From: Undaria pinnatifida
Lineage: Eukaryota > Sar > Phaeophyceae > Laminariales > Alariaceae
Direction of reading: 5' to 3'
DNA length: 64,000 nt
Assembly: GCA_012845835.1 (NCBI GenBank)
Contig: JABAKD010000002.1
Location: 15,016,129-15,080,128 of the forward strand
Below are positions 1-64,000 of this stretch, in pieces. Both the position numbers and the translations under genes were made by a program. The stretch's first letter is position 1. Every line of letters begins with the position of its first letter. Under the pieces are notes generated by a model, which made no database searches, was not told the origin of the DNA, and saw only the letters and a list, made by a program, of their open reading frames with translations.

Positions 1-1484
1 GACGCAGTGCACCCTACACCCACCCACCGACCAAACCTTTACTACATACAGCAGTACAGCAGTGCAGCAGTACGTACAGCAGTACACTTTGTACGCGGGG
101 AGCAGTTAGTTGGTTGGTTCTGGAGGACCTTGTATGAAACAGGAAACAAACGGGGGGAGTTTCATTTTTTGACGATACTCGGCCATCTCGGGAAGCGAGC
201 GAGCCGCCATCCACCACCCACCCACCACCCACCCACCACCCACCATCCACCCACGGACCTACCCAGTACTGCAGTACGGCAATGCAGCAGTACGTAGAGC
301 AATACACCTGACAGGCGAGCAGCAGCCGATTCGTTGGGTACAATGCTCTCGGGCTGGGCGGGATTAGCGATTGTTTACGATTCCCCGCCACGCCGGGGGC
401 CAAGCGAGCCGTTCCCGGGAGGGCGATTTCCACGCTCCCCCCTCGCCGGGGTGGGGCACCGACGCCCGCTCTTTCGCCGGCACGTCGTAGTGCTGCTGTG
501 CGGATGGGACGTGGCGGCACCGCGAGGCCGCCGGAGACCGAGTGGAGCTCGGGAGTCGCAGCTTTTTTGGGGGGGTCTTATAACCAAGATATTTTCAAAG
601 ATCCAAAAAAACGTCACTACCACGACGTTAGCGTATTACTTCGAAGTATATAATAAGGATACCTCCTTTGTTCCTTCGTTCGGTCTTCATTTCGGGCTAT
701 TTGATCATCAAACTCAGATTTTGTTATTGTTCACTGTTGACACTAACGCCGCACATCGTCGGATGGGAAACATGGCAAATGAAAAATAACATTAATCAGA
801 CGTGTGTGTCACGTCAGCACCATAACTGTTTGGAATAACTGGTATCTAGTAGTGTATCTAGGGGCGGTGTTAAAACAGTAAAACTAGTCCCTAATGGGGG
901 AGGCAGTCTTCAAAAGACTTGAAAAATTCAAAAGATTCAAAAGATTCAAAGTATTCCCTAATGGGCAGGCAATCTTGATTCAAAAGATTGAAACTAATCC
1001 TTGATTGGGGGGCAGTCTTGAACCTACCATGGTACTATTTAAGCCTTGCCACAACCCCATGCTCTCAAGGGACGCACGGACGAAACAAAATGCTAACGCG
1101 CAGAGGACGCACGATACTGAAACCAGCATCGAATCGCCTACGATACAATGTGGTGGAGCTCAAACGAACCGGCAACGGACAGTACCCGAGACATCCAAAG
1201 CTGGCGGTTTCGTAAGGTACCACCAAAACCGTGAGATATACCGTCTAGATGCAGACAGTCACAGTAACGTCCACAAAAATATACGATAAGACGCCACCGT
1301 AAGCATAAGATATACCAGTACCCGTAAGGCACAGTTGTGGCTGTTTTCACATTAACTCGTCGCCATAAGCTAGCCCGTGACCATTGAACATGTTAAGACA
1401 GATAGTGACATACCGTGGACTGCCGTGGAGGACACCTCAACGGCGAACGTTTACTTGCAAAATCAAGTCACGGGTTGGACTCAC
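1..1484. other. No exon recognised
   Basis: GTACAGCAGTAC-rich opening, CACCCACCC run (210-255), an AAAAGATTCAAAAGATTC run (905-950). The next ABCF exon should lie beyond the window start or is too short to see. Confidence 0.5.
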
Positions 1485-4400
1485 CGAGATGGTTAGACGG
1501 CTCGTCCAGCATGAGGAGGTTGTACGGGATCATCACGAAGATTGCCAGGGCCACCCTTGCTTTTTCCCCCCCAGAGAGAACGCCGATTTTGCGGAGAGCC
1601 TTCGGGCCTGTCAGCCCCAAAGAACCCTGCACCCCCAATTCCGTCAGATAAAAGCATCCATCATGAATCATCAATCGGCACAGTTGGTTTGCTGGCGTAC
1701 TTTGAGAAGAGGAGATGCTTACAGTATAAAAACTGCAACCCAGTAGGACAGAGAGTGCTTCGAAATGTAAGTTGGCACAACACGCCCACCCCGCCGGAGA
1801 TATGATCGACCAAAACACACGACGAATACAAAGGGAAATAAAAACGTCCTTTTCCAGCTTGCATGCACTAATGCATCCAAACTGCTGTGAAAGGTAAAAC
1901 ATTGCCGCACACGAACAAATGCCAACAAACGGTCTTGCAGCAACTCTACCACCTTCTCAGACAAGCTATCTGGTACTACAGTACAGCTATAGCAGGTAAG
2001 GAGTCACCAGGTACAGTGAGGGGTCGGTTCAAGAGAGGGCCGTGTTCGGCGAAGCATCTAGCTCTCTTAAACAGTTTTTTTTTCTGTTAAGGCCAGACAG
2101 ATGTGCCAAGCGATTTTGACCCTCGTTTAGAACTGCACCCATGATTTTGGGACAAACTACTTGCAGTCACTGTAGCTCCGTTTTTGCTTTTGCAGTAGTG
2201 TAAGGGTTCAAAACACACAGTTCTGTTTAAGCGGTCTCTGTTAAACACATACTTCTCTAAAAACGATATATCTTAAAACTGTGGCCTCGATTGAACCCAT
2301 ATAAGGCTACTCATAACATCGAACTCACAAGGATATTGCGCGCTTGCTCGTTGGAGACGGTGGCGTCGTGTTCCCGCACTCTGTCTAGCACTAGCTCCAA
2401 CGCCACGGCATCTTGTGGCAAGTCTTGGGCCAAGTCCTGTACACCCAGGGGAAAAGAGCGCCCGGGTAGAACAGGTCGAGCATGCGCCATCAAAAACAAT
2501 GCCAAGGCAAGCAAGAAGGACAGCGTCAATGAAACAACAGAGGAAAGACTCAAGGAAAGCATAAAGACTCAAGGCAAGCAATGAGGAAATTATCAAGGGA
2601 AACATCAAGAGAGGTATTCATAAAACATTTCACCCGGCCCAACACTAGTTCCAACGCCACCGCATCTTGCGGCAGGTCTTGGGCCTGGTCCTGTGCATCC
2701 AAGACAACATATTACAGGTCGAGCACAACCTAGCCCACGAAGACAAGCGTCAAGAACGGAATCAAGGAACGCACAAGGGCATCAACAAAGGCATAGAATA
2801 TATTACCAAGGAAATCATTAAGGATTTTTTTTTTTTTTTATCCTCGGGCGGATGGGGAAAAGCAAAGCTTCGGCAGAATGTCATCAAACCAATCCAGAAA
2901 GCTCCAGCATAAAGAAACCCTAACACTCCTGCTCCCTTTCTTCCTCTTCCTTCGTTCCTCCTCTTCCTCTTTCCTTCCTCCCCTCTTTCCTTAGCAAGTC
3001 CTTCCTTCCTTCCTCTCTTCCTTCCTTTGTTCCTTCCTTCGTTCCTTCCTCCCTCCTTCTCCCCTCTTCCCCCCCTCCCCTCTCCGGATATTATGTTCTT
3101 CCGTATGCCCTATCTTCCTTATTCCTCCCTTAATGTCCCCTACTATCCTCTACTATCCTCTACTATCCTCTACTATCCTCTACTATCCTCTACTATCCTC
3201 TACTATCCTCTACTATCCTCTACTATCCTCTACTATCCTCTACTATCCTCTACTATCCTCTACTATCCTCTACTATCCCCTACTATCCTCTACTATCCTC
3301 TACTATCCTCTACTATCCTCTACTATCCTCTACTATCCTCTACTATCCTCTACTATCCTCTGCTATCCTCTACTATCCTCTACTATCCTCTACTATCCTC
3401 TACTATCCTCTACTATCCTCTACTATCCTCTACTATCCTCTACTATCCTCTACTATCCTCTACTATCCTCTACTATCCTCTACTATCCTCTACTATCCTC
3501 TACTATCCTCTACTATCCTCTACTATCCTCTACTATCCTCTACTATCCTCTACTATCCTCTACTATCCTCTACTATCCCCTACTATCCCTGCCCGGTCGC
3601 CGTAATCCCGCCTTCAGTTCCACACACCACACCAAACACAGCCATCGCGCCTACCCCGTGTTCCCCCACAGCCACCTCTTTGACTGCTACAGCTGGCATA
3701 CGCCATCCTTATCCCTTCACATCAGCACACCAGTCCATTACCGTACACACAAGCAAGTCACCACAGCACTTCACATCACCACTTCACACTAGGACTTCAC
3801 CTCAGCACGCCATTCCGCGCATCACACACGTGCCCTTCACACCAGAACAGCGCTACGACTGCTAATGCTGAAGTGCTACTGCAATCAATAACGACGCCTC
3901 CTTACCTGCGTGAAAACTCCCAGCTTGAGCCCCTCCCCTTCGTCCCTCTCGCCCTCAGATAGCGGCAACACTCCCGCCAGCGCTTTGAGCAGGGTACTCT
4001 TGCCCGCACCATTGGGTCCGAGGATCGCCAACTTTTGACCCTGTTTCCGCCAGCGTGAATCAGGTGTATCGTACGATATCTCAGGGTGTCAGGGTCTCAC
4101 AGGGTATCGTAGGGTGTCATGGGGTATCATAGGCTATCGTAGGCTATCACAGGGTATCATAGGGTATCATAAGGTATCCTAGGGTATCATTGGGTATGGT
4201 AGAGTATGGTAGGGCGTCATAGGGTATCTTAGAGTGACATAGGGTATGGTAGGGTATCATAGGGTGTCATAGGGTATGGAAGGGTATGGTAGGATATCAT
4301 AGGGTATCGTAGGGTATCATAGAGTGCAATGAGCAGGGTGCTCTTATCCGCGGCGTTGGGCCAAAGGATGGCGAGGTTTTGTCCCTGTTCCTGCCAGTGT

Positions 4401-7400
4401 CAAGTGTCGAGTGCACGACAGACGTATATAACGGTGTAATGGTGTGGTAGTGTGATAGTGTACTAATAGTAACGTTGGGGCCGGGCGGTGTGGTGAGGGG
4501 GGGTTCTGCGCAGCGTGCAAGGCAGGAGACAGACAAGGTGCAAACATGGCTCTGCTCTGCGCCTACCGTAGGACAGTGCAGGGCGGTAGAGCGAAGGACA
4601 GCACGGGACAGTACAGTACAGTAGCTACAGTACGGGACAGGATATGAAAAGACAGCAAAGGACAGGACAGGACAAGACAGGGCAGGACAAGACAGGACAG
4701 GACAGGACAGGACAAGACAGGGCAGGGCAGGGAAGGGCAGGGCAGGGCAGGGCAGGGCAGGGCAGGGCACGGAAGGGCAAGGCAGGGAAGGGCAGGGCAG
4801 GGCAGGGCAGGGCAGGACAGCACAGGACAGCACAGGACAGGACAGGACAGGACAGGACAGGACAGGACAGGACAGGACAGGACATCACAGGACAGGACAG
4901 GGCAGGACAGGACAGGACAGGACAGGACAGGACAGGACAGGACAGGACAGGACAGGACAGGACAGGACAGGACAGGACAGGACAGGACAGGATAGGACAG
5001 GACATGACAGGACAGGATAGGACAGGACAGGACAGGACAGGACAGGACAGAACAGGACAGGACAGGACAGGACAGTAGAAGAAGCTGCACCAAGCGGGCT
5101 CAGCCGCGAAAAACATGCGATATTGAAGGTTAAGCGTGAATCACGACACGTAAAACGCACCTTCTCTAGCTTGAGGTTAACCCCGGTAGCCGTGGGCGGG
5201 GCATCTCCCCAACCGAAGCTAGCACCGGCCAGAGTAATCTGCACAGCAGCGACCGTTCATTGGTGTTCCTGTTAATGTTTTTTTGTCAGTTGGTTCTCAC
5301 TTAAAAAAGCGGAGCAGTACGAATCATCGTCACCAAAGAGAGCGGAGACTCATAAAATGATAACACAACGAGCACCCGTACCGTGGCATGCCTCAAACAC
5401 CACCATCCACACCATCCACACCATCCACACCATCCACACCATCCACACCATCCACACCATCCACACCATCCACACCATCCACACCATCCACACCATCGAC
5501 ACCGCTACCATCGACACCACCAGCACTACCACCAATAACCCACCACAGCTGGCACTATTAATGACACTAGCACCCTGGAATGGCAACCAGCAGCGCCAAA
5601 AGGCACGGTAACGGCAACCGTCGATACCGTCAACCGTCAATAGAGACATTATATTCGTGCCTGCTTGGTGTGGCACGCGGGAGGCGTAGGTAGCCTGATC
5701 TTGGCCTTGAACAAAGACTTCCCTTCGGGCAAGGGGGTAGCGTTGGCCTCCATCTTCGCCAGCATCTTCACGCGGGACTGGGCTGCGGACGCCTTCGTAG
5801 CCTATACAAAAAACAAGCACCAAACAACCACGGAACAGAAAACGGCGCGGGTCACAATCAGAAGCATCACAATCAGAAGCAGTATATCACAGATCTAAAG
5901 CAATGCACGCGTTGGTTTCCACTTGGCGAGCATCTTCACAAAACACTAGGCTGCGGACGCCTTTGTAGTCTGTACAAACAAAACAGACAAACAGACTAAA
6001 CAATACCTATCCAAAGCATCACCGAACAAAACAATCACGGAACAGAAGCCGGCACGGGTCACAATCAACTTCAGTGCCCACAAACAGGACCGGTACAAGC
6101 GGCTACACGTCTGGCCGACAAGCAGCCCAAATACCTCCGATGGTGCGAGAAATGGCGATGTAGGGATGGTTCCAACAGACCGCAGCGTCCTACAGAAGCA
6201 AAGAGGATGGTCAAATTTACCGTGTAATTTGTAGACTATGCCGTTTCATGATAGTAAATAGGCTAGCCCAGCCCGAGCACGCGCGGACAGTACATGGCAA
6301 TCCAAGAGAGATAAATCAATCTCTTGTCGCTACTGCCGTAGAGCCCAACTTGGAAACTGCGTACTTTTTTCATCGGACACTGCAAGAGGTGCTCAAAAAC
6401 ACCCGTCCCGTAGCGATCTTTACGTTCGCACAGCAAACGAAGCCACCCCCCCTCCCCCCCTACCCCCCCTCCCACCCTCCCCGAGGAATAAACCTCCTAC
6501 CAGGTATAGAACTGGGTGCAGTGGTACTGCTGGAATGTTCAATGTTTCCCACTTGCCTGCGCTCCAAATCTGTCAATGAAGCCCTGTAGGCGAGCCATCT
6601 CCTTCTGTTCCAGCTCATATTTTGCCTTAGCAGCCCTGTCAAAAGTGAAACACCAAAAAAGAGTCGCGAGCGAAATATGAAAATAATATATGCCCGGTAT
6701 CATACCTGGGATTGAGAGGTACGTGCGATAAACTCCTTTACCTTTTACCTACTGCAAGACGAGTATCGATCCAATACCAATATGTATGTAGCGGAGACAG
6801 TCTCACTTCATTCCCTTGTCCGTCTCGCGTACCAAGGCCTATATATGCAGCGAGGGCAGTCGTACTTCATTCGCTCGTCAATAAACTTGCGACATGTCTA
6901 TGTGCTGTATGTCTACGTATGTCTACGCATGTCTATGTATGTCTAATGTATGTAGCGAAGGCAGCCTTGCTCTTACTTCATTCGTTCGTCCCTCTCGAAG
7001 AGGAATTTCTTGAAGCCGCAGCCCTTGAAAACTTCTACCCTCTTGTTAGCCACCTCAGCCACGGTGGACAGTTTCACCCCCTCGAGAAGTGCCTCGTCGT
7101 GCGAAACCGTCACGAGGGTGCCTTGGTACGTCGACAGGAATTTCCCCAGCCACATCTGGAAAAGGAGCAAGGGAACTATAAGACGAGACAAGATCATATA
7201 CGATAAGATAGGATTAACACAGACAATATACGTTGAAATAAGACAAGATACACTACGGCAAGATAAGATGAGGCTACAACTATATCGTCGCGCAAAACCG
7301 TCACTAGGGTTGCTTGGCATGTCGACAGGAACTGCCCCGGCCACATCTGGATGGCAAGACGCGATAGAATGAGAGGAGATAGCATAAGGCTATGTAGATC

Positions 7401-10400
7401 AGGCAAGATCAGATTAGATCAGATAATATAGGATAAGCAAATACCATGTACCAGGTATACGATAATAGAAAATAGAAGACAAGATAAAACAATGTATGAT
7501 AAAACAAGACAGGATAAGACAAGGTGACAGGAACTTACCCAGCCACATCTATATGCCGGGCAGGATGAGACGGGGTAAGATCAGATAATATACACGACAA
7601 GACAAGACAAGACAAGACAAGACAAGACAAGACAAGAAACTCCGTTGTGCTTAGGACCTACAACGGCCTAGCGGGCCAATGAACACCATAGACAGTTATG
7701 CATGTGGGACAAATCGGCCCGTGATATTTAGGGCCTCACCAACCCTTTAGTTTACGGTGAGCGATCTGCAGTACGAGTACCACCAATAGTATCATATGAT
7801 ATCAAAGGAGGCACCCTCAATTCCGCCACCCAATAAACGACCATGCTCGATGACGTCATCACCTTCGCCGAAGCATCCAGATAGTTGGTGGGCTCGTCGA
7901 GCACAAACAGATAGGGCTCGGACAAGAGAAGCTTCGCCAGAGCGATGCACATCTGTCAGCACATCACGACGTACAAAGCAACACAACCTACCGAAAAAAA
8001 AACGCTCAAAATCATCTAATGTCTTCACCCTCAATCCTATGACCCAATTAACGATCATCGCGCCATGGCGTCATCACCTTCGCCGAAGCGTCCAGATGGT
8101 TGGTGGGTTCGTCGAGCAACAGCAGATCGGGCTCTGATAGGAGAAGCTTTGCCAGAGCGATACGCATCTGCCAGCCTCCGCTGAAGGTGGAGCACAGCCG
8201 CTGCTGATCCGAAGCACTGAACCCCAACCCGCCCAAGATCTGAGAACGAACGCCATCAGTCGCAGGAAGCAGGAAACAGAGCGTTTCCATAAAACCCAGT
8301 TACTGGGTGTGTTGTCTTCATATCAAGCCGTGCTTTCCACCCAACGGCATGATTCTACCTTAACATTAACATTAACATAGTATTACACAAATTCCAAGTA
8401 CTCTTGTCCCCCAAAACGGGTGTACACACAAAACACATAAAACACATAAGACACATAATACACTCATAAAGGGGCTAAGCCGCTCTGTGCTGCGAAAAAG
8501 ATCCTACTCAAAATCCAAGTTATTTTGTGCCGAACGACGTGACTTTACCAGTAGTACTTGCAGTCGTAGAGGACGTAACAAAACCAAGGTACATGTAGAA
8601 TGGGCGAGATGCGGTATCAGGCACTGCATACAGGATTAGCGTAAACCCTAACCCTAACCCTAACCCTAGCAGGCTTTACTTGGGTGTTATACATACTAGG
8701 CGTTATGGTAGAGCTGCCCAAGGCGAGCGAGGGGCAAAGCCCGACCTTACACTCTCTTCGCACGCTAAACCTAGTATAACATTAACATGATAGATAAACG
8801 AGCAGGAGGTTTACTCTTTCCTGCACAACGTACTGTCGCCTCGAGCTATGTATACCTGGTATGCAGCAGCCACTACAGCTCCTGCAGTTGTATGATTGCA
8901 GTTTACCCCTGCATAACTGTGCTTCTGGTTCAAAATCCAATTGTAGCAAGACACCGTTTCGCAACACAACCAAAGTCGGGGACAGCACACCCGCTTGAGT
9001 TGCTAAGCCATCGCAAAGCTAGGGTAAAAGCTATTGCAAGGCTAAAGCAAGGCTAAAGCAAGGCTAAAGCAAGGTTATCGCAAGGCTAAAAGGCAAAAAC
9101 AAGACTAAAGCATGGGTAAAGCAACGATATGGCGAAGCTATCGCAAATGTGTTGCAAAGGTATCGCAAAGGTATTGCAAAGGTATTGCAAAGCTAAAACT
9201 AGGCCACAGCAAGGCCAGTGCAAGACCAGAGCAAGGCTAAAGGCTAAAGCAAGATTAATACAAGGCTATAGCAAGGCAAGCCTAAATCAAGGCTAAATAG
9301 CAGCTAAAGCAAGGCTAAACCAAAGCTGGCGCAAAGCTTCAGCAAAGCCAACCGTAACTGAACCCTCACGCCACCGTACCTGTGCGACGAGCCTGTCTTG
9401 TGTCATCCCCCCCACAGCCTCGAACGTCGCCTGCGCCTGCATGAGCCTGTCCAGCGCCTTTTGGTCCATCGGGTCCGCCACAATTTGGGCCTCGGCCGCC
9501 TCCATCGCATCGCGAGCCCTGCAGAGTGCAGAATATACCGAGCGTACCGAGCGTACCGAAGATATCGAGTACCAGTACATAGGTTCAATGCGTATACAGA
9601 GTATAGAGAGTATAGACAAGAGTATTACAGCCATACACATAGAATGCAGAGAGAGGACAAATGAGTCACAAGCCGTCTACAAGTCTTAGCCCGGCCAGGC
9701 TTCTTGGTGCCCTACCGTACACTACAGCACACTAAACAGCAGATTTCAAGCTCTGCAAATCAAGGGACGTACAGAGACAGGTTCAACATTCTACGACCGG
9801 TCTACATACGGATTGAGCATCAAGATCGTAAGCTGGCACCAAGCTGCCATCGATTGTTGGTATTGTAATATTATGCATGGTCGAAATTATGTTGGTATGA
9901 TGAACTCGCCTGGTAATGGTATCTATCTCAGAACAAGCCTCCTCGCAAATCGTTCCTGTTACCTACTGGTGTAAAACCATGCTTATTGCTGTGCAAACAT
10001 GTCTGCTGGCTGGTGTAATCAACACCCCTGCTAATGGCGTCCACCTGGGGGAAGCTTATGAAGTAGGGTGAATATAATAGATGGGATGGACAAAGGAACA
10101 ACCAATCAGACTAAGCAATTAATGTTGTCCATGAATGGTGTCCATCTTAGAGCCTCAACTGCACCAGTGGCTGCTACTCGCTACTCGTCACTCGCTACTC
10201 GTGTCATGTTTTGCCTATAACGGTCTTCAGAGCAAGCCTCAAGTAGAGCAGTTGTTGTTCATGACACTGCTCTACTAAACTCAACTTTTGGCTGTTAACG
10301 GCATCCATGTGAGACTAACGTATTAATGGTGTCCAGCACTACTATAGTGCAATCAACTAACGTATTACTAGTAGTGTAACGGTGTCGATGTGAGACTAAC

Positions 10401-13400
10401 CCACTAACAGCAGTGTCCATTTCAGGCTAACCTATGTATTAAGAATGGTGTTCACCTTCAGTACTGGTGCAATCAACTTACCTATTGATCGTATCCATCT
10501 CCGAACACGCCTCCTCATAGACCGTCCTCGTCGATCCGCTGACGCCCTTCTGCTGCAAGTACCCTGTGTCCGACGCCCATCCAAAACAAATTAAATGAAC
10601 ACTATTCATATTAACGCGAAAACAACTTGAAACAAGTTACAGTAACATGACAACGTTAACCCTTTCACACTACCTGGTACAGTATTAATGCTATTAATAC
10701 TATTAATAGTATTAATAATATTAATAGTATTAATACTATCTGTGGTAAAGGGCCCTCCGTAATAATAGTAATATTGGCGGGAAGCGCTATTAATAGACCA
10801 ATACTTCGAAGTATACCAATAGATCGGCACTATTCAGCTCACCGGCACCATCGGCACGATTGGGAATCGGGTTACCGTGGAGAGTTACTGCAGAGACTTC
10901 CAGTCGTGCCAAGCGAATCCACCGGCAGTATACAGAGCAGTGGCACATGTGGCATATTCAACCGGCACTACCCGGCGTCCCCGGTGGTCTAACAGTGAGC
11001 CGCGTGACTATTGAGGTCGAGATCGTAGGTTCGAATATCGCAAGGGACTCTTTTCTTACAAATCGACAGGCCGAAAGCGTGAGAGCGAGAGTTGGCGGAA
11101 TTCGATGCAAATCGAAGAGCATAAAAAATTCAAAAATGGGAACGCTAATCCCTACGCGCGATAAAAATGAAGCCAAGAATCGGGGGGGAGAAGGGAAGAC
11201 ACCTGTCACCACGGCTTGCCCAGAAGATCGCTGAAGGGAAAACCTCTTACGAGTTGAGTCGGAGAGTAAAAGCGATCATTAAAAAAAATAATAATAATAA
11301 CGATGGAAGCTCCGAATAGTACAACTGCAAAACAAAATCTCACACTAATTCCACGTCCAGTGTAGAACAGTGTAGTACCGTGCAATACAGTGTAGCTGTC
11401 CCTAAAACGTGTGTGCCGTCCTAAAGGGGTTATAAGTTAAAGGAGAACACTCGAGGAATGATCTATCCAACGGAACACAGACAGCGTGCATCGCAGCTGG
11501 GCAAATCACGAAAAAGAGGAAGGACTGATTGCAGCACCAGCACTTCAAGAACAGGACAATGGAGTGCAGCACCAGTACTTCTAGAAAAGGAGATAGGGTT
11601 GCAGCACCAGCACTCCAAAGAAAAGGAGAAAGTATGCAGGTACAGCACATTATACAAGTACAGCGGTAAACAAGATCCAACTCAACTTCCAACAAATTTG
11701 TCCGCAAAAACATGGGTGCACTTCTAGAGAGACAAAAAAACAACACAAAGAAATGCAGCGCGACAAGGCTAACCCAATCGGAAAACTTGCGGGAAGGAAT
11801 ACCCCGGTACAAAGCTTTCCTGTCCGCTCCTGCCCAACGGCACTTAGCACTTACAAGTGTATTATGAATACTGCTTGTACTATTAAAACACTGTACGGAA
11901 CGTTTCCGAAACATAATTCCGAAACATAAACCTAATCGTCTTAGGGCGGTGGTGGTGACGTGAGCGGTGACGTGAGCGGTGAGAGGTGAGGTGAGAGGTG
12001 AGAGGTGAGAGGTGAGGTGAGATCGAGGTGAAAAGTAAGATCGAATGCAACCATCGAATCGCATGAAAACGGCAATTCCAGAAGCCAGCAATAGTATCAT
12101 AAACATGAAAGTATCATACATACGAGTACTGCTGTAGAATTACTAGTTTAATAGTTTAATGGTTGATAGTAAGATTAAGTACTGCTGTTAATGTTAATAA
12201 TATTGTTAGTAACATTCAGTCCTTTCGAGAAGTACACGGCAGTTATTTGTGAACAAAGTACTGCTGTACTAAAGCTGTGCACTGCTGCAGCTTTGTAGTG
12301 TAGTGTACTGCTGTATATGGTTTGTTTTTTCGGTGATGAAAGATAAAAAGGGTTAATAACAGAGGCACGACCAGTCCAAAAGTCCAATACCCTTGACTCA
12401 CCCATCCTTGCACCCTTAGTGTAACTACTAACCAAAAATACCTAATCCTATAATCCTATCATCATATCATGCATACCTGGTGCACTGTTACAGTCGAGGG
12501 ACCCTTTTAGTGCCGGTTGAATAGTGCCAGATGCCCGATTTAGTGCCGGTAAAATCTCTGCGCACACGTGGAGCTCTCAATAGTGCCAGACCGGCACTAA
12601 TTGAAGCATGCCCGATTTAGTGCCGGTTCGGCACTGCTGTCACCCCCAATAGTGCTGGTACTCCACACGCGCGAAACACACACACGCACAACCCAGGGCA
12701 GAAAACATAGACTCCACACACAGAGAGAGGGTACACGTGCTGCTGCAGACCCGAACAGCTCTACACAGGGGCGTACCATGCCCTGTGCGGAAGGTGAACT
12801 GTGCCAACTACCGGACACCACGCCGCAAGACCCTCATGGTCACGGCTGCCAGGGAGGATGTGGCGGGCGACTGCACGGCATCTGCGGCAGTGTGGTTGAT
12901 GATGGCAACGAGAATCACCGCATCTGCAGCGCGTGCGTCGCCAAAGCCGGCAAGCGCAAAGTGTCAGCAGCAGACAGCACTGGAAAGGCACAATCTAAGC
13001 GCCCGAAGGCCACGAATGGGGGGAGTAGCAAGTCTCAGCCTCGTGCGCGGCCAGATTTCAACGCCAAGTGTGAGATGCTGAAGCTGACGGATCAGGCAGA
13101 CATGAGGGAGTTTGTTGCTACGGAGTAAGGGCGGGGATCAGCTGTGGCACTAAATAAACGGTTGTTTGCTTTTTGCGGTGCGCTGCCCGTCGTGCATGTC
13201 ATTTTTTTTTTTTTCTTGCAACATCGAAGCGGGTGCGCCACATAAGGAGATAATTCGTCCGGACGTACAGTAGTGAGGGCAGGGGTTACAGCTGTGGTAC
13301 TAAACGGTTGTTTGATTTTTGGCGGTGCGCTGCCTGTCGTGCTTGTCGTTTTTTTTTTTTTCTTGCAACATGGAAGCGGGTGCGCTAGGCAAACAGGAGA

Positions 13401-16400
13401 GACTTTGTCCCCACGTGCAGTATTGAGGGCAGGGGTTACAGCTGTGGTAACGGTTGTTCGATTATTGCGGTGCGCTGCCTGTCGTGCGTGTTTTTTTTTC
13501 TTGCAACATCGAAGCGGGTGCGCCAGGCAAACAGGAGAGAATTTGTCCCGACGACAGCAGTACACAAATATGTGAGGTGCAGAAGAAAATGAAGAACCAA
13601 AGACCGCCCCAAGACAACAAAAAGTAACACAAACTGCCCACGCCCATGCTGGAACTTCACTCAACAGTTCAGCAGTAATAGTGTCGATCCATTTCGTTCT
13701 TTGTTGGCCCCGTAAGCGTGGGCGCTACACCATAAATTGAACACAACCTCATTAGTGCCGGTACCGGCACTAATGAGGTATTGGCCAGCCCTCTATAGTG
13801 CCGTTTTGGCACTATTCGCAATAGTGCCGGGTGCCCGATTTAGTGCCGGTGAATGCTCTGCGCACGTACCGGCACTAAAAGGGTCCCTCGACTGTATCCA
13901 TTATTCAATACAACTATCAAGCCAACAGCCTCCTCAGAAAAAAGATCAACCATGCAAACACCATTTCGGAAGTCAGTACGTAGCACTCGTGGTAACCCCA
14001 TGATAGTATTGCTGCCCCACATGCCCCCCCCCCGCCCAACCCCCCCCCCCCCCCCCCAATAATAAACTGGTGCCAAAACCGTCAGATTTATCCCCTTGAA
14101 AGGATTTATAGCTTACATGCACAAAGTGCTCCCCCCTTTCCCCCGCCCCCCCCCCCCCCCCCTCCAAACCCGCTCGCTTTTGATCAAAACCAGGCCCCCA
14201 CGTCCTTCAAAACTCCGCCCCCCCCCCTCACCGGTTATTCGACTTACAAGATTCACTTGATAAAAGGATACATTTCCCTCCACAGCTGCCAGATTTTGTC
14301 CCCCTCAGAAACGGGTTATATAGTTTCCGCGCACAGACTGACTAAAATCACCCTGTTGACCCTGATAGCTACACTGTAGTTGTAAGGGGAGTCGCCGACC
14401 TATATCCTTAATGAGGACACACAACTCGTAATGCGCGCGATCGGAGTATCACACACAGCTCGCACAGATGAGTTTCGACGAAATCTTCGATCTCACAGTT
14501 GGAGTGTATTTTCATTTTTTATAATAAGTTTAGCATTGCTTGATACGGTATTAACAGTGAAAATAATACTTGGGGTTGTGAGTTGGCCTTAGTATTTATA
14601 AACAGTGAAAACCAACTAATAAAACTGGGTCGGGCGTATTTAATACCAGGTAGTCCTCGTTAAGAGTAAAAGCAAACTAACTGACTTAGTCGATCGACTA
14701 TTAATTGTTGTGAACACCACACGCCTAGCCACTAACGCGGCAGTACGATAATCAAGATATAATCAAGATCTAGTGTAAAAAGAAGACAAGTGCTACGATA
14801 GAGGTGCATCAACCATTGTGTTTTGTCTGAGCTTTCCTCAATTTGACCTCTCCCAAAAACTGCTTTGGAGAAAAATGAAGCTGCTACCGGATGAAAAACA
14901 CCATGGCCTAGGTACACCACGAAAAGCAATCATGTAAAGGAATGGCCTATTATTTTTTTTTCCCCCGATGATTTTGGGTTAAGGAGCCCCGTGATTCAGA
15001 AAACATCATCCATTTCACACGAAAATTACCACCTGCCTCTATCGTAGCACGCGTCTCTTAAAACAAGTGTCTTGCAAGGTCAAACACGCCTTGCCAAACA
15101 CGCGGAACTCTGCAAATTACCGTACGCAACTGACTGTAATACCCGGCCAATGAATAGTTGGAGTGAGTAGTGCAGTTATAACTTATTGTTGCAGTAGTTA
15201 TCATTATGAATAATAGAGTCAACACACTAACAGCCCCAAAAGTAGTGCTGTTGATAGGTACAGCAGTGGTCCCTTTATGGTGCCGGAATGTATGTGGTAT
15301 TAATATGTAGCATGTAATAGTCGGAAATACCGGCACTATAACAGCAGCCGGCACTACTTGTCCGCGCACGGTCACTACTGGTTGTTCCTGTCTTCTGCCA
15401 AGCGATTTCACAGGCACCATAGCGGGCAACCGGCACTACTCAACCGACGCTTTAGAGGGGCCCCTCCTGTACGACTCACCCATCCTTGCACCGTTTTTGA
15501 CGATGCACGTTCCCTCGTCCATCGGTCGGAAGCCGGCGATGCACTGCAGCAAAGTAGACTTTCCCGCCCCGTTTGACCCCACCAACCCAACGCGATCTCC
15601 CGGCATCACCATCAGATCAACATTTGACATCAACTCTGAGAGGACCAGAATATGACATGACAGAAAAGGACATGACAGTACAATACAGTACAGTACAGTA
15701 CAGTACAGTACAGTACAGTACAGGACAAGACAGGACAGGACAGGACAGGACAGGGCATGACAGGACAGGACAGGACAGGTCAGGACAGGACAGGACAGGA
15801 CAGGACAGGACAGGACAGGACAGGACAGAACAGGACAGGACAGGACAGGACAGGACAGGACAGGACAGGACAGAACAGGACAGGACAGCACAGGACAGGA
15901 CAGCACAGGACAGGGCAGAGCAGGACAGGGCAGCACAGGACGGGACAGCGCAGGACAGGGCAGCACAGGACAGGACAGCGCAGAACAGGATTGGGCACGG
16001 CAAGACAGGACAAGGCAGGACCGGACAGGACAGGAGAGGGTACGGCAGGACAGAACAGGGCAGGATAGGACAGGGCCGGACAGGATAAGACAGACGGCGG
16101 CAGAAAGCGGGCAGTAAGGCTGCTTATTCGTAAACTCAGGTGGTAGCGTCGCGAGGACTGTTAATACATTAATACTGCCGTTTCATACTGGTGCAGCTAC
16201 GAGCTGCCTGTAACACTACGCCGAAATTAGCGCACGACAAGTGTGTACGGAGACGGCGAGCGTAACCATCGCGTCTTCTCTCTTGAGGGGGCCACCTTAG
16301 CATACTCCTAAGCATACTCCTAAGCATACCCCTTAGCATACTCCTTAGCATACTCCTGAGCATACTTGAAAGTATGAACCAACAAAAGGTTTAACGTGTC

Positions 16401-17668
16401 AAGAGTCAACGGGAAGAACGGCATAACCTACCGGGACGAAAGTACTAAATCACACGGCCATGTTGACAGTTGTTCAGCGTAACGACGGGTAGGGCATCCA
16501 GCGGTGCGATCGCCGCCCTTACTGGCTACTACTCTGTCACTTAAGGAGGCAGTTACTTTCTTTTTTCCCATCCCCTCTATTATCTTCGCACTGTCACCAT
16601 CTCCCTCCCCTTTTTGGCACTTAGATCTGGGGTCGCACAGCAGGCGTTCCTTCCTCCCCATTACGGTGCAGTGATGTGATGCCGTGCGGGATACTCTGTG
16701 CGCTGTTTGGTAGCTGCTCCCTGAGTAGAATCGACGTATCAACATACACAGCAACCGGTAATCTCTTCAGCCTACACAACCTACACAATAACAAAGTGTG
16801 CTGTACTTCCTATTTTGTACACCCTCTTGCTCTACAACTAGTTCACACATCGAACAGACGAGATCCCGCATAACACGTCATAACATCTGTCCAATTTGCG
16901 AACTATTTTATCGAACCTGTGTCTCCTTGGGACACGACGCACTTGTTGAGCACAACCATAGCGCCCGCAGTGTCTCCAAAGGTGGGAGTTGCAACCTGCT
17001 CAAGAGGCCGAGACATGCAAAGTTACAGGCACAGACAGCAGTAGAAGGTAGAAGGTAAAGTACGTGCACACGTGTAAATATCATAGAGCATGAAAACTCT
17101 AGACTAAGTTCTGTACGTGGTACGTTTATTTTGGCCAAGTATTCGTAACTCATGGCAAAGCGTTCAAGCGCGATATTGTACATGGTTCCCCTCCTGGAAG
17201 CACCTAGGGGAGTGGCACAAGGACACATTATTGTCACATTATTATCACAACGGGACGTAATGAATGATAATGACCATATTCCATTGCATTTGTTTGTACA
17301 CACATAGCAAACTTGCCCGGAAAAGTAATGAATTCGCATTTTACCCGCAGAACTTCTTCTTGGGTGTACTCAATAGCAGTACTTTTAACACTTTTTGGAT
17401 GCTCGATATGGACGTGCCCACGACCGATCTATTCTAGGGTTTCCACGTAGATTTTGACAGGAAAAAAAATTGAAAAAAAAACTGGTGTCTTTTTTCTGTG
17501 TTTTTTTTTCCATCCCGCTCTTGCGGGCTGTTCGAAAAATGACAAAAACTGTTCGTACCAGGTGCCAGGTAGCCAGGTAGCAAGCAAGTCGTAGGCGAGA
17601 GGCGGGAGCGCGAGGACTCACTCGTACCAAACTGCTGTGGATTTCGAAGCACCGAGCTGTCTAGAGCA
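1..17668 (-). CDS. ABCF-type twin ABC ATPase, 3' end outside window
   Basis: Twelve exons, joined in phase, read from 17668 down to 1485: 17668-17622, 15635-15480, 10563-10482, 9518-9380, 8239-8078, 7155-6977, 6635-6557, 5801-5661, 5238-5161, 4040-3906, 2436-2329, 1626-1485. The product has the ABCF layout with no membrane segments. First ATPase: [10 protein letters not shown]-loop, FSGGWQMR signature, [12 protein letters not shown] Walker B. Then the charged inter-domain linker ([20 protein letters not shown]), as in the ABC_tran_Xtn region. Second ATPase: [32 protein letters not shown]. Known ABCF proteins (Uup/EttA, plant ABCF5/GCN, eukaryotic GCN20) act on ribosomes rather than transport. 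The last ~80 residues, including the second switch histidine, must lie beyond position 1. Two introns use GC donors. Introns hold decayed copies of neighbouring exons. The first coding exon is uncertain; a plastid presequence exon lies at 21956-22183. Confidence 0.88.
1485..1626 (-). CDS. ABCF exon: signature and Walker B of second ATPase
   Basis: Reads [28 protein letters not shown], then [12 protein letters not shown]. Acceptor GGGTGCAG, donor GTGAGT after a lone G, so the residue after HL can be the expected Asp. No exon completing the protein was recognised between 1 and 1484. Confidence 0.92.
2329..2436 (-). CDS. ABCF exon: helical region of second ATPase
   Basis: Thirty-six codons, [20 protein letters not shown] then [16 protein letters not shown], the family segment ending in 'EQARNLL'. 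Acceptor GTGTACAG, donor GTGAGT, phase 0. A truncated copy lies upstream at 2641-2700. Confidence 0.9.
2641..2700 (-). repeat. Exon echo of 2329-2436 (upstream)
   Basis: Reads [18 protein letters not shown], copying the first 17 codons and the acceptor. Confidence 0.88.
3137..3588. repeat. 10-bp minisatellite TACTATCCTC, about 45 units
   Basis: Nearly perfect array with three or four single-base variants, in an ABCF intron. The open frames across it are artefacts. Confidence 0.97.
3906..4040 (-). CDS. ABCF exon: second Walker A
   Basis: Forty-five codons: [20 protein letters not shown] then [11 protein letters not shown] and KLGVFTQ, with the P-loop and the Q-loop Gln as the last residue. 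Acceptor GGAAACAG, donor GTAAGG, phase 0. A mutated copy of its 5' part lies upstream at 4320-4400. Confidence 0.93.
4065..4325. repeat. Degenerate AGGGTATCAT array
   Basis: Irregular 10-12 bp units (AGGGTATCAT, AGGGTATCGT, AGGGTGTCAT) between an ABCF exon and its echo. Confidence 0.85.
4320..4400 (-). repeat. Exon echo of 3906-4040 (upstream), dead P-loop
   Basis: Reads [20 protein letters not shown]: the P-loop GPNGAGKST has decayed to WPNAADKST. Confidence 0.88.
4655..5076. repeat. GGACA/GGGCA pentanucleotide array
   Basis: About 80 units, purine-rich on the plus strand, TGTCC on the transcribed-sense strand of the ABCF gene. Interruptions GGGCA, CATCA, TAGGACA. Confidence 0.97.
5161..5238 (-). 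CDS. ABCF exon: first strands of second ATPase
   Basis: Reads [19 protein letters not shown] then VNLKLEK, the 'I.L..vSFGY...LL..vnL' start of an ATPase domain. Acceptor CTGTGCAG, donor GTGCGT, phase 0. Confidence 0.9.
5399..5500. repeat. 9-bp CACACCATC array
   Basis: Eleven near-perfect units. Confidence 0.95.
5661..5801 (-). CDS. ABCF exon: end of linker, followed by a GC donor
   Basis: Forty-seven codons, [19 protein letters not shown] to [11 protein letters not shown], matching the 'ATKAxQxQSRxKxLxKxE' linker and the Pro-rich lead into the second ATPase. Acceptor TTTGTATAG. The intron begins CAG|GCACGA; the GT alternative at 5676 leaves the wrong phase. Confidence 0.88.
5915..6075 (-). 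repeat. Exon echo of 5661-5801 (upstream)
   Basis: Copies about 5748-5865, exon 5' part plus flanking intron; reads TTKASAA then a stop, later VKMLAKW. Confidence 0.85.
6557..6635 (-). CDS. ABCF exon: linker, followed by a GC donor
   Basis: Reads [20 protein letters not shown] then DRFGAQ, the charged helix of the ABCF linker. Acceptor TTTTGACAG. The intron starts GCAAGT after CAG, the classic GC-AG donor. No GT donor keeps the frame with the next exon. Confidence 0.9.
6977..7155 (-). CDS. ABCF exon: switch region of first ATPase
   Basis: Reads [20 protein letters not shown] and on to [12 protein letters not shown], the 'W...Y.GTLVxVSHD' segment with the H-loop His, then the start of the linker. 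Acceptor TTTTCCAG, donor GTAAGA, phase 2. Two decayed copies of its 5' part lie upstream. Confidence 0.93.
7282..7360 (-). repeat. Exon echo 1 of 6977-7155 (upstream)
   Basis: Copies 7099-7166; the frame reads [18 protein letters not shown] with changed residues in place of VSHD, and the acceptor is weakened. Confidence 0.85.
7517..7565 (-). repeat. Exon echo 2 of 6977-7155 (upstream)
   Basis: Shorter copy of the acceptor and first codons (MWLG then a stop). Confidence 0.75.
7585..7638. repeat. ACAAG pentanucleotide array
   Basis: Ten units in an ABCF intron next to an exon echo. Confidence 0.9.
7863..7952 (-). CDS. Duplicated in-frame copy of the Walker B exon (optional cassette)
   Basis: Thirty codons, [20 protein letters not shown] then [10 protein letters not shown], copying the 3' part of the exon at 8078-8239. 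It is preceded by GCTGACAG, followed by the same GTGATG donor, free of stops and in phase 0 on both sides, so it could be spliced in without a frameshift. Inclusion would duplicate Walker B, and the acceptor lacks a strong pyrimidine tract. It is probably skipped. The duplication also includes ~60 bp of intron. Confidence 0.35.
8078..8239 (-). CDS. ABCF exon: signature and Walker B of first ATPase
   Basis: Fifty-four codons from [10 protein letters not shown] through [19 protein letters not shown] to [16 protein letters not shown]. The signature begins with Phe instead of the usual Leu. Acceptor GTTCTCAG, donor GTGATG, phase 0 at both ends. A second, shorter, still open copy lies downstream at 7863-7952. 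Confidence 0.93.
8080..8155 (-). other. Parent segment of the 7863-7952 duplication
   Basis: The exon part copied downstream; similarity continues into ~60 bp of intron (8015-8077 versus 7800-7862). Confidence 0.7.
8644..8671. repeat. Interstitial telomere-like repeat
   Basis: Four CCCTAA units (TTAGGG type) inside an ABCF intron. Confidence 0.85.
8998..9345. repeat. GCAAGGCTAAA degenerate array
   Basis: Units of 10-12 bp, decaying towards the ABCF exon at 9380. Confidence 0.85.
9380..9518 (-). CDS. ABCF exon: helical arm of first ATPase
   Basis: Reads [20 protein letters not shown] and on to [11 protein letters not shown], the amphipathic insert between the Q-loop and the signature in ABCF proteins. 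Acceptor CTCTGCAG, donor GTACGG, phase 0. Confidence 0.9.
9900..10470 (-). repeat. Serial decayed echoes of exon 10482-10563
   Basis: Plus-strand phrases such as ATCTATCTCAGAACAAGCCT (about 9922), GTGTCCATCTTAGAGCCTC (10138), GGCATCCATGTGAGACTAAC (10299) and GTGTCCATTTCAGGCTAACC (10413) echo the exon end GTATCCATCTCCGAACACGC. Best match at 9915-9960. Confidence 0.55.
10482..10563 (-). CDS. ABCF exon: Q-loop segment of first ATPase
   Basis: Completes the split Gly codon and reads [20 protein letters not shown] then SEMDTIN, matching the ABCF 'GYLPQ...TVxEEV' Q-loop region. Acceptor GGACACAG, donor GTAAGT in phase 2. Several decayed copies of its 3' end lie at 9900-10470. Confidence 0.9.
10975..11270 (+). 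repeat. tRNA-derived SINE-like element, copy 1
   Basis: CCCCGGTGGTCTAACAGTG (A-box-like) and GGTTCGAATATCG (B-box-like), then a body ending ACACCTGTCACCACGGCTTG and CCAGAAG. Copy 2 lies at 26410-26735. Confidence 0.65.
12395..12414 (-). repeat. Exon echo of 15480-15635 (downstream)
   Basis: Twenty bases identical to 15473-15492: the last codons of the exon plus the GTGAGT donor, 3 kb away in the same intron. Confidence 0.65.
12778..13128 (+). CDS. Small Cys/His-rich zinc-finger-like protein of transposon A
   Basis: 116 residues from ATG 12778. Order: [43 protein letters not shown], then a basic Ser/Lys tail. Spaced Cys and His suggest two bound zinc ions in a PHD/RING-like treble. A homologue at 29475-29801 keeps every putative ligand, so selection has acted on the ORF. 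Function unknown; DNA or chromatin binding is a guess. A longer open frame starts at 12601, but the second copy supports this Met. Confidence 0.65.
   Translation: MPCAEGELCQLPDTTPQDPHGHGCQGGCGGRLHGICGSVVDDGNENHRICSACVAKAGKRKVSAADSTGKAQSKRPKATNGGSSKSQPRARPDFNAKCEMLKLTDQADMREFVATE
13150..13610. repeat. Threefold ~155-bp repeat inside transposon A
   Basis: Three tandem diverged units with a GCGGTGCGCTGCC(T/C)GTCGTGC core, a T-run, then TTCTTGCAACATCGAAGCGG and ACAGGAGAGA. Related units occur twice in transposon B at about 29820-30060. Confidence 0.75.
14025..14230. repeat. Poly-C tracts
   Basis: Three C-runs of 9-18 bases within 200 bp, strand-asymmetric; G-quadruplex potential on the minus strand. 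Confidence 0.85.
14275..14512. repeat. ~230-bp repeat downstream of transposon A
   Basis: Matches 30404-30645 downstream of transposon B (GGGGAGTCGCCGACCTATAT, CCTTAATGAGGACACACA, GATCGGAGTATCACACA). Confidence 0.88.
15261..15469. mobile_element. Small TA-flanked inverted-repeat element next to a splice donor
   Basis: Ends CAGCAGTGGTCCC... and, inverted, CAGGAGGGGCCCC..., with TA on both flanks and internal TAGTGCCGG-type motifs, so related to transposon A. 209 bp, noncoding. Its right end lies eight bases from the end of the ABCF exon at 15480. Confidence 0.65.
15480..15635 (-). CDS. ABCF exon: first Walker A
   Basis: Encodes [18 protein letters not shown] followed by the P-loop GSNGAGKST and the segment up to NGARMG. 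Acceptor CCTCTCAG, donor GTGAGT after phase 1. The minus-strand reading frame stays open through the upstream TGTCC array into this exon. A small TA-flanked inverted-repeat element ends eight bases inside the downstream intron. Confidence 0.92.
15675..16090. repeat. CAGTA then GGACA pentanucleotide arrays
   Basis: A short ACAGT array (15676-15722) grades into GGACA with GGGCA/GCACA variants. The same repeat as at 4655-5076 in the same gene. Confidence 0.95.
16295..16372. repeat. 12-bp CATACTCCTTAG array
   Basis: Six units, AGCATACTCCTA variants. Confidence 0.85.
17622..17668 (-). CDS. ABCF gene, candidate exon before the first P-loop exon
   Basis: A 47-nt open stretch between a TGTGTAG acceptor and a GTGAGT donor, reading [15 protein letters not shown]. 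It ends in phase 1, exactly what the next exon (AG + TTG) needs, giving QFGTKLMSNVDL, similar to the strand before an ABCF P-loop. A degraded copy of its acceptor side lies upstream at about 18080-18155, as seen for other exons of this gene. Short and without a diagnostic motif, so tentative. Confidence 0.4.
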
Positions 17669-18079
17669 CTACACACAGAGCAAGACTATCCCTACCCACT
17701 TGGTGCGGCAGCGGCATTAAGAGTGCAAGACCGATGCTGCTAGTTTTTGGCCGTGTGGGGGGCGATAGCTTCCGTAATCTCCATTGGTGCGAGCCGGCCT
17801 CCATCCAAAGCGACCTCTCGTACTCGTATTCCACCCAACGCCACCAAAGTTTGTTCATGTTTCGAAAACCTCCAAGACTCCGCACGCACGCCAACACACC
17901 CCTTACCAGGGGGGGGCGGCGGCAACATGAGCAGTATATATTCGAGGCTGCTTGCATTCAACCGTGGCGGGCCCGGTAGCTACCGCAGTCGTCAACGGCG
18001 TGCGGTGACCTCTCAGAAAGAAACTCGATTCTACCCCGCGAAGCACAGCAGATCCCAGGAGCTTCACTCAGCATTTTCA

Positions 18080-18155
18080 GAACAACATAGTTCGCTCGAA
18101 CACCACACACAGGACGAGACTAGCCCTGCCCGCTTGCTGCGGTGGCGAAGTATGA
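18080..18155 (-). repeat. Exon echo of 17622-17668 (upstream, weak)
   Basis: Resembles 17635-17725 (GACTAGCCCTGCCCGCTTGC versus GACTATCCCTACCCACTTGG on the plus strand), including the acceptor side. Confidence 0.5.
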
Positions 18156-18504
18156 CGAGCGCCAGGCGTCATACGCTGCTGAGTTTCATTTGAGGGTGCG
18201 ATGACTGCCCTAGTCGTGTGTGCTGTCCGCTGCTGCTGTTGTCTGCTGCTGTGCTCTTGCTGACCAAAAAGCAAATTATTTAGCATGTGCCCCGCATGTC
18301 ACAGCGACCGGGCTACTCGCACTGCTGTACACTCAACTTAAGTTGTTTCGTAAGTGATAATTATTCAAGTCGATCCGAACTCCTTGAATATATTCAGCAT
18401 TGGAATCACTCTTGAATTTTTCACGGCAAAAAAACGCGGTGAAAGCTACTCCGGTTAAAATTTCCAAGCTAACGCACAATTCACCTTCGATTATTTCCAA
18501 GGGT

Positions 18505-18860
18505 GTGTTCGGTACGGTACCGGCATTCTCGGTATCGGTAGGATGTCGTACCGAACTTATCGAAGTGTCCGGTACCGGTATTGACGTCGTACCGAACTTA
18601 CCGAACTGTCCAGTACCGGTATTGGAGGTGTACCGAACTTACCGAGGTTTCCGGTACCGATATTGATGTCGTACCGAACTTACGGAAGTTTTCGGTACCG
18701 GTATTGATGTCGCACCGAACTTACCGAAGTTTTCGGTGCCGGTATTGGTGTCGTACCGAACTTACCGAAGTTTCCGGTACCGGTATTGATGTCGTACCGA
18801 ACTTACCGCAGCGTCCGGTACCGGTACGAAAGTCTGTACCGGTACCGGTATCGGTACCGG
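18505..18860. repeat. ~40-bp satellite, block 1
   Basis: Units of CCGGTATTGATGTCGTACCG then AACTTACCGAAGTTT. GGTACC-rich. Confidence 0.92.
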
Positions 18861-19118
18861 CACACACTTGAATACATATACCGGCAGTACCGGCGGTATA
18901 TACCGCCGGCAAGGTACCGACGCACACTTGTGCTTAGGTACATAAACTGGACACAAATTGGCGGTACATGTACGGAGCAAATCCGGTATTGGCCGGGGGT
19001 ACCCGCTGAGGCAAAAAATTGAAAAAAATTATAATTGGTTCTTATACTTTCAATATTTTTCTCATATTTGATCTTTGTTTTGACATGCTGTTCAAAAGCT
19101 AAGGTACCCTTTGGATTA

Positions 19119-19458
19119 TCAGCAGGGCGCCGTCTTCTCGTCGATCGTTTCGGCGTACACGCCAATCGAGTACATAGCCGAGGCTTCACGCGCCCCTACC
19201 CTCCGAAAACCGGCCGGCACCGGGAAACCATCGACGGCTTTGATCGTCTCCGCCGGCAACTCGTACACGTCTCCCGTGAGCGAGTTGTACACAGGAGCTG
19301 GCAAAATCACAGGCACGGCTTTCTTTTCCGCGTCCACGTTGATAACTTCTGCCGCCGGCGCTGGTGTGTGTGGAAGCTGGTGAAGATGACCCGCCACCAG
19401 AAGCGGTGGCATCACTGCTGGAGGCCACCTCATTCTGGGAAGTTGCGCCCTTGCTCAT
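19119..19458 (-). pseudogene. ORF remnant or terminal exon, unrecognised product
   Basis: A Met-led frame (MSKGATSQNEVASSSDATAS...) and a second frame shifted by one base overlap here. The second reads EVINVDAEKKAVPVILPAPV, then TGDVYELPAETIKAVDGF and VGAREASAMYSIGVYAETID, and stops after TAPC. Codon use looks coding. The last part faintly resembles chalcone-isomerase-like proteins ('vGaR...ys.GvYa'), too little to name it. TCTTCACCAG at about 19384 could be an acceptor in phase 0, compatible with the exon at 21956-22183. The segment sits between two blocks of one satellite, so it could be a captured fragment. Confidence 0.35.
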
Positions 19459-19584
19459 GCGTGCTCAGAGTCTCGGTATACCGAGCGTACTGGGAGATGC
19501 TTGGGGACCCGGGTGTGTGTGGCTTGGAGTGCTGCCTGGAGCCAAAGCTCCAAGGGATGACGTCACAAATGTGGTGGAATCGGG

Positions 19585-20065
19585 TTGATATCGTGCCAAA
19601 CGTGCCGAAGTGTCCGGTATCGGGTTGATGTTGTGCCTATCTTACCGAAGTGTCCGGTACCGGTATCGGTACAACACCGATACCGGTACTGACTTCGGTG
19701 CATACGTGCATATCGGTACCGCCGGTACCGGTATTGTCGTACCGAACGTACCGAAGTGTCCGGTACGGGTATTGATGTCGTACCGAACTTATCGAAGTGT
19801 CCGGCACCGGTATTGAGGTTGCACCGAACTTACCGAAGTTTCTGGTATCGGTATTGATAGCGTATCGAACTTACCGAAATATCCGGTACCGGTATTGACG
19901 TCGTATCGAACTTACCAAAGTTTACGGTACCGGTATTGATGTCGTACCGAACTTACCGAATTTTCCGGTACCGGTATTGACGCCGTACCGAACTTACCAA
20001 GATTCCGGTGCCGGTAATACCGGCGGTATATACCGCCGGTACGCCTCGGTACGTACCGTACCGAA
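19585..20065. repeat. ~40-bp satellite, block 2
   Basis: The same unit family as block 1; the ORF remnant at 19119-19458 lies between the two blocks. Confidence 0.92.
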
Positions 20066-20369
20066 CACACCCTTGATTATTTTTACGTGGAAACCCTATG
20101 TTGTTGAGAAAATACACACAACACCACTCGACAACACACAAGACTTTTACACCGTATGATGTATATGATTTCGAGAATAGCGTAACACTGCAAACTGCAG
20201 CTCAGGGACCGCCAGGAAGCGGCGAGGGGAACGCGTGGCGTGGGATGCGGCTTACTGCTGTAGAATATTATGTACAGAGCGCGTATTGAGAACGAGGGAG
20301 CAAGAGGACAATACATGACAAGCTACGACAAAAGCAACTCGCCGCCGTAAAGAGAGGATATGGCACGCG

Positions 20370-20560
20370 CACATATATGGCGTTGCCTACCGCTGCTGCT
20401 GTGCGGCAGGGTTGTAGCGTTGTGCTCTCCGCATGTTGTCTGCTGTCTGTCATCTGCGATCTTACATAAATGGTGTCGCCTACCGCTGCTGCTGTGCGGC
20501 AGTGTAGCGTTGTGCTCTCTTGGCATGGTACGATATCATATACGAAGCACACCAACATGA
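20370..20560. repeat. ~90-100 bp direct repeat
   Basis: Two copies of CTACCGCTGCTGCTGTGCGG plus GTAGCGTTGTGCTCTC, with partial flanking similarity. Confidence 0.8.
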
Positions 20561-20569
20561 ACTTAATAA

Positions 20570-21955
20570 AAGGACCGTTCGAGTGCTAATATGATATTCA
20601 AACGATCCTTACATTTTACCGCGGCATGTCACTTGACACTTGACAGAAGCAGCAGAAGCAGCAGCAGCGAGAGGTAGCGGCGTATGGGCAGGTAGAGCAT
20701 CGCAGGGTCCGATCAAAGCATTCAGCTACTCCAACAGCAGCCACACGCGCATAGAGTTGCTGGCTGCTGCTGCTAGGGGGCTGGACTGCTGCTGGGCGGA
20801 ATAATCGAAGCGTGGTGCTCTGTGCAACAAAAGGGAAATGTACGTGTACCATCTACGTGCAGAAAAACCCGGCTTGCATCCAAATCTTACGTGCGTACAC
20901 GGGGATAGGGGATGCGGAACCACCATCCCCGGGGACGTTGCGGAAACCCCGGGATTTGCCTCAAGTATGCCCAAGGCCAAAATAGTTCAAAAGGCTTGCC
21001 ACGCGCGACACATTGCACGGATCGCGCCCAAACCTCCGGCAACGTGACCCCAACGGTCGAATTATGCCCACCCCATATGACGTTTCGGATAAAGGTGCGA
21101 GCACAAAAAGGTGTGCCCCCCCCAAAAAAAATGGCAATTATACGTATAGATATAACCTGGTATATCCCTAGTAGTCTACTTACTGAAGAGAGGAGTAAAC
21201 ATTACAAGCGGTTAGGACTGCCGAACCTACTCTGTGCGCATGACACGGAAAAACAGTGAAGTTGCTTCGCTGGACTGATCAAAATATCCAAACCTCCTTG
21301 GGCGTCGATGGGAGGTTTGAAGGTTTGACTCCACAGCCTTCTGGACAGTCCGTGCGTCCACAGGTCACGGGTGTTGCCCCCGTCTCAGACGATTATTTAA
21401 TTTTCACCCCTCAGTTCAAATGCTCAAATGGGCTCACATAACATGTTAATGGACTCTGGAGCCTGTCTTGTGGCCACAGACTAGAATAAGCGATGAGCTA
21501 GTGTGAGAAGAACAACAACCTGCACCATGCACCATACACATGCCCGCCCCCCAACATGTACTCGTATCTACCATGAATTCTAAGACGTTCACGCGCAACT
21601 GACAGGAGAGAAGGATTGTCTGTTCATGTACGTATACTCGACTGACGACTTACCAGGGTACCAATGCTACATGTACCCGCGCACAATTATATCAACGGCG
21701 TGTGTGCAGTTAAGTAATTCTACATGGACGAGAACGGCCATAACTTTAGTAGTAGCGTACTACCTCGTAGCCTGTACTGCCTATGAGGGTTCATCGGTCC
21801 ATGGCACAGGTAGGTGGTGTACGTCCGTCATGTGTTGCCTCGTATAGCATTATGTGGAAACATGAACGTCAGCAGTCAGCAAGCACGAGAGACGGCAGAA
21901 CCAACCACCCACGAGTCACGTTCGTTAACACGGGCGCTGCTTAAGCGTCTCACAC
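20570..21955. other. No gene recognised
   Basis: Mixed sequence without a convincing exon; weak repeat traces only (GGCCACAGACT, AGAAGAACAACAAC near 21460-21530 resemble the ends of other dispersed repeats here). Confidence 0.5.
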
Positions 21956-22183
21956 CTGATTATCGACCAGCGGAGATGACTGCATGGTAATCCTTCCGCT
22001 GTGTTGATGGCCGCTGATGTGGTGCTGTTGATATCTCTGAGGCTGCCTCGTGAACGACGCGTCGCTGCTGAGCCCACAGCAACGACGTTGGGCGATGACG
22101 GGTGCACTTGAGAAAGCGTCTACAGGAGTGTTGGTGTTCACCAACAAGAGCAACGAGCTGGCCCCAACCAGCGTTAACTTCAT
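21956..22183 (-). CDS. First exon with signal peptide and plastid transit peptide
   Basis: Starts MKLTLVGASSLLLLVNTNTP, a typical signal peptide (Lys, then a Leu/Val core), followed by VDAFSSAPVIAQRR, which fits the heterokont cleavage pattern with Phe at +1. The rest is Ser, Arg, Gln and His rich with few acidic residues, as in transit peptides. It ends LVDNQ and a CAG|GTGTGA donor in phase 0. An upstream in-frame Met exists, but this start gives the cleanest signal peptide. It could be exon 1 of the ABCF gene on the same strand (one phase-0-to-phase-2 exon is missing), or of a small gene continuing at 19119-19383. Targeting is inferred from composition and motif. Confidence 0.6.
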
Positions 22184-22739
22184 GCCAGGATAGATATCAA
22201 CGCGCTTGCAGCCACCTGGCCTCGTGCTTCCTGTGGGTGCCATGGCCTGGTATGGAGCTTTAGCTTTTGGCCGCTTGGCCGCACTCTGGTCTCCGGTCTC
22301 CCACACAGAGTTCAAAGTCCTGCAGAGGCGAGTTTGTTAGGGAGTCTGGGACGTTCAGTAATAACCGAATATTTGAATATTCGCACGGTCTACACTGAAC
22401 ACCAAATCACCTTGCTCTCATCTGTACAGCAGTATTTGATTTGTGCATATCTCTCTCGCAGTTGTGACCGCAGAGCTCGCCTCTCTATGAGGTACCAGCA
22501 CGGATTATGGTTGTGTTGGATCTAGTCGGGTAGAAATAACACACACAGCTGTTGCTTCCGACCTTTCCCAACTCGACCAAGATTAGGATTGCTATTACCA
22601 GTATAGCGTCCACAGCGCGGTTGCTCTACCCGCCGGTCCCAGTGACGCTTCTTATTACCACATAACAGCAGTGATAATAAAGTCAATTGGATAAAAGACA
22701 AAGTCACTTGCTGACAACTTTCGACTTTCGGCCTGGTCT

Positions 22740-23460
22740 ACTGGGAACGGGGGGAGGGGGGGCAGCAGGAGGGGTAGAAGGAACACCGCACAAGGGTATG
22801 GGGGCAGGGGGGGGGACAGGAGGAGTAGAAGGGAAACCGCGGTAGATGAAAGTAGGAAGGAGACCGCAGACAGGGTAGCAAGGTACCAGGCCGACTAGTA
22901 GGTGGAACCTTTCTATCTATGCCACTCGTACCGCCAACTGCTGCGGCTGCTCGGAATGTGATGTCTTGGTACTTTGATTTTTCCGTGAATTTATTTATTT
23001 ATTTATTTATTTTCTTTCCCCTTCTTATCCTTATGAAGGGAGTCTTGCATGGTGGGTAGGTGACGAGCCTGTTTTATTTGGCCCTCCCAGTCTTCCTTCT
23101 TCTACTTGTTTCTTTCCGGGGTATTTTTTCCCTTTCTTTCCCCCTTGCATGTCCATTTTGGCTCATGCTCGGGGTATGTTTCTATCTCCCGTGCTTTGGC
23201 TCCCCTTTTTATTTATTTATTTATTTATTTTGTCTTGGTTTCTTTCGTTGTTTCTCTCTTTTACAAGGTATTTTGGTTTAATGAGAAGAACACAAAGGGG
23301 GGAGGGGGGGAAACAGGAGGAGTAGAAGGAAAGCCGTCCAAGGGAATGGGGGCAGGGGGGGCAACAGGAGGAATAGAAGGGAGACCGCGGTGGACGAAGG
23401 CAGGAAGGAGATGGCAGACAGGGTAGCAAGGTACCAGGCCGACTAGTAGGTACATAGCAC
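22740..23460. repeat. Tandemly duplicated ~550-bp low-complexity unit
   Basis: The G-rich block AGGAGGAGTAGAAGG...GGCCGACTAGTAGGT occurs at 22745-22905 and 23297-23453. Each is followed by T/C-rich sequence with GTCCATTTTGGCTC / GTCCAGGTTTTTGGCTC. Confidence 0.8.
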
Positions 23461-23544
23461 TTTTCGTCTTTCTCTGGGGTATTTTTTTCCCCTTTGTTCC
23501 CTCCTTGCGTGTCCAGGTTTTTGGCTCGTGTTCGGATTATCTTA

Positions 23545-23985
23545 TTTTGGTTTTACTTTACTTTATTTTATTTCATTTTATTATGTTTCTTTTCCGAGCT
23601 TTGGCTCTCCTTTCCGGTTGGGTTGTTTCTTCGATTTCCCCTTCATTTTGTTTGTTTCATTTTTTGTTTTATTTTTATCTTTGTTTTTATTTGTTGTCTT
23701 ATTTTGTTTTTGTTATTTGTTTTTGTTTTTGTTTTTGTTTATTTCGTATTTCTCTCTTCCAATGTATTTCTGTTGCTGACGTATGTATGTTGTGCCTGTC
23801 GTACCCAGTACTAGGGCATGACATTGCGTTGTCGAATGCATTACGATGCATTATCTCTGTGTCGTGGCTTGTGACCACAGAGCTGATCTTTCTAGGGTGA
23901 AGAATCAGTACGGACACTGGGTGTGCTGGATGTCGACGAGTAGAAGAACGGTTTAATGTGAAGAACACACACACACACACACTAT
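23545..23985. repeat. 430-bp dispersed repeat, copy 1, with (AC)n tail
   Basis: T-rich head (TTTTATTATGTTTCTTTTCC), a TTTTG-rich middle, a unique core (CTGTTGCTGACGTATGTATG ... GTGCTGGATGTCGACGAGTA), then AATGTGAAGAAC and (AC)n. Nearly identical to copies 2 and 3. Confidence 0.92.
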
Positions 23986-25404
23986 TAATACTGCTGTATC
24001 GTTTGGTTTTTATACCTGGTAATTAATAAAATTATATTTTCAAACACGTCAGCTGTGAGTGCGATCAATTGGGTAGTCGACACTCATCTTTGCAAGCTGT
24101 GGCGTGACACGTTACGTGTGCTTGTGCGACACCACACGACACGACCCACGTGCTCGCTTTCCACTTTCCACATTCGACCAAAACAAATGAGAAAAACGAC
24201 AACAAAAAATAACGAAAAAACGGAGAAACGAAGAAACAAAGAAACCAAAAATACGAAAAATTGAAAGCCAATCGACAATATTAATAGTAGATCCTGATTT
24301 CTTGCTGTGACGGGAAACGGAAACACACGCACGTGCGCAGCGAGAAAAAATAACGACAAATAAACAGGACACAGGCCAGCACGAGTGATGGGCCACGAAT
24401 GTACCAGTGTGCCCGTCTCCTTGCGGCTCGGTTCGTGCACTCGTTCGTGTTTACTCGTGCTCGCACCCACTCCTGCGCTGGCAACGCAAAGGTGGAGAGA
24501 GAGGGTGATGGGGTGGGGGAAGTTGGAGGATACAAGATACAGCAGTATACCGCAAATAAGAGTGAAAAAAAAACGCGGGATCGAACGTGTACACCAAAAA
24601 GAATAAATTAAGACGAAACAACGAAACAACACACACACAGAGCAGCAGGCAACCATTACGGTAAAGCCGCCAGCACGTAACACAGAACAGCATAGCAGAC
24701 GAAGCAGTCAGCAGCCCGAAGCCCGAAATCCGAAGCGTGCTACAGCAGTAAGTAAAGCAAGTGCCAACGGCGGCATGGACTCTGTTGCTCCTACCGTCTG
24801 TTGTACTTTATTATGATCTTCCTGTCTGGCGGTTTGATTTGAGATGCTCTCTCGTAGATCGCACAGAGAAGTCGCGCCGCACCATAAATATTCTTCGTAT
24901 TATTTTTTGTGGTGGTGTGGACTCGTTTTTGTTTTTTGTTACAAAACGACAGAAATACGTTCTTTTTTCGCCGTTTTGTCCTGTTTTTTTCGTTTCTTCC
25001 CCTCGTTTTCGCACCCTCTCTGTGATGATGTGAGATGAGAGACATAGAACACGCACGAAGAATAATCCGCAACAAAATATGAAATTTGCCCCACAGGTTC
25101 CAAAAACAGAATAGTGCCCAAAAATAGTCAGGACCAATAGACGAAGCACATCACAAGCGGGCACCAGGCACGAGCTAGCGGTGCCAGACCAGACACAACT
25201 AACAGCAAGGCCATAGAGTACTTGCCCAAGGAGCCAATCACCCCAGCAGGCTAACGTCTCTGTGGCAGAAGGCTTGCGCTGTGAAGAGACCCTGCGTGCG
25301 TTGTGTCGATCAAGTAGACGCCGGTGCTCTGGTCAGCAGCTTGAAAGGCTGCAGCCATAGGTTCCGATTTACGCCTTTAAAAAATATCCCGAAACCCGGC
25401 GACG

Positions 25405-25725
25405 ATGGCCCCGTCTCGACCGACGAGCAGCCGCCGCCCATGGGCGCGCCTCGGCACCCTCGGGGGGCTTGCCCTGACTATGCTGAGACCACCTGCGAAC
25501 AATGCACTGGAGATATTGGACAGCGTAGTTGATCGGGATGGGGATGTGCTTGTCGTGGAGGATATTTTGGAGGGGTTTGGAAAGGTACCCGTTTCTGTGG
25601 ACTTTTCAGCGGTATCGGATCACATGTTCATCGGCTTCAAGGCAGGGATTGTGCGAATCTACCCTGATGGAGGAGCCACGGAGGCTGCAGCTGTGTTCGA
25701 TGACTGCGTGGACATAGAGGAAGAT
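25405..25725 (+). CDS. Fusion gene exon 1: signal sequence and propeller start
   Basis: Residues 1-107. [19 protein letters not shown] leads into a short hydrophobic core, then [36 protein letters not shown] and [11 protein letters not shown], the first propeller blade. Donor GTGAGA, phase 0. The ATG has a GACG-ATG-GCC context. The following intron is 12.6 kb. Confidence 0.8.
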
Positions 25726-28109
25726 GTGAGAGGCCTTCCAGGCCGGTTTTTTGGGTTGCCTAGTTCGATCAGCTTATTCATCATGATGAGTCACGCTGTA
25801 ACGAATATGTACAAGGATTTTTTTTTTTAACGCATACCTGGTATATCGCGGTTCGAATACGTTTTTTTAAGCCGAATTTCGTTTCTGTTGTCTGCTACTA
25901 GGTAATTTGGTAGGTACATGTCTTTTTCCCCAAGACGATGCTTGGTGACTAATGGCGTGATGGCTAACTATTGATAGTAGAGGATGCAGATGGTTTGGCT
26001 GCCTACTGCTATGCCTGTGCATGGGAAGTCACAAGTGCTGAATGCTTTCGAACGGCAGCGATACCGGCACTACCCAGCAAGGGGACTGCGTCGCCAGGAA
26101 AACATGGTTCTACGAAAGTTTGTGCTACCGTATACAAATCTTGACTGCTGGTGATGCCACTTCGGAAGCGGCGGTCATGCGGTTTGCCACTAAATTACTT
26201 CGTCGATGGCGGGCGACAGCAGTAGCAGCAGCAGCCGTGCACGTACTCGTACCTGGTATGTGGCATTCGGTTCTTCGCTTTGCTCAAGCCGAATCGCATA
26301 GACGCATCTGCTCGCCTGCTGACGCAGGCCATCGCCCACAGCACGGCGATATGATATGCATACACCTGTTATAGACTAATTTCTAATGTGAGAACATCAA
26401 CATATCGTATGTATTGCCGGTCGCCCCGGTGGCGTATCAGGTTATCCTCGAGCCTGATATAGGTCAGTTTCGTGAGTTCGAGCCCCGCGGAGTGCATACT
26501 CGTATAGATTCGTTGGGACTTTTTCTTGCGCACAAATTGACTTGCGGAAAGCGCGAGAGCGTGAGTCAGCAACACTCGATGAAATATCGACGAGTAGTGG
26601 GATTGCTGAACCCTATGCGCGATAAAAAATTGAAGGCAAGAACTGGGGGGGAGAAAGGACGACACCTGTGACTACGGCTTGTCCAGAAGCTGGAAAGTAA
26701 ATGTGCGAGGGAAAAAAAAAAAAAAAAAAAAAAAATGTACGACTGCAGCACGTCGGAGTGGTCTCCTGTTCCCTCTCTTGGCATTGTGGAAACAGGTAAC
26801 GGTTGTTATTGTTCTCGCATAATCAAGTCCGTGGTCACAGGACAGGCTCCAGTCACTCTGGAGCCGAGGAATACCCCAGGGAAACACACACACCCAAACA
26901 AAATCAATGGTATGCCCAGCCAGGCACTACGTAGGTAACATCTGAATTCTCCAGCGAGAAAATTGAAGTGCATATTGCTACACACGGTGACCGCCGGTAG
27001 GGGCAGCTCGCGCTGTCGCACCACGAGAAGCCATCCATGCCGTAGCTCCAATTCACCCCCCCCCCCCCCCCCCCCCCCCGCCCCCCCAACTGAAGAACAC
27101 GCCAGCTAGCGCTGGATTTGCCATCACAACCGAGTTAAATTTCACGCATGTATGAAATATCTGTCATACCGGTATATTCGTATGTACGTGGAAGTGTTTC
27201 GTATTTTCCCCGTCCGCCGAGGATACGAAAAGAAATGCAGTGCGCTGAAATTGGATATGGAACATTGGAAAATTCCAGATTATTAGAACGATATGCCAGG
27301 GTACACGCAGAAAAAACAAAACAGCGTACCTGTAGTCCCATACCTGGTACCTGGTACGAACTACCAGGAAGTAAGTATCGTTCGTACTCGTATTAACCCA
27401 TTAATATTTAATAGTTTTCTTTTATTGAGCGTCTGCATTTAGCACGCTGGTGTCATAGATTATTTTGCTCCTATCCCCCTTCTCCCCCTCCCCCCCCCCC
27501 CCAACCCCCTCCCATCGCCCTCCGCCCCGCCAAAAATCAAAATCCGCTAGAGATATACTCCGAAGTAAACACTAAACACTACTATCCAACAGGTGATACT
27601 ATCTTTTTTCTTTTTTCATTTCGAACCATGCAGTACCTCCATTTCATTTACATCGTCTTCAGTTTCAAATGACACCCGCCCTTCCCCCACCGTACTTTAC
27701 TTTATTTTATTTCATTTTATTACCTGGTATGTTTCTTTTCCGAGCTTTGGCTCTCCTTTCCGGTTGGGTTGTTTCTTCGATTTCCCCTTCATTTTGTTTG
27801 TTTCATTTTTTATTTTATTTTTATCTTTGTTTTTATTTGTTTTCTTATTTTGTTTTTGTTTTTTGTTTTTGTTTTTGTTTTTGTTTATTTCGTATTTCTC
27901 TCTTCCAATGTATTTCTGTTGCTGACGTATGTATGTTGTGCCTGTCGTACCCAGTACTAGGGCATGACATTGCGTTGTCGAATGCATTACGATGCATTAT
28001 CTCTGTGTCGTAGCTTGTGACCACAGAGCTGATCTTTCTAGGGTGAAGAATCAGTACGGACACTGGGTGTGCTGGATGTCGACGAGTAGAAGAACGGTTT
28101 AATGTGAAG

Positions 28110-28141
<32 letters not shown>

Positions 28142-31100
28142 GTCCCCACCATCGCCTGCTTGTTATAAGGCTTACTTTTGGGTAAGCTATTGGTTAACCT
28201 GTGCAAGTGGTCAAACGGACTAATACCCCACTAATCACCTTAACGTTAACAAATGGCGTCGTCGACAGACCATGGGTTTTTTAGGTCGTTGGTTCGATCC
28301 CACCTTATTTTTGTTTTACTCTACTTTATTTTATTTCGTTTTATTATGTTTCTTTTCCGAGCTTTGGCTCTCCTTTCCGGTTGGGTTGTTTCTTCGATTT
28401 CCCCTTCGTTTTGTTTGTTTCATTTTTTGTTTTATTTTTATCTTTGTTTTTATTTGTTTTCTTATTTTGTTTTTGTTTTTTGTTTTTGTTTTTGTTTTTG
28501 TTTATTTCGTATTTCTCTCTTCCAATGTATTTCTGTTGCTGACGTATGTATGTTGTGCCTGTCGTACCCAGTACTAGGGCATGACATTGCGTTGTCGAAT
28601 GCATTACGATGCATTATCTCTGTGTCGTGGCTTGTGACCACAGAGCTGATCTTTCTAGGGTGAATAATCAGTACGGACACTGGGTGTGCTGGATGTCGAC
28701 GAGTAGAAGAACGGTTTAATGTGAAGAACACACACACACACACACACCATCCACAATAATATACTTCTCCGATTTTCCCTATGTCGAATTTGAAAAATAC
28801 TCTTCCTGGTATCCCCAGGAGATGAAACGGCTTGAATATTGATAGAGGTCCGCCGTATATCCGGCCGACCTGCTATCCCGCCGGTTTAGGAGGGGCATGA
28901 GGGGAGTGTTAGTTTGGGTAAGCTATTGGTTAACCTTTTGCAAGTGGTAAAACGGACTAATACCCCCTAATTCCTCAACATACTATTGATAGAATTACAG
29001 CTACGGTACTGGGCCCTCTATAGTCTGGCACATCGTAGACTGACTCCCGATTTCACTTTTATGTTTCTGGTGGAGGCATGAATTGCGTCAGGTGTGATAA
29101 ATGCGTGTACCACCTTGGGTTGTGTGTGTGTTTTCCCTGGGGTATTCCTCAGCTCCAGAGTGAATGGAGCCTGTCCTGTGACCACGGACTTGATTATGCG
29201 AGTTAACGTGAGAACAACAAGTGCAGGTTGAATAGTGCAGGTGCCCGTTATAATGCAGGCAAAATATCTGGACATAGACAGCACCCTCAACAGTGCAGGA
29301 CCTGCACTACTGAGGCAGATCCCACTATAGTGCAGGTTGGGCACCGCGGTGCCCCGCAATAGTGCAGGTTGGGCACACACACGGACAGACAAACAGCGGA
29401 CAGACGCAACACAGAAACGAGGGTACACGTGCTGCTGCAGACCCGAAGAGCTCGACGCAGCGCAGTGGCGCACCATGCCTTGTGCGGACGGTGAACTGCT
29501 GTGCCATCAAGAAGACAGAACGCCGCAAGCCCCTCATGGCCACTTCTGTCAGGGAGGATGTCGCGGGCGGCTGCACGGTAATTGCGGCAGCATGTTTGAC
29601 GACCACGAAACGAAGCGCATCTGCAGCACGTGCGTCGCCGAGGCTGGCAAGCGCAAAGCGACACCAGCTGAGGGTGCTGGGGCAGGACCATCTAAACACC
29701 CGAAGAAAACGAAGGGGGGAAGCGAGAAGGGTTCTGGTTCTCGTGCGCGGCCGGACAACAACGCGAAGCTTGAGATTGTCAAGTTTGTCGCGACGTTGTG
29801 AGGGCGAGGGGTACATGGTTGTTTGTTTTTCTTGCGGTGCGCTTCCTGTCGTGCTTGTCTTGTTTGTTTGTTTTTGTTTTTTTCTTGCAACATTGAAGCG
29901 GGTTCACCAGGCAGACATGAGAGAGTTTTGTCACCACGTAATGAGGGCGGGGGGCAGTAGTACATGGTTGCTTGTTTTTTTGCAATGCGCTCCCTGTCGT
30001 GTTTATTTTATTGTATTGTCTTTTCTACCTTGCAACATCGAAGGAAGGCAACGAGGACTGAGATTTAGCTTCGTCCACTATTAATACAAATTTTCGACCC
30101 TTTTCGTACTGTGTTAGCCCCGCAAAGCGTGAACGCCACACCATGAAGTCAAAGAGTGCCTCATCCTGCACTGTTGAGGGATATTCAAACCTCTATATTG
30201 CCGAACCTGCACTATTGAGGAACTCTTATGCGTATTGCAGGTGCCCGCTATAGTGCAGGTAGAATATCTGGACACACCCCTGCGCTATATCGGGCCCAGT
30301 ACTGTATTCATTTATGCGACCTATCCCCCCTTTACCTCTCCCCTCCCTTCACCGGCCATACTACTACCAAGTATCTTCAGGTTTTACATGTTAAACTGGT
30401 GCATAGCACAGTTGTCAGGTTTTGTCCCCCTCAACAACGGGTTTTATAGTTTCCGCGCACAAGCTGACTAACATCCCCCTGTTGACCCTGGTACAAGCTA
30501 CACTGCAATTCCAAGGGGAGTCGCCGACCTATATCCTTAATGAGGACACACACCCAGTAATAGGCCCGATCGGAGTATCACACAGCTTGCGAAGATTAGT
30601 TTCGGCAAAAACTTCCAAATCGATCTCACAGCGGGAGTGTTTTTTTTTTCTTTCTAATGTTTTATAGTATCATACCTGGCACCTGGTACGAGTACCTGGT
30701 ACGAGTTCGTACCCCTTTTTTTTTTCGTAGCCGAAAGCCGCCATAGCTAAGTTCGTGGCGTTGCACTCAGCCGATAGCCGCCAAAACTACAGCACGCGTA
30801 GCCATTGTTTGCAAAATGACATGATACCGCGCGCTGCAGCCGTTGTGTGATACACGCTGCCGGCGGGCGGAGCTAGGAATGCGCCATGACTTGAGTCGAG
30901 AAGCAGCAACAGTGATGGCAGCCAAGCCAGCGTCCGCGCGGTTGTACGATACTGCTGCGCGGTACCTGGTATGGCTGTGTGGCTGTGTGGGTGTGTGTTT
31001 TGTGGTGGGATGACCGATGCTATGGGTTCAAAAACAAGTTTAAAACTTTTTCGACTGATTTTTCGAGTGGCAGGCAGATCCGGTCGAAAAAGTAAACTTT

Positions 31101-34100
31101 TCGGCAGGATCCGCTAGTCGAACAACTCAGTCGAAAGTTTTTTTCGACTGTGTAAGAAAGCCCCGAGTTGGGCTTCAATCTCAAAAGGCCGTTTTCGACT
31201 GACAAATCCGACTGTGTAAGAATTGGCCTTATTCGATTTTGTTGTTTTCATTCAATTCAATTTCATGAAAAATACCCGAAAACTAAGACACTTCTTATCG
31301 AGGAACGGCGTGGTGTGTTTTAGAAATCGAAAAACGCATAATTGCCAAGGAACACCCGTGGGCAACGAGCTAGGCGAGTGATGGCTCGCGTCCTCCCCGG
31401 AGCGGAGCTGTTAGAGATAGATTTTTGTTGCGGGCAGCGGCTAAGAGGCTATGGCTCTAGGCGTCTCTTGGTTGGGCTGGCATAGCCCCGTCGCCCCGCA
31501 TGGGCAGCAGCTCTGGGGACATAGCGGTCGAACTTCTGAGCGAACTCGTGATGTGGTAAATGGTCGTGTAACTTTGAAGGTGCAGGATGACGAAAAACTG
31601 GGTTGGCGGCGGCCTCGATTTTTTTCGAGGTTTCGCAGGCGGTCTAGGCTGTTCGATTATGAAGGCCCTTCGGAGGTCGCACTGCGGCTGCTCCGGTGGT
31701 CCCACCTTTCGCAATAGTGGCTTCTCGCCTCTGAACCAGCCGAAGACACGGCACCAATTATCGTGGCTGGCTTCGGTTACATGGAGCATGCCGCATCTAG
31801 GTGCACCAACTCCCGAAATTGAAATCAAGTTTCGATTAAATTCGACGAAATACGTCTTTGAGTTTTTTTTCACTTCTTGGTGGAAATCGGTTTTTCGTCA
31901 AAATTGTGAAAGTGCCTACTCAGTGATTCATTTTGCGACCAATCAGATGCCGACAAAGAAAAACTGAGAAAAAGTTTTGGTTTTTCATGCTGTTACGATC
32001 AGGTGGGCCTTTCGTAGTATTATTATCATTTTATTATTTTATTTTTGCTGTGGGGCGGTGCCCCTGTTAGCTTCTCTCTATTAATAGCGTGGTTGTGGTG
32101 TGGGGGGCGCGCCGAGGTGGATCGGTGCGTCGGCTCTTCACGGAACGGAGTGAGGTACCTCTGGTGACCGTGAAGTTGTGTCTGATGAGGCGGTACAATC
32201 GAGGGGAAGGCGACCTAGTATCCGCATGTCTTTTTTGCTCATCCCGTTCATGAAGTCAAGTTTTTAAGTCACCCCCCCTGAGGGTGCATAGCTGAGTTAT
32301 CGCCTTCAACGCACCACCCCCGAGAGTGTATAACTGAGTTGTTGTCTTTAACTCACCCCCCCTCGAGTGTGCACAACTGAGTTATCGTCTTTAACTCAAA
32401 CCCGAGGAGTGTGCATAACTGAGTTATCATTTTCAACTCGTCTTTAACTCACTTCCCCGGGTGTGTGCATGACTGACTGACTTATCATCAACTCGCCACC
32501 CCTTGAGTGTGCACAACTGAGTTATACCAGGTTGTCTTTAACTCACCCCCGCGAAGGGTGCACATCTGAGATATGTTCTGCAGCTCAGTGTGATTTAACT
32601 CATTCGTTTCTCATCGTATACGAGTGGACATATGATGAATATCACCGCAGTAAAACAACTACTGCTGTAGCACAAGTCAGCGAAAATGGGAACATTAGTT
32701 TTCTTTTGTTGGTGTCTGCTGCTGTTACACACGTGCGGGAAAAAAACTGCCACAAGTGCACTATCAATATGAAAACAAGAAAAAACAATAGTTCTGGACA
32801 AAAAGACGTGCGAAAATTTCAATTCAAGTGTATACAACGAAGTGAAAAATACAGCAGTTACAACTTGCTGCAAGGCCACGACTGAGATTCAAAATGGATG
32901 CTTGAAGTTTCAGGCTGTTGAAGCGAAAACGCAAACGCATCGGAAGAGAAGAAAAACTCCGCCCTCAACCCTGTATTATTAGTCGAGGAATCGACAGGAA
33001 ACCGAAGCCAACCGCAAAACAGCAGAGCAGCAAGATCTGCATATCCCACCCCAAGCTGAAAGGTGAATCGAAAATCGACAATCTTTCAGGACCCCTTTAA
33101 GTGGACGAGGCTGCCTCCGTTGCCTCCGTTGCGGACTCGTCGACGTCGGTGTCCTTGGCAACCTCTTCCTCGCCGGAAGAAAGGGCCACCACATTCGCCG
33201 TGAGGTTGGTGATCCGGCGAGGCAGCGCGTCCTTCGCCTGCTCGTCGGACAGAGCAGACACCTCCGTAGGGATGTGCTTTTGGTTGCCGTTGAGAAAGAG
33301 CGTCGTCTCGACGTAGTCACCCCCCTGAGTGTGCAGAACTGAGTTGTCATCTTTAACTCACATCCCTGAGTGTGTATAACTGAGTTATGGTCTTTAACTC
33401 CGCAAGTACAGGTGCTGATGCTGTTTTGCTGTAGTGCAGGTGGGGTATGGTGATGTGCTGCTGTTATGCCGTACATAATGGAACGTGTGATGAAAAGCTA
33501 ATCTGAGAGCTGAGAGGGTGAGAACTATCAATAGGCCTGTATTGTTCCTAATGTACGGCACCGCAATCATATACCACTAGCACTAGCAGTTATCATATAG
33601 CACTGTTTACCTGGTATCATATACCTGGCATCATACACCTGGTACCTGGTACGTGTCATACGATTTGAATGTTTATATAGCAGGTATAAGGAAAACCTGC
33701 CCTGATGACGGGCCTGTCGTTTCGTTCAGCAGGCGTGGAAGGGAAGAGTGAGAGGACGTGATGACGGACGGAGGACCGCAGGAAGGCGGCGTTACGATTG
33801 TGATATTGTGATATTGTGGTATCACAACCGTAACCAATCGGACAGACGATCAGACCTGGATGTTTTTTTTTTTTTTATAGTACGGTCTGGCTGCTGCTAC
33901 TGTTCTGTTTGTCGGGTCGTTTATTCCACAAGCAGTATCATACATAACATGGTACAAAGCAGTAGGGTCGTTCTGTCGTTTTATGGCAAGGAACGAAGAA
34001 GAAAAAACATGGTTAGCCGCGTAGCAGTGTATTGCTTCGGGTACGGTCACAGGCACTGTTATATGTATACATGGCGTCGTGGCGTGGCGCCTTAGTATGC

Positions 34101-34563
34101 CTCGCACAACAACTATGCACATTCCAAGGAACAAGCAAGTCAGAGCGTGACAGCATTAACATCCAACAGGCTCGGTTCCTCGTCATCTGCTATTGCGTCT
34201 TAGGCCATCTCTTGGTTCGGGGTAACACGCTTTCTGGATCCGAAAATGAACGTTTTCGGACCGAAAACCGGTTTGCAAATCTTACAGACCCGAAACTGTT
34301 GATGTTTCAGGCTTGCATTTTCGGATATCGTTTAAGGGTCGACCCCCACCCAAAAATGTGTGCCCAGTTTCGGGTAAAATCGTGTCTGAAAATGGCGTCT
34401 GGATTTGATTTTCCACACGTCAAAGGGGGCAACACGCGTGTATCAAGCCGAAAACCGAAAACAGCAGTAGTAACAGCAGTAGTAACACTATTAGTACAAA
34501 ACACGAGACACGCATCAGACGTTGTATCTTCTGAGCAAGCAACACGTATCATCGGCATGCTCG

Positions 34564-34596
<33 letters not shown>

Positions 34597-36705
34597 GTTC
34601 CGCTACCCACTGGCACACACCTCGGGCCTCACCACGAGCCGATGAGATCGAATAGTGATGGTGACGACTACCAAAGCCTTGCCAGTCTCATCGCAGTCGC
34701 GATTGCGGCACTCTCCAAACACAAGTCACACACTGCTCGTTGTCGTCGAGGACGAGCACAGCCGCGGTCTGCGACATACCGTTGTTGATGCGCGAGATCG
34801 ACGGGAGCGAGGGGGAAGACAACCCTCCTCGCGTGAAGCGCACACGGCGTGCTTTCCCTCGGCTCGCCTACAAAGCATCATCTGCGTGCGCTGAAATGCT
34901 CTTGTTTAGTGAACTCGCACGAGTACGTAGTCAAGCGATCGCCGTTTGTTTTCGATTATTTCTCGAGAATCTTTGTCCAAAACAATCTGTAAATTCGGGT
35001 GTCATTATAAGGGGTGTCGAACCGATTCTGCCCTTCTGGTCCTGCGACCCGAAAGTCCACCTCATTTTCGGATTGGAATACGCTGTTGTAAGAGATGGCC
35101 TAAAAAACTTAAGTCTGACATCAGCAGCAATGACGAAAACCGAAAAACGAAGTACGCTGATGAACGAGATTCCAGTTTGTTCATGGCTTCTCCGTTTCTG
35201 AAATTGTGACAAAAATCAGGCATGCATTGCACTTACCGTGGTGCTCTTGCTTGACTTTGCTCTCTCCTCACCCGCCGGGGTGTTTGAGGTCTGGTATCTG
35301 TCACCTGACCATCTAATTAATCAAAGAGACCAGTCTCAAGTCTACGTAGAGCCATTGGTGTCTGGATTATATTCGGCGGGGGGGCGGTGGAGAGGGGGGG
35401 GCGAGGAGGCGAGGGGACGAAATTGACGTGTCGCTCAGGCTAGCGGCGAGCGCACAACAGGCTTGTTTGTTTGCCGAGTGACAGGCACGGAAACACTTCT
35501 GTGCCTGTGCTCAGGCTAGCGGCGAGCGCACAACAGGCTTGTTTGCTTGCCGAATGAAAGGCACGGAAAGACTTCCGTGCCTGCTTCTCGCCTGGAAACC
35601 CGTTCTCTCGCAGTCGCAGTCCCAACACGGAGAGTGGCAGTATTGGCTATGTAGGCGATTTTGAACCACGGGTACCGGGGCATTCAGGAGCCATTCCAGG
35701 GTGTCAGGCTTCGCGTTTCCTCTCCAGCACGACACCCGGCTGCCATAGACCAGCTTTCAACGACAGCGAAGCCGTGCAGCAGCGCCTCTCGTGGCATGTA
35801 AACCCTAGCCCAAAGGTTTGAATTCTATCGCGCCATAGAGCCGCCAAATCCCGTCGCTGCAGCTCTCGCGGGCCTCGAGACCGGCACATGTATAACCGCA
35901 GCCCGAAACGCGAGGCCTGAAACCCGGGGATGGCTCCTAAATTTCCCCGTAGTCGTGATTTATATCACGACTACCTAGTCGCGAATACCATTTCCCGTCC
36001 GAATGCGGCTGGAACCTTGCCACAAGGTACAGTAGTTATATATAATCATGTTTTATTTGTAGATGGCGATACCCATTGCGTCCCTTTCTTCAAGGACAGG
36101 AAAAAGAAACCAACGGAAAAATAACAAAAACATCTGAAAAGGGAAAAGGGCGACAATCGAACAGTCTCGCAAATAACCCAACAACAAGATCAGATTCGAA
36201 AAAGTCGTAGAAGTAACAACACCAGTACTAATAATCAAACTGGAACCTTGCTCGTACACGGTTTGCCAACTCCTGCTTGCTCTAATCTGCAACGTTGTTC
36301 CTACTGTTGCCCCCCCCCCTCCCTCTTTCCTTTGGTATCCTTTGTCTCCGTCGCGTGCCGCGACCTGCTCCTCTCAGCCTCAACTCTGTGCCACCTGCCC
36401 CCGGTACCACTTATCAATGTGTACCCTTGGTGTTCTCTATTGCGTGTCGATGCCTGCTCCTCTCCGTCTCTGCCGTGTGCCACCTTTCCATTGACCGTTC
36501 GGCTACTTCGAAGACCCCCGGGTACCACTTGCCCCCCGTATACCCTTGGTGTTCTCTATTTCGTGTCGGGGCCTGCCTCTCTCCGTCTCCGCTCTTTGCC
36601 ACCTGTCCGTTAACCGTTCGGTTGCTTGGAGAATCCCCCGGTACCACTCCCCCTCCGTTTTTGCTGCTGTGGTCCACACCACTGTCCACGAGTTTGATAA
36701 CGTAC

Positions 36706-36767
<62 letters not shown>

Positions 36768-39700
36768 TAGCTACTTGCTCCACTCCGAACGCTAATGGGT
36801 AGTCTTCGGTGGATCCCTACCATACGTGACCGTATGTATCACCCGGGACGTCGTTTGTAACACCCCTGGAGTATGCCACCCGGGCGATAAAAAGTTTTAA
36901 ATCCTAGAACGAGAACCCGACTTACCACCCGGGTACGTTGTATGCCACACCCTCTGCTGTTTCATGCCTCAGAATCGGCGTGACACCCCCAAGACTGCTC
37001 CGCCGAAAAGTAGGACGGGCAGGCAACAACCTTCGTACCGGTCGTTTGTGATCAATATCAGTCTTGCGCGTCGGCCCAGACCAACACGACCCTGTCCCTA
37101 ACCTTAACGCTACCCCCAACCCTTTGGAGGGGTCGGGGTCGGCAGGGGCAGTCGGGCGGCTCCGCAGTATGCCTGGAGTGTTGCAGCAAAAGTCATTTCA
37201 ACCTCTTTGGTCACACCCCTTTTGGCACACGTCCTAGAGGGTACCGCCTCGCTCGGTCATGGTGATGTCTTTTGTCATATTCATGACGACAGCCCAATTT
37301 ATCGCCGGGGTAGGTTGTATGTTTGACACACCCCTGGAGTATTACCTCACCTACCCGGGTGATGAGCGTTTTTGAGACCGAAATGTTATCGCAGGGATTG
37401 TGGTATACAACGTCGTATGCGGTGGGTGGCTCTAAACGCTGGGAGTTTGGAGGTTGTGCACTTTTTTTGCGAACATGGCGACCACTAAAAAGACGATTGT
37501 GATCTTATCAGCATCTATTAATAGCAAGAGAATCACCATGCTATGATACACGCGTGTCGCACAACTCCTTGCACTGCAGTTATTAATATCAATAGGACAC
37601 ATACATACATACCCTAGGACATGCCCGAACCAGGCTACGGCGGTACCATAAGGGGGCCATAAGGGGGGTTTCCTTTTGGGGGGGGGGGGTTATGTTGCGG
37701 TGGCTTGGGGACTATCGCGCGAGTGACCCCCCTGTTCCTTTCGCGGTGCTGAGGTTTCTTTCTTTTTTTCTTTCTTTCTTTCGTGAGTACGTGATGGATT
37801 GGCAAGCGATGCTGCGGAAACACGACGCGTATGAAAATACGTGCAAGTGTGGTGAGCTAAAGCTTTATTTTTCCCCATCCGCCGGAGGATAAAAAAAAAA
37901 AAGCTGCGGAAAACAAATTGGCTTTACCTTTTTTCAGTTGGGTAGAGAGCCACCACTTCCAGTGCCTCATAAACACACTTCAGTACCCCCAGTACAGTAC
38001 ATGGTAGTAATAGTGAACATGTCTGTACCCCCGCTACCGTAGCTTTGGTCACCGTTACTATTACTACACTGTCACACTATTACACTATTACACTATTACA
38101 CTTATTGCAGCGGGCCGGTCAAATGGCAATATCTCTTGAATACCCTCTGGAATACCTCTGTACTACCGCTGTAATGATCTCATATGCATACTGCTGTAGT
38201 ACGAAGTATTGCTACTACTGTACTAAAAAAACCAAAGTGCTGTTGCTGCCCTGCTGTGCGCTTTACCACTGCCGTATTCCCAATTGTGTGCCTAAATGCA
38301 ATGCCAACAGGTGTACGACAACAACGACCTGGGCCTCCTGAACTTCCGATTACACCCTGACTGGCCGACTACTCCCTATGGCTTCATGCTCTACACTCAT
38401 GACGTGGGGTAAGAATCTCGCATGGACCAGACATACTTTTATATTCATTCCAAGTACTTCGTACATCGTAGGTACTACAAGGGCTCCGTTCCGCGGGTGG
38501 CTGACGCTGCCCGCTACGCTCGCGCAAGGAAGAATATAACACAACGTGAAGGGGACAGGAAGAAGAGGCCATTGATTTGGTGCATCTAGCGATTGGATAA
38601 TGCCAAGAGCTACTTGTGCAGAGCTGATTGCCCTGTGGTGTATTGCGTACTTGTTGGCGATGTCACGTTCAATTCGGCGGTAAAGGTGTACTTTACGGAG
38701 ACAAAAAAAATACTTCGAAGTATGAAGAGGGCCGCGAGAGGACAATCAATGAAGAATGCAAACAGACGAGTGCACACGTACGTACCGATATCTGGTACCT
38801 GGTGCTTGGCAGATACCTGGTACTGTGTGTACGAATGAAAGCGAAGCTCAGCACGGCGCTGCGCTGCGCTACTGAGCTATAGCTGTGCTGCGCTGCTGAG
38901 CTATAGCTGGGCTGAGCTGAGCTGAGCTGGGAGTGCATTGTTCGTGATTCAATAATGGTGTAGCACGAACAAACCTGGTGTAGTAGTACCAGTACCTAGT
39001 ACTGTATGATACTTGAAATGATACCTGACATGTGCCAAAGAGCAAGTACAGCACTCAGCACGGCACAGCGCCGCACAGTACCGCACCGCACGGCGCTGCG
39101 CTGCTGAGCTAGCGCTGCGCTGCGCCACTGAGCTACCTGAGCTGATGAGCCAAGCTGAGCCCAGCTGGAACCTGGTATGTTACTTCGTACTCAACTTCCA
39201 CAAACAAAAAAAATAATTAAAATACCGAGTGAAGAAAATATGAAAAAAAAAATCAAAATTGAGTTAGCAGAAACCAATTTTAATGGGAATCGTTGGAAAA
39301 TCAATCAACTGAAAACAAAAGTTGAAGGAAGAGATCATAGAACCGCTGGACCGTTCCGCAAGTTATGGAAGGAGGCGGCGTTGAAGTGGAAGGTTTCGAG
39401 AGGCCAGGGGTGTACCAACCGAGCCCGCCCAGGAAAACGACAGCGATAAGTCAACGATAATTAAGTCTATCATGCTTTGAGGGCTGAGTTCGCAATGATG
39501 TGATTAGTGTGTTGTTCTGTCCTCGCCATACATGTTCGACGGCAACATGCTACTACTGCTGCAACTCTAAGAGCTTCGAGTGGGTGTTGTTTTATTGTAT
39601 TTTGAGCGGACGAAGCAGGTGCAAAATATATCGTGTACTGCTGTAGTCTACGAACAACGTGTGATATGATATGATAGGTGCAAAATACAATTCGTTCCGC

Positions 39701-42700
39701 TGACGGCATCCGCCCGCTACGCTAGCTCAAATAGGACAAAACGTGAAGCGGACAGAAATCGATGATTTTGTGCAACTTGCGACTTGCAATTGCGAAGAGC
39801 TCCACGCTCCTGGAAATATCCCCGACGTCGCATTCGGGCATGAATGACATGATGATCATGATGACCGTCATCATGATGACCACGATGTACCAAAGAGACG
39901 GGACCATCATCATGATAACCACATGATGACCATCATCATGATGACCACGATGTACCAAAGAGACGGGACGCGGAGAGTGGTCATCATGATGACCATCATG
40001 ATGACCATGGTGACCATGATATACCAAAGAGAAGGGACGCGGAGAGTAGAGTATTAGTGCTGTATCGTAATGAGTTCGAAATATAGGCAAGTCCTTCGCG
40101 CATCACCATCAATGCATGCATAGCTGCTGGTTGTGGTTGTATACGTTCTCGGCTGGGCAGATTCCGATGTATTCGTTCGTTTTTAAAACAAAGCAAGCTG
40201 TAGAAGATGCTCTACGACGTCATGGGTCTCGACAGCTCTGTCGGCCTTGCTTGCATTGTCGCGCTATGATGGGCACGTACTACGTGATTTGCTCCGTAGT
40301 GCTGGACTGATTGCGTTGTGCTGTGCTGTGCGTGCAGTAGATGGCCGACGACAAAACATGCTAGCTCCGGATCTGGGTGTGCTTGCTGTGTGATTTGAGC
40401 AGAAGAAGCAGATGCGTAGATGAACGTGTGCTGTACGTACGAAGCAGGCAGATGCGTAGTAAGCCCAGACTTACGATACCGGTACGTGTTACGAGTATCG
40501 TATCGTATTGTGAGACCAAAAGTAGTGTATCATGAGATCAAAAGTACGCGAGGGTTGGAACTCGTTGTACGGCAGTTTGTTCTGCTGCTGCTGCTGCTGC
40601 TGTCGTACCCAGGTCCCGCTGTGTCCGGTATGATTTGTGTAGGTGTTTTTGCCTCTTTGTCAGTACCCGTTATTCAGCCTGTTATACCTCTGTACAACGC
40701 AAAGCTATAATACGAGAACGAGTACGAACCTTGAGAGAAATCTGAAAGCTTGAAAATAAATTGGGCTGGTCACATGTCACACGTTCTGCGAGCTGCGCGG
40801 AGCTCGATTTCGAATGAAAAACCCAGAATCTGACCTAGTGAGCACCAAGGTTGTCTGGTTGCTTGCATACGCCAGCAGTACGATGGCAGTATGACATGTC
40901 TCTTCACTAATCAAATAATAGAGCTGTAGTTCGGCTGACTACAAGTCGCCGACTACAACTTAAACTCGGCTGATTATGTTACTATGTGACTATCTGACTA
41001 TGTGTCACGCGCTGTCGCTACCACGGGAACTGGAAGACACGACAGCTAACAATAGCGCTGGGTTGCGAATACAACCGTTGAGTTAAAATCGACACACGAC
41101 GTGACACGTACTCCTATGGAAATACGTGGAAGGGTGGTGAGATGTGGTGAGCTTACGCTTTCCATCCGCCGGAGCATTAACAAACAAAAGAAAGTCGCCG
41201 ATTAGAGCTGCAAGCCGGCTGACTATTTGGCTATATATCGCCGACTAGTTATTGGTCGGCTTGGGTATTTTGTACTACAGTTTGTATGTAGTTCCTTGCG
41301 GTAGTTTGCGGAGTTTCGCATTTTTGTACTTGGGGGGCGTTGTGACTCGCGGCGTATTTTTTTGGTCGAGAATATCTCAAGTAAAGTAAGATGGCTGACT
41401 GACTTCGCCACCCAACGGAGGGTACCTTGCCAATCACCGGTACCACTTATTCTATAAAATGGTTGACATACACTATTGTGAATTATATTAATATATAATC
41501 CTAACCCCAACCCAATCAGCCGGTGGATGTAACGATAACTAGATCATTCGATAATCCCCTTCGTCTTGTGCACGGTCTGCCTCAACGATCCTAATCTCGA
41601 AGAGGTGGTACGCTTTACCGACCCAACGACTAACCTTTAATACTAATATTTAGTTGACTTTTTTTTTGTTAACATTACTATTAATAGCCGTTAAGTCCAG
41701 CCAACTCGAAGCTCTAATCTGTTTGGGCTATGTTGACTGGTGTACGCACTTTTCGTATTATGCAAGGCAGCAGGCAGCAGGTAGTCTACTATTAATACTG
41801 ATCCTGGTGGGACTCGATCGTTTTGGAGCGTGGAGCAATTCGAGTATCTATTGGGCTGCGCGCGTGTCTTGCAACACCCTTGCAACACCCGCATTGCACT
41901 TCGGACCCACACATACCTGCTGTGCCCTACTCCACCAGTTTGACAGATGCGGTACTTAAGTCATTTATTGCGGCATTATCCTCCGTGGTAGTGCTTTCCC
42001 AAATGATTTCACGATTTCCCCCGCCAGTTTGACAGATGCCGTACGTAGCCATTTATTGCGGCATTATCCTGCGTGGTAGTGCTTTCCCGAATGATTTCAC
42101 GATTTCCCGAATGATTTCACGAGTGATTTCACGAGTGATTTCACGAATGATATCCCTCTCAAGCCCGAAAGAGGTTAACTGCTTCGTACCTGGTGCTGGA
42201 TATCATACCAGGTATATCGTACCAGGTATATCGTACCAGGTATATCATACCAGGTATATCATACCAGGTATATCATACCAGGTAGTACATAACGCGTACC
42301 TGGTAAGTTTTTTTTCCAGTTTTTTTTAATAAATATTTTATAATCCTCCGGCGAATGTGGCAAAATTAAGCTCAAGCTCACCACACTGCCACGTATTTTC
42401 AAACATGTCGTGTGTCCATTTAACTCAATTGCATTCGCAATCCAGCGCTAGCTGGCGTATCCTTCGGTTTCCACTATAGCGATAGCGTCAGCTATCCTTA
42501 CCGGCGGTCCCCGTTACTACTCCGGTAGCGCAAGCTGCCGTTGTATACGGATGCGTGAGTATGTCGACCCGACCTGACCCCTGTGGGTCAGGTGCGGTGG
42601 AGATAGCCACCCGAAACGGCATGTCAGTCTTTGCTGGCTGGACATTATAAAAGTATTATTTTTAATTGCAGTAAACACAGACTTGAACAACGGGGCGGGG

Positions 42701-45700
42701 TCGGTATTAGCCGTCTGAGAACGGGAGGGAACGTGTCAAATGGAGTTGAAATCATGATGAGATCATGGGTAATTTTTTGAGCAGGATCTTATAGGAGATG
42801 GTGGTTGTATGGCATGTCCGTATGTACCTATCTGTACTATTAATAGGGGTGCTGGTGCTCCTAGCACTAACCCTACCTGTATACCTTCAACTACGCCTTA
42901 ACAGTTACCAGATACGGCTGTAGGTTGTTTCTGTAGCTTGGAGATTGCAACTGAACAGTTTTTTTAACCCCTACCGACTGACCTTAGATACGAGGATGAC
43001 AGCCCTCCTAGTCCAACCGTTACCGTTCTTCGAGAAGGATCACCGACTGGTTTGTATGAAATACGTCAAGTATGCTGGTTTTTACTATACCTCTCAGGTG
43101 TATTTCACGGCAACAGCAGTAACGATACGATGCACTGCTGTGTTTGTTTTTCTAACACGACGTTTCTAACTCTCCGTCGTTACGTTTAGATACGAGGATG
43201 ACTGCCTGGTGGAACCCTTTTTCTGCGAGAAAGATCACCGGCTGGTTCGGGTGGAGGTGGACTTCAACGAGGCCACGGGCGCCGTAACATGTGGAGCGCA
43301 GGAAATCTTGATCAACGATTGGTGCACAGGATCCAACCATCACGGGGGTGGGGGGATGGCGTTCTTGGCCAACGGTGACATGGCGCTCGCTGTCGGGGAC
43401 ATGTCCAAGGTAAGGCGGTGTGGCATGCAGGTATTGGTTAATATGAATGTTCTTTGTTACACTCTTTTTTTGTTTGTACAGTTCGTAAATGTTGGAAGTG
43501 GCTGTCATCCTGGTAAACTACTCTGACTAGATTTTGTTTGGTTTGGTTTTCCTAGCCAGCTGCCCCCCTACAGACTAATCGTGACGGCGACCGGGGGTGG
43601 GGGGATGCCACTGTTGGCTAACGTCGCGGTGACATAGCGCTCACCGTCGAGCACGTGTCCAAGATAAGCCGGTAGAACGTGTACAGAAGTGGTCCCGCTA
43701 TAGTGCCGGTTGCCCGCTACAGTGCCGGTTGCCCGATATAGTGTATTTTCGGCTGGCGCAAACCGGCCCTGTAGAGGGAGCTTTACTGTACACTGTAGTG
43801 TAGTATTTAATCGTCCTAAGGTAGGCAGGTGTAGCATGCCGTACGTGACCCCTGATACAGCAGGTGTACAATAGCGTTGTTCATGAGACCTCGCGTTTCT
43901 GCCTTTCTCGTCCTAAAAATGAACATTGAGCAGGCTGCTTGGCACCAACCAGCCGTTCTGTGTGTGTCAATCATTGTCGTTTGCTTGCCGTCGCTGCTGC
44001 GCCTGCTGAAGGTTACCTGGTATTTGCTAACTGACCCCCCCCCGCGCCTCCAAATGTGCGCGGTACGCCTGGTACGGTTGGTTAGGCTGACCAACGAGAC
44101 CCGGGAGACCAAGAAGAAAACACGTGTTTAAGACCTTCGGTAGACCTCCCTCAGGGAAACTTCCGTGCTCAGCGGGACGACTTCAACGAGGGAAAGCTGC
44201 TGCGGATTTTGTCGGAGTCGTTGGTCAAGACTGCCACGGGGGATGCTTCCACCACTGGCTTCCTTGTGCGAGACGAAGACTTCTTTGTAAGTCATCGGCC
44301 TGGTGGTTCCGAACATAGGGCGTATATATCATACCTCGTATTAAAAGCGTTTCGGGAAGGGATTTCGCCATGTTTGGTCTGAATGAATGAATCTTCTGAA
44401 AGTACTTCCGCGCAAACATGCCAATGTTGCACTGGTTCTTCAATTACCTCACCGCAGTTACTATTATTTTGATAGTTGGTACGATGGTAGGTACAACAGT
44501 ATAGCTGGTACGGCAGTAAACGACACCGGGCGTTATGGCAAGCTGCTGCGTATGTTGCGTGAGTCGTTGGTGATGGCCTCGACGGGGATGCTTCCACAGC
44601 TGAGTTCCGCGTTTTGAGACGAATACTTTTTTGTGAGACAGCTAGCTAGCTATCCGCGTTGTTGGTAGGGCTATAATGCTGCTGCACTCCAACTGCATGC
44701 GTTTCAATTTGCGGCACGGTAGTTACTATGACAGGAGGATAGTATGGCTGGGTACTGAACCGAACGGGACGGAATGGAACGGAAAAACCGACGAATACAG
44801 CATCGACCACATGTATCAACCCGCCGCTGCTGGGTTAGGGAATTGTAACGTAAATACGTACCAAGGTAGTCCAATACCGCAGCTACACTTGTAATATACC
44901 ACTTGTGCTGCAGATGGTTGACTCTAGACGGCTTGTGATACCGTGCTTCTGCATGCTTGGGTTGTTGTACGTGCGTCGCAAAAGGGTGTATAATTACACC
45001 ATTTTTACACGATACGTGCGACACGTTGGGCAAAGTAGGCGTACCGCCCTTTTGTGTTGTGTCAGCTTCAGCGTGAAGCCAAGGGTTTCCGCAACGCTGT
45101 CCTGGCTTACGGGTCCTACCCGGCTTGTGAGACTATACTTGTACGTGGTTTGATTGTAGCTCTTCATGAAGCACGTTTGACTGTAGCTCTTGATCAAGCC
45201 CCCGAAAGGTCAACTCTTGACTCCTGAAGGAAGTATCACACACTAACTCCAAGTAGTTTGTCCCCCCACTAAGTGGTGCAGTTAGTTCTACAGGGGTTAA
45301 CCCTTCAACTACAAACACGTTTTTTTGCGACATTACACTCGGAATTAGTGTAGGATTTGTACTGGCAGTAGTGAAATGGTTAATGGGCTTTTACTAATAA
45401 TACTTACTATTAATGCTTACGAGTAATATTATACTAACCCCTTCGAGACTTGAGCGGAAAAAAAATTGTCACGAAAGTTGATGATTACGGCATCGGCCAG
45501 TGCTGGTTGGCGACGATAAAAATGGTGTCGGTACGACAACAATACTTCGAAGTATATACAAGTATACTCTTACGACGCGTGCATCATGATCCTACAGCAG
45601 TAGTCGCACTGCTGCGCGCTGATGCTACTCGTAGAGGTGTGGAAATATCATCGCTATCGTCGTTTTTTAGTCGCTATACACGCCTCTCAATGGCGTTATG

Positions 45701-48700
45701 TTGATAGTGCTATTCATGCTCTTACGTCGTCCGACGCGCTGTCGCTGTCGTCCGTATCGTGTATGTATGTACCATGTTTTGTTTTGAACCAGCTCGAGGC
45801 GAAGGGGTTTAGAAACCCTTTCCGGCTGACGGTGGCTCCTGTGTCCGATGACGTCATCATCGCCGACGTGGGACTGGACACCATGGAGAGCATTAAGGTC
45901 GTGCCTGACCCTCTCGCGACTCCCATCGGGGCTGACTTGGGCAACCACGGCTGGCCGTGCATGGAGGGCGATGCTTGGATTCCTCCCTACACCAACCAGT
46001 GAGACGCACGATCATGCCATACAAAACGTAAATCTTTTTATTTAGCAGAAAGTCGACCTGTTGTTCGTAACTAATTTTGAGTCTCTATATAATTTTTTGG
46101 AGCAAGATTGATTGCTTGTTTCCAGTATTCAGCGGCTTTATTAAAAAGTAATTGAGCGACATCAACAGTTTGTTTCTCGGAAGCTTTTACACCTTGGTAA
46201 TGAGTCTATCTGGTCATAGCATAGCATAACATGGCAATAATGTCGCGATAGTGTATATCATAGCGATAGCGTAAGGCTGGTGGACGAGCAGAGCGACGCA
46301 TGCGACGCCGTCTGCTGCTGCCGTTGTTGTTGGTGGTGGTGGTTGTGTTGGTGGTTGTGTTGTTGGTGGTTGTGTTGTTGTTGGTTGTTGTTGTTGTTGG
46401 TGGTGGTGGCGGTGATGGTGGTGTTGGTGTTGCTGCTGCTGCGGCTCTTGTTTGTGTTCTCGTCGTTGTTGCAGTGCACAGTACGTAATCCACCTTCCAC
46501 GTATTTGTTTTTGTTGGTCATCCCTCCTTGCGTTACAGATGGCTGGTGGACGAGAAGAGCGACGCTTGCGACGCCGTCCGCGGAACTACCCTGGGCCTTC
46601 CGTTAGACGTGGACTACGCTGCCCTCAAGAAATCAGCCTTGGCGGGGGAAGTGGACTGGGTGCCGCCGGCCTTCACGTACAGTGACGGTAAGCTGTGCTT
46701 TTAACACCGGAAGAGCAACATCAACCTGTTCGACCCGTTTGTGGCCCAGAGAGACGACCACTGCCTGTATTGGTGCTTTAAGCGTTGAAGCCTTTTCAGA
46801 CCTTTTTCAGACTTGACATGTTCAGAGGGAAAACGTGTCGAAAACAAAAGCGAGGATTGCAGCCAGCGACCGCCGGCCACACGCAGCAGCCTGGGCTCCT
46901 GGGGTAAAACGTATATCCGAAGCTCAAAGTTGGGCACTACCTGGTACACGACACGCGCCGCGGCATGGTGATACTTTTGTAGTATTAATAGTAATTCTGC
47001 AAGCTCTTCGTAGACAGCTGATAACATCGCACGTATCGTGTTTTTAGTCGAAGTAAGTGGGCCCCCTAAGGGTTGGCACGCGAGCACCGCCTTCACCGCT
47101 GTAAACTCCTCGAACTCCATTCATCAAAGGAAGACGCCTGTCACCATGGCTTGACCAGAACCTCGCTGAGAGCAAAACCTCTTATGATACAAGTTGAGCT
47201 GGAAAGTAATAATGATTAACAGTTCAATAGAATGACGAAGATGAAGATGAAGATGAAGATAAAGACGATTATTGAACATGATTATTGAAGATGATTGCAA
47301 TGGTGATAAGTAGTGGTGATAGCATGATAATATAATGTGTGGGAACGTATTAATGCTGCTGATGATGATTAGGTGTGATGGACGCGGAGTACCCAGACAT
47401 GTGCGCGAATACCCAGGCTTCCGTGTCGGCCGCTTACATCTACATGGGCGCTCACCTCCCGGAGCGTTACTCCAACGCGCTATTCATCGGCGACTACTCC
47501 AAGGTCAGCAATATCTCGTGTGCCTTACAGCACCCTACCTCTAAGATACCACTATTAATCACTATTAATCACTATTAATCACTATTAATAGCCTACCCCT
47601 AAAATAACACTGCTCTACCTTGAACATTATCCAACCTCTAACATTAGCCTTCCTCTAGCAGTAGTCATAATGTTGTCGTGTGTCGTAATGCGTATCTCTT
47701 TTTCTGCTCATCCCATCTGTCATCTTCGCACTTTTTATTTTTCCTTCTGTCAGACCCGGGGTCTCTAAGCAGACTCTTCTGCCCCCTCCCCAGTACGGTA
47801 CGCGCCGTTAGTTTTATCGCGAGAATAATTCAGTACTTCATTCCGTCGTCAGACACCAATACCAGGTATAGACATGTGCTTACCCACTCTATAAAGCGCT
47901 CTCTGCAGTTGGTGTCTCTAGAAAATTAAAATCTAAATCAAAATGTCAATACCGAAATTTGAGCCCTTGACTGCAACCTTGGAAGTGTTCGAGGTTAACC
48001 ACTAGACCAGCGGGGCTACCTCTGTGGTCACTATTGATTACCGGACTACCGGTCGCGCCGGTGGTGTAGTGGTTGCCCTCGAATGCTATTATTAATACTA
48101 TTAATAGAGTTGTTTCTGGAGCTCGAATCTCACGTGGATCGGACTTTTGAGTTCACTTGCAAAAATAAAACAATAAAAGGAATGAACTGCTTAGAGCGCC
48201 TTGGGACGTGGGTAGGCGCAAGTTGATGCGAGTCGACGAGGAGAGAAAAGGCTGAAGTCTTCTCGCTCGCGATAAAAACGCCGGCAAGTGCCGTAGTGGG
48301 AAGGGGGAGAAGAGCCTGCTTTAATAGTCACCCTCGATTTGAGTTGCGTGTAGGGAGGGAGAAAGACAAAGAAGTGCGAACATAATAGATGGGATGAGCA
48401 AAAAAAAAAAGTTCGGAAATGCAAGTTGGGTATTCGTAGTATCACTAAACATGCTCTGCATCGGCGACTTCTCCTAGGTCGACACAAGTGGCCTTTTTTT
48501 AGGTGGTGCATGTCGTGTGTCGCATGCCATACCCAGGATGCAGAACCACTCTGTCGTCTGTCGGAAATGCGTGAAGCGTAGAACGAAGAACGTGTTTTTG
48601 ACAGATCGTGGATGCATAACTAGCGACTGCTGGTTTTGCTGATACTACCACGTTCTGTCGCAGCTGTATTTAATGCTGGTAGACCAGAGGCAGGCGTTAT

Positions 48701-49581
48701 GGCGTTATGTGAAGGCACTGCAGCAGTAGTGGTCCTCTCTAGCGCCGGTGGAGTACAGCGGCCTGCCCGATATAGTGCCGGTGAGATGTCTTGGCCCAAC
48801 TGGAATCTGCTTTACCAGCACCATTGTCCGTACAATACCCAACAGTGCCAACATCCGTTATGCTGCCGGTTGTTGTTGGTCTGTTGTTGGTCTCACATTA
48901 ACTCGCATAACCAAGCCCGTGGTCACAGGACGGGCTCCAATCACTCTGAAGTGGAAGAATACCCCAGGGAAAACACAGAGCACACCAAAAGCGGTACACG
49001 CAAAAATTATAGCTGTAATTTGTTGCTTGGTATGTACATATAGTACATACCGGCACTATAAAGGGGCCCGTACTGTCTATGTCTCTATCAGCACAGTACT
49101 TCAATACTTTAACTTGCAAGGCTTCGGTGTTTCGGTGTTACGCTCCTTGTTGCTTCAGGACTGCGTGTTCTACTTTGACATGAACGATAAGACAGGCAAG
49201 GTCGACTGGACCACGCCGCACGTCCTCTTCGATTCCCGATCTATCGTCGACTTCAACGCCGACCCAAAGACAGGTACGCCAACAATACCGGCACTATACC
49301 AGCACTATTGGGTATCGGTAACATTGTTAGTATTGTAATATTAATAGCATATAGACCTATACCAGGTAGCGGGTTCCAGTTGTGCCAAGCGATTTCACCG
49401 GCACTATACGATGAGCATTTGTTGATATGTAGAACATTTGTTGAACATGTAATACATTTGTTAATAGTATTCAATCGGCACCATAGGGAGACCCGGTACA
49501 TATCATATCATATCATATCATATCATAAAAGGAGGTGTCGCCATGGTCGTTTGCAACGACAGTAACATGAACATCAACGAC

Positions 49582-49653
<72 letters not shown>

Positions 49654-49660
49654 CAGTAGC

Positions 49661-49691
<31 letters not shown>

Positions 49692-52600
49692 TAGTAGTAG
49701 TAGTAGCAGTAGTAGGTTAATTAGCACCAGGGTAACAATAGCAACGGCAGTATACAAATAACGTCAACAGCAAGGCCAACAGCAACGTCTATCGTCGACT
49801 TCAACGCCGATCCAAGGACAGATATCATATATGATATATGGTACGGCGTTATGATAGGTCGGGGGCATCGCCATTGTCGTTTGATTTGACGCATTGCCAG
49901 TCGCCTTGGAATGTGTATGTGTTGGCCGTACGCCCGTCACCGCTGCTCGACTTGTTTCAGCGACGGGCTGTCAGTAGACATCTTTCGTGTTGAGGCTGTT
50001 ATTCGTTGCTGCTTGTTCACCGCGTTCACCGCCGTGCCTGGCGTGCCAGTATGATTTGTGTTGTGTTGTTTTTGCTTGGCCAGGTGTGGTGCATAGACAC
50101 AGAAGCATAATTTTTTTTGTTGAGTATTGAATATTTGATGTTCCTATATATTTATTTGTATTTGTAGTGCAATACTACTACTGTAATCTCAAGTAATGAG
50201 GGTGATGTTCGATGCTCAATGTTCGCCGTGCCTGCTGCTGTGCCCGCTGTTTGTTCTTGCGTTGGTCTTGCTGTTTGCACTACCCAGGTGTCTTGTACGC
50301 TGTGGACGCGAAGTTCTCAATCCTGATGAGAATCTCTGCCGTCGGAGGGCCTATGACTGCGGGGGGACCAGCCATCGTGCTTGAGGCAGATGTGGTAAAT
50401 GGACCGGTGAGCTTTCCAATGGTTTATTCATTTTTCATTTTTCCAACCGCCCATCGTGCCAGAGGCAGATGTCATCGATGGGCCGGTGAGCTTTGGAAAC
50501 ATATCCATCCGTCGTCCATCACGCCATACCCATACTCTTAGGTACTACTGTAGTTTACAGTTTAATAGCTATTAATATCACAACGTCACAAATATTGAAG
50601 TATGTTATTAATATTGAAGTATGTTAAGTGTCGATCCGATTGTGGCAGTGAAACATCACAGTAGTCAAGAACGTTCTTTGACCATGCCATCAACCATCAA
50701 TTATAAAAACTTCTCGACTTGTTTTTTGTGTCATGCTTTCTTCGTAAACTATTTTGAAATATGAAAAAATACACTTTTACAGTAAGTACCAGGTGTAAAT
50801 TTGTTACCAGGTACCAGGTATGTATTAACTTTCGCGCCAATGTTCAATACTCGTACACACAATGTGTGTACGTTGTTGTGTGCATTACAAGGGCACACGG
50901 CAGCTCGTTGCCAGCCTTACCCTTATCCCCATTTGCACCTGTACTTGTACCGTTACCATGCAGCAGCACTAACGTTTTACTAACTTCACGTAAACTTGCG
51001 CCGCGCGAAATGGACGATAATGGACGCTCTCGCTGTCTCGCCCCCCCCCACTACTGTACTGTACTGCTGTCTACGAGTGCTACCGACGCTTAAGGCCGTT
51101 TTGCGCCATCATTTTTAAGGTTGTTTTTCTGTTTCGTTTGGTGCAGTTGACTTCGGAAGTTACCCGCACGCATCCTTAACGGACTACCGCTATGGCCGTT
51201 ATTCTTTCTTTTTTTTTCGTTTTTTAACATTCATGTTGTTGTTTGTCGTGTTTTTCATGCAGCTACCTTTGGAGGTTACCCTTGACGCGTCGAACTCTAC
51301 CGACGTGGAAGGAATCGTCAGTCTAAGCTGGGACTGCGAAGGAGATGGCGTGTTCGAGGCCACCAGTGACTGGAGCGTTGCTACGGCGAGAACGCACGTA
51401 TGCACCTACGCCGAGGATGGCGCCTTCGAAGCCACGGTCCAGGCCACCAACTCGCTGGTACGTAGGATTGAAAGTTGCATCTGTTGTTTTCATGTGTTGT
51501 TTTCATGTGTTGTTTTCGTTACCAGGTATCGACGGTATTAATAGTAAGTACCGTTTTGCTGTCGCACCAGTTCTAAACCCTATATAGAGCTATGGACGGA
51601 GCTGTAGAGCTATATATAGAACAATAGACAGGACTGTGGGTTGGTTGAATGTGTTGAGTAGAAATGGACGACTTACTAGTGGTTGCCAACCAGGTGCGGT
51701 GATTTGCGAAGTGCTGCGCTTTTGTACCTGACTGGCGCGTTTTTGGCCTCCCTACCCCCCCCCCCCCCCTCTCGCCTCCCCTCCTCGCCTCCGTCCGCCT
51801 TTATTCTCAGAACGAAACCTCGTCGGAATTTATTGAAATCATCGCTGGAGATGCTGTCGGTCTGACGGATGTACCGACGACTGCTCCCGCGGCCACGCCG
51901 ACAGTGGCGCCCGCCCCAACCACGTCACCGGTTGCGGCACCCATTGGAGGCGCGCTGGAGTCGCCGCCGGAACTGGAGTGGGAGTTGGATGAAGCCTCAG
52001 GCGTTTATATGGGGGAGGTGGAGGTGGGGGTGGTGACTCTGGATAACTTCTGGGGAGTGACTACTACTAGGGGCTTTAATGGACAGGTGTGTGGGTTGGT
52101 TGGGGGTTGGTAGTGTAGGTGTTACCGGAGTAAGAGTTTGCTGTAGTGTCAGGCGTGTTTGTTGGGGGGTGGAGGTGGGGGTGGTGACGCTGGGTTATTT
52201 CTGCGGAGTTGCTACTACTTGGGGCTTTAATGAGTAGGTGTGTGGTTTAATAGGTTGGTTTGATTTGAGTTGGTGATGGTGATGGTGTGAGTTGAAGTTG
52301 GATGAAGCATCAGGCGTGTTTGTGGGGGAGTTGGAGGCGGGGTGGTGACGCCGAATATATTTGGCGGTGTTGCGTTGTTGGTGGTGGTGGTGTTGGTTTG
52401 TGGTCGGCGATGGTCGTGTTGGTACAGGTGGTAATGGTTGTGATGGTGGAGTCGGTGTTGTAGTGTTGGTGTTGTTACTGTTGCTGTTGTTTGTTGACTC
52501 GCCGTGTTGTCCTGACGATTGTTCGCTGGTTGTTGTTGATGCCGATACCCGATACGGTATATTTAATGTGTACGAGAGGGAAGGGAGGAGGGGGGGGAGG

Positions 52601-55600
52601 GGAGAGAGCGGTGACAAGTGAAGTTGTGTTTTTCATTTGGTGGTTTTGGTCGTTCTTTTGTGTTTTTCGGCAAAGTTGCACTCGGCGCTATCGATCGATT
52701 GTAGGCCGACCGTTGTGCTACCGCTCTTGTGTTTGTTTGAACTTTGGATGCCGCTTTTCCACCGTCTTTGCGGAGCGAATGCTTTTCCTCCGTCTTTGCG
52801 GAGGGATGTTCTCCTTGTTTCTCCTTTTTTTCATTGGTGTCGCTTTTGTGTTTGTTTTTTATTTTCGCCCAAACCTCAGATCCCGGGGCCCACGATTCGA
52901 ATGGAGGCGTGTTTGACGTACCAGCTGACTGTGACGAACGCGCTCGAAGGGCCTAACCCCGGGGGGAACTGGAACACGATGAAGGACCCCAACACCACGA
53001 ACATTCACACCCATGGACTGCACCTCTCGGGCGAGAGCCCTGCTGACGACGTTTTGTACGTGAAGATCACTCCGGGAGAGGCCCACACATGTGAGAACGC
53101 ACAACGAAACCGGCAAGAGAACGTCTGCTGTGAACGAAGGACGAACACCCGTCGAGCATGTTTTCTCAGGGGCGTGTACAACCATATCGTACATACGCCT
53201 GGTATATATCCCGTGTATACATCGAATATGTATGATACAATCAACAGAAATAAATGGTCGTGTAGCCATTATTAGACTATCGGCGTTTTTTACGCGAGAA
53301 TCACTCACTCCGGGAGAGGCCCACACTTACATGTGAAAACGAAGGACGATAACCGCCCGAGGCTGATTTTGCATCGATAGGGTATGTACAGGTAGTGCTG
53401 CACAGCCATCTCATGGCTGCTGTGTGATGAGCTCAAAGCGACGCTGATCTTGATTGCCTTGATGGCCTTTTATTTCAGAAACAGCCAACAGCGAAGACAA
53501 CCCTACCCTACAATACCTCTAGCGTTACTTTTACTACCATCGCAACTATACCCTACCTATAACATTTCTAAGAATAGTGTCATTAACCGTTTCAATTACC
53601 CCAATCCGTTTCCATCTTGTTTCAGACCAGTACACAATCCCGTGTGATCACGTGGGGGGGGGACGTTTTGGTACCGCCCCCCCCTACCACCTCCCTACCA
53701 CCTCCCTATCACCTCCCTATCACCACCTTGCCTCTAACATTAGTCTGCCTCAAACGTTAGCCGGTAGTTGGTACTCAATGTTACCGTGACATTAACATTG
53801 CCCCGATCATTTGCCGTTGGGCGTGTTATGTTTTGTGCAGATGAGTACACGATCCCGTGTGACCACGCCGGAGGAACCTTCTGGTACCACCCCCACCACC
53901 ACGGTTCCACCTCTCTGCAGATGGGCGGAGGTGCCATGGGAGCTCTGATCATCGAGGACAGGCCGGACGTGCATGCTATTCCCGACCAGATAGCCAATAT
54001 GCCGGAGATCGTGCTTACCATTCAGGTGACCTTTAATAGTAATACCATTCAGGTCATCTTCAACAACAGTACTACTTTTAGTAGCAGTTGTACGAGTAGA
54101 AATAATAGTATAGTAGTGCCATGAGGCCCCTCCCCTCCCTGATCATGGAGGACAGGCCCGACGTGCGCGTCATCCCCGACCAGATAGCCAACATGCCGGA
54201 CATCGTGGCCACCATTTTAGATAGCAGTTTCAGCTGGCAGCCAATCACAAGTCGCGGCTCGTCTGGGAGTCTTGAGTTGTTGTTGCTGTTATTGGTGTCT
54301 TGGGAATCTTGAGTAGCAGTGGTTTCTTTTAATATCGTCTGGCGGATGAGTAATTATACTAAATGCTGTACCTGGTACTAGTACTATTAATAGTATTATA
54401 AGTGATAAACGCCTTTACAAGTGCAAATCCGATCAAACGCCTTTCGGGACAAATCCCTTGGAACTTGCATGGAGAGGGCTTGGGCTTCAAAGAGGTTAAG
54501 CTCTCGCAACCCTTCCCTATGTGTCGTGTGTGTCGTGTGTGTGTCGTGTGGCAATTTTACTCGGTTGCATGATACAACAGTGCTATGAAACAGTGCTAAC
54601 ACGTGTGTCGCGGGTCGCTATTGATATTTGACATCCTGTGCGATGGTAGTGGAAGGCGTTGTATGAAGTTATTTTATTTTATTTTATTTTATTTATTTTT
54701 TATAACTAATTTTCAAGGACGTCAGCCGTGAGTTTGACGAATTTCAGGTTAATACTCATCTTTACAAGCTGCGTTGTTGGTACTCGTAATATACTATATG
54801 AGTGAGTTTTGATTGGGAGGTAGGTGTCTTATTTTTTGTCCACTATAATGGTAAGTATTGGTATTTATACTTTGGGTGGGGAATCTTGAGCTAGGTAAAA
54901 CATCACATGATGTCATCTATTTTATAAATTTATTACTGTAGTTTCCCCTATACTGCTTTATCATATGTATGGTAGGCGGTTTATTTTGTTTTTCTCCCCC
55001 CGGGGGCTTTATTATCGGAAAGAGTACGAATACAGAATGTTATTACTCATCTATATGTTGCTCTTAATACAGCATTCAAGAATTAAATTCATCTATTTTT
55101 GTGTGTCGTTGTGTTAGTCATGTTGGCGCAATAAAAACTTTGTGCCGGGAAACACGTCGCCAGGCAACGCGTTCGTTGGCTTCGCGTTACAGATGCCCCT
55201 TGTGTATAGCTGCACGCGCGTGAGTGTTGTGTATGTCTTTGTTTTTGTTCGCGCTTCTCGTTCACACCGAGTAATCGGACCGAGTTATCACACCGAGTCA
55301 TCGCACCGAGTCATCACACCGAGTAATCATACAGAGTAATCGTGAAGCAACATGAGCCACACATTCTACACAGGCACGTTAATGCTGCGCCTAAGGTTTT
55401 CTAACTGGAAAACGTATTGCTGTATCGCGTAACGCCCTTCTCTTTTCATTTGTCTTTCTTGCCTTTCCCATTTCCTGCCCGCCCCATTGTTCCCCCCTGC
55501 CCCCCCCCTCCCTCCCAATCACTGCGTGAGCTAGACAACCAAGTTATCTTTTTTTTTGCTGTTACGAGGATGGTTATCGGAGTAAGATCATATTGTGCGG

Positions 55601-58600
55601 GGTGGAAAACCCTAACTCCGCACAAGGGGAATGATCGCATCACGCAGTGTGAATATGGTAAGGCACCCACGAGGCAGTTACATAGTAATACCCATTGCTG
55701 TCTCTGGAGTGGCCACACCAGAAAACATAGTATAACCCATTGGCCCTGCCATCCGTAAGCAAGAAAGTAGGCACAACGTGTCGGAGTCCGTCTTACAAGC
55801 GGTTCTTGGAAGGATGCAGTTCACCCTTCATGCGACTCGCCGAACACCTCACGGCGCTTCGCGCTCGGTGCAAGCAATGTCTGCCTTGTTGGTAAAAACC
55901 TGACGTGCTCCGTCCCGGCATGGTAGGGATGCGAGGGTCTATGGTCATACGACTACGGCCATGCACAAACTGAGCACACGCACACACCCGCCCCCCCTGC
56001 CCGTACCGTCTGCGTGATCCAGGAAATGAACCCAGAGCTATCTTTGGCCGACAGGGATGCCTGCGGCGACGAGCTGTACAACACCACTGCCACCTCAATG
56101 TACGTGTCGCGCATTAAACCCTACATTACATGGAAATGTTTTCGATGTTGGCTTTTTTTGCGTCTCAAGAGCTTTCCCTTTTTTGTCCTACGCAACTTCT
56201 TGCATCGCTATGCTTGGCGATGTCATGAACCCTTTATTACTATTCTTCGTAATTAGTATAGACTATTGTATAGACTACAGGTCCCTGGTGCCTGGCGAAG
56301 GCACTTGGACAGAGTTCACTCGCTTCTTACAGTGACCGCATGTGATTTCTGAAGATACTGAACCGATTCCAATTATTGCAACTAATAACTTGTATATCTT
56401 GGTGCTGCTTCGATTATTTTTGCAGCCACTACCTAGTCAACGGCGAAGTGGTGCCGACGATCGAGATGACCACCGGCGTCTGGATGCGCTTCCGAATGGC
56501 TTTCGCTGGCCACGGAGCCAATCACGCGATCTCTCTACTAGACCCGGATGGCGACTGCGAGATGGGCGTGTTGGCGAAGGACGGGGTGTACCTGGGGGAG
56601 GTGCCTAGGATGGAGCCCACGCTCTTTTTCACGCCCGCCTCCAGGTGACAACTACAGTAACCACAGCAGTGTTGCAAGTGGCAATATTTTTTCAAGTATT
56701 TACTACTTTGGTAACACCAATAGTCGTTATTCTTCGTAGCACACATATTTGAGATATCGAGTCCCTGGGCACCATTACGTATTTCTTACCCGTACACGGT
56801 CCCTACGCATGGTCGCTTCGCATGGTCGCTACGCATGGTCGCTAGGCAAACATGCTGCAGTGACAAGTCGGTACATTTTAGTAGCTATCATCTTGCTGTT
56901 GTCAAATTAACTCACCGCCGTAGTCTTGTCCGCATGTATTGCCAAACCACTTTCAATAGGCCCACTCAGAATTCGGAAGCAACGAGTCAACAGGCAATGG
57001 CGACCTTCGCCGGCGTGGCGTTAGCATGGCGTGTATTCCGGTCTTGCTGTCTTTTCATTCGTTCTGGAGTCGCACCTCATTGTGGGGTGTTCTCTCGCCC
57101 GATTTATTCACCCTTCACCTCAGCAGTTGATTCTCACAGCGCGCACTAGCACCCCCTCCCTGCCACCGCTCCACTCCTGTCCGTCCCCGTACCCCACCGT
57201 ACCCCACCGTACCCCACCCCCCAGTGTTGCGATGGTGCTGCTTCATTTGTGCTTGGCTGTTGCGATGCCTGTGCTTGTGCTTATGCTTACGATGGTGGTG
57301 TGCATACGCTGCTACGCTTGTGTTAGTGATGGTCGTGGCAATTTTTAAGTTTCAAAGTACCTGGTACCAGTACAATATGTTGGTAGAGAAGCCTTTCGCC
57401 CATTGACAGACAGCAATATTGCCTTGGCTGAAACCAAACTGCTACCAGGTACGAAATAGATAGGTGTTACCTGGTAGTGTGGAACGCTCGGTCCTACACC
57501 CTTGACCTTCGCAGCGTGCGTTCTCCATTCAAGGACATGTCTCCTGACCTGAATTTTTTTTTTTTTTTTTTATCCTCCTGGGGATCCGGGTAAAAAAAGC
57601 TTAAGCTCCATACACTTTCGTTCGTGTACCAGTTTTCGTCCATCTGCAGAACGCAGACTTTGTGTCAACCTCGCCCCTCCGGTTTAGTCAACACTATGAA
57701 CTTGCCGGCCTTCTTTGACTGATCCCTATACTGACCCTGTCGTTTTTGGTGCTGGTGTGCTTGTTTGATGCTGCAGGGTTGACGCTGCGGTACGCTGCTC
57801 TACTGCTGGGGACTTCGACGTCCGAATAGAGTCGACGCTTACCCTGGGACAGACCACACCGTTGGCCATACTGACCGTGGAAGCGGGCACGGCCGACGCG
57901 GACGATGACCTTGAGACATGGGCGCCGTGCAGGTGAGCCAATACTCCAATTTAACGAAGCAATTGCTTCGAGCCGTTGCGCCATGACTTGTTTATACCAG
58001 CTAGTTATTATTGCACCCTTTCTGTAATCTGCTTTATACCAGTACTACCTGTTACTTACCACTTACAGTATACATTTTTCTTACCGGGTATCTTGTTTCA
58101 TAACGGTGCTGTCTACTATTAATAGGTACTTTTTTCTTTCGTTTTGCTGTTTCTTGTTTTTGGTTTTTGGTTTCCTGATGGTATTTTTTGTTTCTATTTT
58201 TTCTTCTTGTTGTCGAAGGTAGTTTGTGCTAACGTCCTAACCCATCTCTCCGACTCTTTCCCCGCCATTTAGACATACCTGGTACTGGAGATTCCTACTC
58301 CGATCCTACCTCTAACTCCGATCCCAGATGTGACCTTCTTCTCCGAACCCAGTTCTTATCCGCGCCGGTCTCTGTCTCTTCACACTTTGAACCGTACTAC
58401 CTCCAACACCTCAACCACACAAACACTTACCGAGTTTGTGGCCGATCCAAACTCCGACTCGATATATCCGATTTAGACCTCGTTTCCAACTTCAATCCAA
58501 ACTCGGATTGCCACTCGACCCCCCGCTCCAAATCCATTTCCGACCGACGCTGGTTTCTCCCCCCGCCCCCCCTCTCTTTTTACACGTCAGACCGTACTAC

Positions 58601-60363
58601 CTCCAAGACCTGACAGAGGAAGACTTTAATCAGACGGAAACTCTGGGGCTGCTGGTGAGGGAGACGATCGGGGGCGACTATTTCACGGGGCCTGAAAACT
58701 TCTTGATGAACATGACCGAGGGCGGGATGCAGCAGTGGAACTTGATGGGATCTAGCCAGCACCCGTTCCACTTGCATGTCAACCACATGCAGTTTGCTAG
58801 TGTAGATGGGCCTGCCCTCGTGCCTGGCTGGAACCACGTCGGAGATTGGGTCGACACTGTCTCAAGTGAGTCTTAACGTTTAGTTGGTACCTGTACATTT
58901 ACATGGTAGGCAGATCATTATATCGATCTAGGTAGATGAGACAGGCGACGATCGAGATCCTTTATCTGGCGTTGGGAGATGTTGCGCAATAATACCTACA
59001 TTTTCGTGTCCAGCTGGAACCATGTGGGTGATTGGATGGACACATCGACACTGTTTCATCTAAGGCGTGTGCTATTGCGCGCGAACCGGGCGGTTAATTC
59101 GCACGCCCGCCTAAAACATAGAGACCGCTCTAAAACGTACATTGTGTTGTTCATACATATATGTATATTATTTAACATTTTCATGAAATAATTTCCCCAC
59201 GTGTAACCCTATTTCCGTCCACCATAAACCCCGTTCTGCGCGTGTTTATTTTTTTTGTCGTTCGACAGCAAGCTTGGCGGTTGTACGGTTCCGCGCAGAC
59301 CGATACGGCGGTCATCTGGTGATGCACTGCCACGTTAACTCTCACAGCGACACCGGGATCATGGCGGTCGGCAACATTGAGGGGGGACAGGCGGCCAACG
59401 AGGATCCCATCGCCCTCGCCGCCGGCACTTGCGGGTGAGCACAGCCGCCGCGTTGAGTGGGATTGGTGACTCTCATATTCTGTTTTGGCATTTCGTTTAA
59501 TTGATGGTGGGATTGGTGGAACTGGCATTTTTTCTGTTGGCTTTTGGAGTTCCGTTTCAGTTCATTTCGGTTCATTTCGGCGACAACTAGGATCATGGTG
59601 GTGTTTACATTGGACAGCAGGCTAACATTGGACAGCAGGCTAACGAGGACTCCATTGCCCTTGCCGCGGGCACTTGCGGTGACCGGCTGCACCTGCCGCC
59701 GATACCTAGTGTTCGTACGGCTGTATTGGGATTGGTTTTTTGCACTCGCATCACTCGCATGCTGTAGTTCACATTAGTTTTTGGCGGTTTGGTTCGTTTA
59801 ATGTTCGGAGCAAGGAGACCACCTTGTTTTTGTGGCGATGGTGTTTCGGCATCACCCCCTCCCCTGCCGCTCCGTCTGGAAAGGGATGCGTGGTCAATGG
59901 TCAAATGGCGTAAGTCACTTAACAAATGAGTACGTCGTCGTCGTCGTCGTCCCCCTGCCACCAACTTTTAAAATCTTGCCTCCCCCTCTTCCCCCCCGGC
60001 CTCATCCCCACCCAATCCCCCCCCGCCCCCCTCTCCCCCATCCGTCCCTCCCGCCACAGCACTGCCGGGGTGGCCGGTTTCGGTTACAACTTCCAGGCCA
60101 CCGCGGCCACGCCCTCCCCCACCAGCATAGAGGACGCTGAAAGGTCTGGTATAGAGGTGGATGGCGGTGGCAGTTCAGACGGGGACAGCTCGTGGTGGGT
60201 GGCGGCAGCAGCTGGTGCTGGCGTAGGCTTGGGTATAGTGTTCCTCGGCGCTCTCCTGTTCTCGTGCTTGGGCAAGAACAAGCGCGGCGGGCCAAAGGCG
60301 ACCGTGGGTAGCGGTGGTGGAGGGGAGGGACTTGCTAGTGAGACGAAGGCGGAGCCTGCGTGA
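25405..60363 (+). CDS. Membrane-anchored PQQ sugar dehydrogenase-PKD-multicopper oxidase fusion
   Basis: Nineteen exons, all junctions in phase, 3555 nt, 1184 residues. Order: N-terminal signal sequence (Arg-rich then [12 protein letters not shown]); glucose/sorbosone-dehydrogenase propeller (about 55-490) with the catalytic-type HHGGGG (His191) and GFRNP (Arg264, Asn265) that bind PQQ and substrate in soluble glucose dehydrogenases; PKD domain (498-562, [11 protein letters not shown]...WDCEGDG); Thr/Pro/Ala linker; multicopper oxidase (about 625-1085) with HTHGLH (697-702), WYHPHHHG (740-746), HPFHLH (994-999) and [13 protein letters not shown] (1048-1060); membrane helix 1129-1155; basic KNKRGG stop-transfer and a short tail. 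Expected to face the outside or a vesicle lumen. By family knowledge the propeller would oxidise a sugar and the copper centres reduce O2 to water; coupling between them is inference. Exon 1 could be preceded by an unseen leader exon. Confidence 0.88.
26410..26735 (+). repeat. tRNA-derived SINE-like element, copy 2, A-rich tail
   Basis: CGCCCCGGTGGCGTATCAGG and GAGTTCGAGCCCCG, the same body as copy 1 (GAACCCTATGCGCGATAAAA), GTCCAGAAGCTGGAAAGTAA and an A-tail. Confidence 0.7.
26815..26905 (+). repeat. Dispersed repeat 'GTGGTCACAGGACRGGCTCC', copy 1
   Basis: TCGCATAATCAAGTCCGTGG through AGGAATACCCCAGGGAAACA. Other copies at 29095-29215 (inverted, inside transposon B) and 48885-48990. Confidence 0.8.
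27695..28140. repeat. 430-bp dispersed repeat, copy 2
   Basis: As copy 1, plus seven extra bases that create TACCTGGTA at 27721, and a longer (AC)n tail. Confidence 0.92.
28308..28748. repeat. 430-bp dispersed repeat, copy 3
   Basis: Near-identical to copies 1 and 2, with the same orientation and (AC)n tail. Confidence 0.92.
29095..29215 (-). repeat. Dispersed repeat, copy 2, inserted in transposon B
   Basis: Inverted copy of the repeat at 26815-26905. Confidence 0.8.
29475..29801 (+). CDS. Small Cys/His-rich zinc-finger-like protein of transposon B
   Basis: 108 residues. [43 protein letters not shown], then a Gly/Lys/Ser-rich tail, intact with stop. Roughly 60 percent identical by eye to the protein at 12778-13128; Cys/His spacing is nearly the same. 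No known fold is claimed. Confidence 0.65.
   Translation: MPCADGELLCHQEDRTPQAPHGHFCQGGCRGRLHGNCGSMFDDHETKRICSTCVAEAGKRKATPAEGAGAGPSKHPKKTKGGSEKGSGSRARPDNNAKLEIVKFVATL
30404..30645. repeat. ~230-bp repeat downstream of transposon B
   Basis: Second copy of the repeat at 14275-14512, in the same position relative to the zinc-finger element. Confidence 0.88.
32262..32580. repeat. ~46-bp array with splice-like units
   Basis: Seven or so units of GAGTGTGCATAACTGAGTTA then TCGTCTTTAACTCACCCCCC. Read on the minus strand, each unit has CACACTC(GA)G, a G-run and GTGAGTT. Two more units lie at 33315-33400 around the acceptor of the exon at 33097-33324. Confidence 0.88.
33097..33324 (-). CDS. Terminal exon of an unrecognised minus-strand gene
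   Basis: Seventy-five codons plus [63 protein letters not shown], then an acidic Glu/Ala/Ser/Thr tail. Acceptor CACACTCAG. Codon use is GC-rich and gene-like, unlike the surroundings. It lies inside the 12.6-kb first intron of the fusion gene on the opposite strand. The earlier exons were not found. Its acceptor sits in a unit of the ~46-bp array that recurs at 32265-32580. I do not recognise the family. Confidence 0.5.
   Translation of the reverse strand, partial: GGDYVETTLFLNGNQKHIPTEVSALSDEQAKDALPRRITNLTANVVALSSGEEEVAKDTDVDESATEATEAASST
34560..34596. repeat. CTG trinucleotide run
   Basis: About eleven CTG units. Confidence 0.9.
34625..34900 (+). pseudogene. Possible transposase N-terminal fragment
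   Basis: [20 protein letters not shown] in one frame and [24 protein letters not shown] in another; the style recalls PIF/Harbinger-type ORFs of stramenopiles. Frames are broken and no catalytic domain follows. Tentative. Confidence 0.25.
35440..35590. repeat. 75-bp direct duplication
   Basis: GCTAGCGGCGAGCGCACAAC ... GGCACGGAAACACTTCTGTG occurs twice in tandem. Confidence 0.9.
36300..36665. repeat. ~120-bp tandem repeat, three units
   Basis: Units of GTACCACTT...TACCCTTGGTGTTCTCTATT and CTCTCCGTCTC...CCGTTCGG. Confidence 0.88.
36704..36768. repeat. TAC trinucleotide run
   Basis: About twenty uninterrupted units in intron 1 of the fusion gene. Confidence 0.93.
37840..37895 (+). repeat. Short element ending CCGGAGGATAAAA
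   Basis: ACGTGCAAGTGTGGTGAGCT ... CATCCGCCGGAGGATAAAAA. Related copies at 2828-2870 and 42335-42410 (inverted), 41125-41190 and about 57560-57620. The A/T-rich tail suggests a small retroposon. Confidence 0.6.
38311..38408 (+). CDS. Fusion gene exon 2: 'D-GLL..HPD' blade
   Basis: Residues 108-139. [19 protein letters not shown] then [11 protein letters not shown], matching the 'ERGLLGIAFHPDF...YvYYT' signature of sorbosone dehydrogenases. Acceptor TGCCAACAG, donor GTAAGA, phase 2. Confidence 0.9.
39840..40030. repeat. GATGACCATCATCATGATGA-type array
   Basis: Interleaved ATGATGACC units with CACGATGTACCAAAGAGACG as a larger ~75-bp period, three times. Confidence 0.85.
42200..42300. repeat. 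TACCAGGTATATCA 14-bp array
   Basis: Six units, each holding the TACCAGGTA motif dispersed elsewhere in the window. Confidence 0.92.
42982..43066 (+). repeat. Exon echo of 43190-43409 (upstream)
   Basis: Copies the acceptor and 5' part (TTAGATACGAGGATGAC...GAGAAGGATCACCGACTGGT), now with indels. Confidence 0.85.
43190..43409 (+). CDS. Fusion gene exon 3: catalytic His blade
   Basis: Residues 140-213. Contains [20 protein letters not shown], the catalytic-base His motif of the PQQ dehydrogenase family. Acceptor TACGTTTAG, donor GTAAGG, phase 0. Truncated copies lie on both sides: 42982-43066 (5' part) and 43555-43665 (3' part). Confidence 0.92.
43555..43665 (+). repeat. Exon echo of 43190-43409 (downstream)
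   Basis: Copies the [12 protein letters not shown]...VGDMSK part and a mutated donor; frame broken by TAG. Confidence 0.8.
43684..43798. mobile_element. 115-bp TA-flanked inverted-repeat element
   Basis: CAGAAGTGGTCCCGCTATAG at the left and, inverted, CAGTAAAGCTCCCTCTACAG at the right; TA on both sides; three TAGTGCCGG-like motifs. Same family as 15261-15469. Confidence 0.6.
44155..44286 (+). CDS. Fusion gene exon 4: propeller
   Basis: Residues 214-257. [20 protein letters not shown] then LVRDEDFF, matching the 'Q....GKILRID' region. Acceptor CTCCCTCAG, donor GTAAGT. A decayed 3' copy lies at 44530-44635. Confidence 0.88.
44530..44635 (+). repeat. Exon echo of 44155-44286 (downstream)
   Basis: Reads [19 protein letters not shown], then a stop, with a GTGAGA after CTTTTTT. 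Confidence 0.85.
45793..45998 (+). CDS. Fusion gene exon 5: RNP blade
   Basis: Residues 258-325. [44 protein letters not shown]. This is the 'GxRNPFR...DVG...E.I...GWP..EG' core of the family. Acceptor TTTTGAACCAG, donor GTGAGA, phase 2. Confidence 0.92.
46264..46312 (+). repeat. Exon echo of 46539-46687 (upstream)
   Basis: GGCTGGTGGACGAGCAGAGC and GACGCATGCGACGCCGTC match the exon start, followed by a GTTGTTGGTGG array. Confidence 0.85.
46315..46445. repeat. GTTGTTGGTGGT array
   Basis: Follows an exon echo. A similar array lies at 52370-52500. Confidence 0.85.
46539..46687 (+). CDS. Fusion gene exon 6: propeller
   Basis: Residues 326-375. [20 protein letters not shown] to [11 protein letters not shown]. 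Acceptor TGCGTTACAG, donor GTAAGC, phase 1. A 5' copy lies upstream at 46264-46312. Confidence 0.85.
47120..47215 (+). repeat. SINE-like 3' fragment
   Basis: GGAAGACGCCTGTCACCATG to GAGCTGGAAAGTAATAATGA matches the 3' end of the elements at 10975 and 26410. Confidence 0.6.
47373..47503 (+). CDS. Fusion gene exon 7: propeller
   Basis: Residues 376-419. [20 protein letters not shown] then [20 protein letters not shown], the 'GGayYrG...P...G.yifgDy' blade. Acceptor GATGATTAG, donor GTCAGC (weak). A 3' copy lies at 48447-48480. Confidence 0.88.
47950..48180. repeat. Two head-to-head tRNA-like SINE heads
   Basis: Minus: CGCTGGTCTAGTGGTTAACC with AGTCAAGGGCTCAAATTTCG (48035-47960). Plus: GCCGGTGGTGTAGTGGTTGC with GAGCTCGAATCTCACG (48045 on). 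Both have A- and B-box-like phrases, but tRNA arms do not fold well enough to call tRNA genes. Confidence 0.55.
48447..48480 (+). repeat. Exon echo of 47373-47503 (downstream)
   Basis: CATCGGCGACTTCTCCTAGG copies CATCGGCGACTACTCCAAGG with a stop. Confidence 0.75.
48724..49074. mobile_element. Degenerate member of the TAGTGCCGG family
   Basis: Left CAGTAGTGGTCC...GCGCCGG and right (inverted) CAGTACGGGCCCC...AGTGCCGG. TA flanks are lost. It contains a SINE-like insert at 48885-48990. Further family scraps follow to 49500 (CGGCACTATA, TTTCACCGGCAC). Confidence 0.5.
48885..48990 (+). repeat. Dispersed repeat, copy 3, inserted in the 48724-49074 element
   Basis: ACTCGCATAACCAAGCCCGT ... AATACCCCAGGGAAAACACA. 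Confidence 0.8.
49159..49273 (+). CDS. Fusion gene exon 8: propeller
   Basis: Residues 420-457. [20 protein letters not shown] then [11 protein letters not shown]. Acceptor TTGCTTCAG, donor GTACGC, phase 1. A 3' copy at 49787-49823 has lost the donor. Confidence 0.85.
49586..49692. repeat. TAG trinucleotide run
   Basis: About 35 units with four CAG interruptions, in intron 8 of the fusion gene. Confidence 0.95.
49787..49823 (+). repeat. Exon echo of 49159-49273 (downstream)
   Basis: CTATCGTCGACTTCAACGCC then GATCCAAGGACAG; donor GTACG became ATATC. Confidence 0.85.
50288..50406 (+). CDS. Fusion gene exon 9: end of propeller
   Basis: Residues 458-497. [20 protein letters not shown] then [12 protein letters not shown], the 'G.LYyvD....i.rI' closing blade. 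Acceptor CTACCCAG, donor GTGAGC. A 3' copy at 50446-50497 keeps the donor. Confidence 0.85.
50446..50497 (+). repeat. Exon echo of 50288-50406 (downstream)
   Basis: GCCAGAGGCAGATGTCATCG then GGGCCGGTGAGCTTTGG, keeping the donor. Confidence 0.85.
51147..51190 (+). repeat. Exon echo of 51263-51457 (upstream)
   Basis: TGCAG then TTGACTTCGGAAGTTACCCG versus CTACCTTTGGAGGTTACCCT in the PKD exon. Confidence 0.7.
51263..51457 (+). CDS. Fusion gene exon 10: PKD domain
   Basis: Residues 498-562. [29 protein letters not shown], then [20 protein letters not shown]: a whole PKD fold with the Ser/Asp-rich turn, the WD-GDG core and the closing strand. One exon, phase 0-0. Acceptor TTTTCATGCAG, donor GTACGT. 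A 5' copy lies at 51147-51190. Confidence 0.9.
51811..52086 (+). CDS. Fusion gene exon 11: linker and oxidase entry
   Basis: Residues 563-654. A Thr/Pro/Ala linker ([19 protein letters not shown]), probably O-glycosylated, then [20 protein letters not shown] and [14 protein letters not shown]. Acceptor TTATTCTCAG, donor GTGTGT. Two 3' copies follow. Confidence 0.85.
52158..52365 (+). repeat. Two exon echoes of 51811-52086 (downstream)
   Basis: 52165-52240 copies [10 protein letters not shown]...GFN and the donor; 52290-52360 copies [14 protein letters not shown]. Both have broken frames. Confidence 0.85.
52880..53090 (+). CDS. Fusion gene exon 12: first copper motif
   Basis: Residues 655-724. 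[20 protein letters not shown], then [19 protein letters not shown] with the type-2/type-3 His pair, ending GEAHT in phase 1. Acceptor AAACCTCAG, donor GTGAGA. A copy of its 3' end lies at 53295-53395. Confidence 0.93.
53295..53395 (+). repeat. Exon echo of 52880-53090 (downstream)
   Basis: CACTCCGGGAGAGGCCCACA repeats the exon end; similarity continues ~70 bp into the intron (53091-53165). Confidence 0.85.
53620..53730 (+). repeat. Exon echo of 53841-54025 (upstream), expanded
   Basis: CAGTACACAATCCCGTGTGA copies the exon start; its CCCACCACCACGG part expanded into a CTACCACCTCC minisatellite. Confidence 0.85.
53841..54025 (+). CDS. Fusion gene exon 13: second copper motif
   Basis: Residues 725-786. 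[20 protein letters not shown], then [28 protein letters not shown] is the type-3 copper motif. Acceptor TTTTGTGCAG, donor GTGACC. Copies on both sides: 53620-53700 (5' part) and 54125-54225 (3' part). Confidence 0.93.
54125..54225 (+). repeat. Exon echo of 53841-54025 (downstream)
   Basis: Reads [20 protein letters not shown] then DIVATIL; high identity, but the donor CAG|GTGACC is gone. Confidence 0.88.
56023..56099 (+). CDS. Fusion gene exon 14
   Basis: Residues 787-811. [20 protein letters not shown] then TTATS. Phase 0 in, phase 2 out, joining to HYLVNGE as the second cupredoxin domain begins. Acceptor TGATCCAG, donor GTACGT. The least conserved exon, supported mainly by phase and context. 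Confidence 0.7.
56426..56644 (+). CDS. Fusion gene exon 15: second cupredoxin domain
   Basis: Residues 812-884. [40 protein letters not shown], ending FFTPAS, matching 'yLVNG...P...v..G...RlR..na'. Acceptor TTTTTGCAG, donor GTGACA, phase 2. Confidence 0.9.
57777..57932 (+). CDS. Fusion gene exon 16: second cupredoxin end
   Basis: Residues 885-936. [20 protein letters not shown], then [18 protein letters not shown] and WAPC, the 'g.RvDv.v' segment closing the second domain. Acceptor ATGCTGCAG, donor GTGAGC, phase 2. Confidence 0.88.
58375..58415 (+). repeat. Exon echo of 58591-58865 (upstream)
   Basis: ACCGTACTACCTCCAACACC copies the first codons after the acceptor. Confidence 0.75.
58591..58865 (+). 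CDS. Fusion gene exon 17: third copper motif
   Basis: Residues 937-1028. [20 protein letters not shown] ... [20 protein letters not shown] ... [19 protein letters not shown] provides type-1, -2 and -3 ligands. Acceptor ACACGTCAG, donor GTGAGT. Copies: 58375-58415 (5' part) and 59010-59066 (3' part). Confidence 0.93.
59010..59066 (+). repeat. Exon echo of 58591-58865 (downstream)
   Basis: [13 protein letters not shown] copies [13 protein letters not shown]. Confidence 0.88.
59269..59434 (+). CDS. Fusion gene exon 18: fourth copper motif
   Basis: Residues 1029-1083. [20 protein letters not shown] then [16 protein letters not shown]. HCHxxxH carries the type-1 Cys flanked by two type-3 His. 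The residue ten after the Cys, the axial type-1 position, is Ile. Acceptor TCGACAG, donor GTGAGC. A 3' copy lies at 59590-59690. Confidence 0.92.
59590..59690 (+). repeat. Exon echo of 59269-59434 (downstream)
   Basis: Copies [12 protein letters not shown]...LAAGTCG with an extra internal duplication (ACATTGGACAGCAGGCTA twice). Confidence 0.88.
60060..60363 (+). CDS. Fusion gene exon 19: stalk, membrane helix, tail, stop
   Basis: Residues 1084-1184. A Gly/Ser/Asp stalk, then [20 protein letters not shown] and LLFSCLG as a membrane helix, KNKRGG as a stop-transfer, a Gly-rich cytosolic tail and TGA. Acceptor CCGCCACAG after a long C-rich tract. Confidence 0.9.
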
Positions 60364-63180
60364 GATAGGGGGGGGTGGCGCCGCCCGTCTCCCCGCCCCG
60401 TGGTTGACTTATTGTAACGCCAGCGTGTTTGGGAAGGTGTGTTGATTATTGATAGGTCTGTGGTTTGATTTGTTAGGTCAATGTGTTGGGGAAGGTCTGT
60501 TAATTATTGATAGGTTTGTGAGGCGTTTTTTTAGTGCGTGCTACCGTGCGTCTTTTTTCCCTGTGAAAAGAGGAGGCACTGTTTTGCAGCGTAGTGACGC
60601 GCTGCTTGCCGAATCGGCGCTGTTTGACCGAATCGGTTGGGTTCAATCCGGTTCGAATCTGTTGGTTGCAGTTCGATTCAGTTTTGATGTTTTCTATTCG
60701 GTTTGGTTCGATTCGGTTCGGTTAGGTTCGGTTTGTTCGATTCCGTTCGGGTGTCATTCTGATTTTGGGGGGTTGGGCTGTTATTTATTTTTGGCGTTAG
60801 CGAGGCAAGACGGTGCGTAAGGTCTCTGTATAAACCCTAGGGGCAAAGAAAATGACACCCACCGTCCGTCTCTAGGTAGTCATCGCTGCCGTGGATCTAT
60901 GGTTATCGACAGTATTAGTACACTCCGTCCTTATCTGCTTACGGCTTTGCGTTGGGCTTTGGCGTATGTTGCTTGGAGCATCTGCAGTTATGATAGGCGT
61001 GGCTGTTCTGGCCATTACCACGCAGCTCAACACACAACGCTTTCTAGTTTGCTTCGCTGGTAGCGTGTTTGCGTGCCCCCACGCAGGCGCTGGCCTGCCA
61101 GACGTTCTGTTGTTGGGAAGCCGTTATGAAGCCGTTTACAGCGGTATCCACGGTTTGGGGGGACAAATTACTTCGAAGCCATGTCATATAATGTTGTGCA
61201 GCAGAGCAAGGGTTGAGCACGAGATTCAATCGTACAAAATTTCAACGATTTTGAAAATTAGCACGTGCAGGCAAGAATAGACAATCGATAGCATCGTATC
61301 GGGTTTTTCAGTCCGTGCCCGTGATGAAGCGAGGATGAAGCAAGGAACACCTTTTGCACTGGTGGCAGGAGTGATTACTGCTGTAGTTTGTTTTTTGAAG
61401 GGGAGATACGTACTGCATACAGCAGCAGCGCCGACAGCCTTGGTCGTTGGTCGCTGTGCAGCGTTCCCCGTTGCCCCAATGCGGTTAGTAACAGCTAAAA
61501 CTTGACGATAGTGGTCGTTTGAAATTACTATCCGGCGAAAGATCGGTTGAAAGATCCGTTGGGAAAATGTTAATTGACCGAAAGATCTGTTGAGCGAAAA
61601 ATCGGTTGATTTAAGCGGTGTGTTTTGCCTCGTCGCTGTTTCCGAAGAATGCACTCTTTCCAACCCCACCGGCGGTTCGTAATGTTATGGACCCCAGGAG
61701 TTACTTCTGTGAGGACCGAGTGCAACTGTTCAATGTTCGTTGTTAGACGTTACGTTCTCGCTTATGGGTGGCAATATCTACGTACGTACGTAGGTATGAT
61801 ATGCACCAGGTAGTACGCGATTATCCGAGCGTGGGCTTGGACGACGATGTGGAAGATTTTGTAACGGAAACGAAGGGTAACTTGTGCGGCGGATGAGGTT
61901 GCGCCGCGTTTTTTTAAGAAGGTGTTGTTCCTGGACGTAAGGTCTAGCTAGCAATGTCAACATTTGGATTGCGTGCCGTTCTGTTTTTGTAGGAGTAAAT
62001 GGTTGATTATTGATTGATTGTTCTTGTGATTTGGTGAATGAACTGTTTTTTTTTCGTTTCCTAAAACCGAAAGTTTTTGTTTTGTTTCGTTATGTTCTCT
62101 TTTTAGTCTCGCGGTTTCTCGGCGCTTACACTACCTACAATAGTACAGTAGAGTACTGTAAGCGGTGTGCGGTTGGTTTGGTGTGGTTGTATTTTGTGCG
62201 ACTCTATGATGATGCTCGGTAGGAGATTTGCGTTGCAGTTGGAAATGTGGGGTACTGGATGGAGTGTTGTGGGCTGCAGAGCCTTGTTGTGATCGGTTTT
62301 GGGTTGTATTTTGTGCAGCACCGGGAGTCAGGTAGTGATGGAAATACATGATGGCATGGGTTGGGTGAATGATTGGTTGATTCGTTGGCTGGTTAATGGA
62401 TGGATTGATTGATTGGTTGATGAACTCATTGGTTGATTGATTGGTCGGTTGACTGATCGATCGATCGGTTGGTCGGCTGGTGGATTAGTCGATTGGCTGA
62501 TTAACTGGTTGATTGATTGCCTCATTGATGGATCGGGTGATTATTTCATTGGTTGGTTGATCAATCCGTTGGTTGGCGGATCGGTTGATCGATTAACAGA
62601 TTGTTGGCCAGATTGATTTGTTGTTTTATTGGTTGATTGTGTTTTGGTGGTGTGCCTATTAATAGGTGTGATGTGTCAGCTGCCGTCGCGGTCCAAGAGC
62701 GCTGTTTTGTCTATTCTAGTCTAGTCTAGTCGTGTCGTGTCTTGTCGTGTCTTCTCACGACAACCACCATACCAACACATCCAGTACCAGTAGTAGGTTT
62801 TGCGACATACCAAGGCGTATAGTATGTTTAACGCTCCGCCAATGAAATCGTTATCGCGGAGACAGTGGGTTCGTTTGAACGATCAAAGCTTATGCTTTAG
62901 CGATTTTAGTTTCTTGCTCGATAATGGGGTGGTGAAAGTGTGTTTCATTGATGGATATGATGGATGGCAAGGGATAGTTACTGCGGTCTCTCAGAGGAGT
63001 TTTTTTTGTTGTCACCGCTCGTCACTGATTTTGATTGGCAACCTTGAGTGGTGGAGATGTCGCTTGCGACTTACCGGTAGTAGCTTGTCGTTGTGGTTTT
63101 CGGTTGATTTATTGAAGCAACCACGTTTAGTGATTCACGGATGATTGGAATATACTCAAGGTTGTGTTTTTTTAGGGTGT
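60364..63180. other. 3' flank without a recognised gene
   Basis: GTTCGGTTCGATTCGG-rich stretch (60640-60760) and GATTGG array. An open frame at 62800-63144 (MRHTKAYSMFNAPPMKSLSR...) has no recognisable domain and no support. Confidence 0.5.
62345..62645. repeat. GATTGGTTGATT-type degenerate array
   Basis: Tetranucleotide-based (GATT/GGTT) low-complexity stretch downstream of the fusion gene. Confidence 0.85.
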
Positions 63181-63605
63181 ATACTATCGGGTACCCAGGC
63201 GCCAATCCTGACCGTCTTGTTCATACCCGAGTTTTGCTCTCTTGGCCATACCCGGGTATGATTATCTTGGGTCATGCCCGGGTTAAACTTTATTGGTCAT
63301 GCCGGGGTAGTATTTTGTTGGTCTCAGCGGGGTAGAAATATCTTGGCCATACCCGGGTAGCACTATCTTGGGCATGGCCGGGTAGAACAACCTTAGTCAT
63401 ACCCAGGTAGAACTGTCTTGGGCATACTCGGTTAGGGTTATTGTGGGTCATACCTCGGTACAATTATCTTGGTCATACCCAGGTAGCACTACCTTGGTCA
63501 TACCGGAGTAGAACTAGCTTTGTTAAACCCGGTCAGAACTATCTTGACCATACCCGGGTAGGATTATCTTGGTCATACTTGGGTAGACACCCGGGTATAT
63601 CTGGA
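63180..63605. repeat. ~25-bp CATACCCGGGTAG array
   Basis: About sixteen units of TTGGTCATACCCGGGTAGAA with variation. A looser relative occupies 36785-37380. Confidence 0.9.
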
Positions 63606-64000
63606 GTGTATGCCTACTAAATACTCCCTTGGGAAAAATCACTCTGCACACTGTTGTCCCCGGCGCTCTGTTCTGTCCTCCGGGGGCACGGTAGCTCGAG
63701 AAGGAGGGACCGGATCACAGGTTGCTCTCGTTTCTGCACATCAAGCTTCATGTACTTTATGTGCTTTATGCGATGCGCGGTTGAAGGGTGCTTGAGTCTT
63801 GCCGAGGTTAGGTGTAGCCTTGGGGGCTGAAAGTATTTGGAACGAATTAATTGCCGCATCATATATGTCGAAGGTCGAGATCTAGGTTGGATTTTTGTCT
63901 TTGTACACGTACGTGTAGTATTTTTTTTTGCACAATGGCCACATGAAGCGACCGCTGCTCTGCTTCTTTTACGTGGATTAATACCATAGAGCTATCATAT

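What the first reader, a model, noticed from the sequence alone, without database searches (positions are those of the whole stretch)
25405..60363. Sugar dehydrogenase fused to a multicopper oxidase on one membrane-anchored chain
The exon chain keeps frame through 19 exons and joins a PQQ-dehydrogenase propeller (His191, GFRNP), a PKD spacer, a Thr/Pro/Ala hinge, a complete multicopper oxidase and a C-terminal membrane helix. Each family is well known separately. I know of no described protein with this order. If PQQ and copper are both bound, one chain could take electrons from a sugar and pass them to O2 at the cell surface, a built-in oxidase. Roles in wall or mucilage carbohydrate oxidation, phenolic coupling or metal oxidation are possible.
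Basis: partly seen in the sequence, partly recalled or inferred. Interest (0 to 1): 0.92.

Follow-up and report, generated by a model that had tools for sequence, protein, structure and literature searches.

The report
Brown-alga sugar-dehydrogenase/copper-oxidase fusion gene
A seaweed gene appears to make one cell-surface protein that joins a sugar-dehydrogenase-like module to a complete copper oxidase, a natural pairing of two enzymes that normally come from separate genes; whether the sugar half still works is not known.

Summary
Profiles built only from prokaryotic proteins pick out five propeller/PKD exons and five copper-oxidase exons, collinear on one strand, and prefer the exon 9|10 and 11|12 junctions. 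Junction 10|11 is the weakest link.

All 11 copper ligands are present; the Type 1 axial residue is Ile, against Met in 15 of 15 prokaryotic rows. The propeller keeps His191 and Arg264-Asn265, invariant in 16 of 16 rows, but lacks the RxR pair of bacterial PQQ enzymes. PQQ use is plausible, not shown.

The genome also has a propeller-PKD-CBM6 gene and an oxidase gene without the other half. No fusion was seen at 42 bacterial propeller loci or among matches in 14, 148 and 246 prokaryotic genomes. No eukaryotic proteome was searchable.

Best reading: a membrane-anchored matrix oxidoreductase passing electrons from a sugar to O2 (0.38). Close rival: the propeller only targets a laccase to polysaccharide (0.35).

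The parts
25405..25725 (+). exon 1: start codon, putative signal peptide, first propeller blade (aa 1-107)
   Evidence: donor top 2.2%
38311..38408 (+). exon 2: propeller, [15 protein letters not shown] motif (aa 108-139)
   Evidence: bacterial tblastn E 1.7e-5; E 3.5e-6; weak acceptor; dropped by the finder at its strictest cost
43190..43409 (+). exon 3: propeller, His191 in [10 protein letters not shown] (aa 140-213)
   Evidence: (E 1.1e-6)
44155..44286 (+). exon 4: propeller, [14 protein letters not shown] (aa 214-257); least certain exon
   Evidence: no profile hit
45793..45998 (+). exon 5: propeller, GFRNPFR with Arg264-Asn265 (aa 258-325)
   Evidence: (E 9.4e-14)
46539..46687 (+). exon 6: propeller (aa 326-375)
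47373..47503 (+). exon 7: propeller, [12 protein letters not shown] (aa 376-419)
   Evidence: E 2.5e-7
49159..49273 (+). exon 8: propeller (aa 420-457)
50288..50406 (+). exon 9: last propeller strand and first PKD strand (aa 458-497)
51263..51457 (+). exon 10: PKD domain body (aa 498-562)
   Evidence: E 2.2e-4; best of 49 acceptors after exon 9, 38.7 bits
51811..52086 (+). exon 11: end of PKD (by alignment), Thr/Pro/Ala hinge, first part of the oxidase (aa 563-654)
   Evidence: its end is the best of 152 donors before exon 12; junction 10|11 weak; no profile hit alone
52880..53090 (+). exon 12: oxidase, copper motif 1 HTHG, H697 and H699 (aa 655-724)
   Evidence: E 7.6e-14
53841..54025 (+). 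exon 13: oxidase, copper motif 2 WYHPHHHG, H741 and H743 (aa 725-786)
   Evidence: E 9.3e-20
56023..56099 (+). exon 14: oxidase, between copper motifs 2 and 3 (aa 787-811)
56426..56644 (+). exon 15: oxidase, [13 protein letters not shown] (aa 812-884)
   Evidence: E 3.4e-7
57777..57932 (+). exon 16: oxidase (aa 885-936)
58591..58865 (+). exon 17: oxidase, copper motif 3 HPFHLH, H994, H997, H999 (aa 937-1028)
   Evidence: E 8e-9
59269..59434 (+). exon 18: oxidase, copper motif 4 [14 protein letters not shown]1048, C1049, H1050, H1054, axial Ile1059 (aa 1029-1083)
   Evidence: E 1.1e-7
60060..60363 (+). exon 19: stalk, transmembrane helix (about aa 1128-1157), short basic tail, stop (aa 1084-1184)

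Best explanation
One gene encodes a secreted, type I membrane-anchored protein in the extracellular matrix of a brown alga. Its N-terminal six-bladed GSDH/PQQ-type propeller plus PKD domain binds and probably oxidises a sugar end of a matrix carbohydrate. A flexible Thr/Pro/Ala hinge lets the C-terminal laccase-type multicopper oxidase approach it, take the electrons at Type 1 copper and reduce O2 to water at the trinuclear centre, making a self-contained sugar:O2 oxidoreductase. Shown here by sequence: the single in-frame chain (no transcript seen), the domain identities, all copper ligands, and the core propeller catalytic residues. Inferred: PQQ binding, sugar oxidation, electron passage between the halves, membrane topology. 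The architecture alone I hold at about 0.9; the coupled mechanism at 0.38.
For: Architecture. By profile (propeller plus PKD) the subfamily is nearer most solved PQQ aldose/glucose dehydrogenases (2ism E 4e-37, sGDH 1.5e-28, 2g8s 2e-28, 3a9g 4e-27) than Hedgehog-interacting protein (8e-18). His191, Arg264 and Asn265 are invariant in 16 of 16 rows; HHIP has lost the Arg-Asn pair (GLHDP), and the fungal AA12 enzyme binds PQQ with His363 (its paper equates it with sGDH His144) and Arg430-Asn431 (PMC6881789, passages). The oxidase has 11 of 11 copper ligands although its branch is the longest in the tree (1.81 changes per column). Precedent: AA12 joins a PQQ propeller to a cytochrome b acceptor domain in a eukaryote (PMC6881789 passages; PMC4332668 abstract start). 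Two related prokaryotic MCO genes, in Salipiger and Skermanella, lie in one gene run with a GMC sugar dehydrogenase and its small subunit. A sister propeller-PKD gene in the same genome carries CBM6.
Against: The RxR pair aligned to sGDH Arg406/Arg408, kept in 2ism and 2g8s, is absent from all 16 rows as I read the alignments; sGDH Gln76 aligns to Asp and Lys377 to Ser with a Lys next to it. One PQQ-enzyme structure, 3das, scores no better than HHIP (1.3e-18; that it is a PQQ enzyme is recalled). PMC6881789 (passages) says no PQQ biosynthesis has been reported in eukaryotes. The dehydrogenase neighbours of the MCOs are of another class (GMC) and were seen in only 2 of 9 annotated genera, and by tblastn in only those 2 of 27 loci, most of them short. 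The Type 1 axial Ile suggests a high-potential copper suited to phenols, which a sugar donor would not need. No transcript, model or assay.
Confidence: 0.38

Rival explanations
1. Targeted laccase. Only the oxidase is catalytic; the propeller and PKD are a carbohydrate-binding or scaffold module that holds a high-potential laccase in the matrix, where it couples phenolics or oxidises metal or halide.
For: RxR, Gln76 and Lys377 of sGDH not kept; axial Ile at Type 1 copper against Met in 15 of 15 prokaryotic rows and in the separate C57 oxidase of the same genome; sister propellers carry CBM6 and WSC modules.
Against: His191 and Arg264-Asn265 are kept through a subfamily only 22-33% identical to the query; a pure binding module would not need them.
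Confidence: 0.35
2. Two independent enzymes on one chain: sugar oxidation and phenol or metal oxidation share a location but no electrons pass between them.
For: Both active-site cores kept; hinge of about 30 residues rich in Pro, Thr and Ala.
Against: No direct evidence; in AA12-AA8, the nearest eukaryotic analogue, the dehydrogenase passes electrons to the attached heme (PMC6881789 passages).
Confidence: 0.12
3. Two adjacent genes, or alternative promoters: a propeller(-PKD) gene ending near exon 9 or 10 and a PKD-oxidase or oxidase gene starting in intron 9 or 10.
For: Junction 10|11 is weak by profile (rank 3 of 34); an ATG at 51233 just before exon 10 gives a short hydrophobic start [10 protein letters not shown]; the gene finder splits the region into several genes when gene costs are 3 or less; both halves exist apart in the genome.
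Against: The first PKD strand lies in exon 9: exon 9 joined to exon 10 scores 38.7 bits, best of 49 acceptors (next, 12 nt away, 21.3; exon 9 alone 3.5). The end of exon 11 is the best of 152 donors for exon 12. Introns 9 and 10 are 856 and 353 bp. The 51233 start is the pyrimidine tract of a strong acceptor (leave-one-out top 1.4%). Of 83 phase-0 first-exon candidates, none that starts inside intron 10 reaches hydrophobicity 2.0, but this is a weak test, since the real N-terminus itself reaches only 1.48.
Confidence: 0.1
4. Ferroxidase of a reductive iron-uptake system with an accessory propeller.
For: Membrane anchoring; MCOs are ferroxidase candidates in diatoms (PMC4460010, passages).
Against: Fet3p acidic residues not tested here; best solved matches are Thermus laccase, then CueO-type oxidases.
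Confidence: 0.05

Closest known systems
Prokaryotic GSDH-PKD proteins (e.g. Nonomuraea gerenzanensis L002, Plantactinospora L010)
   Same: Propeller and following PKD align end to end with the query, 22-33% identity
   Different: No oxidase found in 42 of 42 loci (in six the open frame runs to the locus edge); L002 carries further C-terminal repeats that I read by eye as LamG-like
AA8-AA12 pyranose dehydrogenase of Coprinopsis cinerea
   Same: Eukaryotic six-bladed PQQ propeller with an electron acceptor domain on one chain (PMC6881789 passages; PMC4332668 abstract start); its carbohydrate-binding module is recalled
   Different: Acceptor is heme b, not a multicopper oxidase; no entry named pyranose dehydrogenase among the 32 matches of my profile
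Laccase/CueO-type multicopper oxidases
   Same: Copper motifs and layout; best solved hits 9cpm and 2xu9 (E 3e-31 and 4e-31)
   Different: Axial Ile; fused behind a propeller-PKD; membrane tail
Hedgehog-interacting protein and HIPL proteins
   Same: GSDH fold
   Different: HHIP has HD in place of Arg-Asn; the C52 gene of this genome, whose best solved match is HHIP, is nearer that type
Gene runs of MCO with GMC sugar dehydrogenase (Salipiger L006, Skermanella L008)
   Same: Sugar dehydrogenase near a related MCO
   Different: Separate genes, GMC-type dehydrogenase; in Salipiger other genes lie between

Membership tests
PQQ-dependent sugar dehydrogenase (GSDH fold, PF07995) | GSDH profile match over cut-off | tested here: met
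   41.3 bits, cut-off 25; exon by exon in the genome search the family gave no match at E 0.001
PQQ-dependent sugar dehydrogenase (GSDH fold, PF07995) | catalytic His (sGDH His144) and Arg-Asn pair (sGDH Arg228-Asn229, numbering recalled) | tested here: met
   His191, Arg264, Asn265; invariant in 16 of 16 rows
PQQ-dependent sugar dehydrogenase (GSDH fold, PF07995) | PQQ-binding RxR (sGDH Arg406/Arg408), Lys377, Gln76 | tested here: not met
   RxR absent in all 16 rows, while sGDH, 2ism and 2g8s keep it; Lys377 and Gln76 not kept. AA12 also lacks Lys377 and Gln76 but keeps Arg621, conserved in sGDH and Asd (PMC6881789 passages)
PQQ-dependent sugar dehydrogenase (GSDH fold, PF07995) | binds PQQ and Ca, oxidises sugar | not testable with these tools
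   no assay; structure job not returned
Multicopper oxidase, laccase type | four copper motifs, 10 His and 1 Cys | tested here: met
   HTHG 697, HPH 741, HPFHLH 994, HCHxxxH 1048
Multicopper oxidase, laccase type | Cu-oxidase profiles over cut-off | tested here: met
   59.7 and 35.7 bits
Multicopper oxidase, laccase type | oxidase activity on phenols, metals or halides | not testable with these tools
   no assay
AA12 pyranose dehydrogenase | sequence match to CcPDH | tested here: inconclusive
   no entry so named among the 32 matches at E up to 0.1; I did not check that CcPDH is in the library
Hedgehog-interacting protein | loss of the Arg-Asn pair | tested here: not met
   GFRNP in the query, GLHDP in HHIP
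Fet3-type ferroxidase | E185, D283, D409 of Fet3p | not tested
   none

The most novel reading that the evidence does not exclude
A natural single-chain PQQ-copper sugar oxidase: a eukaryotic quinoprotein dehydrogenase with its own multicopper terminal oxidase, moving electrons from matrix sugars to O2 to give water, not H2O2, at the cell surface, with PQQ taken from associated bacteria.
Probability: 0.25. Interest if true: 0.85.

Novelty: new variant of a known kind. Interest (0 to 1): 0.6.

Why it matters
If the two halves are coupled, it is a self-contained four-electron sugar oxidase that needs no peroxide, of interest for matrix chemistry in brown algae and for enzyme electrodes. Even if not coupled, it puts a laccase-like oxidase, perhaps of high potential, on a carbohydrate-binding, membrane-tethered chain, which makes the enzymology of phenolic-polysaccharide coupling in brown algae testable. 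It also adds one more candidate eukaryotic PQQ protein; the proven ones I saw in print are fungal (PMC6881789, passages), with a trypanosome claim from another propeller type (PMC13384848, abstract and outline).

Tried and rejected
Two-gene model: tested by gene finder and by junction scoring; not favoured, but junction 10|11 stays weak and the forced-cut comparison was inconclusive.

Prokaryotic fusion: 704 plasmid records matched the chain, none over 80% of it at one place. 0 of 42 propeller loci hold an MCO by tblastn with five MCO queries; in six of the 42 (L013, L022, L025, L034, L036, L040) the open frame runs to the edge of the locus, so a fusion there could be missed. I searched 14 genomes, those of 14 of the 42 loci; 13 matched and no contig carries both halves among the listed matches. 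8 of 148 and 15 of 246 further genomes have an oxidase match at the limits used. Frames under about 1000 aa cannot hold both halves; I read the two longer ones (1155 and 1284 aa) and one of 933 aa: each aligns to the query only from about residue 569 on, at its C-terminal end, with no significant propeller match (best E 0.30). Only genomes with matches are informative.

First genome-contig scan with the whole chain and one viral-contig scan with the oxidase found nothing. The GSDH family searched exon by exon in the own genome gave no match at E 0.001; Cu-oxidase_3 gave 4 weak ones, the window's exon 13 and C57 among them. Exon 11 alone matches neither profile, so its bridging role rests on alignment and junction scores.

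Whole-protein Pfam scan of the C56 model showed only GSDH; PKD and CBM_6 appeared when segments were scanned.

Literature: (open PMC library only). No listing named a GSDH-MCO fusion; I saw titles and abstract starts, and passages of PMC6881789, PMC13384848, PMC7058681, PMC2824669 and PMC4460010. This is a limited search.

Structure: job on the bacterial family (alignment A3) accepted, not returned; so no fold search was made.

Full report
WHAT IS THERE. The window lies at C26:15016129-15080128 of a 511,146,479-base genome in 68 contigs. The published kelp Undaria pinnatifida assembly is 511,280,173 bases with GC 50.14% (PMC7058681, passages), so this may be that species or a version of that assembly; I did not test it, and 'brown alga' itself is my reading of gene style and genome size. 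A gene finder of my own, trained on obvious exon pieces and allowed to call several genes, called one gene from 25405 to 60363 at every intron cost tried. At lenient settings it adds many short exons; at the strictest it still adds three (29553-29797, 43560-43628, 50465-50485) and drops exon 2. With low gene costs it splits the region into several genes. Exon 2 is nevertheless a homologous block: a bacterial propeller finds it by tblastn at E 1.7e-5 and the profile at 3.5e-6.

MODEL-INDEPENDENT TEST. From 15 prokaryotic GSDH-PKD rows and 15 prokaryotic MCO rows I built profiles without the query and searched 1709 ORFs of both strands. The five best hits of each fall on exons 2, 3, 5, 7, 10 and on exons 12, 13, 15, 17, 18; the next GSDH hit has E 0.99. 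With the same profiles, among 49 in-phase acceptors after exon 9 the real exon 10 scores best (38.7 bits; next, 12 nt away, 21.3; then 5.6), and among 152 in-phase donors before exon 12 the real exon 11 end scores best (59.0; next 52.9; exon 12 alone 48.6). These two junctions lie inside conserved motifs: G..PL.V of the PKD start (exon 9|10) and NG..PGPT of the oxidase start (exon 11|12). Junction 10|11 is weaker: a PKD profile of 36 bacterial rows gains only 1.3 bits and ranks it 3 of 34. It rests on splice signals (donor and acceptor in the top 3.8% and 3.9% leave-one-out), phase and the lack of a convincing alternative start (a weak test). A two-gene split would have to fall there or use a start in the pyrimidine tract of intron 9.

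THE PROPELLER. It aligns end to end, PKD included, with prokaryotic GSDH-PKD proteins, 22-33% identity. By profile the group is nearest to solved PQQ aldose and glucose dehydrogenases (2ism, sGDH, 2g8s, 3a9g, 7cdy) and further from HHIP, though 3das scores like HHIP. His191 and Arg264-Asn265 are invariant in 16 of 16 rows; HHIP has lost the Arg-Asn pair. The fungal AA12 quinoprotein binds PQQ with His363, Arg430 and Asn431, and keeps one further Arg (Arg621) that is conserved in sGDH and Asd; sGDH Lys377 is absent from AA12 and Gln76 is not conserved there (PMC6881789, passages). The present subfamily lacks both Arg of the RxR motif at the aligned place in all 16 rows, by my reading of the alignments; the query has an Arg one residue away whose role I cannot judge. 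So PQQ is plausible and unproven. Numbers and roles of sGDH Arg228, Asn229 and Arg406, and HHIP being non-enzymatic, are recalled.

THE OXIDASE. All 11 copper ligands are present. The Type 1 axial position (Cys + 10, recalled from CueO) is Ile1059 here, Met in 15 of 15 prokaryotic rows and Met in the C57 oxidase gene of the same genome (HSDTGMM). Non-coordinating residues there go with high potential in fungal laccases (recalled). In a tree of 17 rows the fusion oxidase groups with the C57 oxidase (95/93) on a long branch of 1.81. The C57 row was pieced together from tblastn segments, and the tree tool warns that the place of a long row is unsure. Keeping every copper ligand on such a branch argues for function.

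THE SAME GENOME. The chain search gave 24 matches: the window itself, weak propeller matches on C56 and C52, and one weak match on C29 (E 2.6); it did not find the C57 oxidase, which came from the Cu-oxidase_3 family search. The C56 gene model is propeller, Ser/Thr-rich linker, PKD (1e-9) and CBM6 (6e-12), with no oxidase seen. C52 is a propeller whose best solved match is HHIP, with WSC (6e-12). C57 is an oxidase with no propeller found by tblastn in the 40 kb fetched. The fusion thus combines two parts that the genome also holds separately. These models come from the same gene finder and have no transcript support; the C57 model in particular contains low-complexity exons that look wrong.

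ELSEWHERE. 0 of 42 bacterial propeller loci have an oxidase (tblastn E 1e-3, loci of 7.4-13.6 kb; in six the frame runs to the edge). Of the genomes behind these loci I searched 14; several hold both halves, on different contigs wherever both were listed. No fusion appeared among the 8 of 148 and 15 of 246 genomes with an oxidase match; the long frames were read and show no propeller match. Among annotated plasmid neighbourhoods of related oxidases, 2 of 9 genera (Salipiger, Skermanella) have a GMC sugar dehydrogenase with its small subunit in the same gene run (the others 38, 40, 74, 75, 77, 78, 79; one search is a second Sinorhizobium). Flanks were 2.5 kb and 6 kb in the others. Niveispirillum is not annotated. 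tblastn of these dehydrogenases over 27 MCO loci, 16 of them under 4.5 kb, hit only the same two. This is a lead for dehydrogenase-oxidase coupling, not proof. No eukaryotic sequence collection was available, so I cannot say whether the architecture is already annotated in other algae.

HOW IT MOST LIKELY WORKS. See Best explanation. Signal peptide ([27 protein letters not shown], moderate hydrophobicity) and topology are by inspection and hydropathy. The membrane helix is followed by KNKR. The hinge of about 30 residues is rich in Pro, Thr and Ala. The functional readings are close: coupled sugar:O2 oxidase 0.38, targeted laccase 0.35.

VERDICT. A well-supported gene model with an unusual order of two known enzyme families: a new variant of a known kind (dehydrogenase joined to its own redox acceptor), with the propeller's cofactor as the open question.

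Noticed in passing
introns of the gene, e.g. 42988-43052, 43592-43663, 44537-44632, 46275-46315, 49788-49821, 52124-52232, 52289-52357, 53281-53326, 53629-53707, 54139-54216, 59004-59043, 59630-59679: Introns hold 12 diverged partial copies (75-94% identical) of 9 neighbouring exons; 0 hits with block-shuffled exons in 20 runs. The C56 gene model shows the same for 16 of 32 predicted exons, so local duplication around exons may be genome-wide; some copies could act as alternative exons.
   Followed up: partly
23541-23982, 27693-28130, 28304-28747: Three copies of a repeat of about 440 bp, 97-98% identical, same orientation; two lie in intron 1.
   Followed up: no
29409-29797 and 12718-13076: Cys/His-rich open frame in intron 1 ([32 protein letters not shown]...), with a 77% identical copy upstream of the gene; perhaps part of a mobile element.
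   Followed up: no
18518-18826 and 19591-20016: Overlapping tandem-like repeats, 76-86% identical.
   Followed up: no
L006 and L008 (plasmids of Salipiger and Skermanella): Multicopper oxidase gene in one run with GMC dehydrogenase and small-subunit genes, in Salipiger also a c-type cytochrome: a possible sugar dehydrogenase to oxidase chain.
   Followed up: partly
L009 and L111 (Sinorhizobium medicae plasmids): Multicopper oxidase gene two genes upstream of a tyrosinase-family gene.
   Followed up: no
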